Shown: piece by piece, positions 1 to 64,000 of the stretch
Position numbering within the stretch: position 1 is the stretch's first letter
How the letters are laid out: each line of letters begins with the position of its first letter
Origin: an uncultured Eggerthellaceae bacterium
GTDB lineage: Bacteria; Actinomycetota; Coriobacteriia; Coriobacteriales; Eggerthellaceae
Assembly: GCA_903789375.1 (NCBI GenBank)
Contig: CAIFEB010000001.1
Span: forward strand, 151,312-215,311
Direction: 5' to 3'
Length of the DNA stretch: 64,000 bases
Made by a program: the position numbers and the translations under genes
The notes under the pieces: model-generated
Database searches by the model: none
What the model was told of the DNA's origin: nothing
Seen by the model: the letters and a program-made list of their open reading frames with translations, nothing else

Positions 1-1099
1 CGGCATCGTCGCCTGCGCGACCGCGTACAACCTTGCCAAACGCGGCATGAACGACGTCATCGTGCTGGAGAAGGCCGAGATCGGCAACGGCGGTTCGTGC
101 CGCAACGCCGGCGGCGTCCGCCAGTCGGCCCGCGACGTGCGCGAGCTTCCGCTCGCCATGTACGCCGTGGGAAAGATTTGGCCGACGCTCTCCGACGAGC
201 TTGGCTGCGACGTTGAATACGTGCAGAAAGGCAACCTCCGCCTGGGGCTCACCGAGGCTCACCGCAAGACGCTCGAGGCGCATGTGGCCAAGTCAACTCG
301 CGTCGGCCTCGAGGTGGAGATGATCGAAGGCGACGACGCGCGCGCAATCTGCCCGGCTATGTCGGAAGAGGTGCTCTGTGCCAGCTGGTGTCCCACCGAC
401 GGGCACGCCAACCCCCTGAAGACGACGCTTGCCTTCTACCAGCGCGCGCTCCAGATGGGCGTCACCTTCGTCACCGGCGTCACCGTGACGGGGCTGCGCA
501 AGGTGCGCGGACGGGTGCGCTACGTGGACACCGACGATGGCACCTACGAAGCCGACCAGGTGCTTCTGTGCGCCGGCTACGAATCGCAGGGCATCGCCGA
601 GACGGTGGGCGTCGAGATTCCGGTCGTCCCCCGCCGCAACGAGGTGCTCGTCACCGAGATGTGCCCGCACCTGTTCGACGTGATGATCGGCGTGGCGGGC
701 GGCGAGTTCTACGGCGGCCAGACCGAGCACGGCTCGTTCGTCATGGGCGGCAACAACGGCCTGGAGGCGTTTTGCTCCGAGCACCACGACCGCTTTTCCA
801 CCGACAGCATCACGGCGCCGTCCATCGCGCGCGGCATCCTGAAGTACTTCCCCGCGCTCGAAGGCGTGAAGATCATCCGCACCTGGGCGGGCTACTACGA
901 CGCCTGCGCCGATGTGGTGCCGGTGATCGACGCCATCCCCGAGGCTCCAGGGCTCGTGTGCGCATTCGGGTTCTCGGGACATGGTTTCGGCATCGCTCCA
1001 GCCACCGGCCTGGCGCTGTCCGAGATCCTGCTCGACGGCGCGTCCCACACGATCGACGTGTCGGCGCTCACCTACGACCGGTTCGCCGCAAAAGGCTGA
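1..1099 (+). CDS. FAD-dependent oxidoreductase, DAO fold (5' partial)
   Basis: This is the C-terminal part of a glycine/D-amino-acid-oxidase-fold flavoenzyme that would oxidise an amine or amino acid using FAD. The frame is open from base 2, where the first residues (GIVACATAYNLAKRG) are the second half of an N-terminal Rossmann FAD motif. The true start therefore lies upstream of the window, and the ATG at 47 is internal. GNGGSCRNAGGVRQS matches the second FAD-contact loop of this family, and the C-terminal GFSGHGFGIAPATG is its typical FAD-binding end. It is followed after 132 bases by an ornithine-cyclodeaminase-like gene on the same strand, a pairing that suggests amine or imino-acid metabolism. 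The substrate cannot be read from the sequence. Confidence 0.85.
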   Translation, partial: GIVACATAYNLAKRGMNDVIVLEKAEIGNGGSCRNAGGVRQSARDVRELPLAMYAVGKIWPTLSDELGCDVEYVQKGNLRLGLTEAHRKTLEAHVAKSTRVGLEVEMIEGDDARAICPAMSEEVLCASWCPTDGHANPLKTTLAFYQRALQMGVTFVTGVTVTGLRKVRGRVRYVDTDDGTYEADQVLLCAGYESQGIAETVGVEIPVVPRRNEVLVTEMCPHLFDVMIGVAGGEFYGGQTEHGSFVMGGNNGLEAFCSEHHDRFSTDSITAPSIARGILKYFPALEGVKIIRTWAGYYDACADVVPVIDAIPEAPGLVCAFGFSGHGFGIAPATGLALSEILLDGASHTIDVSALTYDRFAAKG

Positions 1100-1231
1100 T
1101 TCACCTGGTGTTATGAAACAAAGTCTTAACCGGTCCGTAACAGCGCCCGCAACCGTTTCGCAACGAGCGCTCCGTATCGTTCTCATTGGGAAGCGCACGC
1201 TTTCATCACATATCGCCGAAAGGAGCACATC

Positions 1232-2371
1232 ATGGCATACCCCGCAATCTCGTTTCTGTACCTCAGCGAGCCGGACATGATCGAAGCTGGCGTGACGGAC
1301 GTCGTCGCCTGCACCGACTGCATGGAGGAAGTCGTGAAGCTGCTCGACGAGGGAGACTACCGCATGGGCGGCGAGAACGGAAACTCCCACGGCTGCATGA
1401 TCCAGTTCCCCGAGCACCCGGCATTCCCCGGCATGCCCGCCGACGGTCCCGACCGCCGGTTCATGTGCATGCCCGCCTACCTGGGCGGCACGTTCGCCAT
1501 GGCCGGCGTCAAGTGGTACGGCTCCAACGTCGACAACCGCGAGCTGGGGCTTCCGCGCTCCATCCTCATGGTGACGCTCAACGACAAGGACACCGGCGCG
1601 CCCATCGCCTACATGTCCGCCAACCTGGTGAGCGCCTACCGCACGGCCGCCATCCCGGGCGTGGGCGTGAAGCGTCTGGCGCGCGAGGATTCCGAAGTGC
1701 TCGGCATCGTCGGCCCCGGCTTCATCAACTCGATCACCATCGAGACGTTCGCCAAGCTGCGCCCGAGCCTGCGCACGCTCAAGATCAAGGGCCGCGGCCG
1801 CGCGTCGATCGACCGCTGCATCGCCTACGTCAAGGCGCACTGCCCGCAGTTCACCACCATCGAGGTGTGCGACACGCTCGAAGACTGCGTGCGCGGCTCC
1901 GACATCCTGAACTTCGCCACGTCGACGCCCACGAGCGGACAGGACTCGTACCCCTATTTCAAGCCCGAATGGCTGAAGCCCGGCGCACTCGTCTGCGGCC
2001 CTGGCGCCATGAACACCGACAAGGAGCTCATCGAGGACCCGGCGACGAAGCTCGTCGTGGACAACATGGGCCTCTACGACGCGTGGGCCGAGGAGTACCC
2101 GTATCCGACGTTCGACACGTGGTTTCTGATCGGAAGCAAGTTCACCGACATGATCCACGACGGCGAGCTGACGCGCGACCGCATCGAGAACATCGGCGCG
2201 ATCGTGGCGGGCAAGGCGCCGGGCCGCGCGAGCGACGACCAGATCATCATCTACTCGATCGGCGGCATGCCCGTCGAGGACGTGGCCTGGGGAAAGACCG
2301 TCTACGAGAACGCGAAGGCGAAGGGCATCGGCACCGAGCTCAAGCTTTGGGACAAGCCGTACCTGTACTAG
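1232..2371 (+). CDS. Ornithine cyclodeaminase/mu-crystallin family protein
   Basis: This 379-residue protein belongs to the ornithine cyclodeaminase/mu-crystallin family, NAD(P)-dependent enzymes acting on amino or imino acids. The conserved arginine segment AYRTAAIPGVGVKRLA lies near residue 140 and is followed by a nucleotide loop, GIVGPGFIN. The loop differs from the usual GxGxQA, so the chemistry may not be true cyclodeamination. Members of this subgroup are sometimes named tyramine oxidase subunit B when they sit beside a DAO-fold flavoprotein, as here; that name is from memory. The start is supported by GAAAGGAG about 6 bases upstream of ATG 1232. An ion- or amine-linked redox role together with the upstream flavoprotein is inference. 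Confidence 0.75.
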   Translation: MAYPAISFLYLSEPDMIEAGVTDVVACTDCMEEVVKLLDEGDYRMGGENGNSHGCMIQFPEHPAFPGMPADGPDRRFMCMPAYLGGTFAMAGVKWYGSNVDNRELGLPRSILMVTLNDKDTGAPIAYMSANLVSAYRTAAIPGVGVKRLAREDSEVLGIVGPGFINSITIETFAKLRPSLRTLKIKGRGRASIDRCIAYVKAHCPQFTTIEVCDTLEDCVRGSDILNFATSTPTSGQDSYPYFKPEWLKPGALVCGPGAMNTDKELIEDPATKLVVDNMGLYDAWAEEYPYPTFDTWFLIGSKFTDMIHDGELTRDRIENIGAIVAGKAPGRASDDQIIIYSIGGMPVEDVAWGKTVYENAKAKGIGTELKLWDKPYLY

Positions 2372-2566
2372 CGCCGGCTCAAGCGGACGGCGCCGCCACA
2401 GCGCGCGGAGCCAGGGCGCAGGGCGCGGGACAAAAGTCAGGGCGGGTGGCATCGCAAGCAGCAGGACGCTTCCGCTGCCGCCCGCTCCGTCCCGCACGTC
2501 CCGTCGGCGCCGCCCTGCGGCGGGTTCGTTCGCTTCGCGCACGGCGCACGAAGGAGGGATTTCGTT

Positions 2567-3952
2567 ATGGAGAGCATCGTCATACTCGGCGGAGGGGAAG
2601 CCGGGTTCACCATCGCGCGCACGCTGCAGACCACGCTGCGCGGCAAAGCGAAGATCACCCTGGTCGACCAGCGTTCGCACATGGTCTACCAGCCGTTCCT
2701 CGCCGAAGTCGCGAGCGGCAGCATCGAGCCGCGCCACATCGAGGTCCCCTACCACCGCCACCTGCGCAACTGCGAGATCGTCTGCGCCAAGGTGGAGGGC
2801 ATAAGCGCCGCCAAGCACGAGGTGTACCTGGTGAACCTCGACGGCGTGGCGTGGACGCTGCCGTACGACCGGCTCGTGGTCACGCTCGGCGCCGTCACGA
2901 AGACCTTCCCCACGCCCGGCATCGCCGACTACGCCATCGGTTTGAAGTCGGTCGAGGAGGCCGTGCACATCCGAAACAAGATCATCATGAACTTCAACCG
3001 GGCGTCAAGCATGTACCGCGACAACCCCAACCGCAAGCGCCTGCTCACGTTCGTCGTGGTGGGCGGCGGCTTCTCGGGCATGGAGTGCTTCGCCGAGATG
3101 CGCAGCCTGGCGACCCAGCTGCTGCGCGACTATCCCGCCATCGACGACAGCGAGCTCGAGTTTCACCTGGTGGAGGCATCAGACCACATCATGCCCGAGA
3201 TTCCGCGCGCCCGCAGCGAGCGCGTCATCGCCGAGCTGGAATGCCGCGGCGCCCACGTGCATCTGAGCACGTTTGTGAACTCGGCCGAAGGCGGCGTGGT
3301 GAAGACGTCGGACGGGTCCGAGTACCCCACCGAGCTCATCGTGTGGACGGCGGGATCGCTCGCGAATCCGGTGCTCAAGAACTCCGATCTGCCGCTCGAC
3401 GGCCGCGGGCGCCTGCGCTGCCGCCGCGACCTGCGGGTGGAAGGCGACGACGGCATCGTGCCGGACGTGTGGGGCGCGGGCGACTGCTGCAACGTGCCCG
3501 ACGCGAGCGGCGATGGCCTGCCCGACGGCACCTGCGCGCCCACGGCCCAGCACGCCATGCGCCAGGCGAAGCTTCTGTGCGCGAATCTGTCCGCCGCGCT
3601 CGACGGGCGGCGCCTGTACGAGTACTACCATGCCAACGCCGGCATGGTCGCCGGACTGGGCGCAGGCCTGGGTGTGTTCACCAACGGCAGCAAGAGCCAC
3701 GGGGCGAACGGCCTGCTCGCGTGGATCGCGCACCGCGGCTATCACGGGCTTGCACTGCCGACGGTCGAGCGCAAGGCGCGCGTGTACGGCGACTGGCTGC
3801 GCAGCGGCATCTTCGGCACCGACACCGCGACGACGTCGGAGTTCGCGCATCCGCGGGCGTTCTTCACCCGCTACGCCGCGCGCCCCGCGCCGAAACCGGC
3901 TGATGCGGCCGCCACGCATGACGACAAGGAGCCGGAGCAGAAGTCGGCGTAG
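2567..3952 (+). CDS. NAD(P)/FAD-dependent oxidoreductase, NDH-2 like
   Basis: This 461-residue flavoprotein resembles type II NADH:quinone oxidoreductases, which pass electrons from NAD(P)H through FAD to a quinone or other acceptor at the inner face of the membrane. The N-terminus carries the FAD loop ILGGGEAGFTIA, a second Rossmann motif VVGGGFSGMECFAEM sits near residue 165 for NAD(P)H, and DVWGAGDCCNVP near residue 305 is the FAD-ribityl motif. The C-terminal 35 residues are polar and charged, so membrane attachment would be through the preceding amphipathic part. AAGGAGGG lies just upstream of ATG 2567. It may accept electrons produced by the two upstream amine-metabolism genes. Sulfide:quinone oxidoreductase is an alternative of the same fold. 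Confidence 0.8.
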   Translation: MESIVILGGGEAGFTIARTLQTTLRGKAKITLVDQRSHMVYQPFLAEVASGSIEPRHIEVPYHRHLRNCEIVCAKVEGISAAKHEVYLVNLDGVAWTLPYDRLVVTLGAVTKTFPTPGIADYAIGLKSVEEAVHIRNKIIMNFNRASSMYRDNPNRKRLLTFVVVGGGFSGMECFAEMRSLATQLLRDYPAIDDSELEFHLVEASDHIMPEIPRARSERVIAELECRGAHVHLSTFVNSAEGGVVKTSDGSEYPTELIVWTAGSLANPVLKNSDLPLDGRGRLRCRRDLRVEGDDGIVPDVWGAGDCCNVPDASGDGLPDGTCAPTAQHAMRQAKLLCANLSAALDGRRLYEYYHANAGMVAGLGAGLGVFTNGSKSHGANGLLAWIAHRGYHGLALPTVERKARVYGDWLRSGIFGTDTATTSEFAHPRAFFTRYAARPAPKPADAAATHDDKEPEQKSA

Positions 3953-4181
3953 CGGATTGCGCCGAAGCGCACAGGCGCATACCCTCAAGCCCCGCCCGAG
4001 CCCCGCACCCGCCCTCCGCCGCATGCACCCGAAACAACCGGCGTGTCGCACTCCGCGCGCCGCTCCACAGCGCCTGGGGGTCGGAGCAACAACCTCTGAA
4101 CGCAGCAACGCCCGCAGCAGGTTTGCATGCGAAGGTCAGTGCTCCGTGCGGGCGTGGCTCACAGTCGACAGCATTATGCAG

Positions 4182-4221
4182 CGATGCCCGCAGGTCCTCA
4201 TGCGAGAGCCTGCGGGCATCG
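4182..4221. terminator. Hairpin between convergent genes
   Basis: A 13-bp perfect inverted repeat (CGATGCCCGCAGG with its complement at 4209-4221) separated by 14 bases lies between the NDH-2-like gene and the convergent hydrogenase operon. It has no clear T tract on either side, so it is a probable but not textbook terminator. Confidence 0.55.
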
Positions 4222-4243
4222 TCATCTATCCACGCGGTGGGGA

Positions 4244-4753
4244 CTAGTTCTCAGCGGCGTCCTTGCCCGCTGCGCCATTCGTCTCGGCGCCTTCGGCATC
4301 CTTCACAGCCGTAGCCTTCTGGCCAGCCTTCGCGGCCGCCGCCTCCTCGCCTGCCTTCGCGCCTGCGTCCACGCCCTTCGCCGCATCAGCCTTCGCACGT
4401 GCGGGCTTGGGATGCTCGGGCACGTTCACGATGCGGATCTTCTTCTCGCGCGCCGCCTCGCTGTAATGCGGGTTCATCGACAGGCACTTCTTGGGGCATA
4501 CCGTGATGCAGTAGCCGCACTGCACGCACCGGTACGGGTTGATCGACCAGGTGCGCCCCTTGCGGTCCACCGCGATGGCGCCGGTCGTGCACGCGCGCAT
4601 GCACGCGCCGCAGAGGATGCAGCTATCCTTGTCGTTGACGATGCGGCCTTTCAGGCCCGCCGGCGGCTCCTTCGTCTCGAAGGGGTAGCGCAGCGTCGAC
4701 GGCTCTTTGAACAGCGACCCCATCGTCATCGAACCGAGTTTGAAGAAACCCAT
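4244..4753 (-). CDS. echF: Ech-type hydrogenase ferredoxin-like subunit (EchF)
   Basis: Last gene of the hydrogenase operon: a 169-residue 2x[4Fe-4S] protein of the NuoI/EchF type that relays electrons between ferredoxin and the hydrogenase core. Two CxxCxxCxxxC clusters are visible at residues 45-55 and 76-86. Residues from about 113 to the end form a low-complexity tail of Ala, Lys, Glu and Asp (for example AAKAGQKATAVKDAEG) not expected in this family. The gene starts 4 bases after the EchE stop and is preceded by GGAAAGGTAAGG. The tail resembles the one on EchD in this operon, so the two may share a role in assembly or subunit contact; that is inference. Confidence 0.88.
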   Translation of the reverse strand: MGFFKLGSMTMGSLFKEPSTLRYPFETKEPPAGLKGRIVNDKDSCILCGACMRACTTGAIAVDRKGRTWSINPYRCVQCGYCITVCPKKCLSMNPHYSEAAREKKIRIVNVPEHPKPARAKADAAKGVDAGAKAGEEAAAAKAGQKATAVKDAEGAETNGAAGKDAAEN

Positions 4754-4757
4754 GGCC

Positions 4758-5846
4758 TTACCTTTCCGTGCAGCTGATGCAGGGGTCGATGGTCAGCACG
4801 ATCATGTTGACGTCCGCCACGTCGCAGCCCTTGAGCGTCGCCGCCATGCCCGCGAGGTTCTGCGAGGTGGGCGTGCGCATGCGCATGCGGTCGAGGTACT
4901 TCGTGCCGTTGCCCTTGGCGTAGTAGTAGCATTCGCCGCGCGGCTGCTCCACGAGGTTGCATGCTTCCGACCCGGCCTTCGGCGCGCCCTTCACCTTGAC
5001 GGCTATGTCGCCCGCCGGCAGCTTCGCCAGCATCTCATCGATGATGTCGAGGGCCTGCAGCACCTCTTCGCAGCGCACGCGGATACGCGCGTAGCAGTCG
5101 CCCTGGTCGTCGGTGATCGGCTCGAAATGCTCCAGCTCGCCGTAACCGTTGCTGCCGAGCATTCGCACGTCGTACGGCTCGCCCGACGCCCGCAGAAACG
5201 GCCCGACCATGCCGAGGTTCACCGCATCGGCGCGGCTGATGGTGCCTACGCCCACGGTGCGGTTCTTGACGGACGAATCGTCCAGAAACGCCCGTATGAG
5301 CTTCGTGTACTCGGCGCGGAAATCGGCGAACACGCTCTTCATGTAGTCGATCTGCTGGTCGTCCAGGTCGCGCGTGACGCCGCCGACCTTCACGACCGAG
5401 AAGATGACGCGGCCGCCCGTCGTGCGCTCGAACACGTCCAGGATCTTCTCGCGTAGGCGCCACGCATGCATGAACAGGCTCTCGAAGCCGAACGCGTCGG
5501 CCGCAAGGCCCAGCCACAGCGTGTGAGAATGGACACGCGACATCTCGTGCCAGATGACACGCAGGTACTGAGCGCGCGTCGGCACTTCGACGCCCATGAG
5601 GTTCTCTACCGTTTCAGCGTAGCCCATCGAATGGCCAAACGCGCAGATGCCGCAGATGCGCTCGGCCACGTACACGAACTGGTTGTAGTCCTTCGTCTGC
5701 ACGAGGCGCTCGAGGCCGCGGTGGATGAATCCGATCTGCGGGACCGCTTCGATGACGGTTTCGTCCTCGACCACCAGATCCAGGTGGATCGGCTCGGGCA
5801 GAACCGGGTGCTGCGGACCGAACGGGATGATCGTCTGCTTGCCCAT
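4758..5846 (-). CDS. echE: Ech-type [NiFe] hydrogenase large subunit (EchE)
   Basis: Catalytic subunit of a group 4 [NiFe] hydrogenase, 362 residues, homologous to NuoD. Both CxxC pairs that hold the Ni-Fe centre are present: RICGICAFGHS (Cys65 and Cys68) and the C-terminal DPCISCTER (Cys356 and Cys359). The chain ends directly after TER, so there is no C-terminal peptide for a maturation protease to remove. It would catalyse reversible H2 formation from protons on the cytoplasmic side, coupled to ion transport through EchA and EchB. The start is only two bases downstream of the EchD stop. No nickel-maturation (hyp) genes lie in this window, so they must be elsewhere. Confidence 0.93.
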   Translation of the reverse strand: MGKQTIIPFGPQHPVLPEPIHLDLVVEDETVIEAVPQIGFIHRGLERLVQTKDYNQFVYVAERICGICAFGHSMGYAETVENLMGVEVPTRAQYLRVIWHEMSRVHSHTLWLGLAADAFGFESLFMHAWRLREKILDVFERTTGGRVIFSVVKVGGVTRDLDDQQIDYMKSVFADFRAEYTKLIRAFLDDSSVKNRTVGVGTISRADAVNLGMVGPFLRASGEPYDVRMLGSNGYGELEHFEPITDDQGDCYARIRVRCEEVLQALDIIDEMLAKLPAGDIAVKVKGAPKAGSEACNLVEQPRGECYYYAKGNGTKYLDRMRMRTPTSQNLAGMAATLKGCDVADVNMIVLTIDPCISCTER

Positions 5847-5848
5847 GC

Positions 5849-6775
5849 CTATTCGGCCCCCTTCTGCGCCGCCGCGTCAGCGCCGCCCTTCGCAGCAGCC
5901 TCGCGGGCCGCCTTCGCCTCCAACGCGGCGCGCACCTTGGCCGCCTTGTCGGGAGGGAGGTTCTTGATCTTCTCGGCTATGGCGGGGTCGAGCGGCTTCT
6001 CGGACGCCTGCGCGCCCGTGGCCTGCTCGTCCTGCGCCGCAGCCTGCGCCTGCGCCTTCGCCTCGCGCGCCGCCTTGGCCGCCATGGCCGCACGCACGCG
6101 GGCCGCCTTCTCGGGCGGCATGCCGGCGATTTTCTTCTCCAACGCCGCCTGCGCCTCGGCCTTCTCGTCGCGCATGGCGAACTCGAACGAGAAGGCGCCG
6201 GCGTCGCGCCGCGCGGCCGTCTTGGCCGCTCCCATGAGCGACTCGTTCATCGCGTCGCCCACCGTGGAGCGCGTGCCCATGGCCTTCGGGTCGATGACCG
6301 CGCCCTTCTCCTGCGGCTGCGGATGCTCCACGTTGAACGCCGCCTGCGCCACCTGCGCCTTGCGCAGCTTCTGCTCCTTGGCGAGTGCCGCGCGCCGCGC
6401 CTTGTCGATTTCCTTCTTCTGCACCGGGGACACGTACGTCATCGGCGCCTTCTCGGACACGTCGTACATGCGCCCGCCGAAGTCGATGGCGATGTCGCGC
6501 ATGTCAACGCCGAACAGCTCGCGCGCCTCGTTCTCGAACACGAACGCGGAGAGGAACTGGTCGGTCACGCTGGGCACCTGCTGGTCGGGGGTGACGTGCG
6601 CCACCTTGTAGTTGTGCAGCACGCCGTCCTTCATGAACGTGTAGTACAGGTCGATGCCGGCGTCGGTGTTCACGGCGTGCGTCTGCACGAACCGATAGCC
6701 CTCGCCCTTCAGCTTGACGGCGAGCGGGTGCAGCTCGTCAAGCGCGATGGTATCCCATGTCGCTGGAATCGTCAC
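5849..6775 (-). CDS. echD: Ech-type hydrogenase subunit D (NuoC-like) with duplicated C-terminal repeat
   Basis: A NuoC/EchD-like subunit, 308 residues from a GTG start at 6775. That start overlaps no part of echC (stop 6780-6782) and reads VTIPATWDTIALDEL; an ATG further upstream at 6805 would lie inside echC. Residues 1-110 form the NuoC-like domain, with the family signature near ENEARELFGV (81-90). The remaining roughly 190 residues are unusual: charged and Ala-rich, with a duplicated unit at 213-240 and 268-295 of consensus PP[ED]KAA[RK]VRAA followed by AKAAREA. Ordinary EchD proteins lack such a tail. The repeats are predicted helical by composition, and their function is unknown. Confidence 0.85.
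   Translation of the reverse strand: MTIPATWDTIALDELHPLAVKLKGEGYRFVQTHAVNTDAGIDLYYTFMKDGVLHNYKVAHVTPDQQVPSVTDQFLSAFVFENEARELFGVDMRDIAIDFGGRMYDVSEKAPMTYVSPVQKKEIDKARRAALAKEQKLRKAQVAQAAFNVEHPQPQEKGAVIDPKAMGTRSTVGDAMNESLMGAAKTAARRDAGAFSFEFAMRDEKAEAQAALEKKIAGMPPEKAARVRAAMAAKAAREAKAQAQAAAQDEQATGAQASEKPLDPAIAEKIKNLPPDKAAKVRAALEAKAAREAAAKGGADAAAQKGAE
5891..5974 (-). repeat. Coding repeat copy 2 in echD tail
   Basis: This stretch encodes EchD residues 268-295, including LPPDKAAKVRAALEAKAARE. It matches copy 1 at 6056-6139 in nearly every position apart from conservative changes. The spacing between the repeat starts is 55 codons. Confidence 0.8.
6056..6139 (-). repeat. Coding repeat copy 1 in echD tail
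   Basis: This stretch encodes EchD residues 213-240, including MPPEKAARVRAAMAAKAARE. It pairs with copy 2 at 5891-5974. Confidence 0.8.
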
Positions 6776-6779
6776 GCGA

Positions 6780-7223
6780 TCACGCTCCCTTCCGTTTCGC
6801 CTCAAGGGCCTTCGCCCGCTGGTCCAAGATGTCGAGCGCCTGGACGACGCCGTCGATCAGCGCCTCGGGGCGCACGGCGCAGCCGGGCACGTACACATCG
6901 ACGGGGATGACCTTGTCCACGCCGCCCAGGATGTTGTAGCAGTCGTGGAAGATGCCGCCCGAGCACGCGCAGATGCCGCAGGCGACGACCACCTTCGGCT
7001 CGACCATCTGATCGTAGATTTGCTTGACCACATGCTGGTTGCGCTCGTTGACCGAGCCGGTGACCAAGAAGATGTCGGCGTGCTTGGGATTGCCGGTGTT
7101 GACGATGCCGAACCGCTCCAGATCGAAGCCCGGGCACAGCGCCGCCAGCACCTCGATGTCGCAGCCGTTGCAGCTCGACGCATCGTAGTGGATGACCCAC
7201 GGTGACTTTGTCGCAAAGCTCAT
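6780..7223 (-). CDS. echC: Ech-type hydrogenase small subunit (EchC, NuoB-like)
   Basis: A 147-residue NuoB-like small subunit that binds the proximal [4Fe-4S] cluster next to the [NiFe] site of EchE. Candidate ligands are Cys18 and Cys21 (SSCNGCDIEVL), the Cys82/85/87 group (VACGICACSGG) and Cys114 (VPGCAVRPE), which fits the family pattern. Length is as expected for EchC-type subunits, shorter than respiratory NuoB. It lies 45 bases downstream of echB, and its stop is 4 bases before the GTG chosen for echD. The soluble protein sits on the cytoplasmic face of the complex. Confidence 0.92.
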   Translation of the reverse strand: MSFATKSPWVIHYDASSCNGCDIEVLAALCPGFDLERFGIVNTGNPKHADIFLVTGSVNERNQHVVKQIYDQMVEPKVVVACGICACSGGIFHDCYNILGGVDKVIPVDVYVPGCAVRPEALIDGVVQALDILDQRAKALEAKRKGA

Positions 7224-7268
7224 AGTCAGCTTCCCTTCACATACGAAACAGCTCGCGGTAGCTGCGCG

Positions 7269-8138
7269 CTACAGCAGCATGAGCACGGCGATGTTCACGC
7301 CGCCGCACACAAGCGCGACGATCCATGCGGACTTCAGCATGGCCTGCCACTTGACGCGGGCGAAGTTGTTGTCGATCAGAATCTCCAAGAACCATGCCAG
7401 CAGCGCGAAGACGACACCCACGATGAGCGTGGCCGGGCCGCCCCACACGAAGAACATGCCGGTCCAGCCCAAAAACAGCACGGTCTCGCACCAGTGCATG
7501 ACCTCCACCTTCGCGAGCGTGCGGCCGCTCATCTCGGTGGTCACGCCCTTGACCAGCTCCTGGTGCGCGTGGTGCGAGCTGGACAGGTCGAACGGCGACT
7601 TGCGCAGCTTGATGGTGAGGATGAACAGAAACCCGATGAACGCGAGCCACGTGGTGCACACGATCGGGTGGCGCAGGTCGAACACGCCCGCCACCTGGAA
7701 CGTTCCCGTGGCCAGGTAGAACGCCACCGCCATCAGGATGACCATCGGCTCGTACGCCATCACCTGCAGCGACTCGCGCCCCGCGCCGATCTCCGCGAAG
7801 GGGCTGCGCGACGAGTACGCGGCGATGATGAAGAACAGCGCCGCCATCGTGATCAGAAACGCGCTCATCAGCAGGTTTCCACCGCTGAAGAAGAAGCCGC
7901 CCGAGAACGCCGTGAACACGAGCGCGCACGTCATGTATAGCCCGTCGACGCCGCTGACCGACACGTCCTCCTTGCCCAGAAGCTTGCGGACGTCGTAGTA
8001 CGGCTGCAGAAGCGGCGGTCCGACGCGTCCCTGCATGCGGGCCGACACGATGCGGTCGGCTCCGGCGAGCAGGCAGCCGACCACCGGCGCCAGGACGGCG
8101 AACAGCACCGTGCCGAGCAACGTTTGGATGAGTGACAT
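7269..8138 (-). CDS. echB: Ech-type hydrogenase membrane subunit (EchB, NuoH-like)
   Basis: A 289-residue NuoH/HyfC-like integral membrane protein built almost wholly of hydrophobic helices. It anchors the soluble hydrogenase module to the ion-translocating subunit. Recognisable NuoH features are the loop GRVGPPLLQPYYDVRKLLGK (residues 37-56) and the acidic segment SRSPFAEIGAGRESLQVMAYE, in which glutamates line the quinone-like or ion-coupling region in the family. It is 24 bases downstream of the EchA stop in the same transcription unit. Confidence 0.92.
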   Translation of the reverse strand: MSLIQTLLGTVLFAVLAPVVGCLLAGADRIVSARMQGRVGPPLLQPYYDVRKLLGKEDVSVSGVDGLYMTCALVFTAFSGGFFFSGGNLLMSAFLITMAALFFIIAAYSSRSPFAEIGAGRESLQVMAYEPMVILMAVAFYLATGTFQVAGVFDLRHPIVCTTWLAFIGFLFILTIKLRKSPFDLSSSHHAHQELVKGVTTEMSGRTLAKVEVMHWCETVLFLGWTGMFFVWGGPATLIVGVVFALLAWFLEILIDNNFARVKWQAMLKSAWIVALVCGGVNIAVLMLL

Positions 8139-8162
8139 GGAATCGATCCTTCCCTGCGCGGC

Positions 8163-10070
8163 CTAGAACAGAACGCCGCTGGCGATGAACGCGATGACGA
8201 TGAGGACGGTGCAGATGACCTCGCCCGCAACCTTGAGCCGGCCTTCACCGAACAGCGGCTCCAGGTACAGGTTGCGCGCCGTGGCCTGGGTCTGACCGCC
8301 CATGCTGTTCACGTAGGTGCGCGTGGCGAAGTCGGTGCCGACGCCGGACAGGTAGACGTCGACCTTCTTCTGGCGCGAATGCCGCAAGCCCCCGAACAGG
8401 ACGATGGCCACGAACGCGACGAGCACCGACGCGATCCAGAGGTTGTCCTGGCCCACGCCCTGGGCGGGCACGCCGAACATGCTGGCGATGTAGGGCTCGA
8501 CGATGCACGACGAGATGACGGGAAGCAGGACGCACACGGCGATGATCAGGCCCGCCATCAGGTAGAGCGCCGCCCATTCTGACTTGTGCACCGTAAGCTC
8601 CACGTCCTCGGGCTCGCCCGCGATGCCCGTGAGCTTGCCGAGCCACTTGGCCCAGAACATGAACGTGGCGCCCGAGCCGAACGCGAGCAGCAGGATGAGC
8701 ACGAAGCTGTTCGTCTCGACGAACGAGATGAGCGTCGCCCACTTGGCGATGAGCATGCCGAACGGCGCGATGAACATGCACATGATGCCGAGCATCATGA
8801 AGCGCGCGAGCTTGGGCATACGCTGGAACAGCAGATCCATGTCCTCGATGTTGCGGCTGCCGATGTGGTGCTCGGCGGTGCCGACGCACAGGAACAGAAG
8901 CGACTTGGCGATAGCGTGGAAGATGACCAGGAAGATGGCCGCCCACACCGCCTCGGGGGTGCCGACGCCCGCGCACGCCACGATCAGGCCGAGGTTGGCG
9001 ATGGTCGAGTACGCAAGCACGCGCTTGGCGTTGCTCTGCGCGATGGCCATGCACGAGCACAACAGAAACGTCACGCCGCCGACCAGCTCGCACATGACGG
9101 CCGGTACCGGGCAGACCAGAAACAGCGGCGCCAACTTGATCAGCAGGAACACGCCCGCTTTGACCATCGTCGAGGAGTGGAGCAGAGCGGACGTGGGCGT
9201 AGGTGCCACCATGGCGCCCAGAAGCCAGGTGTGGAACGGCATCTGCGCGGCCTTCGTGAGACCTGCGAACGCGAGCGCGCACACCGGCAGCGCCGCGAAC
9301 GACGGGAACAGCGACCCCAGGGCGATGAACTCCGAAAACGACAGCGTGCCGAAGCAGATGACGACGGCGAACAGCGCCACCAAAAAGCCGATGCCGCCGG
9401 CGATGTTCATGATGATCTGGCGAAACGCGTTGCGCACGGCCTCGTCGGTGCGGGTGTAGGCGATGAGCAAAAACGAGCACAGCGTGGTGACTTCCCAACC
9501 GGTGAACATCCACGACATGTTGTTGCTGAAGACGATGACGTACATGGCCGACAGGAACAAGAACATGATGGCGAAAAACGTCGGCCGACGGTCGCGCGCG
9601 CCCTCGGGCTCGTGCGCCTGGAAGTCCTTCATGTAGCCGAGCGCGTACACGCAGATGCCCGAGCCGATGATGCCGATGATGAGCGCCATGATGGCCGACA
9701 GCGTGTCGACGTACAGGCTGAGCTGCACATCGATGCCGTGGGCGAAGACGAACTCGAACACGAGCGAGCCCGCCAGCTGCACGATAGCGAGCACCACGGC
9801 GAAGACGTTTTTGTACTTGATGCCGAACGCGCAGATGGTCGCGCAGATGGCGATGCTTATGAGCGGGACGAGCGCGTCGATGACCGGCGACTCGAACATG
9901 AAGTACGTCGTGGGGGCGCCGAGGTACTGGGCGGCCAGGACGATCGAGAGCACCGCGATGATGGCGGCGGACGCGACGACGATGACGTCGCGAACCGCGT
10001 CCGTGCGACCGATGAGCAGAAGCACGGCCGCGATGAGCGGGAACACGACCAGCGAATCTATCAGAATCAC
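8163..10070 (-). CDS. echA: Ech-type hydrogenase antiporter-like subunit (EchA, NuoL-like)
   Basis: First gene of the hydrogenase operon: a 635-residue NuoL/MrpA-type antiporter-like membrane subunit that would move H+ or Na+ during H2 production or uptake. Many hydrophobic helices run the length of the protein. The conserved antiporter core is seen around TGWEVTTLCSFLLIAYTR (about 168-185) and the lysine-bearing segment LTKAAQMPFHTWLLGAM, followed by PTPTSALLHSSTMVKAGVFL. The order EchA-B-C-D-E-F and the absence of other Nuo subunits argue for an Ech-type hydrogenase rather than complex I. No formate dehydrogenase gene accompanies it, so a formate hydrogenlyase is not supported here. Confidence 0.92.
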   Translation of the reverse strand: MILIDSLVVFPLIAAVLLLIGRTDAVRDVIVVASAAIIAVLSIVLAAQYLGAPTTYFMFESPVIDALVPLISIAICATICAFGIKYKNVFAVVLAIVQLAGSLVFEFVFAHGIDVQLSLYVDTLSAIMALIIGIIGSGICVYALGYMKDFQAHEPEGARDRRPTFFAIMFLFLSAMYVIVFSNNMSWMFTGWEVTTLCSFLLIAYTRTDEAVRNAFRQIIMNIAGGIGFLVALFAVVICFGTLSFSEFIALGSLFPSFAALPVCALAFAGLTKAAQMPFHTWLLGAMVAPTPTSALLHSSTMVKAGVFLLIKLAPLFLVCPVPAVMCELVGGVTFLLCSCMAIAQSNAKRVLAYSTIANLGLIVACAGVGTPEAVWAAIFLVIFHAIAKSLLFLCVGTAEHHIGSRNIEDMDLLFQRMPKLARFMMLGIMCMFIAPFGMLIAKWATLISFVETNSFVLILLLAFGSGATFMFWAKWLGKLTGIAGEPEDVELTVHKSEWAALYLMAGLIIAVCVLLPVISSCIVEPYIASMFGVPAQGVGQDNLWIASVLVAFVAIVLFGGLRHSRQKKVDVYLSGVGTDFATRTYVNSMGGQTQATARNLYLEPLFGEGRLKVAGEVICTVLIVIAFIASGVLF

Positions 10071-10367
10071 GTTACTACTCCTCTGCGCACGCGCCTCACC
10101 TGCGCTGAAGCGCCTGCCTCGAAGAAACGAAGAGCGCGGGACCTCAGTTCATCCGCACTCGCATAATGCGTCTATTGTAGGCATCGTCCGCAGCGCGAAG
10201 ACGGCTTTGAGCGAGCTTTCGGTGAACGGGTCGCACAGCGCGCAAGGCGGGAAGAGGCGGGCACGCCGCGAGCCGCCGGGATGCACCGGGCGCAGCGCGA
10301 GTCGCCGGGATGGCACGGTGGGCAGGAGGCAGCCATGGCTGATGGTGGATACACGTTTTTCGCCCGT

Positions 10368-10402
10368 CCCATGTGCAAATATCTTAGTAATTCGCACATG
10401 GG
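10368..10402. promoter_or_regulatory. Palindromic site 1, candidate operator
   Basis: CCCATGTGC at 10368-10376 is matched by its exact complement GCACATGGG at 10394-10402, with a 17-base centre containing AAATATCTTAG. The segment CATGTGCAAATA and the following CTTAG recur in site 2 at 10538-10562, which suggests the same DNA-binding protein. Confidence 0.6.
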
Positions 10403-10537
10403 AGCTCTTCTAGCCGAAAATCGGCAGCTGAGAGATCTTGTTAATCTACATTCTTATACTTTGCGTGGCGTATCTTGAGTTATACCCGCGCCTCAACAAG
10501 CATGCGACTGCCGAAAATGTCGAAAATTGGGATACAT

Positions 10538-10562
10538 GTGCAAATAACTTAGATATTTGCAC
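10538..10562. promoter_or_regulatory. Palindromic site 2, candidate operator
   Basis: GTGCAAATA at 10538-10546 and its exact complement TATTTGCAC at 10554-10562 flank a 7-base centre. A possible weak plus-strand promoter (TTGGGA at 10527-10532, 17-base spacer, TAGATA at 10550-10555) overlaps it, so a protein bound here could block transcription of the gene remnant at 10647. Confidence 0.6.
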
Positions 10563-10646
10563 GCGACAAGCCGACTTTTCGTGTATAGCGTGTCTGAGAA
10601 GACTTACACAGACTTTTTGACGACCCCTTCTCACGGAGTGCTTGCT

Positions 10647-11018
10647 ATGCAAAATGACCGCCCGGTACGCGAGGCCGTGAGCGACCTGAACGCCATGGGC
10701 GTGGAGTACGCGTTCGTTCACGAGGCAGCCTGCGTCCTCTTCGGAGTCAGCTTCTACGCGAGTGTCCTCAAGATCGACGTGCTCGCGCCGCCGGCGTCGT
10801 TCCGCAAGCTCGTGCGCCGACTGCCCCGCCGCAATGGTTTCGAACGCTCGCTCCCCGGCGGGCGCACGGTCCGCGCACGCTCCCCACTCCAAGACACTCC
10901 TCACGCCCGGGTTCACCGTCCACGAACCGCCGTCGGGAGTGACGAAGCACGTGCCGTGCTGGAGCACGCTCCGACGGTACCGTCAATGTGCGCGGAGGGA
11001 ATGGCGGTATCCCCATAG
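10647..11018 (+). pseudogene. Probable broken gene, nucleotidyltransferase-like N-terminus
   Basis: An ATG at 10647 with a good ribosome site (GGAG at 10635-10638, 8 bases away) opens a frame of 123 residues. Its first 50 or so look like real protein: LNAMGVEYAFVHEAACVLFG followed by LKIDVLAP recalls the start of minimal nucleotidyltransferase or AbiEii-like domains, although the family's Gly-Gly is absent. After about residue 60 the translation becomes Arg- and Pro-rich and looks out of frame. It runs into the adhesin-like remnant that follows. I read this as a truncated or frameshifted gene, and the family hint is weak. Confidence 0.45.
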
Positions 11019-11162
11019 GCGCTGGCCAGGGCAGCGTTCTCAACGGCGACGTCACCATTTCCGGCGGCAACGTCTACACCATGCGAAACAACGATGTCGC
11101 AGCTATCGGTGCAGCCATAAACGGCAAGTTCAACAGCACCATCACGATCAGCGGTGGCAAGA
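10970..11162 (+). pseudogene. Fragment of a beta-helix/adhesin-like repeat protein
   Basis: In the frame of base 10988, without a credible start, the DNA encodes DGTVNVRGGNGG followed by GDVTISGGNVYT and STITISGG. This is the repeated Thr-Ile-Ser-Gly-Gly pattern of large secreted beta-helix or carbohydrate-binding surface proteins. Only about two repeat units remain before the frame loses the pattern. It is a remnant of a much larger gene, joined here to the fragment that begins at 10647. A hairpin at 11227-11254 followed by a T-rich stretch may be what is left of the original terminator. Confidence 0.5.
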
Positions 11163-11445
11163 GCGATTGCCCTGCGCTTCAGAAGGAGCCGCATATAGGA
11201 AGGGCCCAATCGGAGCGGCATGAAGCGCTCCCGGCAGTCTCGCCTGTCGGGAGCTCGAGGTCCTTCTTGTTTTCGCGACTCTCACGTTGCATGGTGCTGA
11301 GCAATTTGGCCTGAGCATCCGCATCCGTCGTACAAGCGACCGCTGGGTTAACCGCTTGTTGCCTTCCGAGCGCCGCATCGCATCGCAGCAGAGGGCATGA
11401 TTCCGTCGGCCAGATAAGGATTTGCCGCGGAGCAAGAAATTTTGC

Positions 11446-11474
11446 TTGAACCGTGCCAAGCGGAATGGTAGAGT
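11446..11474 (+). promoter_or_regulatory. Promoter of tRNA-Pro
   Basis: TTGAAC at 11446-11451 and TAGAGT at 11469-11474 are separated by 17 bases and placed about 30 bases upstream of the mature tRNA, a fitting sigma-70-type promoter. Confidence 0.55.
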
Positions 11475-11505
11475 ACCAACTTGCGCAACGGGAAGTTGCA
11501 CGAAT

Positions 11506-11582
<77 letters not shown>

Positions 11583-11591
11583 GATTAAAAC

Positions 11592-11633
11592 AGCAGGTCA
11601 GGGGCTTGAAGCTTCTGGCCTGCTTTCTTTTTT
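11592..11633 (+). terminator. Terminator after tRNA-Pro
   Basis: AGCAGGTCAG pairs with its near-complement CTGGCCTGCT across a GC/AT-mixed loop and is followed by a run of Ts (TTTCTTTTTT), a normal Rho-independent terminator 10 bases after the tRNA. Confidence 0.8.
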
Positions 11634-11639
11634 AGGGGT

Positions 11640-11685
11640 TGTGTACGCGCCATGTACACAGCAGAGTACCCAACGAGTACACAGC
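11640..11685. repeat. Short GTACAC inverted/direct repeat cluster
   Basis: TGTGTAC at 11640-11646 is the complement of GTACACA at 11654-11660. The word GTACACAGC occurs at both 11654-11662 and 11677-11685. Such clusters next to a tRNA end can be integrase or excisionase sites left after excision, but no integrase gene is present in the window. Confidence 0.4.
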
Positions 11686-11809
11686 CTTACGACCCTGCTT
11701 GCTTTAAGCGCTCAGACAACAGCTACCTAGATCCGACAATGCGTTAGACCGCGGTGATCCCTCACCACTCCCTTGACCGTCAACAATCGGGAAACGGCCC
11801 AAAGGTTGC

Positions 11810-11837
11810 TTACATTGAGACTGATTCCTGATATAGT
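11810..11837 (+). promoter_or_regulatory. Promoter of the desulfoferrodoxin gene
   Basis: TTACAT at 11810-11815 and TATAGT at 11832-11837 with a 16-base spacer form a plausible promoter about 50 bases ahead of the start codon. Confidence 0.5.
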
Positions 11838-11890
11838 TACACCAGCGCAACCGCTGGGTTGCGCATTCCCCCAACCGAAAGGGTGGTTTC

Positions 11891-12271
11891 ATGAAAAGAG
11901 AGACGTTCTACCAGTGCCTCAAGTGCGGCAACATCGTCATCAAAGTCAATGACGGCGGCGGCACGCTGTCCTGCTGCGGCGAGCCCATGTCGATCATCGA
12001 GCCCAACACGTCCGGCGCGGCTCCGGAAAAGCACCTGCCCGTGGCAACCCGCGAGGGCGACACGCTGAAGGTGACGGTCGGCGAGATCGAGCACCCGATG
12101 GCCGAGGACCACTACATCAAGTGGATCTACCTGGTCACCGAGGAGGGCGTCCTGGCGAAGTGCCTCAAGCCGGGCGACGCTCCCGCCGCCACGTTCGCGC
12201 TCGACGGCCAGACGCCGGTGTCCGTGTACGCGTACTGCAACAAGCACGGCCTGTGGAAGACCGAGCTGTAA
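11891..12271 (+). CDS. dfx: Desulfoferrodoxin (superoxide reductase)
   Basis: A 126-residue two-iron superoxide reductase that reduces superoxide to peroxide without making O2, an oxygen defence of anaerobes. The N-terminal desulforedoxin domain has the Fe(SCys)4 site (CLKCGN at residues 9-14 and CCGEPM near residue 29). The C-terminal catalytic centre is formed by EKHLPV, the HPM...HYIKWI histidines and CNKHGLW, in which the Cys and last His bind the square-pyramidal iron. Length and both centres match class I enzymes. It stands alone between its own promoter and a strong terminator, so it is probably a single-gene transcript fed by rubredoxin or a similar donor encoded elsewhere. Confidence 0.95.
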   Translation: MKRETFYQCLKCGNIVIKVNDGGGTLSCCGEPMSIIEPNTSGAAPEKHLPVATREGDTLKVTVGEIEHPMAEDHYIKWIYLVTEEGVLAKCLKPGDAPAATFALDGQTPVSVYAYCNKHGLWKTEL

Positions 12272-12315
12272 GCAGCTGAAGCGGCGCAGCGCCTGCGCGC
12301 GAACCGCATGACGAT

Positions 12316-12390
12316 GGCCCGCACGGTCGCTTTCGGATTCGCTTTCTTCTTGAAGCGAATCCCACAAGCCGACCGCGCGGGCCGTTTTTC
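12316..12390 (+). terminator. Strong terminator after desulfoferrodoxin
   Basis: GGCCCGCACGGTCG at 12316-12329 pairs with CGACCGCGCGGGCC at 12370-12383 with one mismatch. An inner stem (GATTCGCTTTC with GAAGCGAATC) extends it, and GTTTTTC follows. Confidence 0.85.
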
Positions 12391-12586
12391 ATTCTTGGCT
12401 TATTCACCTTGCGCAGTCCGATGCCGCGTTGACAAGGTCCCAACATCCGATTCGACGCTCTCGACTGAACGCTGGCAGGCTTTCGATCCCTGCTTCAATG
12501 CTGCAAGATCCTGCACTGCCAAATCATGCGTCGCAGATGCGCTTCACGGTCCTCTGCACTACCGTCATCGTGCCGCATCGCCTTCC

Positions 12587-13852
12587 CTACTCCGCCGTCG
12601 CGGGCGCAGTGTTCGCCGGAGCCGCCGCAGCATGCGTGCGGTAGCGGTGGTAGATGCGCACGACCACGAACGCTGCGAAGAGCGCGCACGCCGCCATGAT
12701 GGCGTAGGACACGGCGTACGTGCCCAGAAGCTCTTTGAGCGGACCGGGGAACAGGTTGGTCACGAATCCGCCAAGCGCGTATCCTACCTGCAGGTTCTTG
12801 ATCATCTTCGTGCGCGTGGCCGGCGTGGACAGCTCAAGCGACCACATGGTGATGCCCACCGTTCCGATGGCGATGCCGAAGCCTGCGAGCACCGAGGCCG
12901 CCACCGCGAGCGCAGCCGCCCCCGTCACGGCGAAGCACGCGAGGATGCAGCCGAGCGCCTCCAAACCGAGCATGAGCACCGATGCCTTCACCGAGCTGAT
13001 GCGGTCGAACAGCTTGCCGCACAGGAACTTGCCGATGGTCAGGCACGCGCCGCCGAGCGACAGCATCGCCGCGGCGAAGTACGCGTCGTAGCCCGACGAC
13101 GTGAGCAGCACGCCCAGATACGTGAGCGCGCCCACGCTGAACACGCCGACGCACAGGCAGGCGGCCATGAGCAGGGCGTACGCCACGCGCGACAGCGGCT
13201 TCACCACGACGCGCGAAGAGGCGGCACGGGTGTTCTGCCGCTGTTCCTTGCTGCGGTGCGGCTCGGCTCCTATATCAGACGGGCGGTTGCGCAGAAGCGC
13301 GAACACCACGATGCCGATGACGAGGGCCACAAGCGCTTCCACGCGAAACGCCATGGCGAGCGACGTCGTCTCGATGATGTGCGTGGCCACGAGCGGCACG
13401 ACAATGGCCGCCACGCCGCTGCCGACTGTCGAGAACCCGACGGCGCCGCCCACATCGCCTTGGTACCAGCGATTGGTGAGCATCGTCATGGCCACCATGC
13501 CGCCGAGGCCATACCCCGCGCCGGCGAACAGCGCCGCCACGATGAACAAGCCGAACGAGTCGGCGAAACTGTAGATGAGAAACGCCACCGCCGTCATGCA
13601 GATGGCCGCGAACACGCCGCGCCGTACGTCGAGCCACAAATAGTAGCGGTCGACGACGATCATCAGGCCGAGCGACACGAGCGTGCGAATAGCCAGGATC
13701 ATCGAGCCCCCGACGTCGCCGACGCCGGGGATGGCCACGATGTAGGACTGGTACACGTTGAACGACGTGCTCGGGAATCCGACATTGACGAAGAGGAACA
13801 GAAAGCAGCAGAACGTGATGACGTTTTCGTAGTGCTTGGCAGCGCGATTCAT
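12587..13852 (-). CDS. Major facilitator superfamily transporter
   Basis: A 421-residue integral membrane protein of the major facilitator superfamily, with about twelve hydrophobic segments in two halves and a charged central loop (RNRPSDIGAEPHRSKEQRQ). The start at 13852 (MNRAAKHYENVI) was chosen because the longer frame upstream is basic, non-membrane sequence and an AGAAGG ribosome site lies about 11 bases before this ATG. The gly-rich loop AGAGYGLGGM and the overall layout resemble uptake carriers for organic anions. The substrate is not evident and no catabolic gene adjoins it. It is transcribed away from the neighbouring methyltransferase gene. Confidence 0.85.
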   Translation of the reverse strand: MNRAAKHYENVITFCCFLFLFVNVGFPSTSFNVYQSYIVAIPGVGDVGGSMILAIRTLVSLGLMIVVDRYYLWLDVRRGVFAAICMTAVAFLIYSFADSFGLFIVAALFAGAGYGLGGMVAMTMLTNRWYQGDVGGAVGFSTVGSGVAAIVVPLVATHIIETTSLAMAFRVEALVALVIGIVVFALLRNRPSDIGAEPHRSKEQRQNTRAASSRVVVKPLSRVAYALLMAACLCVGVFSVGALTYLGVLLTSSGYDAYFAAAMLSLGGACLTIGKFLCGKLFDRISSVKASVLMLGLEALGCILACFAVTGAAALAVAASVLAGFGIAIGTVGITMWSLELSTPATRTKMIKNLQVGYALGGFVTNLFPGPLKELLGTYAVSYAIMAACALFAAFVVVRIYHRYRTHAAAAPANTAPATAE

Positions 13853-14134
13853 AGTCGGATGCGACCTTCTGACGTCTTGGATTGTTTTTATCGTATCGTT
13901 GGGCCGACCGCAGTCGACCAAGGTACGGCTCGTAAGCCGCTGGTGGGAAGTGCTGGGAGGTGCGTCGCGAAGACGCAATGACCCATGCTAGCGCTTCGTA
14001 ACGGTTCGATTACAAAGCTCACATCAAATGCTCATTCGCGCCGTTTATGCACTGCGCGACGCCGCTCATGCGCCCGTCGTTTGCCGTACAATCGCTTGCA
14101 ACACACCGCGCACCCATTCAAGGAGAGACAAGCA

Positions 14135-15124
14135 ATGACAACGACCGCACCCGAACACGCATCCTCAACCGCAGGCGGCGATCCCCGCGCGCACGGCTCC
14201 GCCCGCGCCGACGCGTTCCCCGCGTTCCTCGCCGACGAGATCCGCGCGGCGTACGGCGCCGCCGTGCTCGAGCGCATCGTCGAAGGCTCCGCCGCTCCGC
14301 GCACGACGACGTTTCGCACGAACCCGCTGCGCGCCGACCGTGCAGACACCTTGGCCGAGCTCGACCAAGCGGGCATCGCGCACGTAGGGCATCCATGGTT
14401 CGCCGACGCGTTCTCCGCTCCAGGCGCCGCCGCCGACGCGTTCTGGCGCCTGGGGTGCTATGAGCAGGGCGCCATCTACCTGCAGAGCCTTTCGTCGATG
14501 CTGCCGCCGCTCGTGCTCGACGCGCGCCCCGGCGACGACGTGCTCGACATGTGCGCCGCCCCCGGCGGCAAGACGAGCGAGATATGCGCAGTCGCCGGCG
14601 GCCACGTGCAGGTGACGGCATGCGAGAAGAACAACGTCCGCGCTGACAAGCTGGCCTTCAACCTGCGCAAACAAGGCTGCGACACCGTCACCGTCATGCG
14701 TCAGGACGCGCGCCGCCTCGACGAGTTCTTCCGCTTCGACCGCATCCTCGTGGACGCGCCGTGCTCCGGATCGGGCACACTGCTGCTCAGCAACGCCAAG
14801 CAGCTCGGCCATGTGACGCCCCAGCTCGTCGCCCGCTGCGCGAAAACCCAGTCGCAGCTCCTCGACCGGGCGCTTTCGATGCTCAAGCCCGGCGGCACGC
14901 TCGTCTACTCCACCTGCTCGGTTCTCCCCCGCGAAAACGAGCAGCAGGTGCAGGGCGCCCTTTCCCGCGCGCGCAAACGCGGCACGTTCGAAGTTGCGCC
15001 GGTGGAACTAGCCGATTCCGACGAGTTCCCCCGACTTGAGCCCCGCCTCGACGGCACGCTCCTGCTTGCGCCCACGCAGGAGTTCGAAGGGTTCTTCGTA
15101 GCGAAGATCGTCAGGAAGGCATAA
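14135..15124 (+). CDS. RsmB/NOP-family SAM-dependent RNA methyltransferase
   Basis: A 329-residue class I methyltransferase of the RsmB/NOP2/Sun family, which makes 5-methylcytosine in RNA (rRNA or tRNA). The SAM site is DMCAAPGGKTSEI (about residues 142-154). The two catalytic motifs are visible: DAPCSGSGTLLL, whose Cys releases the product, and YSTCSVLPRENE, whose TCS cysteine attacks the base. The start at 14135 has AGGAGAG 7 bases upstream; the longer frame to 13985 is basic noise. There is no N-terminal NusB-like domain, unlike full-length RsmB, so the RNA target may differ. Confidence 0.9.
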   Translation: MTTTAPEHASSTAGGDPRAHGSARADAFPAFLADEIRAAYGAAVLERIVEGSAAPRTTTFRTNPLRADRADTLAELDQAGIAHVGHPWFADAFSAPGAAADAFWRLGCYEQGAIYLQSLSSMLPPLVLDARPGDDVLDMCAAPGGKTSEICAVAGGHVQVTACEKNNVRADKLAFNLRKQGCDTVTVMRQDARRLDEFFRFDRILVDAPCSGSGTLLLSNAKQLGHVTPQLVARCAKTQSQLLDRALSMLKPGGTLVYSTCSVLPRENEQQVQGALSRARKRGTFEVAPVELADSDEFPRLEPRLDGTLLLAPTQEFEGFFVAKIVRKA

Positions 15125-15435
15125 TCGAACGCGTGCATCGTGCATTCCGCCTGCATGGGCATGCCGGAGACGCCGTTCGGCCATTCGGCGTTCGATTTCC
15201 CGAGCAAGCGCACTGCATAACCACGCCGCAGATGATGACCCAGCGCAGCATCCGCATCCCGCACACGCTGCACCGCACGGCTCGCTCAACGCGTGCGGAT
15301 GTCGCCGGCGCCGCCCTGCATCTGCGGTCCCAATCTGCAAAAATGACGCACATCGCCGAATTCATCCCCACTTTTCCCTGTGGAGCGGTAGAGTTTTCAC
15401 GCATGTAAAGAGCAACCTACCGCTTGGAGATGATC
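15125..15435. other. Intergenic region before ilvE
   Basis: No gene, repeat or hairpin stands out in these 311 bases. The last 80 bases, which are more AT-rich, presumably hold the ilvE promoter, but no clear hexamers were identified. Confidence 0.5.
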
Positions 15436-16476
15436 GTGTTGGAGAAGAAGGACCTGGACTGGGGCAATCTCGGCTTCTCGTACATGAAGACGGACTACAG
15501 CTACGTCAGCACGTGGCGTGACGGCGCGTGGGACGAGGGACGCCTCACCACCGATCACACCGTGACGCTGTCCGAATGCGCCGGCATCCTGCATTACTGC
15601 CAGGAGTGCTTCGAGGGCCTGAAGGCCTACACCACCAAGCACGGCGACATCGTCTGCTTCCGTCCCGACATGAACGCCAAGCGCATGCACGATTCCGCCG
15701 AGCGCCTGGTCATGCCGCCGTTCCCCGAGGACCGCTTCGTGGAGGCCGTGAAGAAGGTCGTCGCCGCGAACGCCGCGTGGGTGCCGCCGTTCGGCTCGGG
15801 CGCCACGCTGTACGTCCGCCCGCTCATGTTCGCCACCGGCGAGGTCATCGGCGTCAAGCCCGCCGACGAATACCAGTTCCGCATCCTGGTGACGCCGGTC
15901 GGCCCGTACTTCAAGGGCGGCGACAAGGCCATCACGATCACCATCGCGCAGTACGACCGCGCGGCACCGCACGGCACCGGCAACATCAAGGCCGGCCTGA
16001 ACTACGCCATGAGCCTGTACCCGTACGAGGAGGCTCACAAGAACGGCTACTCCGAGAACCTCTACCTCGACTCCGCGACGCGCACCTACGTCGAGGAGAC
16101 GGGCGGCGCCAACGTCATGTTCGTCAACAAGAACGGCGAGCTGATCGTGCCGCAGTCGCACACCAACTCGATCCTGCCGTCCATCACCCGCCGCTCGCTC
16201 GTCACGGTGGCGCGCGACATGCTCGGCATGACCGTCATCGAGCGCCCGGTGAAGTTCTCCGAGGTCACCAACGGCGATTTCGTCGAGTGCGGCCTGTGCG
16301 GCACCGCTGCCGTCATCAGCCCGGTCGGCCACATCGAGGCCGAGGGCGTGCACGTCACGTTCCCCGACGGCGCCGAGACCTCCGGCCCGGTCATGAAGAA
16401 GCTCCGCAAGACCCTGACCGACATCCAGTCGGGCGAGATCGAAGGCCCCGAAGGCTGGGTCTGCAAGATCTGCTAG
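15436..16476 (+). CDS. ilvE: Branched-chain amino acid aminotransferase
   Basis: A fold-type IV PLP aminotransferase of about 346 residues that interconverts Leu, Ile and Val with their 2-oxo acids using 2-oxoglutarate/glutamate. Family landmarks are HYCQECFEGLKAY, the PLP-lysine region GNIKAGLNYAMSLYPYEEA, and EETGGANVMFV followed by the Thr-rich nucleotide-like loop SHTNSILPSITR. The start is uncertain: ATG 15430, GTG 15436 and TTG 15424 are all in frame. I prefer GTG 15436 because GGAG at 15426-15429 is then 6 bases away, whereas it abuts ATG 15430. The gene stands alone with its own terminator. Confidence 0.9.
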   Translation: MLEKKDLDWGNLGFSYMKTDYSYVSTWRDGAWDEGRLTTDHTVTLSECAGILHYCQECFEGLKAYTTKHGDIVCFRPDMNAKRMHDSAERLVMPPFPEDRFVEAVKKVVAANAAWVPPFGSGATLYVRPLMFATGEVIGVKPADEYQFRILVTPVGPYFKGGDKAITITIAQYDRAAPHGTGNIKAGLNYAMSLYPYEEAHKNGYSENLYLDSATRTYVEETGGANVMFVNKNGELIVPQSHTNSILPSITRRSLVTVARDMLGMTVIERPVKFSEVTNGDFVECGLCGTAAVISPVGHIEAEGVHVTFPDGAETSGPVMKKLRKTLTDIQSGEIEGPEGWVCKIC

Positions 16477-16499
16477 CCTCTTCTCCTCACGAAACGCGA

Positions 16500-16546
16500 A
16501 GCCCCGCAGCGGACGTGCTCGGCACGCATACGCTGCGGGGCTTTTT
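16500..16546 (+). terminator. Terminator of ilvE
   Basis: AGCCCCGCAGCG at 16500-16511 pairs perfectly with 16531-16542 and is followed by TTTTTC. Confidence 0.9.
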
Positions 16547-16606
16547 CGTTCAGACGCGCTGGCGCGAAGCGGCGGGGGCGTCCGTTCGATACCGCCCACG
16601 CAAACG

Positions 16607-16654
16607 CAAAGGCCCCGCATCACCGCGCGCTGAGCGGTTCTTGCGGGGCCTCGT
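16607..16654 (-). terminator. Terminator of the isocitrate dehydrogenase gene
   Basis: AGGCCCCGCA at 16610-16619 and its complement at 16642-16651 form a 10-bp stem. On the minus strand it is followed by TTTGCGTTTG, a modest T-rich tail. Confidence 0.7.
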
Positions 16655-16709
16655 TTCGCCTGCTCGGAGAATCCGTCGTCGCAGGCGGCCTCTGATGCTG
16701 GCGTTCCCG

Positions 16710-17909
16710 CTATTCCATGCGCGTGCGGATGGCCGCGATGAACTGCTCGGTCGAAAGCTTGCGGGCGTTCGGCAGCGTGGTGATGCGCACGAGGTCGCCC
16801 GTCATCTCGCCGGCCTCGATGGTGTCAAGCGTCGCCTTCTCCAGCTTGTCGGCGAACGCGCACAGGTCGGGCGTGCCGTCGAGCTGGCCGCGCTTGCGCA
16901 GCGCGCCCGTCCACGCGAAGATGGTGGCCACGGAGTTGGTGGACGTCTCCTCGCCCTTCAGGTACTTGTAGTAGTGGCGCTGCACCGTTCCGTGCGCCGC
17001 CTCGTACTCGTAGTAGCCGTGCGGCGACACGAGCACGCTCGTCATCATGGCCAGCGACCCGAAGGCGTTGGACACCATGTCGCTCATCACGTCGCCGTCG
17101 TAGTTCTTGCAGGCCCAGATGAACCCGCCCTCTGACTTCATCACGCGGGCCACCGCGTCGTCGATGAGCGTGTAGAAGTACTCGATGCCGGCCTCATCGA
17201 AGCGCTTGGCGTACTCGGCGTCGAACACCGCGCGGAAGATGTCCTTGAACCGGTGGTCGTACACCTTGGAGATGGTGTCTTTGGTGGCGAACCACACGTC
17301 CTGGTGCGTTTCCAGACCGTAGTCGAAGCAGCTGCGCGCGAAGCTCTCGATGGACGCGTCCAGGTTGTGCATGCCCTGCACGACGCCCGCACCATCGAAC
17401 TCGTGCACGAGCGAGCGCTGCTCGGTGCCGTCGGCTGCGGTGTAGACGAGCTCCACCTTGCCCGGTCCGGGAATGCGCATCTCGGTGTTCATGTACACGT
17501 CCCCGTACGCATGGCGCGCCAGGCAGATGGGCTTCTTCCAGTTGCGCACGCACGGCTCGATGCCCTTGACCGTGATGGGCGTGCGGAAAACGGTGCCGTC
17601 GAGCGCGGCGCGGATGGTGCCGTTGGGGCTCTTCCACATCTTCTTCAGGTCGTATTCCTTGACGCGCGCGGCGTTGGGCGTGATGGTGGCGCATTTGACG
17701 GCCACGCCGAGCCGCTTGGTGGCCTCGGCGGAATTGCGGGTCACCTGGTCGTCCGTCTCGTCGCGGTGCTTGAGGCCCAAGTCGTAGTACTCGGTCTTCA
17801 GGTCGACGAACGGCTCGATGAGCTCGTCCTTGATGATCTTCCAGATGACGCGCGTCATCTCGTCGCCGTCCATCTCGACCAGCGGCGTCTTCATCTCGAT
17901 CTTGGTCAT
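16710..17909 (-). CDS. icd: NADP-dependent isocitrate dehydrogenase
   Basis: A 399-residue isocitrate dehydrogenase of the dimeric type common in eukaryotes and some bacteria. It converts isocitrate to 2-oxoglutarate with NADP+ and feeds glutamate synthesis. The N-terminus [20 protein letters not shown] and the segments [34 protein letters not shown] and [14 protein letters not shown] are diagnostic for that type. The start at 17909 has AGGAG 5 bases upstream; a frame extending to 18074 adds an unrelated N-terminus and was rejected. It is a single-gene unit on the minus strand. Confidence 0.95.
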
Positions 17910-18345
17910 GTGCGCTCCTGAGGTTGTCTGCATCGTCCCGGTTCGGCATGCGGCGCGAAACCGCGCGCCGCCTTCATCGCGCAGCATATTCTGCCGCCAC
18001 GCGTTCTCGGTCTCACCGCATACAATTGTGAATGAGCGCTGCGTGTATGACGCGAAACCTTGCAGGAGTTCCACAGATGCGCCGATCGCGAAACGCGCTG
18101 GAAAAACAACGAGGGCGCCGGCCTGTACCTGCGCCCTCGTGTTTATATGTCGCTTTCAGCGGGATGCCGCGAACCGCCGCTGACTTCCGCTTACGACGGC
18201 CCGCTAACTTCTACGCACTGCGTACCTTGCCCTGCGTCGAGCGGTGCACGCATTCTCGTGCTTCTGACTCCGCGCTCACCGGCGTTCGCTCTCACACGCT
18301 CGCAGCTCCGCTCTCAACGGCACCCGGCGCGTCCACCCAGCGAAC
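17910..18345. other. Intergenic region between icd and the hydroxyacyl-CoA dehydrogenase gene
   Basis: No gene is supported here. It contains the terminator at 18101-18140 of the downstream minus-strand gene, and presumably the icd promoter near 17930-18040. Confidence 0.5.
18101..18140 (-). terminator. Terminator of the 3-hydroxyacyl-CoA dehydrogenase gene
   Basis: ACGAGGGCGC at 18109-18118 is exactly complementary to 18131-18140. Read on the minus strand the stem is followed by TTGTTTTTCC. Confidence 0.8.
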
Positions 18346-19287
18346 CTACTTCGTGTACTTGAAGAAGCCCTCGCCCGCGGCGATGCCGGTGTGGCCCGCG
18401 TCGATCTTCTCCTTGAGGATGGCTGCGATCTTGCCCGCCGTGGTCTCGGGGTCTTTCGACTGCGGGTTCATGATGACGATGTTGTACGCCGTCTGCAGGC
18501 CGACGATATCGAGGATGTGGAAGGGGCCGAGCGGGGCGCCCGTGCCGAGCATCCACGTCTTGTCGATGGTCTCAGGGTCGGCGACGCCGTTGGCGAGCAG
18601 CGCTTGGCCGGCGTTGAGGAACGGCACGAGCAGGCTGTTCAGGATGTAGCCGGGCTGCTCCTTCTTCAGGCACAGAGGAATCATGCCGATCTGCTTGGCG
18701 AACTCGACGACCTGGTCGTACACGGCCGGATCGGTGCCGGGATGCCCCATGACCTCGGCGGTGTTGTTGCGCCAGATCTCGTTGGCGAAGTGGAGCGCCA
18801 GGTAGCGCTCGGGACGGCCGGTGTATTGGGCGAACTGGCTCGGCAGCAGCGTCGAGGAGTTGGTGACGACGATGGCGTCTTCCGGCAGATGCTTGTCGAA
18901 CTCCTGGTAGAAGGCGATCTTCTGCTGCGGGTCCTCCGCGATGGCCTCGACGACGATGTCGGCGTCCTTGGCCGCCTCCTCGTAGTCGGTGGTGAGCACG
19001 AGGCTATCGAAGGCGCGCTGGACGTTCTCCTTCAGCTGGTCGATGGTCGCAGCGTCGACATCGGGGGAATCGGCCAGTCCACGACAGTAGGCCTGCGGGT
19101 TGGTCTTCATGGCCTCGAGCGTCTTGAGGTAGGTGTCCCTCCAGCGTTCGAACTTCGGCTTGGCGCGCCCGATAGAGCCCTCGCTGCGCAGCCACACCTT
19201 CACGTTGAAGCCCTTGTAAGCCGCCTGGAAGGCAATCTGGCTTCCCAGCACGCCGCCACCGGCCACGGTAACGTTCTTGATGGTCAT
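18346..19287 (-). CDS. 3-hydroxyacyl-CoA dehydrogenase
   Basis: A 313-residue NAD-dependent 3-hydroxyacyl-CoA dehydrogenase of the short, single-function type, which oxidises 3-hydroxyacyl-CoA to 3-oxoacyl-CoA in fatty-acid or butyrate-type metabolism. The NAD site is VAGGGVLGSQIAFQAAYKG (residues 8-26). The C-terminal helical domain has QPGYILNSLLVPFLNAGQAL and GTGAPLGPFHILDIVGL, typical of this family. The ATG at 19287 is preceded by an excellent GAGGAGGAAA site; the frame to 19356 is an upstream extension without support. No thiolase or crotonase lies next to it, so its pathway partners are elsewhere. Confidence 0.92.
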   Translation of the reverse strand: MTIKNVTVAGGGVLGSQIAFQAAYKGFNVKVWLRSEGSIGRAKPKFERWRDTYLKTLEAMKTNPQAYCRGLADSPDVDAATIDQLKENVQRAFDSLVLTTDYEEAAKDADIVVEAIAEDPQQKIAFYQEFDKHLPEDAIVVTNSSTLLPSQFAQYTGRPERYLALHFANEIWRNNTAEVMGHPGTDPAVYDQVVEFAKQIGMIPLCLKKEQPGYILNSLLVPFLNAGQALLANGVADPETIDKTWMLGTGAPLGPFHILDIVGLQTAYNIVIMNPQSKDPETTAGKIAAILKEKIDAGHTGIAAGEGFFKYTK

Positions 19288-19788
19288 AAACGTATTTCCT
19301 CCTCTGCGATCGTCCGGTTGGTGATGGTTCCCACGCCCACGCTCTGCGGGGCGCACCTCAATCCTACGCTGAGCCGCTTGACGCCCACGCGTTCAAAACC
19401 GGCTTGCGGTTGGCGGCGTCTGACAAGCGGTTTCACCCTTGTGCCACCGCAGACGCACAACGCTTCGCGTCCCGCGCCGTAGTCCCTCATGCGCGTTTTC
19501 ATACCGTTTCGCGTTTTGCCTGTTCGTTGCCTAAGACCGATAGTCTGAGCTGCGCTTCGGCTCCAACCTTTTCGGCTTAATTCACTCAGATTAGGAACCG
19601 CAGGGGGACCGCTCGCGCAGCCCGGATAATACAGTTTTCCGCGTCAGGACCTATGGCTTCGATAGGCGGTCGTTTTCCCCATGTACACGCGTCGTATGCG
19701 ATTCGGCGTCGCCGGATCCACGTACGCGCGGGAAAGTGGCGATCGAGGAATGGGCATCGTGTGAGGCGAGAAATCGAGGAGGAACGCC
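19288..19788. other. Divergent control region upstream of operon A
   Basis: There is no gene in these 501 bases. It lies between the minus-strand dehydrogenase and operon A and must carry both promoters. A GATTAG half-site at 19589-19594, as in the operon B palindrome at 32921-32950, is present but without a clear partner. Confidence 0.45.
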
Positions 19789-22206
19789 ATGACCGAAGCA
19801 CCTGATACGACTGCATCGGACAGTCAAAAAGCCCCCGTCCAGTACCACTGGGGCGAAACCAACGGCAAGCGCTATAAGAGAGGGTCGCGCCTGCCCAAGA
19901 AGACGGGTACCCCCACGCCTGCGGCCGAGACGCCGCATGTCCCTTGGAAGTGGGAAGAGGACGGCTACACCGTCATCCGCGGAACGGCTCGTTCCGCTCC
20001 GGGATGCCACAACGTCTGCGGCATCCTGTCCTATGTGAAGGACGGCAAGCTCGTCAAGGTCGAGGGCGACCCGGAGGACCCGTACAACCAGGGCCGTCTG
20101 TGCAGCCGCTGCCTGTGCATCCCCGACTACGTGTACAGCAAGGACCGTCTGCTCCACCCGATGAAGCGTGCTCGCGAGGACCGCGGCAAGGACAAGTTCG
20201 TCCAGATCACGTGGGACGAGGCGTACGACATCATCGTGCACGAGTTCAAGAAGGTCGCGGACAAGTACGGCGTTGACAAGATCGCCATGTGTCAGGGCAC
20301 TGGCCGCGACATCCACCAGGTCACGCGCCTGAACGCATGCATGGGCTCGCCGAACGAGGGCGTTCCGTACTTCGCCGGCAACTCCTGCTACCTGCCGCGC
20401 ATCGCGTCGATGGCCTGCATGCTGGGCGGCTCGTGCGTCATGGACGCTTCGCAGTTTCTGCCGAAGCGCTACGACGACCCGCGCTACACCGTTCCTGAGT
20501 ACTGCATCATCTGGGGCCATCAGCCCTTCTACAGCAACGCCGACGGTTTCTACGGCCACTGGATCTTGGACCTGATGAAGCGCGGCATGAAGGTCGCTGT
20601 CGTCGACCCGCAGCTGTCCTGGGTGGCCGCGAAGGCCGGCCGCGACTGGCTGCGCGTGCGCCCGGGCGGAGACGGAGCGCTCGCGATGGCCATGCTCAAG
20701 GTCATCTGCGACGAGCAGCTCTACGACAAGGAGTTCTGCGACCTGTGGGTGTACGGCCTTGACGCGTTGTGCGAGCGCGTGAAGGAGTACGACCTCGACG
20801 ACCTGTGCGAGAAGGCCTGGGTTGACAAGGAGGACGTCGTCCGCGTTGCGCGTACGTACGCCACCTCCCACCCGGCGGCCATACAGTGGGGCGTCGCGCT
20901 CGACCAGCAGACCGGCGGCCAGCAAGCTGCTCATGCCATCACCGCCATGTGGTGCATTACCGGCAACCTCGACATCCCCGGCGGCAACGTCATGGCCGAC
21001 GCGTGCTGGGGCATCGAGCAGCCGAACTGGGTCGGCACCTGGGGCTGGGACGAGCTCATGGACGACGAGGAGCAGTCCAAGCGCATCGGCATCGACCGCT
21101 ACCCGATGTTCGCCGTCGGCTTCAAGAACATGTCGTCCAACGCGACGATCGAAGCCTGGCAGCGCGGCGAGATTCCCATCCACGCGGCCTATATCGTGAC
21201 GAACAACTTCCTGGCCACCATGGGCGCTCAGGCCGAAACGCAGCTCGAGTGGTACAAACAGATCGACTTCATCGTCGTCGAGGACCTGTTCATGACCCCG
21301 ACTATGATGGCTCTCGCCGACGTCGTCCTCCCCGCTGCGACGTACGAAGAGCGCGACGGCTTCGGCGGCCTGAACGCGTACCGCATCAGCTGCATCAACA
21401 AGGCGATCGAGCCCGTCGGTGACTCCAAGGCCGACAACACGATCTTCCTTGAGCTGGGCAAGCGCCTGACCGACGCGATCAAGCCGGAAAACGACGACAT
21501 CGCATGGCCGTGGGACAACGTTCAGGAAATGTGGGACTACGCCCTCGAAGACGGCGGCTTCACCTGGGAAGAACTGCGTGACGCCACATGGAAGTACCCG
21601 GAGTTCCAGTACCGCAAGTACGAGAAGGGCCTGCTTCGCCCCGACGGCAAGCCGGGCTTCCGCACCGAGACGGGCCGCGCCGAGGTTTACTCGATGGTCT
21701 TCCATCACACCATGTGGTCGGGCCTCGATCCGCTGCCGAGCTACGTCGAGCCTGTTGAGAGCCCGTATTCGGACCCGGAGGACGCCAAGGAGTACCCGTA
21801 CATCGTGACGTCGGGTGCCCGCGTGCCGCACTTCTTCCACTCCGAGCAGCGTCAGATCGCCAAGCTGCGCGCGCTGCATCCCGACCCGCTCGTCTACATC
21901 CATCCCGATACCGCCGCCAAGGAGGGCATCGAGGAAGGCGATTGGGTCTGGCTGGAGAACAAGCACGGCAAGTGCAAGTACAAGGCCAGCTTCAACGACA
22001 CCTACGATCCGCGCGTCATGCAGGCCGAGCACGGCTGGTGGTTCCCTGAGCGCACAGACGAAGCCGAGGAGAACACCGAAAACGAGATGGACGGACTGTT
22101 CGGCGTGTTCGAGAGCAACATCAACAACCTGGTCCCGTTCGACGCCGGCGTGTCCGGATTCGGTTCGAACTACAAGGCCATGATGTGCAAGATCTACAAG
22201 GCTTAA
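19789..22206 (+). CDS. Molybdopterin-dependent oxidoreductase A (soluble, catechol dehydroxylase/transhydroxylase-like)
   Basis: An 805-residue catalytic subunit of the DMSO-reductase superfamily, closest by eye to pyrogallol transhydroxylase, acetylene hydratase and the soluble gut catechol dehydroxylases. There is no Tat signal, so it should work in the cytoplasm. The N-terminal region has APGCHNVCG (Cys73, Cys77) and GRLCSRCLC (Cys105, 108, 110); the first Cys of the usual CxxCxxxC motif is Ala70. NSCYLPR (Cys200) sits where the Mo ligand is expected. Molybdopterin-binding segments include GNLDIPGGNVMADA and FFHSEQRQIAKLR. GAGGAACGCC gives a ribosome site. It heads an operon with a ferredoxin, a small protein, an amidohydrolase-fold protein and an MFS carrier. 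Reductive dehydroxylation of an imported aromatic is my best guess. Confidence 0.85.
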   Translation: MTEAPDTTASDSQKAPVQYHWGETNGKRYKRGSRLPKKTGTPTPAAETPHVPWKWEEDGYTVIRGTARSAPGCHNVCGILSYVKDGKLVKVEGDPEDPYNQGRLCSRCLCIPDYVYSKDRLLHPMKRAREDRGKDKFVQITWDEAYDIIVHEFKKVADKYGVDKIAMCQGTGRDIHQVTRLNACMGSPNEGVPYFAGNSCYLPRIASMACMLGGSCVMDASQFLPKRYDDPRYTVPEYCIIWGHQPFYSNADGFYGHWILDLMKRGMKVAVVDPQLSWVAAKAGRDWLRVRPGGDGALAMAMLKVICDEQLYDKEFCDLWVYGLDALCERVKEYDLDDLCEKAWVDKEDVVRVARTYATSHPAAIQWGVALDQQTGGQQAAHAITAMWCITGNLDIPGGNVMADACWGIEQPNWVGTWGWDELMDDEEQSKRIGIDRYPMFAVGFKNMSSNATIEAWQRGEIPIHAAYIVTNNFLATMGAQAETQLEWYKQIDFIVVEDLFMTPTMMALADVVLPAATYEERDGFGGLNAYRISCINKAIEPVGDSKADNTIFLELGKRLTDAIKPENDDIAWPWDNVQEMWDYALEDGGFTWEELRDATWKYPEFQYRKYEKGLLRPDGKPGFRTETGRAEVYSMVFHHTMWSGLDPLPSYVEPVESPYSDPEDAKEYPYIVTSGARVPHFFHSEQRQIAKLRALHPDPLVYIHPDTAAKEGIEEGDWVWLENKHGKCKYKASFNDTYDPRVMQAEHGWWFPERTDEAEENTENEMDGLFGVFESNINNLVPFDAGVSGFGSNYKAMMCKIYKA

Positions 22207-22221
22207 GCGAAGGGATGTGCC

Positions 22222-22563
22222 ATGTCTGCAAAGGGAATTTTCGTCGATGCCAACTGGTGCACCGGCTGCGAATCGTGCATCCTCGCCTGCCAGCAGGAGC
22301 ACGGCTATTCGGAGAAGGAATTCGGCGTGAAGGTTTTCAAGCTGGGTCCCCTCCACATCAACGACGAGGAGAAGCACTTCGAGTACGACTTCCTCCCCGC
22401 CTTCACCGAATGGTGCGACCTGTGCGAAGAGCGCACGGCCAAGGGCAAGAAGCCCACGTGTGTGCAGCACTGCCAGGCCCAGTGCCTGGACTGGGGCCCC
22501 GTTGAGGAGCTCGCCAAGAAGGTGACGTCGCGCAAGCAGTACCTCGTTGGCATCAACGAGTAG
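22222..22563 (+). CDS. Ferredoxin-like partner of oxidoreductase A, 2x[4Fe-4S]
   Basis: A 113-residue electron-transfer subunit. Cys13, 16, 19 and 23 form one CxxCxxCxxxC motif and Cys65, 68, 80, 84 and 88 supply the second cluster, a layout seen in the small subunits of DMSO-reductase-family enzymes reduced to their first two clusters. It starts 15 bases after the oxidoreductase stop and would form a soluble heterodimer with it. There is no membrane anchor gene in the operon, so electrons must come from a soluble donor. The paralogue in operon B at 35583 has the same cysteine plan. Confidence 0.88.
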   Translation: MSAKGIFVDANWCTGCESCILACQQEHGYSEKEFGVKVFKLGPLHINDEEKHFEYDFLPAFTEWCDLCEERTAKGKKPTCVQHCQAQCLDWGPVEELAKKVTSRKQYLVGINE

Positions 22564-22655
22564 CTTGGCGCGTTGCGCCCCTCATGCCAGAGCGTGAAGG
22601 GCTTTTGCTTCGGTGATAACGATCCGAGGCGAAGAGAGAGAAAGGAAGAGGAACT

Positions 22656-22832
22656 ATGGGGATGGATGTTGTTGAGCGTCTTGCCAACATCGATGTGCGT
22701 GCACCGCGCGAGTTCTCTCACACGGTGGAGCCCTGGCAGCGCAAGCAGGGCCGCATCGACTGGCGCGTCCGCTGCACCGAGAACATGGAGAAGATGAAGC
22801 GCCACGAGGTGAACGACATCTACATCAAGTAG
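22656..22832 (+). CDS. Small conserved-looking operon protein, 58 residues
   Basis: An ATG at 22656 with a strong purine-rich ribosome site (AAAGGAAGAGG) opens a 58-residue frame that ends at 22832 and fits tightly between the ferredoxin and the amidohydrolase-fold gene. The protein is charged and soluble, with the central motif HTVEPWQRKQGRIDWRVRC and a single Cys. I recognise no family. Codon use matches its neighbours, with a strong preference for G or C in third positions, which supports real coding. It could be a chaperone or a subunit of either neighbouring enzyme. There is no equivalent in operon B. Confidence 0.75.
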   Translation: MGMDVVERLANIDVRAPREFSHTVEPWQRKQGRIDWRVRCTENMEKMKRHEVNDIYIK

Positions 22833-22997
22833 CGCAGCATCACGCGCACCCGGCGGGGACGTGAGTCTTTTGAGGGGTTTCGCGCCCCCGCCCCTTTTCT
22901 GCACTCAGTTTCAATCCATTACGGCTTGTCCCGAGCGTTGCCGGGCGTATACCGACAACGATCTGCTCGGTCGAAATATCGACAAAGGAGACAATCA

Positions 22998-24056
22998 ATG
23001 GCAAGCAAATCCAAGGTCATCGACGTCAACATGCACTTCCTGCCGACGAACCTGTTCACCGATGAGGAGGTGCTCAACGGATTCCTGTACTCCGCGCCGA
23101 TCACGTTCGGCATGAAGGCGTACCTGGGCGAGACCCCGGACGGCTCCAAGAAGCAGGTCATCCTCGAGTACCCCGAGGGCAAGCAGATTCTGAACTACGT
23201 CGACGGCGACTACACGCTGGAGACGAAGATCCGCGCCATGGACGAGGCGGGCGTCGATATCGCGATGCTGCGTATGCCGGTGTGGCAGGAGTGGCTGCCG
23301 CTCGACATGTGCAAGATTGTGAACACCCAGGCCGCCGAGATGTGCAAGCGTTCCGAGGGCCGCTTGGTCGCGAACGCCGTTGTCCCGCCGTACGGCCGCA
23401 AGGAGGACGTCGACGAGCTGAAGCGCTGCATCGAAGAGCTCGGCATGGTGGGCGTCCAGCTGGCCTGCTGCTACGGCGATCGCTTCCTCGACGACCCGCT
23501 GTTCGACCCGTACCTGAAGGTCATCAACGAGATGAACATCCCCGCGGTCATCCACCATACGCCGGGCCAGAACGCCTTCACGAACTTCTCCGACTACACG
23601 GTGCTCCGTCGTGAGCTGGGCCGCGTCCATGCGCAGGCCGCCGCTGTGGGCCGCGAGCTGTACTCCGGCATCTTCGCCAAGTACCCGAACCTGAAGTTCA
23701 TCCACACCATGTTCGGTGGCAACTTCTTCGCGCTGCAGGAGATTCTGGCTCCGCATGCCGCCAAGAAGAAGGAGGCCATGAACCGTCTGACCGCCGACAT
23801 CTCGCGCGAGGACTACGACGAGTTCCTGAAGAACAACATCTACTTCGACATGACCCACCCGATGAGCTGGGGCACCGCTCAGCTCGAGTGCGCTGCGAAG
23901 GTCTGCGGCGCCGACCACCTGCTGATGGGCTCTTCGTTCCCGGTGTTCTACGAGTGGATGGCGCGCTCGGTCGCTTCCATCGACGCAATGAACGTCAGCG
24001 ACGAGGACAAGGCGCTCATGAAGGGCGGCAACGCTCAGCGCCTGTTCAACCTGTAA
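22998..24056 (+). CDS. Amidohydrolase-2 (ACMSD/decarboxylase-fold) protein with altered metal site
   Basis: A 352-residue TIM-barrel protein of the amidohydrolase family 2, which includes aminocarboxymuconate-semialdehyde decarboxylase and hydroxybenzoate decarboxylases. The start at 22998 has AAAGGAG 8 bases upstream. The fold is evident from IDVNMHFLP (residues 8-16), VIHHTPGQ (184-191), FIHTMFGGNFF (235-244) and the C-terminal MGSSFPV with NAQRLFNL. Two expected metal ligands are changed: the first of HxH or ExH is Asn11, and the Asp of the usual GSDxP is Ser313. It may therefore be a metal-free or differently coordinated lyase or hydratase. In the operon it would act before or after oxidoreductase A on the same substrate. 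Confidence 0.82.
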   Translation: MASKSKVIDVNMHFLPTNLFTDEEVLNGFLYSAPITFGMKAYLGETPDGSKKQVILEYPEGKQILNYVDGDYTLETKIRAMDEAGVDIAMLRMPVWQEWLPLDMCKIVNTQAAEMCKRSEGRLVANAVVPPYGRKEDVDELKRCIEELGMVGVQLACCYGDRFLDDPLFDPYLKVINEMNIPAVIHHTPGQNAFTNFSDYTVLRRELGRVHAQAAAVGRELYSGIFAKYPNLKFIHTMFGGNFFALQEILAPHAAKKKEAMNRLTADISREDYDEFLKNNIYFDMTHPMSWGTAQLECAAKVCGADHLLMGSSFPVFYEWMARSVASIDAMNVSDEDKALMKGGNAQRLFNL

Positions 24057-24119
24057 GTTCAACCCCGACCGAGGCCGTTCGGCCTCAAAGGCCCCGTGGG
24101 AATAAACCGCGCGGTCTTT

Positions 24120-24154
24120 GGAGGGGGCTTCAGCCGAAGCGCGAAGCCCCCTCC
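24120..24154. repeat. Strong intercistronic hairpin
   Basis: GGAGGGGGCTTC at 24120-24131 is perfectly complementary to 24143-24154. A smaller perfect hairpin (GAGGCCG/CGGCCTC) sits at 24071-24086. Neither has a T tract, so they may shape RNA stability or partial termination between the enzyme genes and the carrier gene of operon A. Confidence 0.6.
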
Positions 24155-24277
24155 CTGGGTGCGCCGCGGCGTCCGCATGCGCTTGGGGAAGCGCAACACA
24201 ACTACATGCGCTCGCCGCATCGCACCCGTTCTTCGTGCATCGACGGCAACTGCCGTCACGAGGAGGGGAAATAATCT

Positions 24278-25642
24278 ATGAGCAATCCCGCTACAGCGGC
24301 GGCTTCCGCCCCGCAGAAGCAGGCCGAAGAGACCCCGAGCTACGCATGGGCGTGCTTGGTCGTATCGCTTCTGGCCGCCGTGTCCATCGTGTTCTCGTGG
24401 ATGTGGCTGCCGGGCATCACGTTCCCGACGTTCAAGGCCTGGCTGGCTGCGAACAACCCGTTCTTCCAGGGCGCTGGTGCCGCTAACTTCGCCCTTCTGT
24501 CCAACGTCATGGGCCTTGTGCCTATCGGCGCTCTGATCATGGCCCTTCCGACCACGGTCATCGTGCGCAAGTGGGGCGCCAAGATAGGCACGCTGCTCGG
24601 TCTTGCGTTCTCGATCATCGGCTCGGCGCTGTCCGCCGCGTTTGTGGGCTCCAACTTCTACGTGTTCCTTGCCGGCCGTTTCATCCTCGGCCTCGGCCTT
24701 GCGACCACCGTCGTGTCCGGCCCGACCTGCATCTCGATCTGGTTCCCGGATTCCACGCGCGGCCGCGCCATGGCCATCTGGTCCACGTGGGCCCCGATCG
24801 GCATCTTCCTGTCGAACCTGGTCAACGACAGCGTGTACAAGGCTGTCGGCTCTTCGATGAGCACCCTGCAGTGGGTGTGGTGCATCCTGATCGTCGTGTG
24901 CGCCATCATCTTCGCCGTGGTGTTCCGCGCCCCGCGTGAGAACGAGCGCTCGCAGGTGTCCCCTGTGCGCAAGCCCCTCAAGGAGGTTCTGTACCTGTTC
25001 AAGAACCGCCAGCTGTGGTGCCTGATCTTCATGTTCGTGATCTTCAATTACATGAACTACGCCTTCAGCCAGTACCTGAAGACCTGGCTGCAGATCCCGG
25101 TCGCCAACGGCGGCTTCGGTTGGGACGCTGCGACTGCAGGTCTCTGGGGCGGCCTGATCGTCGCCTGCGGCGCTCTGGCTCCTATCGGCGGCATCATCCT
25201 GGACAAGACCCCGCGCGACAAGAAGTACCTGTGCGTCGTCGCCGGCATCATCGGTCTGACCGTGTGCTCGGCTCTGTCCTTCCGTGCATCGTTCTTCATC
25301 CCGTATGTGATCTTCTTCTGCATCGGCAACATGATGCTCAACGCGTGCTGCCGCCCGCTCATCCCGACGTTCGTGTTCAAGGGCGGCCAGACCGCCGTCG
25401 CCTTCGGCCTCTCGCTTCTGACCCTGGGCCAGTACATCGGCCAGATGGTGACGAGCTACGCCTGCGAGCCGTTCAACGCCACGCTGACGGCTGCGACCAC
25501 CGGCACCGGCATGGTTGACCCGGCGCTCATCTTCTGGGCCCTGGTCCCCATCGGAGTCGTCGGCTGCCTGCTGTCCTTCGGCGTCAAGCCTTCCAAGAAG
25601 GCTGCAAAGCCCGCCGAGGGTGCGCAGAAGTCGGAGCACTAA
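24278..25642 (+). CDS. MFS transporter of operon A
   Basis: A 454-residue major facilitator carrier with about twelve membrane segments, an N-terminal polar leader of 20 residues, the loop IVRKWGAKIGTLLGLAFSI (motif A position), and a central loop APRENERSQVSPVRKPLKE. It is preceded by GAGGAGGGG 8 bases from ATG. Placed last in operon A after the catabolic enzymes, it most likely imports the operon's substrate or exchanges substrate for product. The combination of a soluble Mo enzyme with an MFS carrier fits cytoplasmic catabolism of an aromatic or related compound. The family resembles nitrate/organic-anion type carriers, but the substrate is not readable. Confidence 0.87.
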   Translation: MSNPATAAASAPQKQAEETPSYAWACLVVSLLAAVSIVFSWMWLPGITFPTFKAWLAANNPFFQGAGAANFALLSNVMGLVPIGALIMALPTTVIVRKWGAKIGTLLGLAFSIIGSALSAAFVGSNFYVFLAGRFILGLGLATTVVSGPTCISIWFPDSTRGRAMAIWSTWAPIGIFLSNLVNDSVYKAVGSSMSTLQWVWCILIVVCAIIFAVVFRAPRENERSQVSPVRKPLKEVLYLFKNRQLWCLIFMFVIFNYMNYAFSQYLKTWLQIPVANGGFGWDAATAGLWGGLIVACGALAPIGGIILDKTPRDKKYLCVVAGIIGLTVCSALSFRASFFIPYVIFFCIGNMMLNACCRPLIPTFVFKGGQTAVAFGLSLLTLGQYIGQMVTSYACEPFNATLTAATTGTGMVDPALIFWALVPIGVVGCLLSFGVKPSKKAAKPAEGAQKSEH

Positions 25643-25710
25643 GCGTTTGCTTCGCATACGCAGCGTGAAAGCGTGAGTCGGGTGCAAGCCCGAACAAGCG
25701 CCCGCTTTCA

Positions 25711-25748
25711 GAGGCCGTCTCGCACAAGCGGGACGGCCTCTTTCTTTT
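25711..25748 (+). terminator. Terminator of operon A
   Basis: GAGGCCGTCTCG and CGGGACGGCCTC (25729-25740 on the right side) form a stem followed by TTTCTTTTG. It lies only about 20 bases before the start codon of the next gene, leaving no room for a separate promoter after it. Confidence 0.85.
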
Positions 25749-25768
25749 GAAGAAAGGAGCACTCCCCC

Positions 25769-26236
25769 ATGGCCCATGCGAACGATACCGTGCAGGGAAC
25801 GAGCGCGGGGACGACCGTGGCCACCGCGCAGAGCCCGGCGGCTGCTGGCGCCCCAGCGGCAGACGTAGCTGACGCTCAGGCGCCTGCCGGCACGATAACG
25901 CGAGAGCACACCGCCAGCACGGCAGAGCCATACGACGCATCCGGCGAGATGTCCGGTGATGGGCGTCCGGACGCCGTATCTGGCGCGACTGTGACGGTGA
26001 CAGGCGAAGACACGCAGCCGTCCGGAAACCACACGCCCGCCGGATCCGACCCCGAGCCTGAAGACGGCTCCAACGACGCAGCTGCCGTCTCCGACGACAT
26101 CTCCGAGGCGTCCGATGTGCCCGACACGATCACGGGCGCGACGCCGGGCGTTGCCGCCGCCTGTCGCGATTACGGTTTCACCTCCCCCGACACCGTCGAC
26201 CTGCTGTTGGGCGTGAAACCGCCCGGAGAGCGCTAA
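25769..26236 (+). CDS. Hypothetical acidic low-complexity protein
   Basis: A 155-residue protein rich in Ala, Thr, Asp, Ser and Pro with no predicted membrane segment or signal peptide, likely disordered for residues 1-125. The last 30 residues (ending CRDYGFTSPDTVDLLLGVKP) look more ordered and contain the only Cys. AAAGGAG precedes the ATG by 9 bases. Because a terminator ends immediately upstream, expression must come from read-through of operon A or from a promoter within the hairpin region. I do not recognise a family. It is followed by its own terminator, which supports it being a real gene. Confidence 0.6.
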   Translation: MAHANDTVQGTSAGTTVATAQSPAAAGAPAADVADAQAPAGTITREHTASTAEPYDASGEMSGDGRPDAVSGATVTVTGEDTQPSGNHTPAGSDPEPEDGSNDAAAVSDDISEASDVPDTITGATPGVAAACRDYGFTSPDTVDLLLGVKPPGER

Positions 26237-26263
26237 AGGTCCCACCCGAGAAGGCTTAAAAAG

Positions 26264-26330
26264 AAAGCCGCAGCAACGAGATTCGGCATGTCCGACGCGT
26301 CCGCCCTTGTCGCTGCGGCTTTATTCTTCT
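26264..26330 (+). terminator. Terminator after the acidic protein gene
   Basis: AAAGCCGCAGC at 26264-26274 is perfectly complementary to 26312-26322, followed by ATTCTTCTTT. Confidence 0.8.
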
Positions 26331-26651
26331 TTGTGAATCTTTGCCACTCACCCTATTAGCCACACGGTCTGCGATTTCTCGCGCTCCCGCTCCCGTGGAT
26401 AATATGAACGCAGCAGCAGACAGGTCAAATGCGCAGCCCACGCGCTAAGATGCGCTCCACCAGCACGCACCATCGGTCGTACTCGAATAATCGTCATGCA
26501 TATTTATTCTCTATTCTTATAATACGCAGACGCTATCGTTTGGGTAAAATATTCAGACTGTAAGGCCGACTGCGAGGATACGCCAAGGGCTTCGCAGGGC
26601 GGTCGGCACAACGCAAGCTCCGAATCTGACGAGTTCTGGGGAGACATCTTC
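26331..26651. other. AT-rich promoter region of the LuxR gene
   Basis: The 321 bases hold no gene. The part from about 26485 to 26560 is markedly AT-rich and contains the perfect -10 box described separately. Confidence 0.5.
26518..26523 (+). promoter_or_regulatory. Consensus -10 box for the LuxR-type gene
   Basis: A perfect TATAAT lies 129 bases before the regulator's start codon in an AT-rich stretch. The -35 position has only a poor match, which suits a promoter that needs an activator. Confidence 0.5.
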
Positions 26652-28178
26652 ATGGTCAACACGAGGCGCACTTCCGCTTCGACACTCTCTTCGTTTGACA
26701 TTCTGATCATCGGCGGTTACGCGCTCTTCTGCGCGTGGCTGCTCATCACGTTCTTCTGGCTGTTCTGCGACTTCCCCACCGGAAGCACCCCGGGCGGGCG
26801 CGATTTCACGCAGCTGTGGCTGTTCGTCGGATTCGCCTGTGGATATTGCATCCAGCATCTGGCCGGCAGGCGCTCCGAATCGTTCAACGTGTTCAACCGT
26901 CGCACGGTCATCCCCGTTGCCATCGCCAACGCGCTCCTTCCCGTGAGCGCCCTTCTGTTCTACGCTTCCGTGCCATTGCCTTTCCCGCTGCTGTGCGTGT
27001 TCGGGTTCGTCACCGGCGTGGCAGGCTCGTTCGCCAACATCGCCTGGCTCGACATCTTCAGCCGCACGGGCCGCACCCAGTACGACCTGTACTGCGCGCT
27101 CGGCTTCATCGGCGGCGGCATCCTGTTCGCGCTCGGCGCGGCGGCGCCCGGCGTCATGCAGCCCGTCTTCGCGCTCGTGTGCGCCACGCTCAGCTTCATC
27201 CTGACGTTCTTCATCTCACGCCGCACGAAGGACGTCGACTTCCCCACCGTCGACGACGAGGAGAAGGAAAGCACCTGGCGGTTCGCACGCGAGATTGAGC
27301 CGTCGTTCTTCATGTTCGGCGTCGTGTTCGCCTTCACGTTCGTGTACCTGTTCAACACGGGCCGCAACGCCGTGCTGCTCGGCCTCATGAGCGCCATCGC
27401 GGGCGGCGTCATCATCGCGCTGCTGTCGCTCAACGGTATCACGCGGCGCACGAACATCACCACCTACCAGCGCATCCTTGTGGCGCTCACCGTGGGGTCG
27501 TGCGTGCTTATGCCGCTCGTGCCAACGGGCGCGCAGATCGTCCTCTGCTGCGTCATCGTGGCGGCAAACGCCATCCTGCTCGTGATCAACGAGTCGTTCG
27601 TCCTGCGCAAATGCTCGCTCGACCGGACGATTCCGGTGTTTCGCCAGGCGCCGCTGCGGCTTCTGTCCATCCCGTTCGGGTTCGCCTGCGGCTGGGCGTG
27701 TGCGGCTATCATCTCGGTCTTCTTCGGCACCCACGCGGGCGCGTTCATGTACATGCGGCTGTTCTGCGCGCTGCTTCTGGTCGTCGTCATCATGATCTTC
27801 CTGCCGGTCGACGAGCACCACGCCGCCGACGGCACGATCTTCGACGCCGCCGAGCAGGCTGCTGCGCCCAACGTAATCGTCGAGGTGACCACCACCGAAA
27901 GCGATCTGCTGAAGGCCCGCTGCCAGGCCGTGACGAAGCTCTACCAGCTGTCCCCGCGTGAAGAGGACGTGCTCGAGTACCTGGCGCGCGGCCGCAACGC
28001 CGCCTACATCCAGGAGAAGCTCACCATCTCGCCGCACACGGTGAAGAGCCACATCTACAACATCTACCGCAAGCTGGACATCCACTCGCAGCAGAAGCTC
28101 ATGGACTTCGTGGAGACGTTCCCGCTCGACGACCAAGCCGCCCGCAGGATCGCCGAGGAGAAACAGGAGAAGCGCTAG
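26652..28178 (+). CDS. LuxR-type regulator with multi-spanning membrane domain
   Basis: A 508-residue regulator. Residues about 15-400 are a chain of hydrophobic segments resembling an MFS-like or 7TM sensor, and the C-terminal 60 or so residues are a LuxR/FixJ-type helix-turn-helix: LSPREEDVLEYLARGRNAAY, then the recognition part TISPHTVKSHIYNIYRKLDI. This architecture is typical of Coriobacteriia, where such genes lie beside molybdopterin oxidoreductases, as here. GGGGAG lies 8 bases before the ATG. It sits between operons A and B, so control of one or both is likely but unproven. It would sense a compound in the membrane or periplasm and bind DNA at the cell edge. Confidence 0.9.
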   Translation: MVNTRRTSASTLSSFDILIIGGYALFCAWLLITFFWLFCDFPTGSTPGGRDFTQLWLFVGFACGYCIQHLAGRRSESFNVFNRRTVIPVAIANALLPVSALLFYASVPLPFPLLCVFGFVTGVAGSFANIAWLDIFSRTGRTQYDLYCALGFIGGGILFALGAAAPGVMQPVFALVCATLSFILTFFISRRTKDVDFPTVDDEEKESTWRFAREIEPSFFMFGVVFAFTFVYLFNTGRNAVLLGLMSAIAGGVIIALLSLNGITRRTNITTYQRILVALTVGSCVLMPLVPTGAQIVLCCVIVAANAILLVINESFVLRKCSLDRTIPVFRQAPLRLLSIPFGFACGWACAAIISVFFGTHAGAFMYMRLFCALLLVVVIMIFLPVDEHHAADGTIFDAAEQAAAPNVIVEVTTTESDLLKARCQAVTKLYQLSPREEDVLEYLARGRNAAYIQEKLTISPHTVKSHIYNIYRKLDIHSQQKLMDFVETFPLDDQAARRIAEEKQEKR

Positions 28179-28503
28179 GCGCGGCAACCGACCTGCGCGC
28201 TTCCCCACCGCCCGGTTTCGCAATCTTCGACCTGCGGGAGCAGGTTTGCAGGCGTCTGTCGGGTCGCACTTCCATCAGCCCTCGCCCGCTCGTGTGCACG
28301 ACCTGAAGCGCACGGGGTATCCGCATCCGACCTGGGGTATGCAATCTCCGATGCGCCCTGGGGGCATTCGCATCGGGTTCATGAAACAAAAACGGGGGAG
28401 CAACCTCTTGGGCCGCTCCCCCGTTTCCATATGCTGTGCGGTCGATGCCGCGTTTCGCAGGCGCTTGAGTCCTCGTAGGACTTCGCTCCGTGCCGACGCC
28501 GTC
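28179..28503. other. Convergent intergenic region
   Basis: This region holds no gene. It separates the convergent LuxR gene and ABC importer operon and contains the bidirectional terminator at 28390-28426. Confidence 0.5.
28390..28426. terminator. Bidirectional terminator
   Basis: AAACGGGGGAGC at 28390-28401 is perfectly complementary to 28415-28426, with A-rich and T-rich flanks that serve both converging transcripts. Confidence 0.8.
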
Positions 28504-29625
28504 TTAGCTGCTGACGACTTCCTTGCCGGCCGTGACCTCCTGCCACTTGGCGAGCACCGCCTCGCGGTTGGGACCGAACTTCGTCGTGTCCTCCTTCATG
28601 AGCTGCGACGTGTCGAAGGTCGCCTCGACGCCCTTGACGTCGGGGATGCACATGAGGATCGTGCTCTTCTTGTCGATGCTTGCCAGGTACGCCATGTTCT
28701 CATCGTTGCTGAACAGCCATTCCACGAACAGCTTCGCATCGTCCACATCGTCGGCGTTCTTGAACACCGCCACGCCGTCGGGCATGTACGGCATGCCCTC
28801 GGTCGGGTACACGAGCGACAGCTCGCCGCTCTTGAGCAGCTCGTCGAGCGTGCCGTCGATGTAGGTGATACCGATGCCGGCCTCACCCTGGCTCACGCGC
28901 GTAGACGGGTCGGAGCCGCGCTTGGTGTAGTACGGGATGTTCTCGTTGAGCTGGGAGAAGTACTGCCAGCCAGCGTCCTCGCCCATGTACTGGAGCAGCG
29001 CGTCGACCGCGGCGTAGTTGGTGCCCGAAACGGCCGGCGTGGACATGACGATCTCGTCCTTGTAGGCCGCGTTTGTAAGGTCGGCCCAGCTCTTCGGCGC
29101 CTCGGCGCCGATCTCGTCGAGGATGTCGTTGTTCACGATGAATCCGACGACCGTGGCGCCCTTGCTGAACCAGTAGTTGTCCGGATCCTTGAACGTGTCG
29201 GCGAAACGCGACGCCGCCTCGAAGTTGACCTGTTCGAGCAGTCCGGAGTCCTTGGCGGACATGAACGAGTCGATGCCGCCGCCGAACCACAAGTCGGCTG
29301 CGGGCGTGCCGCCCTCGGCCTTGAGCTTGGAGAGCGCCTCGCCCGAGGACATGGACACGAACTCGACCTCGCACCCGACGTCCTGCGTGAACTTCTCGAA
29401 GAGCTTCTTGTACGACTCGCTCGTGCAGATGACCTTGAGCGTCTTGCCCGACGTCGACTTCAGGTCCGTCTTGTTAGCCGTCTGCGATGCCGACGAAGCA
29501 CTGCTGGCCGCGCTGCTGCTCGAACCCGAGCCGGAGCAGCCGGTCACTGCGAGCGCCGACAGCGCGAGCGCGGCGGAAGCCGAGCCCACGACGAACGAGC
29601 GGCGCGAAAGCCCCTTCTGCGTCAT
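28504..29625 (-). CDS. ABC transporter substrate-binding lipoprotein
   Basis: A 373-residue periplasmic-type binding protein of the iron(III)/thiamine/aminoethylphosphonate-like family (one Fbp-type domain). The N-terminus has a Tat-like twin arginine (SRRSFV, Arg8-Arg9), a hydrophobic stretch and a lipobox VTGC with Cys30 as the lipid anchor, followed by a Ser-rich linker. The ligand is not evident; segments such as DNYWFSKGATVVGFIVNND resemble binding proteins for ferric iron or small organics. The ATG directly follows the stop codon of the ATPase gene, so the two are translationally linked. It is the last gene of the importer operon. Confidence 0.9.
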   Translation of the reverse strand: MTQKGLSRRSFVVGSASAALALSALAVTGCSGSGSSSSAASSASSASQTANKTDLKSTSGKTLKVICTSESYKKLFEKFTQDVGCEVEFVSMSSGEALSKLKAEGGTPAADLWFGGGIDSFMSAKDSGLLEQVNFEAASRFADTFKDPDNYWFSKGATVVGFIVNNDILDEIGAEAPKSWADLTNAAYKDEIVMSTPAVSGTNYAAVDALLQYMGEDAGWQYFSQLNENIPYYTKRGSDPSTRVSQGEAGIGITYIDGTLDELLKSGELSLVYPTEGMPYMPDGVAVFKNADDVDDAKLFVEWLFSNDENMAYLASIDKKSTILMCIPDVKGVEATFDTSQLMKEDTTKFGPNREAVLAKWQEVTAGKEVVSS

Positions 29626-30582
29626 CTAATCATCTTCCTTCCATGTCAGAGGGCGCGTTATGTCGAAACGCACCCTCTCCCCTTCAGACAACACGCGCGA
29701 ACGGTCCGTCCGAATGCGTACCGTCTGCGCGTCGACATCGATAAAATACTCCCATTGCGCGCCGAGAAACACCGCCTGGGAGACCGTGCCCGCGTACGCG
29801 CCGTCATCGGCAATGCTCGCGCCCTCCTTGCGGAAGCGCACGCGCGAGCCGTCGGGCGCCGCAAGCTCGTTGACCGTGCCCAAAAACCGCGCGCAGTACG
29901 CATCGCGCGGATGGTCGTACACGTCGAGCGGCGCGCCGTCCTGGACGACCTTGCCCTCGTGCACGAGCGCGATGCGGTCTCCGATGGCCATCGCCTCCTC
30001 CTGGTCGTGCGTGACGAACAGCATGGCGATATCGAACCGCCGCTGGACGGCCTTGATCTCCTCGCGCATGCGCACGCGCAGGCCGGCGTCCAGGTTGGAC
30101 AGCGGCTCGTCTAAAAGCAGCGCCTTGGGCTTGAGCACGAGCGCGCGGGCGACCGCCACACGCTGCTGCTGGCCGCCGGAGAGCTCGGCGGGATACGCGT
30201 TCTCGCGCCCCTCCATGCCCACGGTAGCAAGCATCACGCGGGCGCGTTCCGTGCGCTCCGCGCGTGCGAGTCCTTGGAACCGCAGGCCGAAGGCGACGTT
30301 GTCGAGCACCGTCATGTGCGGGAACAGCGCGTACGACTGGAAGACCGTGGCCACCGGGCGCAGCTCAGGCGGGCGGCGTCCCATATCCTCGCCATCGATG
30401 AGCACCTTGCCCGCATCTGGCAGATGGTAGCCGCCTACCGCGCGCAGCGCCGTGGTCTTGCCGCAGCCCGAGGGGCCGAGCAGGCACACGAGCTCGCCTT
30501 TGTCCACCGTGAGGTTGAAGCCGTCAAGCACGGCGCCTTCGCCGTAGCCGACCTGCAGATCGCGCAGATCAATCATCGCCAT
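29626..30582 (-). CDS. ABC transporter ATP-binding protein
   Basis: A 318-residue ATPase of the Fbp/Pot type. Walker A is GPSGCGKTT (about residues 36-44), the signature is LSGGQQQRVAVARAL, Walker B is ALLLDEPLSNLD and the switch histidine lies in LFVTHDQEEAM. A C-terminal extension of about 90 residues is the TOBE-like regulatory domain usual in this class. It overlaps the end of the permease gene by 14 bases. It powers the import of the ligand caught by the lipoprotein at 28504. Confidence 0.94.
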   Translation of the reverse strand: MAMIDLRDLQVGYGEGAVLDGFNLTVDKGELVCLLGPSGCGKTTALRAVGGYHLPDAGKVLIDGEDMGRRPPELRPVATVFQSYALFPHMTVLDNVAFGLRFQGLARAERTERARVMLATVGMEGRENAYPAELSGGQQQRVAVARALVLKPKALLLDEPLSNLDAGLRVRMREEIKAVQRRFDIAMLFVTHDQEEAMAIGDRIALVHEGKVVQDGAPLDVYDHPRDAYCARFLGTVNELAAPDGSRVRFRKEGASIADDGAYAGTVSQAVFLGAQWEYFIDVDAQTVRIRTDRSRVLSEGERVRFDITRPLTWKEDD

Positions 30583-32260
30583 GCGCGCGTCGCCTCCGTT
30601 TCAGAAAGAGAAAGCCCAGAACGGCGTCCACCGCGAGCGTGATCGCCACGATGACGACCGAGGTCGCCGCCGCCTGGCCGTACTTGCCGCTCGACAGCGC
30701 GTCGAACAGCTCGAAGATCGCCGTCTTGTTGCTGGGCGTTATCAGGAACAGCACCGCGCCGTAGGCCACCATCGCCGACGTGAAGGCGTTCATGAAGCTG
30801 ACGGCGGCGGCACGGCGCACGCTGGGAACCGCAATGCGCAGCGCGCTCGCGAACTTCGTCGCGCCCACATCGCGCGCCGCTTCCTCAAGGTGCGGGTCGA
30901 GCTGGGCGATCTCGTTGGAGAACGCCTGCTGCGAGATGGCGAGCTCCTTGAACGCGAGCACCAGCACGATGATCACGCCCGTGCCCGTGAGCTTGAGCGG
31001 CGCGGCGTTGAACGCGAGGATGTAGCCGAGTCCCAGGCACGTGCCCGGCAGCATGTAGGGCATGGTCACGGCGAAGCCGAGCAGCGCCTGCGCCTTGCGC
31101 GCAGGGCCGCGGCCGCGTCTTCCCTGCTCCTGCAGATAGGCGCACAAGAATCCGAGTACCGTGGCAACGGCGGCCGCGAGCAGGGCGAACCCGACACTGC
31201 GGGCAAGCGGCGTGGCCTGGTACTCAACCAGGTGGTCATAGTTGGCCGTGGTGAAGCTCGCCTTCCAGCTGATGCCCGCCGTAAGCGAGGCGCGCACGAT
31301 GGTTACGTACTGAAGGATCATGAACGCGATGAACGCGAAGCACACGATGCCGCACACGATGCCGAGCACGCCGCGCAGCCGCATGGGGGCGCTGCGGCGG
31401 TCGCCGAGCATCTCGAACGCCGAGGTGGCCGTTCCCGCCACGCGCTTGCGTGACCGCGCGATGAGCACGGCGTAGCCCGCATACACGATGATGGCGATGC
31501 CGCACAAAAGCACGCCGAGCACGGCCGACGTCGCCAGGTCGGAATAGCCCACGACCTGCTCGTAGATGGCGGTGGAGATGGTTTCGAAGCTGCCGCCGAT
31601 GACGATCGGCGTACCGTAGTCGGCAAGCGAGCGGATGAACGTGAGAAGCAGGCACGCGCCGACGGACGGCCACGTGAGCGGAAGTACGACACGCCTCACG
31701 ACCTGCGACGGTGAGGCTCCTACGTCGCGCGCGGCGTCGAGCACAGCCGGGTCGATGTTTCTGATGGTGCTGAGCAAGAGCAGCACGTTGATGGCGCAGA
31801 AGAACACCGACTGCATGACAACGACCCCGACCGGCCCATAGGGGCTGATCGACAGGCCGAGCAGCTCGTGGGTGATGAGACCGCGCCGCCCGAACAGCTC
31901 GACATAGGCGAGCGACGACACGAATGGCGGCGAGATGATGCTCGCGAACACGAGCGCGAGCACGACACCGCGCAGCTTCGACGACGAGAACGCCACGCGC
32001 AGCGAGATGGCGAGCGCGAGCGCCGTCGAGATGACGGCCGTCGCCACGCCAGCGGCGATGCTGTTCCAGACGATCTGCTGGTTGTTCGCGAGGACGCGGC
32101 CAAAGCTGCCGCCTATGCTTTTCGAGAGCAGCGACAGAATAGGGTCGACCGAGAACAGGAGCACGAGTCCGACGGTTGCAGCGCCGATGGCGACGCATGC
32201 CACGGTCGATCCGCGATGGCGGATGAGCGCTCTCCTTGTTGTAAGGTCCTGTGTCTTCAT
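30569..32260 (-). CDS. ABC transporter permease (fused two-domain, FbpB-like)
   Basis: A 563-residue membrane protein in which two permease halves are joined, each with an EAA loop: DAARDVGASPSQVVRRVVLP in the first half and EEAARDVGATKFASALRIAV in the second. Such fusions are usual for ferric-iron and thiamine-type importers. The start at 32260 (MKTQDLTTRRALIRH) has GGAAG upstream; the frame to 32365 adds an unlikely Cys-rich leader. It is the first gene of the operon, so the promoter lies in 32261-32560, an AT-rich stretch. Confidence 0.92.
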   Translation of the reverse strand: MKTQDLTTRRALIRHRGSTVACVAIGAATVGLVLLFSVDPILSLLSKSIGGSFGRVLANNQQIVWNSIAAGVATAVISTALALAISLRVAFSSSKLRGVVLALVFASIISPPFVSSLAYVELFGRRGLITHELLGLSISPYGPVGVVVMQSVFFCAINVLLLLSTIRNIDPAVLDAARDVGASPSQVVRRVVLPLTWPSVGACLLLTFIRSLADYGTPIVIGGSFETISTAIYEQVVGYSDLATSAVLGVLLCGIAIIVYAGYAVLIARSRKRVAGTATSAFEMLGDRRSAPMRLRGVLGIVCGIVCFAFIAFMILQYVTIVRASLTAGISWKASFTTANYDHLVEYQATPLARSVGFALLAAAVATVLGFLCAYLQEQGRRGRGPARKAQALLGFAVTMPYMLPGTCLGLGYILAFNAAPLKLTGTGVIIVLVLAFKELAISQQAFSNEIAQLDPHLEEAARDVGATKFASALRIAVPSVRRAAAVSFMNAFTSAMVAYGAVLFLITPSNKTAIFELFDALSSGKYGQAAATSVVIVAITLAVDAVLGFLFLKRRRRAHGDD

Positions 32261-33210
32261 GCACGCTTCCACTCTGGTCGTAAGGCGCACAACTCCCCGC
32301 CCGTGTCCCAAGGGAACGGGATTTGCACCGTTTATCTCACACCTGGAGCAGAACGTGCGCGACATGCGCGCACTGCAGGCAATGATGTTTTGATATGTGT
32401 TTTATTCACGGCGAACCGCTGCACGCACGTCGAGAGACAGCGACATACTTGCTTGAGCAGTCCGCGCACAGAGCTCGATCGAGGCCGCAGAAACCTTCGA
32501 GAGCATGAATAATCATACGGTATTAAGGCGCTATATCAAGCTCTGGTAAAATTCTTTTTCGTAATAATTCGACATGCTCCGCCCTCGTCCTCGTCGACCG
32601 TGCATCAGAGGCGCGTACGCGACCAGTTGCCGCACGATGCCGTCGGCCTTGTAAACGACGGACGACCCGACCACCTGCGCCGTCGCCATAGGACGCAGGA
32701 CGACCGCCGTTCGCGCCGTCGCCATCACCAGGCGATCGCGCATCAGGTGAAGCGTGATCATCGCTCGCACCAGCGGCTGGCGTGCCGCCGTCGCTCGCGC
32801 AGCGCCCTTCGAACGCCTTTGTGCGAGAGCTCCAATCGGACTGCGCACGACCGCCGTTCACCTGCCTCAGACTGCCGCAGGCGCCCGCGAAATCAGCCGC
32901 TCCGCGCTCCCGAAGAACTAATCTTCTGATTAGTTCTTCGCGGATAACTTACCGTCTCCCCTGTTCACAACCTCATACCGCTGGACTGATTGCCGTTCGC
33001 CTGCGGATTGCATACCCATCTCGTGATTTCTCATACTCCGCCCGGTGGTCATATGAACGCAAGCCCGATGGGGACGGGCTCGTTCGAGGCCGTTACTCGA
33101 ACATCCCCCGGAATCCGGGGAGGCCACCTGGGTTCCGCAGCGCGCACGGACGAATGCGCGCAGCGGGCCGTTCGAAGCGCGAAGCGGTCCGAACAGAGAG
33201 AGGAGTTGCG
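32261..33210. other. Long control region upstream of operon B
   Basis: These 950 bases separate the divergent importer and operon B. The stretch 32390-32570 is AT-rich and probably holds the importer promoter. From 32580 to 32910 the DNA is GC-rich and carries only unconvincing frames; one on the minus strand at 32531-32848 ending SNYYEKEFYQSLI was considered and not accepted. A perfect 13-bp palindrome lies at 32921-32950, and the last 250 bases must hold the operon B promoter and a long leader. Confidence 0.55.
32921..32950. promoter_or_regulatory. Perfect 13-bp palindrome upstream of operon B
   Basis: CGAAGAACTAATC at 32921-32933 is followed by TTCT and its exact complement GATTAGTTCTTCG at 32938-32950. 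There is no T tract, so an operator or activator site is more likely than a terminator. It is 260 bases upstream of the operon B start codon. Confidence 0.65.
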
Positions 33211-35583
33211 ATGGGGGAACAAGTGCTGGAAAGCAAAAATCGCGATGACATCGGCACTTCTAAGGAGGAGAACCAGTTTAACTTCGGCGCCGGCGAGCGC
33301 CCCGAGATGCAGGATTGGAAGCATCCCGGTGAATGGCAGTACATGGAAGACGGCATGCTCGTCACCCGTACGAGCGTCTGGTCGGCGCCAGGATGCCACG
33401 AGGGCTGCGGCGTTCTGGTGTACTCCGATCCGGAGACCGGCCGCTTCATCAAGGTTGAGGGCGACCCCGACGACCCGTACAACCGCGGCGCGCTCTGCCC
33501 GCGCTGCCTGGCGTTCAAGCAGGTCGAGTTCCATCCCGACCGCATTCTGCACCCGATGAAGCGCATCGGCGAGCGCGGCGAGAACAAGTGGCAACGCATC
33601 ACCTGGGATGAGGCGCTCGAGACGTGCTACAAGGAGTTCCGCCGCATCTCCATGACGTACGGCGGCGAGTCGATCCACTGCCTGCGCGGCACCGCCCGCG
33701 ACAACCAGTGGCAGGTCGGCCGTCTGGCGAACACCTTCAACTCGCCCAACGAGTACGGCTTCCTGTCCGGCACGGCGTGCTACCTCCCGCGTCTGTCGCT
33801 CATGATCATGACCTACGGCGGCATGCTCATCGCCGACTTCTCGCAGTTCTCCGCACTGCGTTACAACGACCCCGAGTGGCAGTGCCCCGAATGCACGATC
33901 GTCTGGGGCTGCAACCCCACGATCTCCAACCCTGACTTCTTCATGGGCCACTGGGTCACCGATGCCATGAAGCTGGGCTGCAAGCTGATCTCGGTCGAGC
34001 CGCGCGTCACCTGGCTGGCCGCTCACGCCGACATCCACCTGATGCTGCGCCCGGGCACCGACACCGCTCTCGCCCTCGGCATGGCCAAGGTCATCATCGA
34101 CGAGGACCTATACGACCATGACTTCGTCGAGCGTTGGTGCTACGGCTTCGACGAGTTCGCGGCCCGCGCCCAGGAGCTCTCGCTCGACGAGGTCGAGAAG
34201 ATGACCTGGGTCCCGAAGGACAAGATCATCGCCGCCGCCCGCCTGTTCGCCAATTCGCACCCGGCGAACATCGTCTGGGGCCTGGCCGTCGACATGCAGT
34301 CGCAGGGCACCCCGTGCGCTGCCGCCATCGCGGCTTTGTGGACCATCACCGGCAACCTCGACATCCCCGGCGGCATGTGCTACACCGCAGCGCCTATGGG
34401 CGTCGACCAGCCTTCCGCCGGTGCGTGGGGCTACTACGACCTGCTGTCCGAAGAGCAGCAGAAGAAGCGCGTCGGCTGGCACGAGTACCCGATGTACCGC
34501 TACGGCCTGACGCAGGCCATGCCGGACATGTGCCTCGAGGAGATGGAGCAGGGCAAGGTCAAGGGCGTGTGGATCCAGACGTCCAACGGCATCGCCTGCA
34601 TGAGCTGCGAGACCGAGCGCTGGTACAAGGCCATGAAGAAGCCTGAGTTCATCGCCGCGTGCGACATCTTCATGACCCCAACCATCCAGTCGAGCGCCGA
34701 CATCGTCATGCCGGTCCAGACCTGGGCTGAGAAGCACTCCGTCCGCGCCCACTACTACTTCCTGTCCGCCATCACCGGCGGCTGCGCCACCGAGGGCGAG
34801 GCGAAGTCCGACTGCGAGATCAACCGCGAGCTCGCCCAGTACTTCGACCACGACGAGGAGTTCAAGAAGGCCATCGGCCGCCCGCTCGACCAGAACGCTT
34901 GGCCGTGGCAGACCGAGGACGAGGTATACGACGAGATCGTCAAGCCGTCCGGCTTCACCTTCCACGAGCTCATGGAGAACGGCCCGGTGTACCAGAAGTA
35001 CATCTACAAGAAGTACGAGAAGGGCCTCATGCGCCCCGACGGCAAGCCCGGCTTCAACACGCCGACCGGCCGCGTCGAGCTGTACTCCACGCTGTTCCAG
35101 AACTTCGGCTACGATCCGCTGCCCTACATCGAGGAGCCGGGCATCGGCCCCGTCTCCACGCCGGATCTGTACGAGAAGTACCCGCTGATCATGATCACGG
35201 GCGCCCGCACTACGTCGTTCTTCCACTCCGAGCACCGTCAGATTCCGTACCTGCGTCAGCTCACGCCTGATCCGTGGGTGCAGATCAACCCGAAGACGGC
35301 CGCTGAGCACAACATCAACGAGGGCGACTGGGTCTGGATCGAGAATCATCGCGGCCGCTGCCGCCAGCGCGCCCGCGTCACCTACGAGGTGGGCGAGCAC
35401 GAGATCGCCGCTCAGCACGGTTGGTGGTTCCCCGAGCAGGACGGCGCCGAGCCGAACCTGTACGGCTTCCGCCAGTCCAACATCAACCAGCTTCTGGCCA
35501 ACAAGCCGGGCGCGACCGGATTCGGCGCTGACCTGAAGTGCACCCTGTGCAAGATCTATCGCTGCAGCGAGGAGGACCTGTAA
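33211..35583 (+). CDS. Molybdopterin-dependent oxidoreductase B (soluble, catechol dehydroxylase/transhydroxylase-like)
   Basis: A 790-residue paralogue of oxidoreductase A, also lacking a Tat signal and therefore cytoplasmic. The start at 33211 has GAGAGGAG 7 bases before it; the open frame continues upstream to 32782 without support. The cluster region has APGCHEGCG (Cys62, Cys66) and GALCPRCL (Cys96, Cys99), again with Ala (59) at the first cysteine position. TACYLPR (Cys190) is the candidate Mo ligand. Shared blocks with A include GNLDIPGG, EKGLMRPDGKPGFNTPTGRVE and the C-terminal TLCKIYR. It would reduce or rearrange a hydroxylated aromatic-like substrate with electrons from the ferredoxin encoded next. 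The exact substrate is unknown. Confidence 0.86.
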   Translation: MGEQVLESKNRDDIGTSKEENQFNFGAGERPEMQDWKHPGEWQYMEDGMLVTRTSVWSAPGCHEGCGVLVYSDPETGRFIKVEGDPDDPYNRGALCPRCLAFKQVEFHPDRILHPMKRIGERGENKWQRITWDEALETCYKEFRRISMTYGGESIHCLRGTARDNQWQVGRLANTFNSPNEYGFLSGTACYLPRLSLMIMTYGGMLIADFSQFSALRYNDPEWQCPECTIVWGCNPTISNPDFFMGHWVTDAMKLGCKLISVEPRVTWLAAHADIHLMLRPGTDTALALGMAKVIIDEDLYDHDFVERWCYGFDEFAARAQELSLDEVEKMTWVPKDKIIAAARLFANSHPANIVWGLAVDMQSQGTPCAAAIAALWTITGNLDIPGGMCYTAAPMGVDQPSAGAWGYYDLLSEEQQKKRVGWHEYPMYRYGLTQAMPDMCLEEMEQGKVKGVWIQTSNGIACMSCETERWYKAMKKPEFIAACDIFMTPTIQSSADIVMPVQTWAEKHSVRAHYYFLSAITGGCATEGEAKSDCEINRELAQYFDHDEEFKKAIGRPLDQNAWPWQTEDEVYDEIVKPSGFTFHELMENGPVYQKYIYKKYEKGLMRPDGKPGFNTPTGRVELYSTLFQNFGYDPLPYIEEPGIGPVSTPDLYEKYPLIMITGARTTSFFHSEHRQIPYLRQLTPDPWVQINPKTAAEHNINEGDWVWIENHRGRCRQRARVTYEVGEHEIAAQHGWWFPEQDGAEPNLYGFRQSNINQLLANKPGATGFGADLKCTLCKIYRCSEEDL

Positions 35584-35942
35584 TGACGCGCAATGGCATT
35601 CTTGTTGATTATCAGTACTGCACGGGTTGCTACTCGTGCGAGGTAGCGTGCCAGGCCGAGCACGAGCTGCCGCTCGAGCAATGGGGCGTGAAGGTCATGC
35701 AGAACGGCCCGTGGCCGATCAAGGACGAGAACGGCGAGCCGACCGACCGCTACGTGTACGACTTCATCCCGGCGTTCACCAAGATCTGCGATCTGTGCGC
35801 TGACCGCCTGGAGAAGGGCAAGAAGCCCTCGTGCGTGTTCCACTGCCAGGCCAAGTGCATGAAGTTCGGCCCGGTGGACGAGCTCGTAGGCGACCTGGCC
35901 GACAAGCCGCAGCAGTACCTGTGGGTGCCGCCCTGCGCGTAA
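35583..35942 (+). CDS. Ferredoxin-like partner of oxidoreductase B, 2x[4Fe-4S]
   Basis: A 119-residue electron carrier with Cys13, 16, 19 and 23 in the first motif and Cys69, 72, 84, 88 and 92 in the second, the same plan as the protein at 22222. Its ATG overlaps the stop of the oxidoreductase gene (TAATG), so the two are translationally coupled and probably made in equal amounts. Small insertions around residues 47-57 distinguish it from the operon A partner, consistent with each ferredoxin serving its own enzyme. Confidence 0.9.
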   Translation: MTRNGILVDYQYCTGCYSCEVACQAEHELPLEQWGVKVMQNGPWPIKDENGEPTDRYVYDFIPAFTKICDLCADRLEKGKKPSCVFHCQAKCMKFGPVDELVGDLADKPQQYLWVPPCA

Positions 35943-35964
35943 AGCGCGTAGCGTGACACCCCGT

Positions 35965-36010
35965 CTGCGGGATGCGTGACGCCCCGTCTCCGACGTTGCG
36001 CATCCCGCAG
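35965..36010. repeat. Hairpin after operon B ferredoxin
   Basis: CTGCGGGATGCG at 35965-35976 pairs perfectly with 35999-36010 across a 22-base loop. With the next stem at 36022-36058 it forms a double hairpin that could end or slow transcription. Confidence 0.5.
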
Positions 36011-36021
36011 AGAACCGCTCG

Positions 36022-36058
36022 GAAGAAGGCCGCTTTCCGCAACGGAGCGGCCTTCTTC
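36022..36058 (+). terminator. Probable terminator after operon B ferredoxin
   Basis: GAAGAAGGCCGCT at 36022-36034 is perfectly complementary to 36046-36058. Only a short T-poor tail follows, so read-through into the next two genes is possible. Confidence 0.55.
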
Positions 36059-36209
36059 GTCTCGGCGGAAACCTTGCGTGCGGATGCGGCAAGCGCGGGC
36101 TTGCATGCCGTGAAGCCTTTGAGCCCGGTTCGCCGCGACCGCACCTTACGACTAAGAACCGTAAAGACTTGAACCACCCTACGTACACCCGAGAGAAGGA
36201 GCGTGCACC

Positions 36210-36788
36210 ATGGACCTCGCAACGCTGAAATCGCAGATAGACGCCTCGCCGCTGTCGACGCGGAGCACCTACCAGCGGATGTATCTGTACGTGTCGCCCG
36301 GCGGCGCTATCGACGACGCCTACGCCGAGCTGCTCGACGCGTCCACGTCGTACCGCGAGTTCTTCAACCGCATCGTCACCGACGCCGAGGACCGCATGTC
36401 GCTTCTGTGGGCGGAGGCTGCGCGCCTGTCCCACCACGACTGGCTCGGCTACTTCACGCCCGACCTCTCCATCGAGAAGATTCGCATGAAGACCGACGGC
36501 GTGCCCATCCAGTTCGGCACGGGCGTGATGCTCGCGCCCACGGGCAGCCGCGACAACATAGCCAACCTGCACGTTTTCAACCAGGGAGCGTTCAACGCCC
36601 AGGCGGCCGATTTCGTGACGTCGATCGGCGGCACGTTCCGCGTGCTCGACTACGAGTTCTGCGGCATCTACGGCGTGTACAAGAGCCGCGGCAACGTCAT
36701 CCTTGAAACCTGGGAAGCTGAGCACGAACCCCAGTACAAGCCCGACAAGAACGATACGTGCGCGGTTCCGCTCAAGGCCACCGCGTAG
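36210..36788 (+). CDS. Hypothetical protein, 192 residues
   Basis: A soluble-looking protein with no signal peptide or membrane segment and a single Cys-containing patch (YEFCGIYGVYKSRGN). AGAAGGAGCG precedes the ATG. Clean codon usage and the following tight gene support it as real. I do not recognise the family. Its sequence is balanced and probably folded, with acidic helices near residues 30-65 and a beta-rich half after 85. It lies downstream of operon B behind a moderate hairpin and may be an accessory gene of it. Confidence 0.7.
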   Translation: MDLATLKSQIDASPLSTRSTYQRMYLYVSPGGAIDDAYAELLDASTSYREFFNRIVTDAEDRMSLLWAEAARLSHHDWLGYFTPDLSIEKIRMKTDGVPIQFGTGVMLAPTGSRDNIANLHVFNQGAFNAQAADFVTSIGGTFRVLDYEFCGIYGVYKSRGNVILETWEAEHEPQYKPDKNDTCAVPLKATA

Positions 36789-36818
36789 GCGACACGCAAC
36801 CGAACGGAGGAAACGATC

Positions 36819-37034
36819 ATGGCGCACTCCCCTTCTCGCGCCGCGCGAACCGCAGCTGAAACGACCCAACGCGAGGCGGACACAGGCGAGAGCGAGCATT
36901 CAGGCGACCGCGGTGACCGGACGAGCCGCAACAGCGCCGTCGACGGGCGCGGCTTCACGCTCGGCATCGTGCTTCTGGCCGTCGTGGTGGTGCTGAGCAC
37001 CGTCATGACCGTCGTGCAGGGCGGCGGGTTCTAA
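36819..37034 (+). CDS. Small single-span membrane protein, 71 residues
   Basis: Residues 1-45 are polar and charged, and residues 47-66 form one hydrophobic helix (FTLGIVLLAVVVVLSTVMTV) that ends nearly at the C-terminus. This is a tail-anchor-like layout with the polar part probably in the cytoplasm. GGAGG lies 8 bases before ATG 36819. It begins 30 bases after the 192-residue gene, so the two are one unit, and a strong hairpin follows at 37048. Function is unknown; it could tether the preceding protein or the operon B enzyme to the membrane. Confidence 0.65.
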   Translation: MAHSPSRAARTAAETTQREADTGESEHSGDRGDRTSRNSAVDGRGFTLGIVLLAVVVVLSTVMTVVQGGGF

Positions 37035-37047
37035 GAGCGTGCTTCTG

Positions 37048-37087
37048 CGCCCCGCCGAGCCGCATCATGCGATGGCTCGGCGGGGCG
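37048..37087 (+). terminator. GC-rich hairpin after the small membrane protein
   Basis: CGCCCCGCCGAGCC at 37048-37061 is perfectly complementary to 37074-37087. A T tract is lacking. Confidence 0.5.
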
Positions 37088-37115
37088 CGCGGCGTTTGGA
37101 GCGAAGACGCATAAA

Positions 37116-37162
37116 GCGAAAGGCCTGGCAGGAGGCTTTGCGCCCTCTGCCAGGCCTTTCGC
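37116..37162. terminator. Second hairpin between convergent genes
   Basis: GCGAAAGGCCTGGCAG and its complement ending at 37162 form a long stem with one mismatch near the loop. It may stop transcripts from both sides. Confidence 0.6.
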
Positions 37163-37239
37163 ATGCTGCTCGCGCGCCCGCGCCCCGCAGCCGCGCGAGC
37201 GCGCGCCGTATCAGCTGCGCGCCCCATCCGCCGCGCTCC

Positions 37240-39264
37240 TTATCTGCCGTGGCAGTCCTTGTACTTCAGCCCGCTGCCGCACGGGCACGGGTCGTCGGCG
37301 CCCACGCGTATGACCTGGCCATCGTCGTTGAAGAACACGGTGCGGCCCGTCATCTTCTCCAGAAGCTCCACCGCGCTCCAGCCGTTGTTCTCCCACGACG
37401 GCATGACGCTGTACACGTTGCTCACGAGGGTGTACAGCCGCTGCGAGCCCGACGAGGCGGCCGTGGCCCCCACGTCGTCGCAGATGTCGAGCATGTCCTC
37501 CACATCGCCGATCTCGATGGCGCTCTGCACGAGGCCCTCGGCGACCCAGTCGGCGTACGCGTAGTCGTCGGCGCCGTCCGGCACGCGTTCGTCCAGATAG
37601 GCGCGCAGCGCGCGCACGCGCTTGTCGTCGAGGATCTTTGCGTACTGGTCGGTCGTCGCCGAATCGTCCGGAATCGGCCGCGGCTCCATAGACGCGTGGT
37701 CTTCGAGCAGCGACGTTCTCACGGCATCGACGTTCTCAAGCTCCGCCTTCAGGTCGCCCGTCATGCGCAGGGGGCTCGATTCCGAACGCAGCCCGGACAC
37801 CTTCACCTCGTGCGTCTCCTTGTTCACGCTGATCTGCGGGCTGCCCACATCCCCGGTGCGCACGCGCATGACCTGCTGCGCCACGTAGTCCCCGCTCAGC
37901 GTGAAGTGCACGAGGTAGTCGGTCTCGCCGTAGGTGATGCAGTCGAACAGCCCCGTCTTCGCCTGGGCTATCTGCCCCACGATGCGGTCGAAGTCCTCGC
38001 GCGCAACCGGGTCGGGCGCGACCCGGCGGTATTCCGCGTAGACGTGCTCCACGGGAGCGATGCCCAGGTAGATGGCGCAGGCGTTCGCGCAGTTGTAGAT
38101 GGCGTCATCCGCCGCGCGCGTCTCGCGCACCGCGTCGATCAGCTCGTCGTCCACGAGCGCCCGCACCTCGGGCGGCATGACGAACCGCACCGCCCCGTCC
38201 TGCTCGAACGCATACGTGAGTGGCGGAAGCGCGGGCACGAGCCCCGAATCAGCCACCTCCTCGGGTGCGACCGCCGTGTCCCCTTCGCGGTACAGTTTCA
38301 CGAACGCGGAGAGCGCCGTGTCGTCCACGCTGGTGAGCGTGGCACAGATGAGCAGGTCGTCGGTGGTAAGCTCGTCCGCAAGACGAGCTGCGAGCTGGGA
38401 CTTCTTCAGATGCGAGTAGCGCCGCATGCCCAGCATGCGCGCCAGGCTGAGCAGCGATTCTTTCGAGAACAGCTCAAGGCACGCGTTCAGATTCTCGTGC
38501 GGCTCCTCATCCTTGCAGTGGAAGTACATGAACCCGCCGTTCTGCTTGGCGTCGTGCGCCTGTTTGGCCCGCGCGCGTTCCTCGGGCGAAAGGCCCGCGA
38601 GAGCCCCGCGGTGGTAGCCCGTCGGCAGCTGCTCGGGCACGTCGCCCGCCGCCTCGCGCTCCACGTCGGCCAGAAGGTCGTCGAGCGCCTTCTCGTGCCG
38701 CTCTGCGAGCACGCCCTTGGCACGTGCGATGAAGTCGACGTCCGTAAACGCGATGCCCTGCGCCACGAGCTCCTCGTAACGGTCGTACATCTGGCGCGCC
38801 TCGTCCACCGACGACAGGTCGTACACGTTCATGAAGCCGTCGTAGACGATGCCGCCCTCGAACGGCACGAGTACCAGGTCGACGCTCGCCGGCGCGGGCC
38901 CGATGGCCTCCTCGGGGTCGTCGTCGAGCCCCGCCACGGCGAACAGGCCCGCATCGCTCATGAGGATGGCCATGCCGTCCTGGTAGCGCACGAGCAGGTA
39001 CGAGTCGGCCAGCGCGTACTTCCACTGGCGCACCTGGTCCAAATCGCGCTCGTCCCAACCCTCGCGGTTCTCCGCGACGAAATCGTCGATGACGTCGGGC
39101 TGGTCCCACAGCGTCTGGGCCACGAGCTGGGCCTTCGCATCCGCGAACTTGTCGTTTGAGTCTTCCGCGAAGCCCTCGACCACGCGGAAGCGGTCGTTGA
39201 CGTAGAGCAGCAGCGAATCCATCAGATCGTAGAAGCGATCCGCTTGTTCTTGACTCAAGTGCAT
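37240..39264 (-). CDS. SEC-C metal-binding domain protein
   Basis: A 674-residue soluble protein of unknown function. The C-terminus DPCPCGSGLKYKDCHGR is a SEC-C zinc motif like that at the end of SecA. Around residues 278-300 (MRRYSHLKKSQLAARLADEL) there is a Rho-N/SAP-like helix-loop-helix often used to bind nucleic acid. The rest is acidic and helical, reminiscent of plasmid pRiA4b or UPF0149-type SEC-C proteins. ATG 39264 has GGGGGAT upstream. Its role cannot be deduced from the neighbours, which are unrelated. Confidence 0.75.
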   Translation of the reverse strand: MHLSQEQADRFYDLMDSLLLYVNDRFRVVEGFAEDSNDKFADAKAQLVAQTLWDQPDVIDDFVAENREGWDERDLDQVRQWKYALADSYLLVRYQDGMAILMSDAGLFAVAGLDDDPEEAIGPAPASVDLVLVPFEGGIVYDGFMNVYDLSSVDEARQMYDRYEELVAQGIAFTDVDFIARAKGVLAERHEKALDDLLADVEREAAGDVPEQLPTGYHRGALAGLSPEERARAKQAHDAKQNGGFMYFHCKDEEPHENLNACLELFSKESLLSLARMLGMRRYSHLKKSQLAARLADELTTDDLLICATLTSVDDTALSAFVKLYREGDTAVAPEEVADSGLVPALPPLTYAFEQDGAVRFVMPPEVRALVDDELIDAVRETRAADDAIYNCANACAIYLGIAPVEHVYAEYRRVAPDPVAREDFDRIVGQIAQAKTGLFDCITYGETDYLVHFTLSGDYVAQQVMRVRTGDVGSPQISVNKETHEVKVSGLRSESSPLRMTGDLKAELENVDAVRTSLLEDHASMEPRPIPDDSATTDQYAKILDDKRVRALRAYLDERVPDGADDYAYADWVAEGLVQSAIEIGDVEDMLDICDDVGATAASSGSQRLYTLVSNVYSVMPSWENNGWSAVELLEKMTGRTVFFNDDGQVIRVGADDPCPCGSGLKYKDCHGR

Positions 39265-39289
39265 GGTCGATCCCCCGCTGTTGACATTC

Positions 39290-39326
39290 GAAAAAACGCC
39301 GCAGGAACGTATCGTTCCTGCGGCGT
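39290..39326 (-). terminator. Terminator of the paaK-ACT operon
   Basis: ACGCCGCAGGAACG at 39296-39309 is perfectly complementary to 39313-39326, and on the minus strand six Ts follow the stem. Confidence 0.92.
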
Positions 39327-39378
39327 CTCATTGTAGCGTAAGGCCTGCGCAGCGCGCCGTTTGCGCGCGTTCTTCGCG

Positions 39379-39801
39379 TTACGCGCAGATGTCCTCGTTG
39401 GTGAGCACACGGAAACCCGCGGCCTCGATGGCCGACACGACCTCGCCGGAATGGTGCACCTTCAGCACGTCCACGGAGAAGTCCGCGCCCATCGAGAAGC
39501 AGTATCCGTACTCGATGTTGACGTCGAGGCTGTCGAGCGTCTCGAGCAGGCGCGCCAGCCCGCCCGGCTCGTTTGGCACCTGGATGGCGGCCACCTTGGT
39601 GAGGGCCGCCCGGTATCCGGCGGTCTGCAGGACGTCGACCGCGCGCTGGGGGTCGTCGGCGATGATGCGCACGAGCCCGAAATCGGCCGTGTCGGCCACG
39701 GTCAGCGCGTGCATGTTGATGCCCGCGTCGCCCAGCGTCTTGCACAGGGCGGTGAGGCGCCCCTCTTTGTTCTCGAGGAATACGGTAATCTGTTCGATCA
39801 T
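39379..39801 (-). CDS. Tandem ACT-domain protein
   Basis: A 140-residue protein made of two ACT domains, small-molecule (usually amino-acid) binding modules. The first begins ITVFLENKEGRLTALCKTLG and the second AIQVPNEPGGLARLLETLDS, each with the glycine-loop that binds ligand. It is placed 12 bases after the phenylacetate-CoA ligase gene with GGTGGAGG as ribosome site, the common arrangement in anaerobes that degrade aromatic amino acids. It probably adjusts the ligase or a linked oxidoreductase to amino-acid levels. Confidence 0.9.
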   Translation of the reverse strand: MIEQITVFLENKEGRLTALCKTLGDAGINMHALTVADTADFGLVRIIADDPQRAVDVLQTAGYRAALTKVAAIQVPNEPGGLARLLETLDSLDVNIEYGYCFSMGADFSVDVLKVHHSGEVVSAIEAAGFRVLTNEDICA

Positions 39802-39813
39802 GATGCCTCCACC

Positions 39814-41109
39814 CTATCTCAAATCGACGATGCGCTTGGCTTTGCCGGTGCTGCGCTCGATGGACTTCGGTTCGACGATCTTCACGTCGATGTTCACCGA
39901 CAGCGCGCTCTTCATGGCGCCCTTCATGCGCTTCTGCAGCCTCTCGATGGCCGCGATCTCGTCGAAGGCGTAGTCGGGGTTGACCTCGGCCTTCAACGTG
40001 ACGACGTCGAGTCCGTTTCTGCGCGTGAGCTCGATGCGGTACCACGACGCCACCTCGGGGAACGTTTCCATGACGTCCTCGATCTGGCTCGGGAACACGT
40101 TGACGCCGCGGATGATGAGCATGTCGTCCGTGCGGCCGTGCAGGCGGTCGATGCGGCGATGCGTGCGGCCGCAGGCACAGGCGCCGGGCATGATGCGCGT
40201 GATGTCGCGCGTGCGGTAGCGCACGACCGGGCAGGCCTCGCGGTCGATCGACGTCAGCACGAGCTCGCCCCACTCGCCGTCGGGCAGAAGCTCACCGGTC
40301 TTGGGGTCGATGATTTCGGCGTAGAAGTGGTCCTCGGCCAGGTGCAGGCCGTTCTGCTCCAGGCACTCGATGGCGACGCCCGGACCCATGGTCTCGGTCA
40401 GGCCGTAGATGTCGAGCACCTTGTAATCGAGCTTGCGCTCCAGCTCGGCGCGCAGGTTGTCGCTGAACGCCTCAGCGCCGTGGATGCCGCACTTCAGCGT
40501 GAAGTCCTTTGCGGGATCGAGCCCCATATCGATTGCCGTGTCGGCGATGTGCATGGCGTAGCTGGGCGTGCAGCACAGAGCCGTCGTGCCCATCTCGCGC
40601 ATGATGCGGATCTGGCGCTCGGTGCTGCCGGCCGAGGTCGGGATGACCGTGGCGCCGGAGCGCATCGAGCCGTAGTGCGCGCCCAGACCGCCCGTGAACA
40701 GGCCGTAACCGTACGCCACCTGCACGACGTCGCCTTTGCCGCAGCCCGCGTACCACAGGCCGCGCGCGAAGCAGTCGGCCCAGATGTCCAGGTCGTGCTT
40801 GGTGTAGCCGCCCACCGTGGCCACGCCCGTCGTGCCCGACGACATATGGATCTCGCGCACCTGGTCGAGCGGCACGGCGAACATGCCGTACGGATAGGCG
40901 TCGCGCAGGTCCTGCTTGGTGACGAACGGCGCCTTCGCCACGTCGGCGAGCGACGTGATGGCGTAGGGGTTGAAGCCTGCGTCGTCAAACGATTTCTTGT
41001 AGAACGGGATGTTCTCGTAGCAGTTGACCGCCGTTTTCTTGAACCCCTCGAGCTGGATCTGCTCGATGCGTTCGTGGGGAGCCCTCAGGATGTCCTGCGG
41101 ATTGCTCAT
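39814..41109 (-). CDS. paaK: Phenylacetate-CoA ligase
   Basis: A 431-residue AMP-forming aryl-CoA ligase that activates phenylacetate or a similar aryl acid with ATP and CoA. The P-loop-like motif HMSSGTTGVATVGGYTK (about residues 88-104), the GLTETMGPGVA segment and the C-terminal RGVNVFPSQIEDVM are diagnostic. The start at 41109 (MSNPQDILR) has AGGAAAGG upstream; a frame reaching 42471 covers unrelated DNA and was rejected. In such anaerobes the enzyme often works with indolepyruvate:ferredoxin oxidoreductase in aromatic amino-acid breakdown, but those genes are not in the window. Confidence 0.93.
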   Translation of the reverse strand: MSNPQDILRAPHERIEQIQLEGFKKTAVNCYENIPFYKKSFDDAGFNPYAITSLADVAKAPFVTKQDLRDAYPYGMFAVPLDQVREIHMSSGTTGVATVGGYTKHDLDIWADCFARGLWYAGCGKGDVVQVAYGYGLFTGGLGAHYGSMRSGATVIPTSAGSTERQIRIMREMGTTALCCTPSYAMHIADTAIDMGLDPAKDFTLKCGIHGAEAFSDNLRAELERKLDYKVLDIYGLTETMGPGVAIECLEQNGLHLAEDHFYAEIIDPKTGELLPDGEWGELVLTSIDREACPVVRYRTRDITRIMPGACACGRTHRRIDRLHGRTDDMLIIRGVNVFPSQIEDVMETFPEVASWYRIELTRRNGLDVVTLKAEVNPDYAFDEIAAIERLQKRMKGAMKSALSVNIDVKIVEPKSIERSTGKAKRIVDLR

Positions 41110-41623
41110 GCGCGTGCCTTTCCTTGTGCTTGAAGCCTGGGGGCGATTGCTGCGGCTGCGCCGCCGGCGCTTGTGCCGGCCGCGGCTCATGCTGCCGACG
41201 TTTCGGTGAGCGCCAGCAGCCGTCAGCGTTCCGACGACCGCGATCGGCGTTTCCGACGCTGCAACGGCCGTGGTTGGCGTCGCGTACGTTCCAGCGCGCG
41301 TGACGGCCAGCGTTCCGCAAGCCCATCGCCCGTGGTTGTGAGTATAGAAGAACACGCGTTCCCGCCATGCCGCGAATCGGCCATATTCGACGATAATCGG
41401 GCAATCCCGCACGCCCGGGGCGTTCACGTTGCGCAGCGTCCGAAGCGCATTTCGGACAGATGCGGCGTCGATGTCCGGAGCCGGCGCTTGCGGACGCGTC
41501 ATTCTTGGGGCGAACGGTGCCGCTGACGCATGGCGCGCCTCTCGCATGCGCAACGTATGCGAACGCCGCCGGGACTCGCCAGCGAGCGGACGCGCTCCCG
41601 CACGGGCGCGCCCCGCCGGCGCC
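41110..41623. other. Intergenic region upstream of paaK
   Basis: These 514 bases are GC-rich with no supported gene. The first 150 bases presumably hold the paaK promoter. No hairpin or repeat of note was seen. Confidence 0.45.
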
Positions 41624-42250
41624 TTACGCCGCCAGCGCGTCGTGCGAGGACATGAGCGCGTACGCGAGGTTCGCGACCGCCTGCTCGGAGGAGGCGTCGT
41701 CGGGCTGGGACGCGATGATGGAGAGCAGGTACACCCGGCCGTCCATCTCGATGAACGCGCAGTCGTTGACGGCGTTGCCCCAGTAGTCGTCCGAAATCCA
41801 GCCGGCTTTATCGTACACCGACGCGCTCGACAGGTCGACGTTTCCACTTGAGCGGTACTCCTCGGTGGTCCAGCCGCCGTCGGCGACCTCGGCCTGCTCT
41901 GCGGCGCTCGACGACGCGGCGCTCGAAGCGCTCGACGATTGCGCACCCGCACCAGCGGCGCCGCCCGTGCCCGTCGCAGCCGACAGGATGCCGCCGATCT
42001 GCTGCCCGAACGAGCCGGCACCCTGGTTTCCGCCCTGGCCTGCGCCTTGCCCCGTCGCCTGCGCGTCGGCCGTGCCGTCGAGCCCGTTGCGGATGAACGA
42101 CGACGTCGTCTCGCCGAGCAGCTTCTTGAGCCAGGCGCCCAGGTCGCTTCCGCCGTTGCAGTACTCCTCGATCTCCGACCACACGGCCGCCATCGAGCGG
42201 GCGCTGATGAGCGCGTAGTTGGAGTCCTCCTCGTCGTCGATGCCGCGCGG
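41624..42250 (-). pseudogene. C-terminal remnant of a beta-lactamase-like serine hydrolase
   Basis: The frame is open from the YgiQ stop codon (42281-42283) to 41624. From about 42241 it reads like the C-terminal half of a class A beta-lactamase-like serine hydrolase: ARSMAAVWSEIEEYCNGG, then VYDKAGWISDDYWGNAVND, in which KAG stands at the KTG position. The catalytic SxxK half is missing; the DNA upstream belongs to the ygiQ gene. An Ala/Gly/Ser/Gln-rich linker (residues 49-108 of the ATG 42193 frame) separates the two parts. I read it as a 5'-truncated gene. An internal start at 42193 could still make a 189-residue fragment. Confidence 0.55.
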
Positions 42251-42280
42251 GCATGGGCGTGCGGCGTGCGGCCGCCGCTG

Positions 42281-44284
42281 TCAGCGACGGCGTTTTCCGC
42301 GCTGCGGCCGCTGCGCTTTCGGACGCAACGAGCCCTCTGCGTGCGCACGCGAAGTCTTCCCGCGGGGCTTTCCGCGCCCGCCGCTGTTCTCCTTGCAGCT
42401 TCCGCTGTGCCCCTTGCGGCTGCCGGCGTGTCCCTTCCGGTTGCGCCCGGGCCCCTTGCGCCCGTCACCATGCCCGGCCTTGTCCGCCCGCGCGGGGCGC
42501 ACGAGGCAGCGCTCGTCGAAGCCGATCAGGTCCTCCCGGCCGGCGCGGTGGAGCGCCTCGCGCACGAGGTCGTGGTTTTTGGGATTGCGGTATTGGATGA
42601 GCGCGCGCTGGAGCGCCTTCTCGTGTGGGTTGGTCGGGCAATACACCGGCTCCATCGTCCGCGGGTCGAGTCCCGTGTGGTAGATGCACGTCGAGACCGT
42701 CGACGGCGTCGGGTAGAAATCCGACACCTGCTCGGGGTTGTAGCCCAAATCGCGGCAGAACTCCGCAAGCTCAACCGCCTCTTTGAGCGTGGACCCCGGA
42801 TGCGACGACATCAGGTACGGCACGAGGTACTGCTTCTTGCCGAGCTTCCGGTTCATCTGGGCATACGTTTTCGCGAAGCGCTCGTACACCGCGTGCGGGG
42901 GCTTGCCCATCACGGTAAGCACCGCATCGGACACGTGCTCGGGCGCCACCTTCAGCTGGCCGCTCACATGGTTTTCCACGAGCTCGCGCAGAAACGTCGG
43001 GTCGGAATCGAGGAGCACGTAGTCGAAACGGATGCCGCTGCGCACGAACACCTTCTTCACGCCCGGCAGGGCAGAGAGCTCGCGCAGAAGCGCGACGTAG
43101 TCCTTGTGCGTAACGGTCAGGTTGGGGCACGGCTGGGGCGAAAGGCAGCGCCTGTTCACGCAGGCCCCGTGCGTGAGCTGCTTGTCGCAGGCGGGCACGC
43201 GGAAGTCGGCCGTCGGTCCGCCCACGTCGTGGATGTAGCCTTTGAAGTCGGGGTCCTGCGTCATGAGCCGGGCCTCGCGCAGAAGCGACTCGTGGCTGCG
43301 CGCCTGGATGATGCGCCCTTGGTGGAAGTTGAGCGCGCAGAACGCGCATTCGCCCAGGCAGCCGCGGTTGGACGTGAGCGAGAACTTCACCTCGCGGATG
43401 GCCGGCACGCCGCCCGCCTTCTCGTAGACGGGATGGTAGGTGCGCTGGTAGGGCAGGTCGTAGACCGCGTCCATCTCCTCGGTCGATAGCGGCTCGGCCG
43501 GCGGATTCTGCACAACGTAGACGCCGTGCGGGTACTCCTCGGCGAGCGTGCGGGCCGAGAACGGGTCGAGGTTTCGGTACTGCATGCCGAAGCTCTTGGC
43601 GTAGGCGCGCTTGTCGTGCGCCACGCGCTCGTACGACGGCAGGATGAGCGGGTCGTACGCGGCCGCGAGCGAACGAGCGCGGTAGACCGTGCCGGGGATG
43701 AAGGTGAGGTCGGACACGCTGAGCCCCGCGTCGAGCGCCTCGGCGATGGCGACGATGGACTTCTCCCCCATACCGTACGACACCAGGTCGGCGCCCGAAT
43801 CGAGCAGGATCGACCGCCGCACCGAATCCGCCCAGTAATCGTAGTGCGCAAGGCGGCGCAGGCTCGCTTCGATGCCGCCCAGGATGATCGGAACGTCCTT
43901 GAACGTGCGGCGGATGAGGTTGCCGTACACGATGCAGGCGCGGTCGGGGCGCAGCCCCGCCTGGCCGCCCGGCGAGTACGCGTCGGTCTTGCGGCGGTGC
44001 TTCGCCACGGTGTAGTGGTTGACCATCGAGTCCATGTTGCCCGACGACACGAGGAAGCCGAGCCGAGGCCGCCCGAACACGGCGATGCTCTTCGGGTCGC
44101 GCCAGTCGGGCTGGGCGATGATGCCCACGCGGAAGCCGTGCGCCTCGAGCAGCCGCGCGATGAGCGCCGTCCCGAACGAGGGATGGTCCAGATACGCGTC
44201 GCCGGACACGTAGGCGAAATCGACCTGGTCCCATCCGCGCTCCTCCATGTCGGCCCGCGAAATCGGCAGAAAGCCGTCGGCCAT
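42281..44284 (-). CDS. YgiQ-family radical SAM protein
   Basis: A 667-residue member of the YgiQ (UPF0313) family. The radical SAM cluster motif is GCLGECAFCALNFHQGRII (CxxxCxxC at about residues 312-319), and an N-terminal B12-binding-like fold precedes it (FGTALIARLLEAHGFRVGII). The C-terminus is a basic, low-complexity tail (KGPGRNRKGHAGSRKGHSG) that may bind nucleic acid. The start at 44284 has GGGAAGGGG upstream; the frame to 44500 is unsupported. The family is widespread and biochemically obscure. Its stop is the in-frame boundary with the serine-hydrolase remnant. Confidence 0.92.
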   Translation of the reverse strand: MADGFLPISRADMEERGWDQVDFAYVSGDAYLDHPSFGTALIARLLEAHGFRVGIIAQPDWRDPKSIAVFGRPRLGFLVSSGNMDSMVNHYTVAKHRRKTDAYSPGGQAGLRPDRACIVYGNLIRRTFKDVPIILGGIEASLRRLAHYDYWADSVRRSILLDSGADLVSYGMGEKSIVAIAEALDAGLSVSDLTFIPGTVYRARSLAAAYDPLILPSYERVAHDKRAYAKSFGMQYRNLDPFSARTLAEEYPHGVYVVQNPPAEPLSTEEMDAVYDLPYQRTYHPVYEKAGGVPAIREVKFSLTSNRGCLGECAFCALNFHQGRIIQARSHESLLREARLMTQDPDFKGYIHDVGGPTADFRVPACDKQLTHGACVNRRCLSPQPCPNLTVTHKDYVALLRELSALPGVKKVFVRSGIRFDYVLLDSDPTFLRELVENHVSGQLKVAPEHVSDAVLTVMGKPPHAVYERFAKTYAQMNRKLGKKQYLVPYLMSSHPGSTLKEAVELAEFCRDLGYNPEQVSDFYPTPSTVSTCIYHTGLDPRTMEPVYCPTNPHEKALQRALIQYRNPKNHDLVREALHRAGREDLIGFDERCLVRPARADKAGHGDGRKGPGRNRKGHAGSRKGHSGSCKENSGGRGKPRGKTSRAHAEGSLRPKAQRPQRGKRRR

Positions 44285-44576
44285 GGCGCACCCCTTCCCG
44301 AAACATCGTCGTCCGCGCAGCGCAGGCATGAGCGGCGCGCGCCCACGCCGTCCGTCCGCTCGGCGCGGGCGAACGCATGCATGCTCCCGCACGACGCGCG
44401 GTTTCCCGCACCGCTCACCGCGTTCCCGCGCATCCGCGCAACGCAATCGGCCGCCGTCCATTCGCACGCCGTAATCTGTTCGTTTGAACGAATGTCGCAC
44501 GCTGCGCGGTCAAATTTCCATAAGTAACGGTAGCATGTCTGTTCATTGACGTATTGGCCTCGAGAGAGCGTAGCGT
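44285..44576. other. Divergent promoter region with TTCGTT palindrome
   Basis: This region separates ygiQ and the SLC13-type gene. TTCGTT at 44479-44484, TG, and AACGAA at 44487-44492 form a 6-bp palindrome within AT-richer DNA, a possible operator. No gene is present. Confidence 0.45.
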
Positions 44577-45845
44577 ATGGAATTCAACCAAATATTCGCC
44601 ATTGCGGTCTTCGTCGTCGCCATGGCTCTGATCATGTCCGAGAAGGTGCACCGCACCGTCGTGTCGCTCGTCGGCGCGATGCTGCTCATCATCACGGGCA
44701 TCATGAGCTTCGACACGGCGGTCTCGCACATCGACTTCAACACGCTCGGCATCCTGTTCGGTATGATGCTGTTCGTGTCGGTCGCCAAACAGTCAGGATT
44801 GTTCCAGTACCTGGCCGTCCGCACCGCCAAGCTGGCCAAAGGCGACCCCTGGAAGATCATGATCATGTTCGCCATACTGACGGCCATCCTGTCGGCGTTT
44901 CTGGACAACGTCACGACGGTGCTGCTCATCGGCCCGATGACGCTCACCATCTGCGAGATTCTGGACATCGACCCCGTGCCGTTCTTCCTGATCGAGATCA
45001 TGTCGTCCAACGCCGGCGGCACGGCAACGCTCATCGGCGACCCGCCCAACATCATGATCGGCTCGGCGGCGGGATACTCGTTCACCGACTTTCTGATCTA
45101 CGACGGCCCCGCCGTTGTGTTCGTGATGGCCGCCACCATCGCCTCGTTCTACTTCATCTTCGGGCGCAAGCTCGAGGTCTCCGACGAGCGCAAGGCGCGC
45201 GTCATGGAGCTTGAGCCGGCGTTCGAGGACGACCGCCTGATGAAGCAGTCGGTCGTCATGCTCGTCGTCGTCGTCGTGTGCTTCATGGTGCACGACCGCC
45301 TGGGCCTGCAATCCTCGGTCGTCGCCATCACGGCGTCCGCCATCCTGCTCGGCATCTCGCACCGCAACGTCACCGAGGCGCTGCAGGGCGTCGAATGGAC
45401 CACGCTCGCATTCTTCGCCGGCCTGTTCATCATCGTCGGCGGCCTGCAGGAGACCGGCATCATCACGATGCTCGCCACGCTGTTCGTCACCATCACCGGC
45501 GGCAACACCTTCCTCACGATGCTCGTCATCCTCATCGCGTCGGCCATCATCTCGTCCGTGCTCGATAACATCCCGTTCGTGGCGACGATGATCCCCATCC
45601 TTCTGGCCATGCAGGCCGAGGGCATGGACATCACGCCTCTGTGGTGGGCGCTGTCGCTCGGCGCATGCCTGGGCGGCAACGGCACGCTCATCGGCGCGTC
45701 GGCCAACGTCGTGCTGTCCGACATCTCCGCACGTCACGGGCATCCGATCACCTTCATGCAGTACCTGAAGATCGGCTACCCGATTATGCTCATGAGCATC
45801 GCCATCTCGGCGGTGTACCTGGTCATCCGCTTCCCTCCGATGTAG
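44577..45845 (+). CDS. SLC13/ArsB-type anion permease
   Basis: A 422-residue membrane protein of the ion-transporter superfamily (SLC13, ArsB, NhaD). Two inverted halves each have a re-entrant loop with the SN[AP]-like signature: SSNAGGTATLIGDPPNIMIG in the first and GGNGTLIGASANVVLSDI in the second. Many such proteins move dicarboxylates, sulfate or arsenite, or exchange Na+ for H+. The ATG at 44577 is preceded by GAGAGAG. It stands alone and ends before a strong terminator, so no context narrows the substrate. Confidence 0.85.
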   Translation: MEFNQIFAIAVFVVAMALIMSEKVHRTVVSLVGAMLLIITGIMSFDTAVSHIDFNTLGILFGMMLFVSVAKQSGLFQYLAVRTAKLAKGDPWKIMIMFAILTAILSAFLDNVTTVLLIGPMTLTICEILDIDPVPFFLIEIMSSNAGGTATLIGDPPNIMIGSAAGYSFTDFLIYDGPAVVFVMAATIASFYFIFGRKLEVSDERKARVMELEPAFEDDRLMKQSVVMLVVVVVCFMVHDRLGLQSSVVAITASAILLGISHRNVTEALQGVEWTTLAFFAGLFIIVGGLQETGIITMLATLFVTITGGNTFLTMLVILIASAIISSVLDNIPFVATMIPILLAMQAEGMDITPLWWALSLGACLGGNGTLIGASANVVLSDISARHGHPITFMQYLKIGYPIMLMSIAISAVYLVIRFPPM

Positions 45846-45945
45846 GAAGCCAGTCTGCCGGCATGTGGGCTGCGGCAGGCGCCGCGCGCTTCAGCTTGAA
45901 CGGGCGCTGCGAGCTGGCTCGCCGTTGCCTTGCATTTTCATGAAG

Positions 45946-45984
45946 AACGCCTCCTGGGCTCGCGCGGTCCAGGAGGCGTTTTCG
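45946..45984 (+). terminator. Terminator of the SLC13-type gene
   Basis: AACGCCTCCTGG at 45946-45957 pairs perfectly with 45969-45980 and is followed by TTCGC. Confidence 0.8.
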
Positions 45985-46179
45985 CATCTTTGCCCCGCTT
46001 TGCCCCGAACCCCCGGCGACCCGAACCGCAGCGAGGCCGCTCAGGTCGGCCATGCGCTCTCGCATCCAGATAGCGGCTGTCCCGCTCACATATCGACCAC
46101 CCTGCATCCTTGCATCTCGGGCACAGCTTTCACTTCAACGCTGAAGTAATGCCACGCTTCTGCCGAACCGATGCAGCCC

Positions 46180-46208
46180 TTGCGTACATCGTACATTTGT
46201 TCTATTAT
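46180..46208 (+). promoter_or_regulatory. Promoter of the UvrD/PcrA helicase gene with LexA-like box
   Basis: TTGCGT at 46180-46185 and TATTAT at 46203-46208 are spaced by 17 bases. Within the spacer, 46191-46202 reads GTACATTTGTTC, one mismatch from the Gram-positive LexA consensus GAAC-N4-GTTC. A repressor bound there would cover the promoter core. Confidence 0.6.
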
Positions 46209-46249
46209 CAATGGAGAGAAAGCGAACGCGACATCACAAGGAGCAACGC

Positions 46250-48409
46250 ATGGATGACCTGCTGGCAGGGCTGAACGAAGCGCAACGCCGCGCGGTCACG
46301 ACGACCGAAGGCCCTGTGCGCGTCATCGCGGGCGCCGGCTCCGGCAAGACGCGCGCCCTCGCCCACCGGTTCGCCTACCTCGTCGGGTACCTGGGCATCA
46401 TGCCGTCGAACATCCTGTGCGTCACGTTCACCAACAAGGCTGCAAACGAGATGCGCCAGCGCATCCATGCGCTCACCGGCGACAACGACGCGGGCTACGT
46501 CAACACGTTCCACGGGTTCTGCGTGTCGGTCCTGCAGGAGGACGCGTCCGTCATCTCGTTCCCCAAAAGCTTCCTCGTGCTCGACAACTCCGACATCGAC
46601 GCCATGCTTTCCATCATCTACGAGGAACGCAACCTCAGCCTGCGCGATATGACGTTCGCCCGCGCGCGCGACCTGTTCGAAGTGCGCAAGACCATGACGG
46701 AGCCCGACTACTTCCATGCGCTCGTCGATCTTGCGCCCGAAGAGCTCAAGCTGAAGTACGACCTGGCCGAGCAGACGGCCGACATCCTGTTCTACGGCTA
46801 CCTGTACCAGCAGCGCAAATGCTTCGGATTGGACTACAACGACCTGATCATCTTGGTGCTCGAGGTGTTCCGCCGCAGCCCCGAGGTGCGGCTCAAATGG
46901 CAGAAGCGCATCCAGTACCTCATGGTCGATGAGTTCCAGGACATCGATGCACTGCAGTACCGCCTGATGGAGGAGCTTTCCGCCTACCACCGCAACCTCT
47001 TCGTCGTGGGCGACCCCGATCAGACCATTTACACCTGGCGCGGTGCGAGCGTGCGGTTCCTGCTGGACTTCGACCAGCACTTTCCAGGCACCACCACCAT
47101 CATGATGAACGACAACTACCGCTCCACGCCCCAAATCTGCAGCGTAGCCAACTCGCTCATCGCCAAGAATGAAAACCGCATTCCCAAGAACCTCGCGGCG
47201 CAGCGCGCGGATGGACCGCTTGTCATCGCCCATCATGCAAAGAGCTCGCAGGCCGAGGCCGATTGGATCGCCGAGCACATCGAGTATCTCCATGCGCAGG
47301 GAGCCGCCTACCGCGACATCTGCATCCTGTACCGCGCACACTACGTCACGCGCTCGGTCGAGGAGCGACTTGCCGCGCATCAGATTCCCTACACCATCTA
47401 CAGCGGTGTGCAGTTCTTCGACCGGCGCGAGGTCAAAGACGCGTTGTCGTACCTGCGCATGGTGCAGTTCCACGATGACCTGTCGTTCCAGCGCATCGCC
47501 AACGTTCCCAAGCGCAACCTGGGAGAACGCCGCATGCGCTTCCTGCGCAACTACGCCGACGGTACGGGCATGTCGCTGTTCGAAGCGCTGCGCGCATCGC
47601 TCGACAGCGCCATCATGAAGGGCACCAAGGCGGCCCAGTTCGTCGAGCTCATCGACCGGTTCACCCCGCAGGCGGAGCAGCGCCGCGTGTCCGAGCTGCT
47701 GAGCGACCTTCTTGAGAAGAGCGGCTACGAGGACATGCTGCGCACCGCCGGCGACCAGGAGCGCTTGGACAACCTGGCCGAGCTGCGCCAATCGGTCTAC
47801 GAATACGAGACCACCTGCGGCGAGGAGGCGACGATCGACCACTACCTGGCGCACGTCGCCCTGTTCAGCAACCTCGACGCCGGCATGGACGCCGACAAGG
47901 TGAAGCTCATGACCATCCACGCCGCCAAGGGATTGGAGTTTCCGCACGTCGTGCTCTGCTCGCTCGACGAGGGCGTGCTGCCGGCACGCAAGACGCGCAC
48001 GACCGAGGCCATGGAGGAGGAGCGTCGCCTGGCGTTCGTCGCCATCACCCGCGCCCAGCAGTCGCTCGCGCTCACCTGCGCGGACGGCACCACGCACAAC
48101 GGCATGCCGCGTTATCCATCCCGGTTCGTGTTCGACATCGACCAGAGCCTGCTCGACCTGACGGAGCCATGGGAGGATTCGCTCGTGCACGACGCTCGGG
48201 TCTACTACGACTTCAGCACCAAACGCCTTTCCAGCGCGGAGGCGAGAACCGTGCTCACACGCGGCACGCGGGTTGCGCATCCGGTGTTCGGCGCGGGCAC
48301 CGTGGTCGACGTCGATACGACGGAGGAGTCCTACGAGGTGCAGTTCGACCGCTTCGACACGCCGCGCACGTTGTCGTTCAACGCGAAACTGCAGGTGGAA
48401 AAGGCGTAG
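46250..48409 (+). CDS. UvrD/PcrA-type superfamily 1 DNA helicase
   Basis: A 719-residue ATP-dependent 3'-5' DNA helicase for repair and replication-fork clearing. Motifs in order: Walker A AGAGSGKTRALAHRF (near residue 26), FTNKAANEMRQRI (Ia), DEFQDIDALQY (II), GDPDQTIYTWRGA (III), TIHAAKGLEFPHVV (V) and FVAITRAQQSLAL (VI). A Tudor-like end (HPVFGAGTVVDVDTTEESYE) matches PcrA. The start at 46250 (MDDLLAGLNEAQ) has AAGGAG 6 bases before it; the longer frame from 46211 adds a basic leader. Its promoter contains a LexA-like box, pointing to SOS control. Confidence 0.94.
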   Translation: MDDLLAGLNEAQRRAVTTTEGPVRVIAGAGSGKTRALAHRFAYLVGYLGIMPSNILCVTFTNKAANEMRQRIHALTGDNDAGYVNTFHGFCVSVLQEDASVISFPKSFLVLDNSDIDAMLSIIYEERNLSLRDMTFARARDLFEVRKTMTEPDYFHALVDLAPEELKLKYDLAEQTADILFYGYLYQQRKCFGLDYNDLIILVLEVFRRSPEVRLKWQKRIQYLMVDEFQDIDALQYRLMEELSAYHRNLFVVGDPDQTIYTWRGASVRFLLDFDQHFPGTTTIMMNDNYRSTPQICSVANSLIAKNENRIPKNLAAQRADGPLVIAHHAKSSQAEADWIAEHIEYLHAQGAAYRDICILYRAHYVTRSVEERLAAHQIPYTIYSGVQFFDRREVKDALSYLRMVQFHDDLSFQRIANVPKRNLGERRMRFLRNYADGTGMSLFEALRASLDSAIMKGTKAAQFVELIDRFTPQAEQRRVSELLSDLLEKSGYEDMLRTAGDQERLDNLAELRQSVYEYETTCGEEATIDHYLAHVALFSNLDAGMDADKVKLMTIHAAKGLEFPHVVLCSLDEGVLPARKTRTTEAMEEERRLAFVAITRAQQSLALTCADGTTHNGMPRYPSRFVFDIDQSLLDLTEPWEDSLVHDARVYYDFSTKRLSSAEARTVLTRGTRVAHPVFGAGTVVDVDTTEESYEVQFDRFDTPRTLSFNAKLQVEKA

Positions 48410-48636
48410 CGGCGCTGTGCGGCAGGCGCCTGGCATGCAGCTGGGCGGCTCGTGAGACGCTCAGCCGAGCCTCCAGCAAGCGCTCAGGCATGCGGCTGTC
48501 TCTCATACAGCCGTGCGTTCCCGCCTCTGCCCGCCAGTCGCTGGGCGCAGCGGGGTGACGATGCCCGCATGAACGCCGCAGGCGCGGTCGAAACGTCTGG
48601 CGCCGAGCGAGCACAGGCGCAGCCGAGCCGCGCTCC

Positions 48637-49269
48637 TTATGCGCGGGGCTTTTCCGCCAGCACGCACACGTAACCGCGGGTGCGGTCGTGCATGACGCGC
48701 AGGTTCGCGAATCCCGCTTCGCGCACGGCGTCTTTGAGCTGCGCTGGCGTGTAGAGCGTCATCACGTCGATCTGCTCGGCGATGGCCTGGTCCTTCTCCG
48801 ACGAGCCATCTGACTCGTTGCAGATGAACAGCACGCCGCCCGGCTTGAGCACGCGCTTGATCTGGGCAAGCGCTCCGGCGAAATCAGGCCAGAAGTACAC
48901 CGTCTCGAACGCCGTCGCCGCATCGAACGCGTCGTCGTCGAAGGGCAGCGCGCCCACATCGCCCTGCACGACCTCCACCTGGCCCTCTTTTATCTGCGCG
49001 GCGCAGGTCTCACGCGAAAGATTCACCGACACGTCCGAGTAGTCGATGCCGCACACCTTCCCCGCCGGCGCCTTCGCAAGCAGCCGCAACAGGTTCGCTC
49101 CGCCGCCGCAGCCGCAGTCGAGCACGCGCGCATCGTCCGCGAGCGAAAGGTAGGACAGCCCCCAGTTGGCGAGCATCTCGTGATGGCCGGCGTTCATGCG
49201 CTCGAGCAGGGCGTATCCATCTGCGCCCTGGGGCTTTTCCGGATTGCCCGCGGGAACCTTGTAATCCAT
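48637..49269 (-). CDS. Class I SAM-dependent methyltransferase (UbiE-like)
   Basis: A 210-residue small-molecule methyltransferase. The SAM site is VLDCGCGGGANLLRLL (residues 48-63), with GIDYSDVSV holding the acidic ribose ligand and VVQGDVGALPFDDDAFD the adenine pocket. Such enzymes methylate quinones, lipids or small aromatics. It starts 5 bases after the ferrochelatase stop and shares its operon, so porphyrin- or quinone-related chemistry is possible but not shown. ATG 49269 is preceded by GGAAGGGAAG. Confidence 0.82.
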   Translation of the reverse strand: MDYKVPAGNPEKPQGADGYALLERMNAGHHEMLANWGLSYLSLADDARVLDCGCGGGANLLRLLAKAPAGKVCGIDYSDVSVNLSRETCAAQIKEGQVEVVQGDVGALPFDDDAFDAATAFETVYFWPDFAGALAQIKRVLKPGGVLFICNESDGSSEKDQAIAEQIDVMTLYTPAQLKDAVREAGFANLRVMHDRTRGYVCVLAEKPRA

Positions 49270-49274
49270 GCTGC

Positions 49275-50300
49275 CTACTTCCCTTCCGAAGCGAACGCGC
49301 GCAGAAGCACGTCGCTTACGAGTTCGACCTGCGCCGGCGTCGCATTGAGGCACGGCACGTACGAGAACGGAACCGCGTCGGCGGCTTTGCCGGCTTCCTT
49401 CAGATGCACCTGCCACGCAGGCTCGATGTCGTGCGGGATGTCGTAGTACGTCTCCAGGCAGTCGACCGAGAAATTGGGGCACACGAAGTACAGCGTGCCC
49501 GCGATGTCGCGCTGCGCCAGCTCGGCGAACACGTGGTCGGTGAACGGGCTCACCCATTCGCGCTCCTTGTCGAAGCGACTCTGGTACCCCACGACCCACG
49601 AATCCGCGCCGATGCCCAGCTCGGCGGCGACGGCCTCGCAAGTTGCATGGGTCGTCTTCTCGTACGTGTCGCCGTTCTGCACGTCGGATAGGGGGATCGA
49701 GTGGAACGACATCATCAGCACGTCGCCTGCAGCGGCGTCGAAGCCAGCGGCGCGGATGTTCTGCGCGATGGCGCGCACATACAGCGGGTTGTCGCTGTAC
49801 CCATTGATGACGTGGCACGAAACGTCCTCGGCGCCCTTCGCCTTCTTCCACGTCGCCAGATCGTCCTCGACGACGCCGACCGTGCTGAACGCCGCCTGCG
49901 GATACAGCGGCAGCACGAACAGCTCGCGGCAACCCGCCCCGCGCAGCTCGTCGAGTGCGTCGGTCATCGCAGGCGTGCCGAAGCTCATGCCGGCGCGCAC
50001 GAGCACGTTCTCTCCTGCTTGCTGCAGCTTCTCCTGCACAGCCTGCGCGATGTGCTCGTGGTCGATGATGAATTGGAAGCCCTCGCCCGTCCAGATGGTC
50101 TGATACTTCGCCGCCGACTTCTTGCTGCGCGTCGGCAGGATGCAGTGGCGCAGGATGAACGACCAAGCCTTGGGGTTCATCGGGCAGATGCGCGGGTGGC
50201 TCAGGAACTGTTCGAGGTACGCCCCTACCGCCTCGGGCGTCGGTGCTTCCGGCGATCCGGTGTTGACGATGACGACGCCCCGCAACTCGTTTGAACTCAT
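49275..50300 (-). CDS. hemH: Ferrochelatase
   Basis: A 341-residue chelatase that inserts Fe2+ into a porphyrin (protoporphyrin or coproporphyrin) in haem synthesis. The family motif MMSFHSIPLSDVQNGDTYE (about 196-214) contains the metal-binding His, and the second conserved region GYQSRFDKEREWVSPFTD and VCPNFSVDCLETYYDI completes the active site. The start at 50300 has AAGGGAG upstream; the frame to 50477 has no support. There are no other haem genes in the window. Confidence 0.93.
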   Translation of the reverse strand: MSSNELRGVVIVNTGSPEAPTPEAVGAYLEQFLSHPRICPMNPKAWSFILRHCILPTRSKKSAAKYQTIWTGEGFQFIIDHEHIAQAVQEKLQQAGENVLVRAGMSFGTPAMTDALDELRGAGCRELFVLPLYPQAAFSTVGVVEDDLATWKKAKGAEDVSCHVINGYSDNPLYVRAIAQNIRAAGFDAAAGDVLMMSFHSIPLSDVQNGDTYEKTTHATCEAVAAELGIGADSWVVGYQSRFDKEREWVSPFTDHVFAELAQRDIAGTLYFVCPNFSVDCLETYYDIPHDIEPAWQVHLKEAGKAADAVPFSYVPCLNATPAQVELVSDVLLRAFASEGK

Positions 50301-50719
50301 ATGCTCCCTTTCGGTTCGGACGGCCCCCGCCGTGGTTTCACTCGTCCATTGTGAATATGCTGCGGTTGACTTGCAAGCGCGCGACCCGCGCCCGCGCAGA
50401 AACCCGACAGGGGCGGCCGCCCGCAAAGCGGCAGAACTCGATGACGCGGCCGGCGCAACGACGGCACGCTGGAGCACATGCCGTTCGTCTGACGCTGCGA
50501 AAGCGTCTCGGGCTCCGAGGTCAGCCCGACCGACATCGATGAGGCACTCGAACGCCGCTCACCGCAATCGCTGGCGCATGCGGCTGTTTGGCGTTTGCGT
50601 GCGTTCCCGCGTGCACGCTTCCCTTTGCACGCACAGATTGAGTACGCTGGGGCGCAATGCCCCTAGTGCGCCATGCGGCCAGGGCAGCATGCAACGCAAC
50701 CATCAAAGGGGACTCACTC
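50301..50719. other. Intergenic region between hemH and the CDF gene
   Basis: These 419 bases are GC-rich and hold no convincing gene or hairpin. Both divergent promoters must lie here. Confidence 0.45.
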
Positions 50720-51895
50720 ATGATCGACCGGCTGGTCCGCCGCTTCGTCAAGGACAGCGACAACGTCTCCGACGAGCACGTGCGCACCGCGTACGGCATG
50801 TTCGCCGGCGTCGTCGGCATCATCTGCAACGTGGCGCTCTGCGTCGCAAAGGGCGCTATCGGCATCCTGTCGGGGTCGGTGTCCATCGTGGCCGACGCCC
50901 TGAACAACTTGTCGGACGCTTCGAGCAACATCATCACCCTCGCTGGCTTCAAGCTGGCGAGCCGTCCCGCCGACGACGAGCACCCGTACGGCCACGGCCG
51001 CTTCGAGTACCTGTCGTGCCTGGCCGTATCGGTCCTCATCCTGGTCATCGGCGTCGAGCTCGTGCGCGAGTCGCTGAACAAGATCATCAATCCCGAACCC
51101 ATCGAGTTCAGCCTGGCCACCGCTATCGTCTTGCTGCTTTCCATCGCCGTCAAATGGTGGATGCAGCATTTCAACGCGACCATCGGCAAGCGCATCTCGT
51201 CGGACGCACTGCAGGCTACGGCCGTGGACTCGCGCAACGACGTGATCACGACGGCGGCCGTACTCGCCGCTACGGCCGTGTCCGCATTCACCAACGTGAA
51301 CCTCGACGGCTGGGCGGGCCTGGCCGTCGGCGTCTTCATCATCGTGAGCGGCATCGGGCTCCTGCGCGACGCCGTCGACCCGCTGCTCGGGCGCGCACCC
51401 GACCCCGAGACTGTGAAAGCGATCCACGACAAGATCATGAGCTACCCCGGCGTGCTCGGCACGCACGACCTGATGGTGCACGACTACGGCCCCGGACGCC
51501 GGTTCGCGAGCGCCCACGTGGAGATGGCGGCTGAAACCGACCCACTTGAGAGCCATGACACCCTCGACAACATCGAGGAGGCGTTCAAGCGCGAGGACGG
51601 CCTGCTCATGGTGCTGCACTACGACCCCATCGTCACCACCGACACGAAGACGTCGGAGATGCGCACCTGGGTGGCCGGCCAGGTGAAGACCATCGACCCG
51701 CGGCTCACCATCCACGACTTCCGCACCGTGCCCGGGCCCACGCACACCAATGTCATCTTCGACGTCGTGCGCCCGCACGACCTCTCGCTGTCCGAAGACG
51801 AGCTGAAGGACCGCATCGCCGAGCTCGTCTGCGCACAATACCCGAAGGCCATCTGCAAGATCACGGTCGATTCGAGCTACGTGTCGGCGCAATAG
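50720..51895 (+). CDS. Cation diffusion facilitator exporter
   Basis: A 391-residue CDF family metal/H+ antiporter that exports divalent cations such as Zn2+, Fe2+ or Mn2+. The transport site is suggested by ADALNNLSDASSNII in TM2 and TAVDSRNDVITTAAV in TM5, both with paired Asp/Asn residues; the conserved HPYGHGRFEYLS loop lies between. A longer C-terminal domain (roughly residues 220-391) is cytoplasmic and typical of dimerising CDF proteins. The start at 50720 has AAAGGGGA upstream. Confidence 0.9.
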   Translation: MIDRLVRRFVKDSDNVSDEHVRTAYGMFAGVVGIICNVALCVAKGAIGILSGSVSIVADALNNLSDASSNIITLAGFKLASRPADDEHPYGHGRFEYLSCLAVSVLILVIGVELVRESLNKIINPEPIEFSLATAIVLLLSIAVKWWMQHFNATIGKRISSDALQATAVDSRNDVITTAAVLAATAVSAFTNVNLDGWAGLAVGVFIIVSGIGLLRDAVDPLLGRAPDPETVKAIHDKIMSYPGVLGTHDLMVHDYGPGRRFASAHVEMAAETDPLESHDTLDNIEEAFKREDGLLMVLHYDPIVTTDTKTSEMRTWVAGQVKTIDPRLTIHDFRTVPGPTHTNVIFDVVRPHDLSLSEDELKDRIAELVCAQYPKAICKITVDSSYVSAQ

Positions 51896-51932
51896 CGCTT
51901 CGAGGAGCGCCTTCCCTACGCGAGCACCTTGG

Positions 51933-52901
51933 TTACGCGAGGACCTCGGGGTTCAGGCAATCGGCCGGACGCCGCCCGCAGACGACGTCGATAGCGCTGC
52001 GCGCCGTGCGTTCAGCCAGCTCACGACCCGATTCCTCCGACCAGTACGCCGCATGCGGCGTAAGCACCGTGTGCGGGGCCGAAAGCAGCGGGTCGTCGGG
52101 CAGGATGGGCTCGTGCTCGAACACGTCGATGCCCGCGCCCCACAGACGCCCCGCGCCCAGCGCTTCCGCGAGCGCCGCCGTGTCGACGATGGGCCCGCGC
52201 GCCGTGTTGACGAGCACGGCCGTCGGCTTCATAAGCGCCAGACGATGCGCGTCGATCAGATGGCGCGTGTCGTCGGTGAGCGCGCAATGCAGGCTTACGA
52301 CGTCGGCCGTGCGCAGCAGCTCGTCGAGCTCGAGCGTGCGATACCCTTCAGGCGTGGTCGCACCGGGCGCAAGCGAGCGCGACCAGCACACCACGTCGAA
52401 CCCGAGGCCCGCCGCCTTGCGCGCGCAGGCGCGGCCGATGGCGCCCATGCCCACGACGCCGAACGTGCGCCCCTTCGCCTGGCCGAGCGGGCGCGTGCCC
52501 GCATAGTCCCAGATGCCGGCCCGCAGGTTCGCATCCTGCTCGTTGATACGGCGCAGCACCGCCAGCGCGAGCGCAATCGCATGGTCCGACACGACCTCGT
52601 TGGCGTACCCGGGCGCCGTGCAGACGGCCACGCCCGCGCGCGTCGCCGCGGCGACGTCGATGCTGTCGTAGCCGACGCCGGTGCGGCTTACCACCTTGAG
52701 CCGGGGCGCAAGCGCCTCGAAAACGCGCGCCGGGAACTCGCCGTACGAGGTGATGATGCCGTCCGCCCCCTGCGCGTTTCTGATGATGGCGTCGGCAGGA
52801 CGCTCGTCGAACCGCTCGAGCTCGACGCCCGCCTCGGCCGCTATGCGCTCCACCAGATCGTAGTTCTCCAAATCGAAATCGACGACGGCGATCTTTGCCA
52901 T
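51933..52901 (-). CDS. D-isomer-specific 2-hydroxyacid dehydrogenase
   Basis: A 322-residue NAD-dependent D-2-hydroxyacid dehydrogenase (C-terminal-binding-protein/phosphoglycerate dehydrogenase class). The NAD loop is GVVGMGAIGRACARKAAGL (about 144-162), and the catalytic triad is visible as NTARGPIVD (Arg), DVFEHEPIL (Glu) and LTPHAAYWS (His). It reversibly converts a 2-oxo acid to its D-hydroxy acid. Substrate is unknown, as neighbours give no hint. The start at 52901 has AAGGGAG upstream. Confidence 0.9.
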   Translation of the reverse strand: MAKIAVVDFDLENYDLVERIAAEAGVELERFDERPADAIIRNAQGADGIITSYGEFPARVFEALAPRLKVVSRTGVGYDSIDVAAATRAGVAVCTAPGYANEVVSDHAIALALAVLRRINEQDANLRAGIWDYAGTRPLGQAKGRTFGVVGMGAIGRACARKAAGLGFDVVCWSRSLAPGATTPEGYRTLELDELLRTADVVSLHCALTDDTRHLIDAHRLALMKPTAVLVNTARGPIVDTAALAEALGAGRLWGAGIDVFEHEPILPDDPLLSAPHTVLTPHAAYWSEESGRELAERTARSAIDVVCGRRPADCLNPEVLA

Positions 52902-53112
52902 CCTACCGAGCTCCCTTCTCAATACGCTCCCACGCGCCGACGTCCCATCGAAGCAAAAGGCGTCGACGCAGTGCTTAACCGATGCGCGGCTTCATGCTGC
53001 CTTGCTTGAAGCGCAGGTTCAAGCGACGCCTCGCTTCGCGCCGTGGTTCGTTCCGCCGGTTCCCAGTATGCCGCGCACACTTCCTCCCGGACGGCACGAA
53101 ACGACGGCCGGC

Positions 53113-54531
53113 TTATGCCGCGGCGCGCTTTCCGCGCGCGTCCTTCGTGCCGAACCCGCCGAGGCAGATGTAGACGACGACGCCCGCCGCCAGCAGGAAC
53201 TGGTACCACAGCGTGGGAATGATGGCCACCGACGCCACGCCCGACAGCCCCGCCGCGACGAGCAGCTGCGCGCCGTACGGGATGATGCCCTGCATGATGC
53301 ACGACGAAGTGTCCAGAATCGACGCCGCCTGCCGGGGCTCGACGCCGTACTCGTCGCTGAGCTGGCGCGCGATGGGACCGGCCATGACGATGGCCACCGT
53401 GTTGTTCGCCGCCGTTACGTCGAGCGTCATCGTGAGCACGGCGATACCGGCCATGCCGCCGCGTTTGCCGTGGAAGTGCTTGTGGACGAACGCGAGGATG
53501 GCCGCGAACCCACCGTGCACCTCCATGAGCGCGCCGATGGCCGCAACGAGCACCGTCACGATGATCGTCTCGAACATGCCCGACGCGCCCGTGCCCATGG
53601 CCTCGAGCGCGCTCTCGACGCCGAGCGTTCCCACGGCCAACCCCGACACGAGCGTCAGGATGATGCCGATGCCGAGCACGGCGAACACGTTGATGCCGCA
53701 GAGCGCGAGCGCCAGCACCACGAAGTACGGCAGCGCGAGCACGATGTTGAACGCGAACGACCCCATCTCGACGACCGGCTGCCCCGCCGTGACCACGCAC
53801 AGCACTACCACCGTGAGCGCCGCCATGGGCAGGGCGATCTTCGAGTTCTCCGCGAACTTCGCGCGCATCTCGACGCCCTGGGTCTTGGTCGCCGCGATGG
53901 TGGTGTCGGAGATGAACGACAGGTTGTCGCCGAACATCGCGCCGCCGACGATCGAGCCGATGGCGAGCGCCATGTCGATGCCGGTGTCGTTGGCGACCGT
54001 CACCGCGATGGGCGCGAGCACCGTGATCGTGCCGACAGACGTTCCCATGGCGAGCGAGATGATGGACGCGATGACGAACAGCCCCGGCACGGCGTACCTG
54101 CTCGGCACGACGTTGAGCAGCATGTTCGCCGTGCTCTCCGCGCCGCCCGCGGCGCTCGCCAGCCCGCTGAACACGCCCGCGAACAGAAAGATGAACACCA
54201 TGATGACGATGTTCTCGTCGCCGATGCCACGCGCGCAGACGCGGATCTTCTCGTCGAACGACAGGCCCCGGTTCTGCAGGAACGCCACGGCGAGCGCCAC
54301 GAGGAACGCGACGACGACCGACATGACGTAGAAGCCCATGCGGCCGGGCAGCGGATGGATGTACTCGAAGTAGATGCCGGCGCCCAGATACAGCACCAGG
54401 AACACCACGATGGGCAGAAGCGCCCAGCCGTTGGGAGCGCGTGCGGGCAGCGCGTCGGCGCGCGCCCTCAGCTGCTCGGTTTCGACGCTGGCCTGCGCGT
54501 CGAGCGCTTGGCCGCGTTTGCTCTGTGCCAT
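53113..54531 (-). CDS. NhaC-family Na+/H+ antiporter
   Basis: A 472-residue membrane protein of the NhaC family, with an N-terminal polar region of 30 residues followed by about eleven hydrophobic segments. The hallmark SLAMGTSVGTITVLAPIAV and GGAMFGDNLSFISDTTIAAT segments carry the polar residues that bind the ion. Such antiporters export Na+ or exchange organic ions such as lactate and malate. Start at 54531 has GAGGAG upstream. A frame to 54711 was rejected. Confidence 0.88.
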   Translation of the reverse strand: MAQSKRGQALDAQASVETEQLRARADALPARAPNGWALLPIVVFLVLYLGAGIYFEYIHPLPGRMGFYVMSVVVAFLVALAVAFLQNRGLSFDEKIRVCARGIGDENIVIMVFIFLFAGVFSGLASAAGGAESTANMLLNVVPSRYAVPGLFVIASIISLAMGTSVGTITVLAPIAVTVANDTGIDMALAIGSIVGGAMFGDNLSFISDTTIAATKTQGVEMRAKFAENSKIALPMAALTVVVLCVVTAGQPVVEMGSFAFNIVLALPYFVVLALALCGINVFAVLGIGIILTLVSGLAVGTLGVESALEAMGTGASGMFETIIVTVLVAAIGALMEVHGGFAAILAFVHKHFHGKRGGMAGIAVLTMTLDVTAANNTVAIVMAGPIARQLSDEYGVEPRQAASILDTSSCIMQGIIPYGAQLLVAAGLSGVASVAIIPTLWYQFLLAAGVVVYICLGGFGTKDARGKRAAA

Positions 54532-54752
54532 GCAAAACTCCTCATCCCCGGCCTTTTGGTTCCGACGGAACATCATACCGCAACGCGCGGCACCGCCGCC
54601 GGCCGTTCGCTTGCACGCCGAATGCTGCCGACGGGAAACATTCCGGCAAATTAATCCCCACATGTACAGTAACGGTGATACAGTATCCCGAAAGCAGAAC
54701 CGCCCGCGCATTTCGGGAATCGCGGGGTTTCAAACCAGAGGGGGTTGGGCTT
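54532..54752. other. Divergent promoter region
   Basis: The 221 bases between the antiporter and the radical SAM gene hold both promoters. An AT-rich stretch near 54650-54695 is the likely site for the plus-strand promoter. No gene was seen. Confidence 0.4.
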
Positions 54753-56186
54753 ATGGCCGTTATGGACAAGATCAAGGCGAACGCCATCAGCGTTGCCGTG
54801 AACAAGGGCTTCGACATGCTGATGAAGGACTTCGACGGCAACCTGCCGAAGGTCGAGGGCATCATCGGCAAGTTCGTCGGACAGGGCGACGACGTCAACG
54901 ACGCGCAGATGCGCCTGTTCCACATGATCATCGGCGAGATGAAGGATCCGAACAACAACTGGCGGCGGCTCGTCGACCACATCCGGACCGATATCGACCC
55001 CGAGATCATCCGCACGTTCCTGCAGAACTTCTTCGTGAACTCCGTCACCATCGGCGGCAACATCCAGCGCCAGGTCAACGAGAAGGAGCAGTGCAACTGC
55101 CCGTGGGCCATCCTCATGGACCCCACCACGGCGTGCAACCTGCACTGCCAGGGCTGCTGGGCCGCCAACTACACCGACAACAAGCAGAAGAGCCTGACGT
55201 ACGACGAGATGAACAACGTCGTCAAGCAGGGCAAGGAGCTGGGCACGTACGTGTACCTGTTCACGGGCGGCGAGCCGCTCGTGCGCAAACACGACCTCAT
55301 CCGCCTGTGCGAAGAGCACCCCGACTGCATGTTCTCGGCGTTCACCAACGGCACGCTTGTCGACGAGCAGTTCGCCGACGACATGCTGCGTGTGAAGAAC
55401 TTCATCCCGGCGTTCTCCATCGAGGGCTTCGAGGAAGCCACCGACGCACGGCGCGGCCAGGGCACGTTCAAGAAAGTCACGCATGCCATGGACCTGCTGC
55501 GCGAGCGCCATCTGCCGTTCGGCGCGTCGCTGTGCTACACGTCGCAGAACTACGACTCCATCACGTCGGACGAGTTCATCCAGTTCCTCGTGGACGAAGG
55601 GGTCCTGTTCTCGTGGATCTTCACGTTCATCCCCGTGGGAGTGGGCTCGCCCGTCGAGCTTCTGGCCTCGGCCGACCAGCGCGCCGGTATGTACCACAAG
55701 GTGCGCGACGACTGGCGCCACAACGTTCCCATCTTCTTCGCCGACTTCTGGAACGACGGCGAGTACACCGGTGGCTGCATCGCCGGCGGGCGCCGCTTCC
55801 TGCACATCAACGCGGCCGGCGACGTGGAGCCGTGCGGGTTCATCCACTACTCCGATTCGAACATTCGCGAGAAGACGCTGCTCGAATGCTACAAGAGCCC
55901 GCTGTTCGAGTCGTACCGCGCCCACCAGCCGTTCAACACGAATATGCTGCGCCCGTGCCCGCTGCTCGACAACCCCGCCATGCTCGCCGAGATCGTGCAC
56001 GAGACCGGCGCGCGCTCGACCGACTACACGCACCCCGAAAACGTGGACGACCTGGTGAAGAAGACCGAGAAGGCCGCAAGCGACTGGGCCGTCGAATCCG
56101 AGCCGCTCTGGGAGCGCTCGCCGAAGAAGCGCCTGTCCGACCGCCTGGTCGAGGAGGGCAAGAGCCCGACCGCGTGGGTTGACTAG
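54753..56186 (+). CDS. Radical SAM/SPASM-domain protein
   Basis: A 477-residue radical SAM enzyme. An N-terminal helical region of about 110 residues comes first, then the cluster motif TACNLHCQGCWAANY (CxxxCxxC at about residues 130-137), the SAM-binding FTGGEPLVRKHDLIRLC, and a C-terminal SPASM-like cluster region with GGCIAGGRRFLHINAAGDVE and PCGFIHYSDSNI. This layout is that of uncharacterised or peptide-modifying radical SAM enzymes. No small precursor peptide gene was found next to it. Start 54753 has GAGGGGG about 9 bases upstream; ATG 54762 is an alternative. Confidence 0.88.
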   Translation: MAVMDKIKANAISVAVNKGFDMLMKDFDGNLPKVEGIIGKFVGQGDDVNDAQMRLFHMIIGEMKDPNNNWRRLVDHIRTDIDPEIIRTFLQNFFVNSVTIGGNIQRQVNEKEQCNCPWAILMDPTTACNLHCQGCWAANYTDNKQKSLTYDEMNNVVKQGKELGTYVYLFTGGEPLVRKHDLIRLCEEHPDCMFSAFTNGTLVDEQFADDMLRVKNFIPAFSIEGFEEATDARRGQGTFKKVTHAMDLLRERHLPFGASLCYTSQNYDSITSDEFIQFLVDEGVLFSWIFTFIPVGVGSPVELLASADQRAGMYHKVRDDWRHNVPIFFADFWNDGEYTGGCIAGGRRFLHINAAGDVEPCGFIHYSDSNIREKTLLECYKSPLFESYRAHQPFNTNMLRPCPLLDNPAMLAEIVHETGARSTDYTHPENVDDLVKKTEKAASDWAVESEPLWERSPKKRLSDRLVEEGKSPTAWVD

Positions 56187-56335
56187 CGAGCGCAGCCATG
56201 GGGTTTCGCCCGCCATGGGGTCATCGCCCGGTTGTCGATGACCATGGGCCGAAACGCCGCGGATCATCGCCCGCCCGGCGACGTCATCGGGCGGACATCA
56301 TCTCAACACCGTCTTGCGGCCGTCGCCCCTGCCGA

Positions 56336-56393
56336 CGCCGCCCGTGGTCCGACACAGCCTTGAAGGCCATCGTCGCCACGGGCGGCGTTTTTT
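56336..56393 (+). terminator. Terminator of the radical SAM gene
   Basis: CGCCGCCCGTGG at 56336-56347 is perfectly complementary to 56376-56387 and is followed by TTTTTT. Confidence 0.9.
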
Positions 56394-56479
56394 CGGTCGT
56401 CCATGGGGTCATCGAAGTCGTTTGAAGGAAGTGTGACGGACCTGCCGCCAACCTTTAAGACTCGTTTCAGGTAGGTCTC

Positions 56480-56755
56480 CTATATTTGCACCATCGTCGA
56501 TGCGAGAGCGTGAACGGCAGCAAGGCAAGAGCCTTCCGAACCGCAAACGAACTCGGCGCTCTCGCCCGACGACCCTTGACAGACTCCGGCGCAACCGGAG
56601 ACCAGATGACCCGTGGCATCGACCGACGTCTGAGCAACCGCACACATTGGCGCCCTGTTCCCAGCGCCTACCTTCTTTCCCAAACTTTCGTCGATTGACT
56701 GCCCTGATAACCGGCGGAACCTCCCCCTCGTTGGTTCCGCCGGTTCTTTTTTTGC
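56480..56755 (+). ncRNA. Candidate structured RNA with its own terminator
   Basis: No open frame is believable here, yet the DNA ends in a strong Rho-independent terminator (GCGGAACC, loop, GGTTCCGC, then seven Ts near 56750) with a TATATT -10 box at 56481-56486 and no gene in between. Internal pairing is visible: GAGAGCG near 56504 with CGCTCTC near 56560, AAGGC with GCCTT inside it, and GATGCG-type segments further on. This suggests a free transcript of roughly 260 bases. It does not match RNase P, tmRNA or SRP RNA motifs that I know; a 6S-like RNA is one possibility. Confidence 0.45.
56710..56755 (+). terminator. Terminator of the candidate RNA
   Basis: An inverted repeat of CCGGCGGAACC with GGTTCCGCCGG is followed by a run of seven Ts. 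Confidence 0.85.
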
Positions 56756-56951
56756 CCTGAACAGGTGAGACAGACGTTTCCAACGAACGCGGCGCAGAGC
56801 GTCGGCGCCTAACAGGCCCGCGATGGGCGATTCGCATCAAATCCCTGCGCGTACGGGCGGCCATAGCGCAGCGTCGCCCGCCTTCGCCACAACGCTCGCA
56901 GCCATGAGCGCTATCCGGCATCTGCGAGGGCGCCGCGCCTCACGGGCGCTT

Positions 56952-58184
56952 TCAGCGCTGCGCGCCCAACGCCGCGACGGCGTCGAAGAGCTCGTCGGCG
57001 ACCGCGTCCTTCGACTGCAGCGGATGCGCTTCGGCGCCCGCGGCCGTCACGAACGTCACCTCGTCGTCGTCTTTTCCGAACGTGTGTCCGCCGCCGACGC
57101 GGTTGGCCACGATGAGATCCGCCTTCTTGCGCTCGAGCTTTCCCCGGGCGTTTTCGACCACGTTGTCCGTCTCGGCCGCGAACCCGACGACGACCTGGCC
57201 CGGAGTCGCATGGGCGCCCACGTACGCGAGGATGTCCTCGGTGCGCTCCAGATCGATGCGGCTGAGCGCGTCGTCGTCGCGTCCCTTCTTCAGCTTGTGG
57301 TCGGCCGGAGCCGCCGGACGCGCATCGGCCACGGCCGCGGCGCACACGACGATGTCGCTTTCCGCGAGGCGCGCCTTCACAGCTTCCGCCATCTGGGCCG
57401 CCGTCTCAACGGGCACGACCTGTGCCTGCGCCGGCGCCTCGAGCGAAACCGGACCGGACACGAGCGTGACCTGCGCCCCGCGTGCGACGGCTGCACGTGC
57501 GACGGCGTAGCCCATCTTCCCCGACGAGTGGTTGGTGATGAACCGCACTGGGTCGATCGGCTCGCGCGTGGGGCCGGCCGTCACGAGCACGCGCTTGCCC
57601 GCCAGGTCGCGCTTGGGATTCGCCGCCGCGATGACCGCTTGCGCGATGGCCTCCGGGTCGGCAAGCCGCCCCCTCCCCACATCACCGCAGGCCAGATAGC
57701 CCGCATCGGCTTCGACGATCGTCATGCCGCGCGCCTTGAGCTCGCGCAGGTTGCGCTGCGTCGCCGGATTCTCGTACATGTGCACGTTCATGGCCGGCGC
57801 GATGACGATGGGAGCCGTAGTGGCGAGCGCCGTAGTCGTCAGCAGGTCGTCTGCGATGCCCCAGGCCAGCTTTGCCGCCACGTTGGCCGTGCACGGCGCG
57901 ATGACGAACACGTCGGCCTCCGATGCGAGCGAGATGTGGTGGATGGGGTCGGACGGATTGTCGAACAGCCCCAGTCCCACCGGTTCGCGCGTGAGGGCGC
58001 GAAACTGCAGCGGGTCGATGAAGTGCGTCGCATGCTCGGTCATGACGACCTTCACGCGCATGCCAGCCTTTTGCAGCGCGCGCACGAGCTCGCACGCCTT
58101 GTACGCCGCCACACAGCCGGTCACGCCCACGAGCACCGTCTTCTGCTGCGCGGCAGCCGCGTTTTCGGCTTTCGTCTCGTCCAT
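56952..58184 (-). CDS. coaBC: Bifunctional phosphopantothenoylcysteine decarboxylase/synthase
   Basis: A 410-residue bifunctional coenzyme A biosynthesis enzyme. The CoaC half (residues 20-190) has GCVAAYKACELVRAL, the active-site histidines SDPIHHISL, PAMNVHMYENPATQRNL and ACGDVGRGRLADPEAI. The CoaB half (200 on) has VTAGPTREPIDPVRFITNHS and GKMGYAVARA. It makes 4'-phosphopantothenoylcysteine from CTP, phosphopantothenate and cysteine, then decarboxylates it. The start at 58184 has AGAGGA about 9 bases upstream; the frame to 58247 was rejected. Confidence 0.95.
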   Translation of the reverse strand: MDETKAENAAAAQQKTVLVGVTGCVAAYKACELVRALQKAGMRVKVVMTEHATHFIDPLQFRALTREPVGLGLFDNPSDPIHHISLASEADVFVIAPCTANVAAKLAWGIADDLLTTTALATTAPIVIAPAMNVHMYENPATQRNLRELKARGMTIVEADAGYLACGDVGRGRLADPEAIAQAVIAAANPKRDLAGKRVLVTAGPTREPIDPVRFITNHSSGKMGYAVARAAVARGAQVTLVSGPVSLEAPAQAQVVPVETAAQMAEAVKARLAESDIVVCAAAVADARPAAPADHKLKKGRDDDALSRIDLERTEDILAYVGAHATPGQVVVGFAAETDNVVENARGKLERKKADLIVANRVGGGHTFGKDDDEVTFVTAAGAEAHPLQSKDAVADELFDAVAALGAQR

Positions 58185-58272
58185 CGCCCCAGTCCTCTCA
58201 TCCGGCGTCCGCTGCGCGAACGCATTCGTATTACGGTCCCGCCGCACCTCAAAGCAGCTGCCGCCTCAGCTC

Positions 58273-59334
58273 CTACCGCTGCAGTTCCCAGGGCACGCCG
58301 TCGATCGCGGGCGTCGGCGCGTCCGCGAGCAGCGCTTCCACTTCGCGGCCCGCGTCGGTCACGCCCGTCGAGCGCTCCGCCAAGCCCTCGAGCACGTCCC
58401 GCAGGTCGCGTGGCAGCCGATCCGCGAACGACAGCCGCTCACCCGTCGTCGGATGGTCGAACGCGAGCCGGTACGAATGCAGGAACTGCCGGTGCAGGCC
58501 GCGGTCGGCCTCGGGCGCCTTGGGTTTGTTCGCCGTATACAGCGGGTCGCCCACGAGCGGGTGCTTCGTGTACTCCATGTGCACGCGGATCTGATGCGTG
58601 CGCCCGGTGAACAGTTTGCAGTCTATCAGGGTGTAGCCGTTGTCGCGCCGTCCGCATTCGAATCGTTCGAGCACGCGGAACGTCGTGACCGCGTCGCGGG
58701 CCTGCGGCACGTCGCGCACCGCCTGACGCAGACGGTCGCGCGGCGAGCGCGTGAGCGGGGCGTCGATCATGCCCGTGTCCGGCACGATGATGCCGTGCAC
58801 GAGCGCCAGGTAGTGCCGGTCGACCGAGCGCTCGCGAATCTCGTCCATGAGCGCGTAGCCGGCCGCATCGTTCTTCGCAGCCAGCATGAGCCCCGACGTG
58901 TCCATGTCGAGGCGGTGCACTATGCCGAGGCGGTCGCGTTCGCCCTGGACATCGCACAGATGGTCGGCGCCGCAGTGGTAGATGAGGGCGTTCACGAGCG
59001 TGCCCTCGCGGTGGTCGACCGACGGATGGCAGACGAGTCCCGCCTGCTTCGACAGCACGATGACGTCGTCATCCTCCATGCGGATGTCGAGCTCGATCGG
59101 CTCGCCGCGGAGCGGTGTGGGCTCCTCGGTTTCGGGAACCTCGTAGACGATGGGGCTGCCGGCGCGGACGAGGTCCTTCTTGCTCGCCGGCTCGCCGCCA
59201 ACGAGCACGAGCCCCGCCTCGATGGCCTTCGCGGCGGCGCTGCGGCTGGCGTAGAGCCCCCGCGCGGCGCAGAGCGCGTCGAGCCGCATGCCCTCGTCGC
59301 CCGCTTGGGCCATGTACATGCGCGAGACCGCCAT
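58273..59334 (-). CDS. RluA-family pseudouridine synthase
   Basis: A 353-residue RNA pseudouridine synthase, usually acting on 23S rRNA. An S4 domain (residues 15-60) precedes the catalytic domain. The active-site Asp is in GIVHRLDMDTSGLMLAAK (about 138-155), and the uridine pocket is marked by KLFTGRTHQIRVHM. The ATG overlaps the stop of lspA, so the two are one operon, the classical lspA-rluD order. The C-terminal 60 residues extend beyond the core fold. Confidence 0.93.
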   Translation of the reverse strand: MAVSRMYMAQAGDEGMRLDALCAARGLYASRSAAAKAIEAGLVLVGGEPASKKDLVRAGSPIVYEVPETEEPTPLRGEPIELDIRMEDDDVIVLSKQAGLVCHPSVDHREGTLVNALIYHCGADHLCDVQGERDRLGIVHRLDMDTSGLMLAAKNDAAGYALMDEIRERSVDRHYLALVHGIIVPDTGMIDAPLTRSPRDRLRQAVRDVPQARDAVTTFRVLERFECGRRDNGYTLIDCKLFTGRTHQIRVHMEYTKHPLVGDPLYTANKPKAPEADRGLHRQFLHSYRLAFDHPTTGERLSFADRLPRDLRDVLEGLAERSTGVTDAGREVEALLADAPTPAIDGVPWELQR

Positions 59335-60065
59335 CAGCGCTCACCTGCGCTTTCGTCGCCATCTTCCTTCACCGGCGATGCTACCGTCTGCGCGTGCTCC
59401 GACGCGCTCGCAGCGTCGTCCGCAGGCTGCTCGCATCCATCGTCCGCGGCGCCCTCAGCCGCCTGCGCGCCGTCGCCTTGCGCAGCGGCTTCATCCCCAT
59501 CGTCGCCCTCGTGCACGCCGTAAATCAGAAGCCCCAGGATGAGCAGCACGAATCCGCACGTTACGCCGATGTCGGCGACGTTGAACACCGGGAAGTCGAA
59601 GAAGCTGAACTCGATGAAGTCCATGACGAACCCGCGAACGAAGCGGTCGATCGCATTGCCGATGCCGCCGGCGATGATGAGCGCGATGCCCACCGTCGCA
59701 AGCCAGCCCTGCTCGCGCGCGGTGATGACGAAGTAGACCGCCAGCGCCGCGCACACGATAAGCGAGAACACGCCGAGCGCCACCGTCGAGTTGGAGAACA
59801 TGCCCCACGCCCCTCCGGTGTTGTGCACGACGCGGAAGTCGATCAACCCGAGATACGGGCCGCCCACCAGGGCGTTCGCCGGATACGCGAGGAACACCGC
59901 CTTCGTCGCCGCATCGAGCGTGAGCCACCCCGCGATGATAGCGCACAGCGTGATGACGCGCGCCTTGACGGCACGGCCGCGGTTCGGCTTGGTCTTCGAT
60001 TCTTCCGCCAAGATGTCCGATTCCTTCCCTGCGGGCGCGCTGCGCTTGCGCATCGCCGCGCCCAT
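59334..60065 (-). CDS. lspA: Lipoprotein signal peptidase II
   Basis: A 243-residue membrane protease that cleaves prolipoprotein signal peptides. The catalytic Asp pair is in GGIGNAIDRFVRGFVMDF and FPVFNVADIGVTCG. Four hydrophobic helices lie between residues about 30 and 170. A C-terminal acidic Ala-rich tail of about 65 residues (EAAAQGDGAQAAEGAADD) follows, longer than in model LspA proteins. ATG 60065 is chosen; ATG 60053 is an alternative and neither has a strong ribosome site. The lipoprotein at 28504 would be one of its substrates. Confidence 0.9.
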   Translation of the reverse strand: MGAAMRKRSAPAGKESDILAEESKTKPNRGRAVKARVITLCAIIAGWLTLDAATKAVFLAYPANALVGGPYLGLIDFRVVHNTGGAWGMFSNSTVALGVFSLIVCAALAVYFVITAREQGWLATVGIALIIAGGIGNAIDRFVRGFVMDFIEFSFFDFPVFNVADIGVTCGFVLLILGLLIYGVHEGDDGDEAAAQGDGAQAAEGAADDGCEQPADDAASASEHAQTVASPVKEDGDESAGER

Positions 60066-60157
60066 CGCATCACCCACATGCCAAGACGCGCGGTGCCGGC
60101 CCCGCCTTCCCAAGGGAAAGCCGAAACCGGCACCGCTTCTGCATGCTTCTTTCGAGC

Positions 60158-63022
<2,865 letters not shown>

Positions 63023-63364
63023 GACGCAACCGTCCTTTCGCAAACGCGCAGCGCGCGCTTGAATATCCCCTGTATACAGATTCTCAAAGTATAGATGAAA
63101 CCCACTGAGCGGCTTCAAGCCCGCTCCACATTTCAGAATTGCGACACTAACGGCGGGTGAGCGTCCGCAGCGGGCTCAAGCAGAACCGTGCTGCCGTCGC
63201 GAAAGCCCGCCCCTCCCCACCCGACCGCGACCTGCGAAATTCCACCGAAACGGCCCGGATGGGCAACTTCGCTGCATTCGCGAGCAGGCGTATTGAGCGC
63301 CGGCACGGCGTTGCCTTACAATGGCTCGTGCACACACCGCATCGAGGCCCATGGGGGTACCTGA
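63023..63364. other. Divergent region between ileS and the DegV gene
   Basis: These 342 bases hold no gene. The right half carries the DegV promoter described separately; the left half, AT-richer near 63060-63105, must hold the ileS promoter. Confidence 0.45.
63293..63322 (+). promoter_or_regulatory. Promoter of the DegV-family gene
   Basis: TTGAGC at 63293-63298 and TACAAT at 63317-63322 have an 18-base spacer and lie about 40 bases before the start codon. Confidence 0.6.
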
Positions 63365-64000
63365 ATGGATTTTTCGATAGTCAGCGACTCGAGCTGCAAC
63401 CTGCTCGAAGAAACAATCGACGAGTTCGACATCACGATTCTGCCGTTGACGTTCATGGTCGACGGCGAGCAGTACGCCAGCTACGTCAAAGGCCGCAAGA
63501 CCGACCTCAAGCAGTTCTACGACATGATCCGCGACGGCAAGACCATCACCACGTCGCTGCCGAACATCCAGGATTCCGAGCGCTCCATCACCGAGCTTCT
63601 GGACAAGGGACGCGACGTTTTGTACATCGGGTTCTCAAGCGGCCTGTCCGGCACGTACGAGGCGACGTCGGCCCTGCTCGAAGAGCTGAAGAAGCGCTAT
63701 CCCGAGCGCAAGATCTACCACGTCGACACCTTCGGCGCGTCGCTTGGCGAGGGGCTTCTGGTGTACAAGGCCGCGTGCATGGCGCGCGACGGCGCCTCGA
63801 TCGAGGAAACGTACCAGTGGGTGCTCGACAACCGGTTCCACCTGGCCCATTGGTTCACCGTCGACAAGCTGGAGTACCTGTGGCGCGGCGGCCGCGTGTC
63901 GCGTTCGAGCGCCTGGGCGGGCGACGTGCTCAACATCAAGCCGGTCATGCACATGGACGACGCGGGGCACCTCATCCCGGTGTACAAGGTGCGCGGACGC
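63365..64000 (+). CDS. DegV family fatty-acid-binding protein (3' partial)
   Basis: An ATG at 63365 opens a frame that runs off the window end after 212 residues. The protein begins MDFSIVSDSSCNLLEE, the DegV N-terminus, and carries TTSLPNIQDSERSI and IGFSSGLSGTYEATSALLEE, typical of the fatty-acid-binding domains used with fatty acid kinase. A GGGGG stretch gives a modest ribosome site. It would bind fatty acids for phosphorylation and incorporation into phospholipids. The remaining C-terminal part lies beyond base 64000. Confidence 0.92.
   Translation, partial: MDFSIVSDSSCNLLEETIDEFDITILPLTFMVDGEQYASYVKGRKTDLKQFYDMIRDGKTITTSLPNIQDSERSITELLDKGRDVLYIGFSSGLSGTYEATSALLEELKKRYPERKIYHVDTFGASLGEGLLVYKAACMARDGASIEETYQWVLDNRFHLAHWFTVDKLEYLWRGGRVSRSSAWAGDVLNIKPVMHMDDAGHLIPVYKVRGR

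Follow-up and report, generated by a model that had tools for sequence, protein, structure and literature searches.

Ellagic acid is supplied by berries and nuts, and individuals differ in the type of urolithin that their gut makes from it. The cluster for its metabolism in gut Coriobacteriia, eam (ellagic acid metabolism), was discovered in Gordonibacter sp. 28C (PMC12771579, Dec 2025), and that report gives its make-up as the dehydroxylases Eadh1 and Eadh2, the amidohydrolase Eah, an MFS carrier and a LuxR regulator, with the enzyme activities and induction by ellagic acid already demonstrated in the named relatives. The window analysed here, a stretch of 64,000 nucleotides from an uncultured Eggerthellaceae bacterium, holds a region that is a known system instead of two unknown ones: it is very probably the eam cluster of this organism, predicted to turn ellagic acid into urolithins. 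The equation with eam was based on strain names, the uniqueness of orthologs and cluster composition, and the accompanying genes of eam, for 4Fe-4S proteins, an MFS carrier and a LuxR regulator, were all present alongside the enzymes (Pfam, cluster comparison). New here, and all predictions, are a dyad operator common to both dehydroxylase operons, an eam-only small protein with flavinylation motifs and a conserved 192-aa protein. The features of the region are as follows.

19530..19551, + strand: predicted regulator-binding dyad 5' of operon A, CCTAAGACCGATAGTCTGAGCT (weak match to the cluster-wide consensus, score 15.1)
19789..22206, + strand: catechol dehydroxylase A, ortholog of an eam dehydroxylase (Pfam, 28C ortholog, clade 100/100)
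22222..22563, + strand: two-cluster 4Fe-4S ferredoxin of A (66-68% to the Gordonibacter copies; cysteine plan)
22656..22832, + strand: conserved 58-aa protein with the core GRIDW (17 sequences, same position)
22998..24056, + strand: Amidohydro_2 enzyme, Eah ortholog, predicted to convert ellagic acid to urolithin M5 (Pfam PF04909, identity to homologs)
24278..25642, + strand: MFS carrier, presumably for import/export of ellagic acid or urolithins (Pfam MFS_1, conserved position)
25769..26236, + strand: cluster-specific small protein of 155 aa with ApbE-type motifs and a conserved C-terminal cap (motif and occurrence counts)
26652..28178, + strand: membrane LuxR-type regulator (C-terminal GerE, hydropathy)
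28504..32365, - strand: ABC transporter operon of solute-binding lipoprotein, ATPase and fused permease (Pfam/NCBIfam)
32971..32992, + strand: predicted regulator-binding dyad 5' of operon B, CCTCATACCGCTGGACTGATTG (score 23.3)
33211..35583, + strand: catechol dehydroxylase B, ortholog of the other eam dehydroxylase (28C ortholog, clade 100/100)
35583..35942, + strand: two-cluster 4Fe-4S ferredoxin of B (76-87% to copies in other clusters; cysteine plan as in A)
36210..36788, + strand: conserved 192-aa protein tied to module B (18/19 genomes with B)

The genes that an earlier note on this DNA had reported were recovered at their positions with open reading frames, the true start of the module B large subunit being 33211. 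Both large subunits carried Molybdopterin, Molydop_binding and Molybdop_Fe4S4 domains (Pfam) and, in line with the earlier note, neither had a twin-arginine signal, and the placing of the pair among the soluble catechol dehydroxylases of gut Coriobacteriia was correct, with A and B fitting the Gordonibacter type of these enzymes (bis-MGD, nearest to acetylene hydratase, without signal peptide, with a 4Fe-4S partner). The start of ferredoxin B overlaps the final base of the stop codon of dehydroxylase B, and the two ferredoxins do share one cysteine plan (Cx2Cx2Cx3C...Cx2Cx11Cx3Cx3C). Each large subunit had a single ortholog in Gordonibacter sp. 28C, at 89% identity for A (next-best match ~50%) and 88% for B (next-best dehydroxylases ~50%). 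Against the sole such genes of Gordonibacter sp. 28C, G. pamelaeae and E. isourolithinifaciens together, A was 88-91% and B 87-88% identical, with B reaching 91% to its ortholog in Adlercreutzia sp. ZJ176. A and B are paralogs of 43% identity that were not sisters in the tree but fell in separate clades, each with support of 100/100 and together including all Gordonibacter and Ellagibacter copies. The earlier note had proposed different, undescribed substrates for the two modules; this fails because the orthology to eam enzymes of known substrate lies above the limit of ~70% that it had set itself. We infer that A is probably Eadh1 and B probably Eadh2.

The amidohydrolase, 58-aa gene and MFS carrier that had been added to operon A were borne out by Pfam and by cluster comparison. 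The 58-aa reading frame is a genuine gene: 17 clusters have it at the same position, with a mean column identity of 70%. The amidohydrolase, whose true start is the ATG at 22998 and not the TTG at 22926, was 68-83% identical across 19 genomes at the same position, with 79% to the gene of Gordonibacter sp. 28C and 82-83% to the counterparts in Ellagibacter and S26M_St_58; of the 6 Amidohydro_2 genes of Gordonibacter sp. 28C, the Eah-type gene alone has a dehydroxylase within 20 kb. The canonical metal site of Amidohydro_2/ACMSD-type decarboxylases, HxH with a catalytic Asp, was replaced in 12/12 members by NxH and GSSFP, with Ser in place of the Asp. The Eah of Gordonibacter sp. 28C is nevertheless reported to be active (PMC12771579). 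A structure model of Eah was of low confidence (pLDDT 66.6) and was left out of claims on the metal site. The MFS carrier was 48-74% identical in nearly all clusters, again at the same position.

Between the two modules lies the LuxR protein with a long membrane domain that had been described before, with 10 membrane-like segments in a rough hydropathy scan followed by a GerE helix-turn-helix at residues 432-486 (Pfam), the arrangement of N-terminal membrane helices and C-terminal LuxR DNA-binding domain that marks the 10-12-TM LuxR regulators. As it was only 41-49% identical to the LuxR in the equivalent position of most clusters, its inducer could differ. A PWM for the promoter dyad, built without the window sequences, scored above 8 within the 64 kb only at 19530 and 32971. 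Equivalents of the dyad were found in 18/19 B promoters, compared with 0/38 shuffles, and in 0/21 other dehydroxylase promoters at up to 3 mismatches. This operator-like dyad common to both operons is a predicted operator that supports their control by the single LuxR, and it offers a starting point for explaining how two operons could be under the control of one membrane LuxR. A perfect dyad, GAACTAATCTTCTGATTAGTTC, at ~32916 5' of B was rejected as the operator because it was absent among the dyads of other B promoters. No operator motif was reported in the main text of PMC9734109, as searched, and a literature search on operator motifs for Eggerthella membrane LuxRs yielded nothing relevant.

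That the two modules act on two different undescribed aromatic substrates and are merely near each other would agree with their separate ferredoxins, with the 43% identity of non-sister enzymes and with a second A-Eah cluster without B in Adlercreutzia sp. ZJ176. This explanation is nevertheless very improbable, as A and B are orthologous to the dehydroxylase pair of a single ellagic-acid cluster, are found together with Eah in 16 genomes and share a promoter dyad missing, at up to 3 mismatches, from 21 other dehydroxylase promoters. Since A, B and Eah travel together in 16/138 Eggerthellaceae genomes and the same operator-like dyad stands at both promoters, modules A and B are read here as successive steps of one pathway, the halves of one conserved cluster, whose gene order is common to the window, G. 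pamelaeae 7-10-1-b and Ellagibacter isourolithinifaciens.

The ABC transporter operon sits between LuxR and module B in the window genome and was not found in the cluster elsewhere, the gap from LuxR to B being 0.3-0.9 kb in ZJ176, S26M_St_58, RGIG4359 and G068. It was rejected as a pathway component because it is absent at the equivalent place in the relatives compared. This extra transporter, and a regulator (LuxR 41-49%) and carriers less conserved than the enzymes, could be taken as signs that an eam-like cluster has shifted to a related substrate, either a bis-lactone or one derived from gallate, and that Eah and the dehydroxylases have been retuned. We consider such drift scarcely credible given that the enzymes share 87-91% identity with the ellagic-acid set, clearly above the 72% identity that separates characterised dehydroxylases of different substrate (PMC11585353), and the identity of 82-83% between Eah and its Ellagibacter and S26M_St_58 counterparts. 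Two genes had been noted downstream of B as being of unknown function; the 192-aa gene proved to be conserved, whereas for the 71-aa gene no homolog was found in the clusters examined. The 192-aa protein had no Pfam match, and its confident structure model (pLDDT 91.6) had no PDB match at E <= 0.001 and no recognised fold.

The earlier note had passed over both the ABC transporter operon (28504-32365, minus strand) and the 155-aa gene (25769-26236). The window copy of the 155-aa protein holds two copies of the flavinylation motif D-x-x-[ST]-G-A-[ST], as defined in PMC12052999, namely DAVSGAT and DTITGAT. The motif was found in 15/15 homologs, with 25 occurrences in 14 of the 15 against 0.055 expected, the protein and its homologs being low-complexity chains with 1 to 4 strict ApbE motifs each. 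The C-terminal domain occurred once per genome in 17/138 genomes, all of which carry the cluster. The window genome has a single ApbE which appears to be without a signal peptide, and this would allow covalent attachment of FMN to the 155-aa protein. It is possible, though we hold it only tentatively, that this protein, like its homologs, is a small soluble carrier that the signal-less ApbE flavinylates in the cytosol and that passes electrons on to the ferredoxins of the dehydroxylases. The multi-flavinylated proteins in the literature are for the most part extracytosolic and consist of folded FMN-bind domains (PMC11334425); carriers of the proposed type, if real, would form a new kind, minimal and cytosolic, that is confined to ellagic acid metabolism. 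The small protein with its motifs points toward the electron donor of the cytosolic dehydroxylases.

On a separate contig of the window genome (G000:C17:13892-16282) an Eadh3 ortholog of 83-84% identity was found, in a clade with 100/100 support, together with a ferredoxin (79%) and an MFS carrier (72%), which are its neighbours in E. isourolithinifaciens too; the LuxR nearby was divergent at ~38%. The E. isourolithinifaciens cluster has one extra dehydroxylase, L078:11850-14294, at exactly the location within eam stated for Eadh3 in PMC12771579. No Eadh3 ortholog of at least 80% was present in G. pamelaeae 7-10-1-b, G068 or sp. 28C, which fits the published stop at urolithin C, and a Gordonibacter paralog of 61-63% was not counted as Eadh3. 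A search of the window genome for a xanthine-oxidase-family (Ucdh-like) step found none. The Eadh3 ortholog makes isourolithin A the predicted product, and so gives the window organism a specific product that can be tested, isourolithin A and not urolithin C. Because urolithin type varies between individuals, the outcome may be better predicted from a marker set of eah, eadh1, eadh2 and eadh3, the last at any location in the genome, than from the cluster alone.

In the mechanism proposed from orthology, synteny, co-occurrence and the common promoter dyad, ellagic acid would enter via the MFS carrier and the Eah-type amidohydrolase would open and decarboxylate one lactone, giving urolithin M5. 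After Eah, the two catechol dehydroxylases, cytosolic Mo-bis-MGD enzymes that are each paired with a separate two-cluster ferredoxin, would act, the C4-OH probably being removed by A (Eadh1) and the C10-OH probably by B (Eadh2), with urolithin C as the combined result, and the Eadh3 ortholog elsewhere in the genome would convert urolithin C to isourolithin A. The membrane LuxR may respond to ellagic acid, or to an early product, by activating both operons via the common operator. We infer the same chemistry for the window organism, along with the dehydroxylase assignment and the roles of the small proteins; this provides a likely function for an unassigned enzyme pair and would add an uncultured genus to those with the ellagic acid pathway.

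Among known systems, acetylene hydratase catalyses hydration and, to our knowledge, has no ferredoxin partner of the window type. Its structure (PDB 2e7z) is the nearest solved one by sequence to the window enzymes, but it is far more distant from them than the eam enzymes are. The regulators DadR, HcdR and CadR of Eggerthella lenta (PMC9734109) have the same multi-helix membrane domain and C-terminal LuxR DNA-binding domain and lie beside a dehydroxylase; the window differs from these in that a single regulator seems to act on two separate operons. The eam of Gordonibacter sp. 28C, G. pamelaeae and G. urolithinfaciens (PMC12771579) is alike in both dehydroxylases, Eah, ferredoxins, MFS, LuxR and order, whereas the window differs in the three-gene ABC transporter operon that separates the regulator from module B, in the absence of the Gordonibacter block that separates MFS from LuxR and in having an Eadh3 module elsewhere in the genome. 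The eam of E. isourolithinifaciens DSM 104140, with Eadh3, has all its core genes in common with the window cluster, its Eadh3 module lying inside the cluster and that of the window genome on the separate contig C17.

All genes that an earlier note had listed for this stretch were found in place, with the starts of the amidohydrolase (ATG at 22998) and of module B (33211) corrected. The features are as follows:

19789-22206, plus strand: catechol dehydroxylase A, with its own ferredoxin
22656-22832: 58-aa protein
22998-24056: amidohydrolase of the A operon
25769-26236: 155-aa gene, a cluster member between the MFS and LuxR genes
26652-28178: membrane LuxR regulator
28504-32365, minus strand: three-gene ABC transporter operon between LuxR and module B
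33211-35583, plus strand: catechol dehydroxylase B, with its own ferredoxin
36210-36788: 192-aa gene

The large subunits of A and B each contain molybdopterin, dinucleotide-binding and 4Fe-4S domains and, as the note had it, lack a twin-arginine signal, and their ferredoxins have one cysteine plan in common. The ABC transporter operon, which encodes a fused two-domain permease, is an insertion unique here to the window's genome among those compared. The host draft genome (2.43 Mb) has Eggerthellaceae as relatives, is the sole member of its genus in the set searched and encodes approximately 10 further dehydroxylases of the A/B class; one gene of this class (L003:2856-4086, on contig C2) is disrupted into several frames.

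By searching 138 genomes of the family, we found close orthologs of the amidohydrolase (68-83% identity) in 19 genomes including the window's own, with Gordonibacter sp. 28C, G. pamelaeae 7-10-1-b and Ellagibacter isourolithinifaciens DSM 104140 among the carriers. Most orthologs lie in a common row, interrupted by contig ends in several assemblies, of A (82-91%), ferredoxin, 58-aa protein, amidohydrolase, MFS, small protein, LuxR, B (83-92%), ferredoxin and 192-aa protein. RNA-seq on ellagic-acid-exposed Gordonibacter sp. 28C had revealed the eam cluster, in which MFS carriers and a LuxR accompany a decarboxylase (Eah) and two dehydroxylases, Eadh1 and Eadh2 (PMC12771579); judged by composition and by the strains carrying the row, the window cluster is this eam cluster. 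Gordonibacter sp. 28C has one ortholog each of A (89%) and B (88%), all else being at most ~50%, and just one of its six Amidohydro_2 genes, the ortholog of the window's amidohydrolase, has a dehydroxylase within 20 kb.

With presence set at identities of at least 79% (A), 87% (B) and 68% (Eah), each gene occurred in 19 of the 138 genomes and all three in 16, so the two modules behave as parts of one pathway; the genomes breaking this pattern were mostly fragmented or incomplete drafts. In Adlercreutzia murintestinalis, dehydroxylase B is spread over two frames (L054:3518-5882) and the neighbouring 192-aa gene has an internal stop. In the tree, A and B each fell in their own 100/100 clade with Gordonibacter/Ellagibacter strains and were not sisters. 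The note's proposal that the two modules might act on different, undescribed aromatic substrates was thus not borne out by orthology, gene row and co-occurrence: the cluster is a new instance of a single, recently described system.

By orthology with the enzymes whose activities on ellagic acid and urolithins were reported in the eam study (PMC12771579), Eah would open ellagic acid and decarboxylate it to urolithin M5, from which Eadh1 would remove the C4 and Eadh2 the C10 hydroxyl, giving urolithin C. A is probably Eadh1, because it shares an operon with Eah, because the product of Eah is turned over best, by a wide margin, by Eadh1, and because a second cluster of Adlercreutzia sp. ZJ176 has Eah and A without B. 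That cluster (L050:9575-14934; A at 82%), whose regulator is divergent, possibly serves a variant substrate or produces urolithin M6. Outside the window cluster, contig C17 of the same genome carries an Eadh3 ortholog (L002:6890-9295; C17:13892-16282; 83-84%, clade 100/100) beside a matching ferredoxin (79%) and MFS (72%). Because the reaction of Eadh3 leads from urolithin C to isourolithin A (PMC12771579), the pathway in this organism is predicted to end at isourolithin A. No Eadh3 ortholog of at least 80% was found in sp. 28C, G. pamelaeae 7-10-1-b or G068, which fits the reported stop at urolithin C, and no xanthine-oxidase-type enzyme for a later step was found in the window's genome. Eah deviates from its superfamily in 12/12 sequences, with NxH for HxH and Ser for the catalytic Asp, yet Eah is reported active (PMC12771579). 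The Eah-type amidohydrolases (22998-24056 in the window) read NMH and GSSFP, and none has the first metal-binding His or the catalytic Asp of the canonical site.

A candidate operator, the dyad TCATACC-N3-GGTATGA, was present with at most 3 mismatches in 15/22 A promoters (1/44 shuffles) and 18/19 B promoters (0/38 shuffles), counts that overstate independence because the sequences share descent. The 3-base gap stood out. A matrix built from B promoters only gave sites scoring above all shuffles in 13/22 A promoters, and one built without window sequences returned, in the window, 32971 (23.3) and the weaker 19530 (15.1), the next site scoring 7.4. A composite of these two sites, whose own two hits are no independent evidence, had no other match with at most 2 mismatches in the window's genome. 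The dyad was not found at 3 mismatches or fewer in any of 21 promoters belonging to other dehydroxylases. Promoters of other dehydroxylases have looser forms of it, and each membrane LuxR may therefore recognise a distinct version. A perfect dyad, TCTCATGCTGACAGCATGAGAC, lies 5' of another dehydroxylase (L008:10901-10922), an indication that the operators of membrane LuxRs form a family of related sites.

The C-terminal 39 residues of the 155-aa protein were found once per genome in 17/138 genomes, all cluster-bearing. The published ApbE flavinylation motif D-x-x-[ST]-G-A-[ST] (PMC12052999) occurred in 15/15 homologs examined (1 to 4 copies each), with 25 copies in 14 of them compared with 0.055 expected from shuffling. 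The protein is of low complexity with two such motifs, and some homologs have additional N-terminal CxxCxxC knuckles. Judged by eye, it has no evident signal peptide, and the genome's single ApbE seemingly starts without one. A cytosolic flavin-bearing electron carrier is a reasonable guess, the motif alone not showing modification. The 192-aa protein, present in 18/19 genomes with B, has a confident predicted structure and matched no Pfam family or PDB relative; Gordonibacter has distant paralogs of it (about 25-35%) at other loci. The 58-aa protein is kept in 17 clusters with a nearly invariant GRIDW core. The main text of PMC12771579 holds no discussion of these three conserved small genes.

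The E. isourolithinifaciens cluster has one additional dehydroxylase, in agreement with the published account of Eadh3 as the extra dehydroxylase there (PMC12771579). Since eam-type clusters have already been reported from uncultivated Coriobacteriia (PMC12771579), the presence of one here is in itself expected; what is added to the published system is the isourolithin A prediction, the candidate operator and the three conserved small genes.
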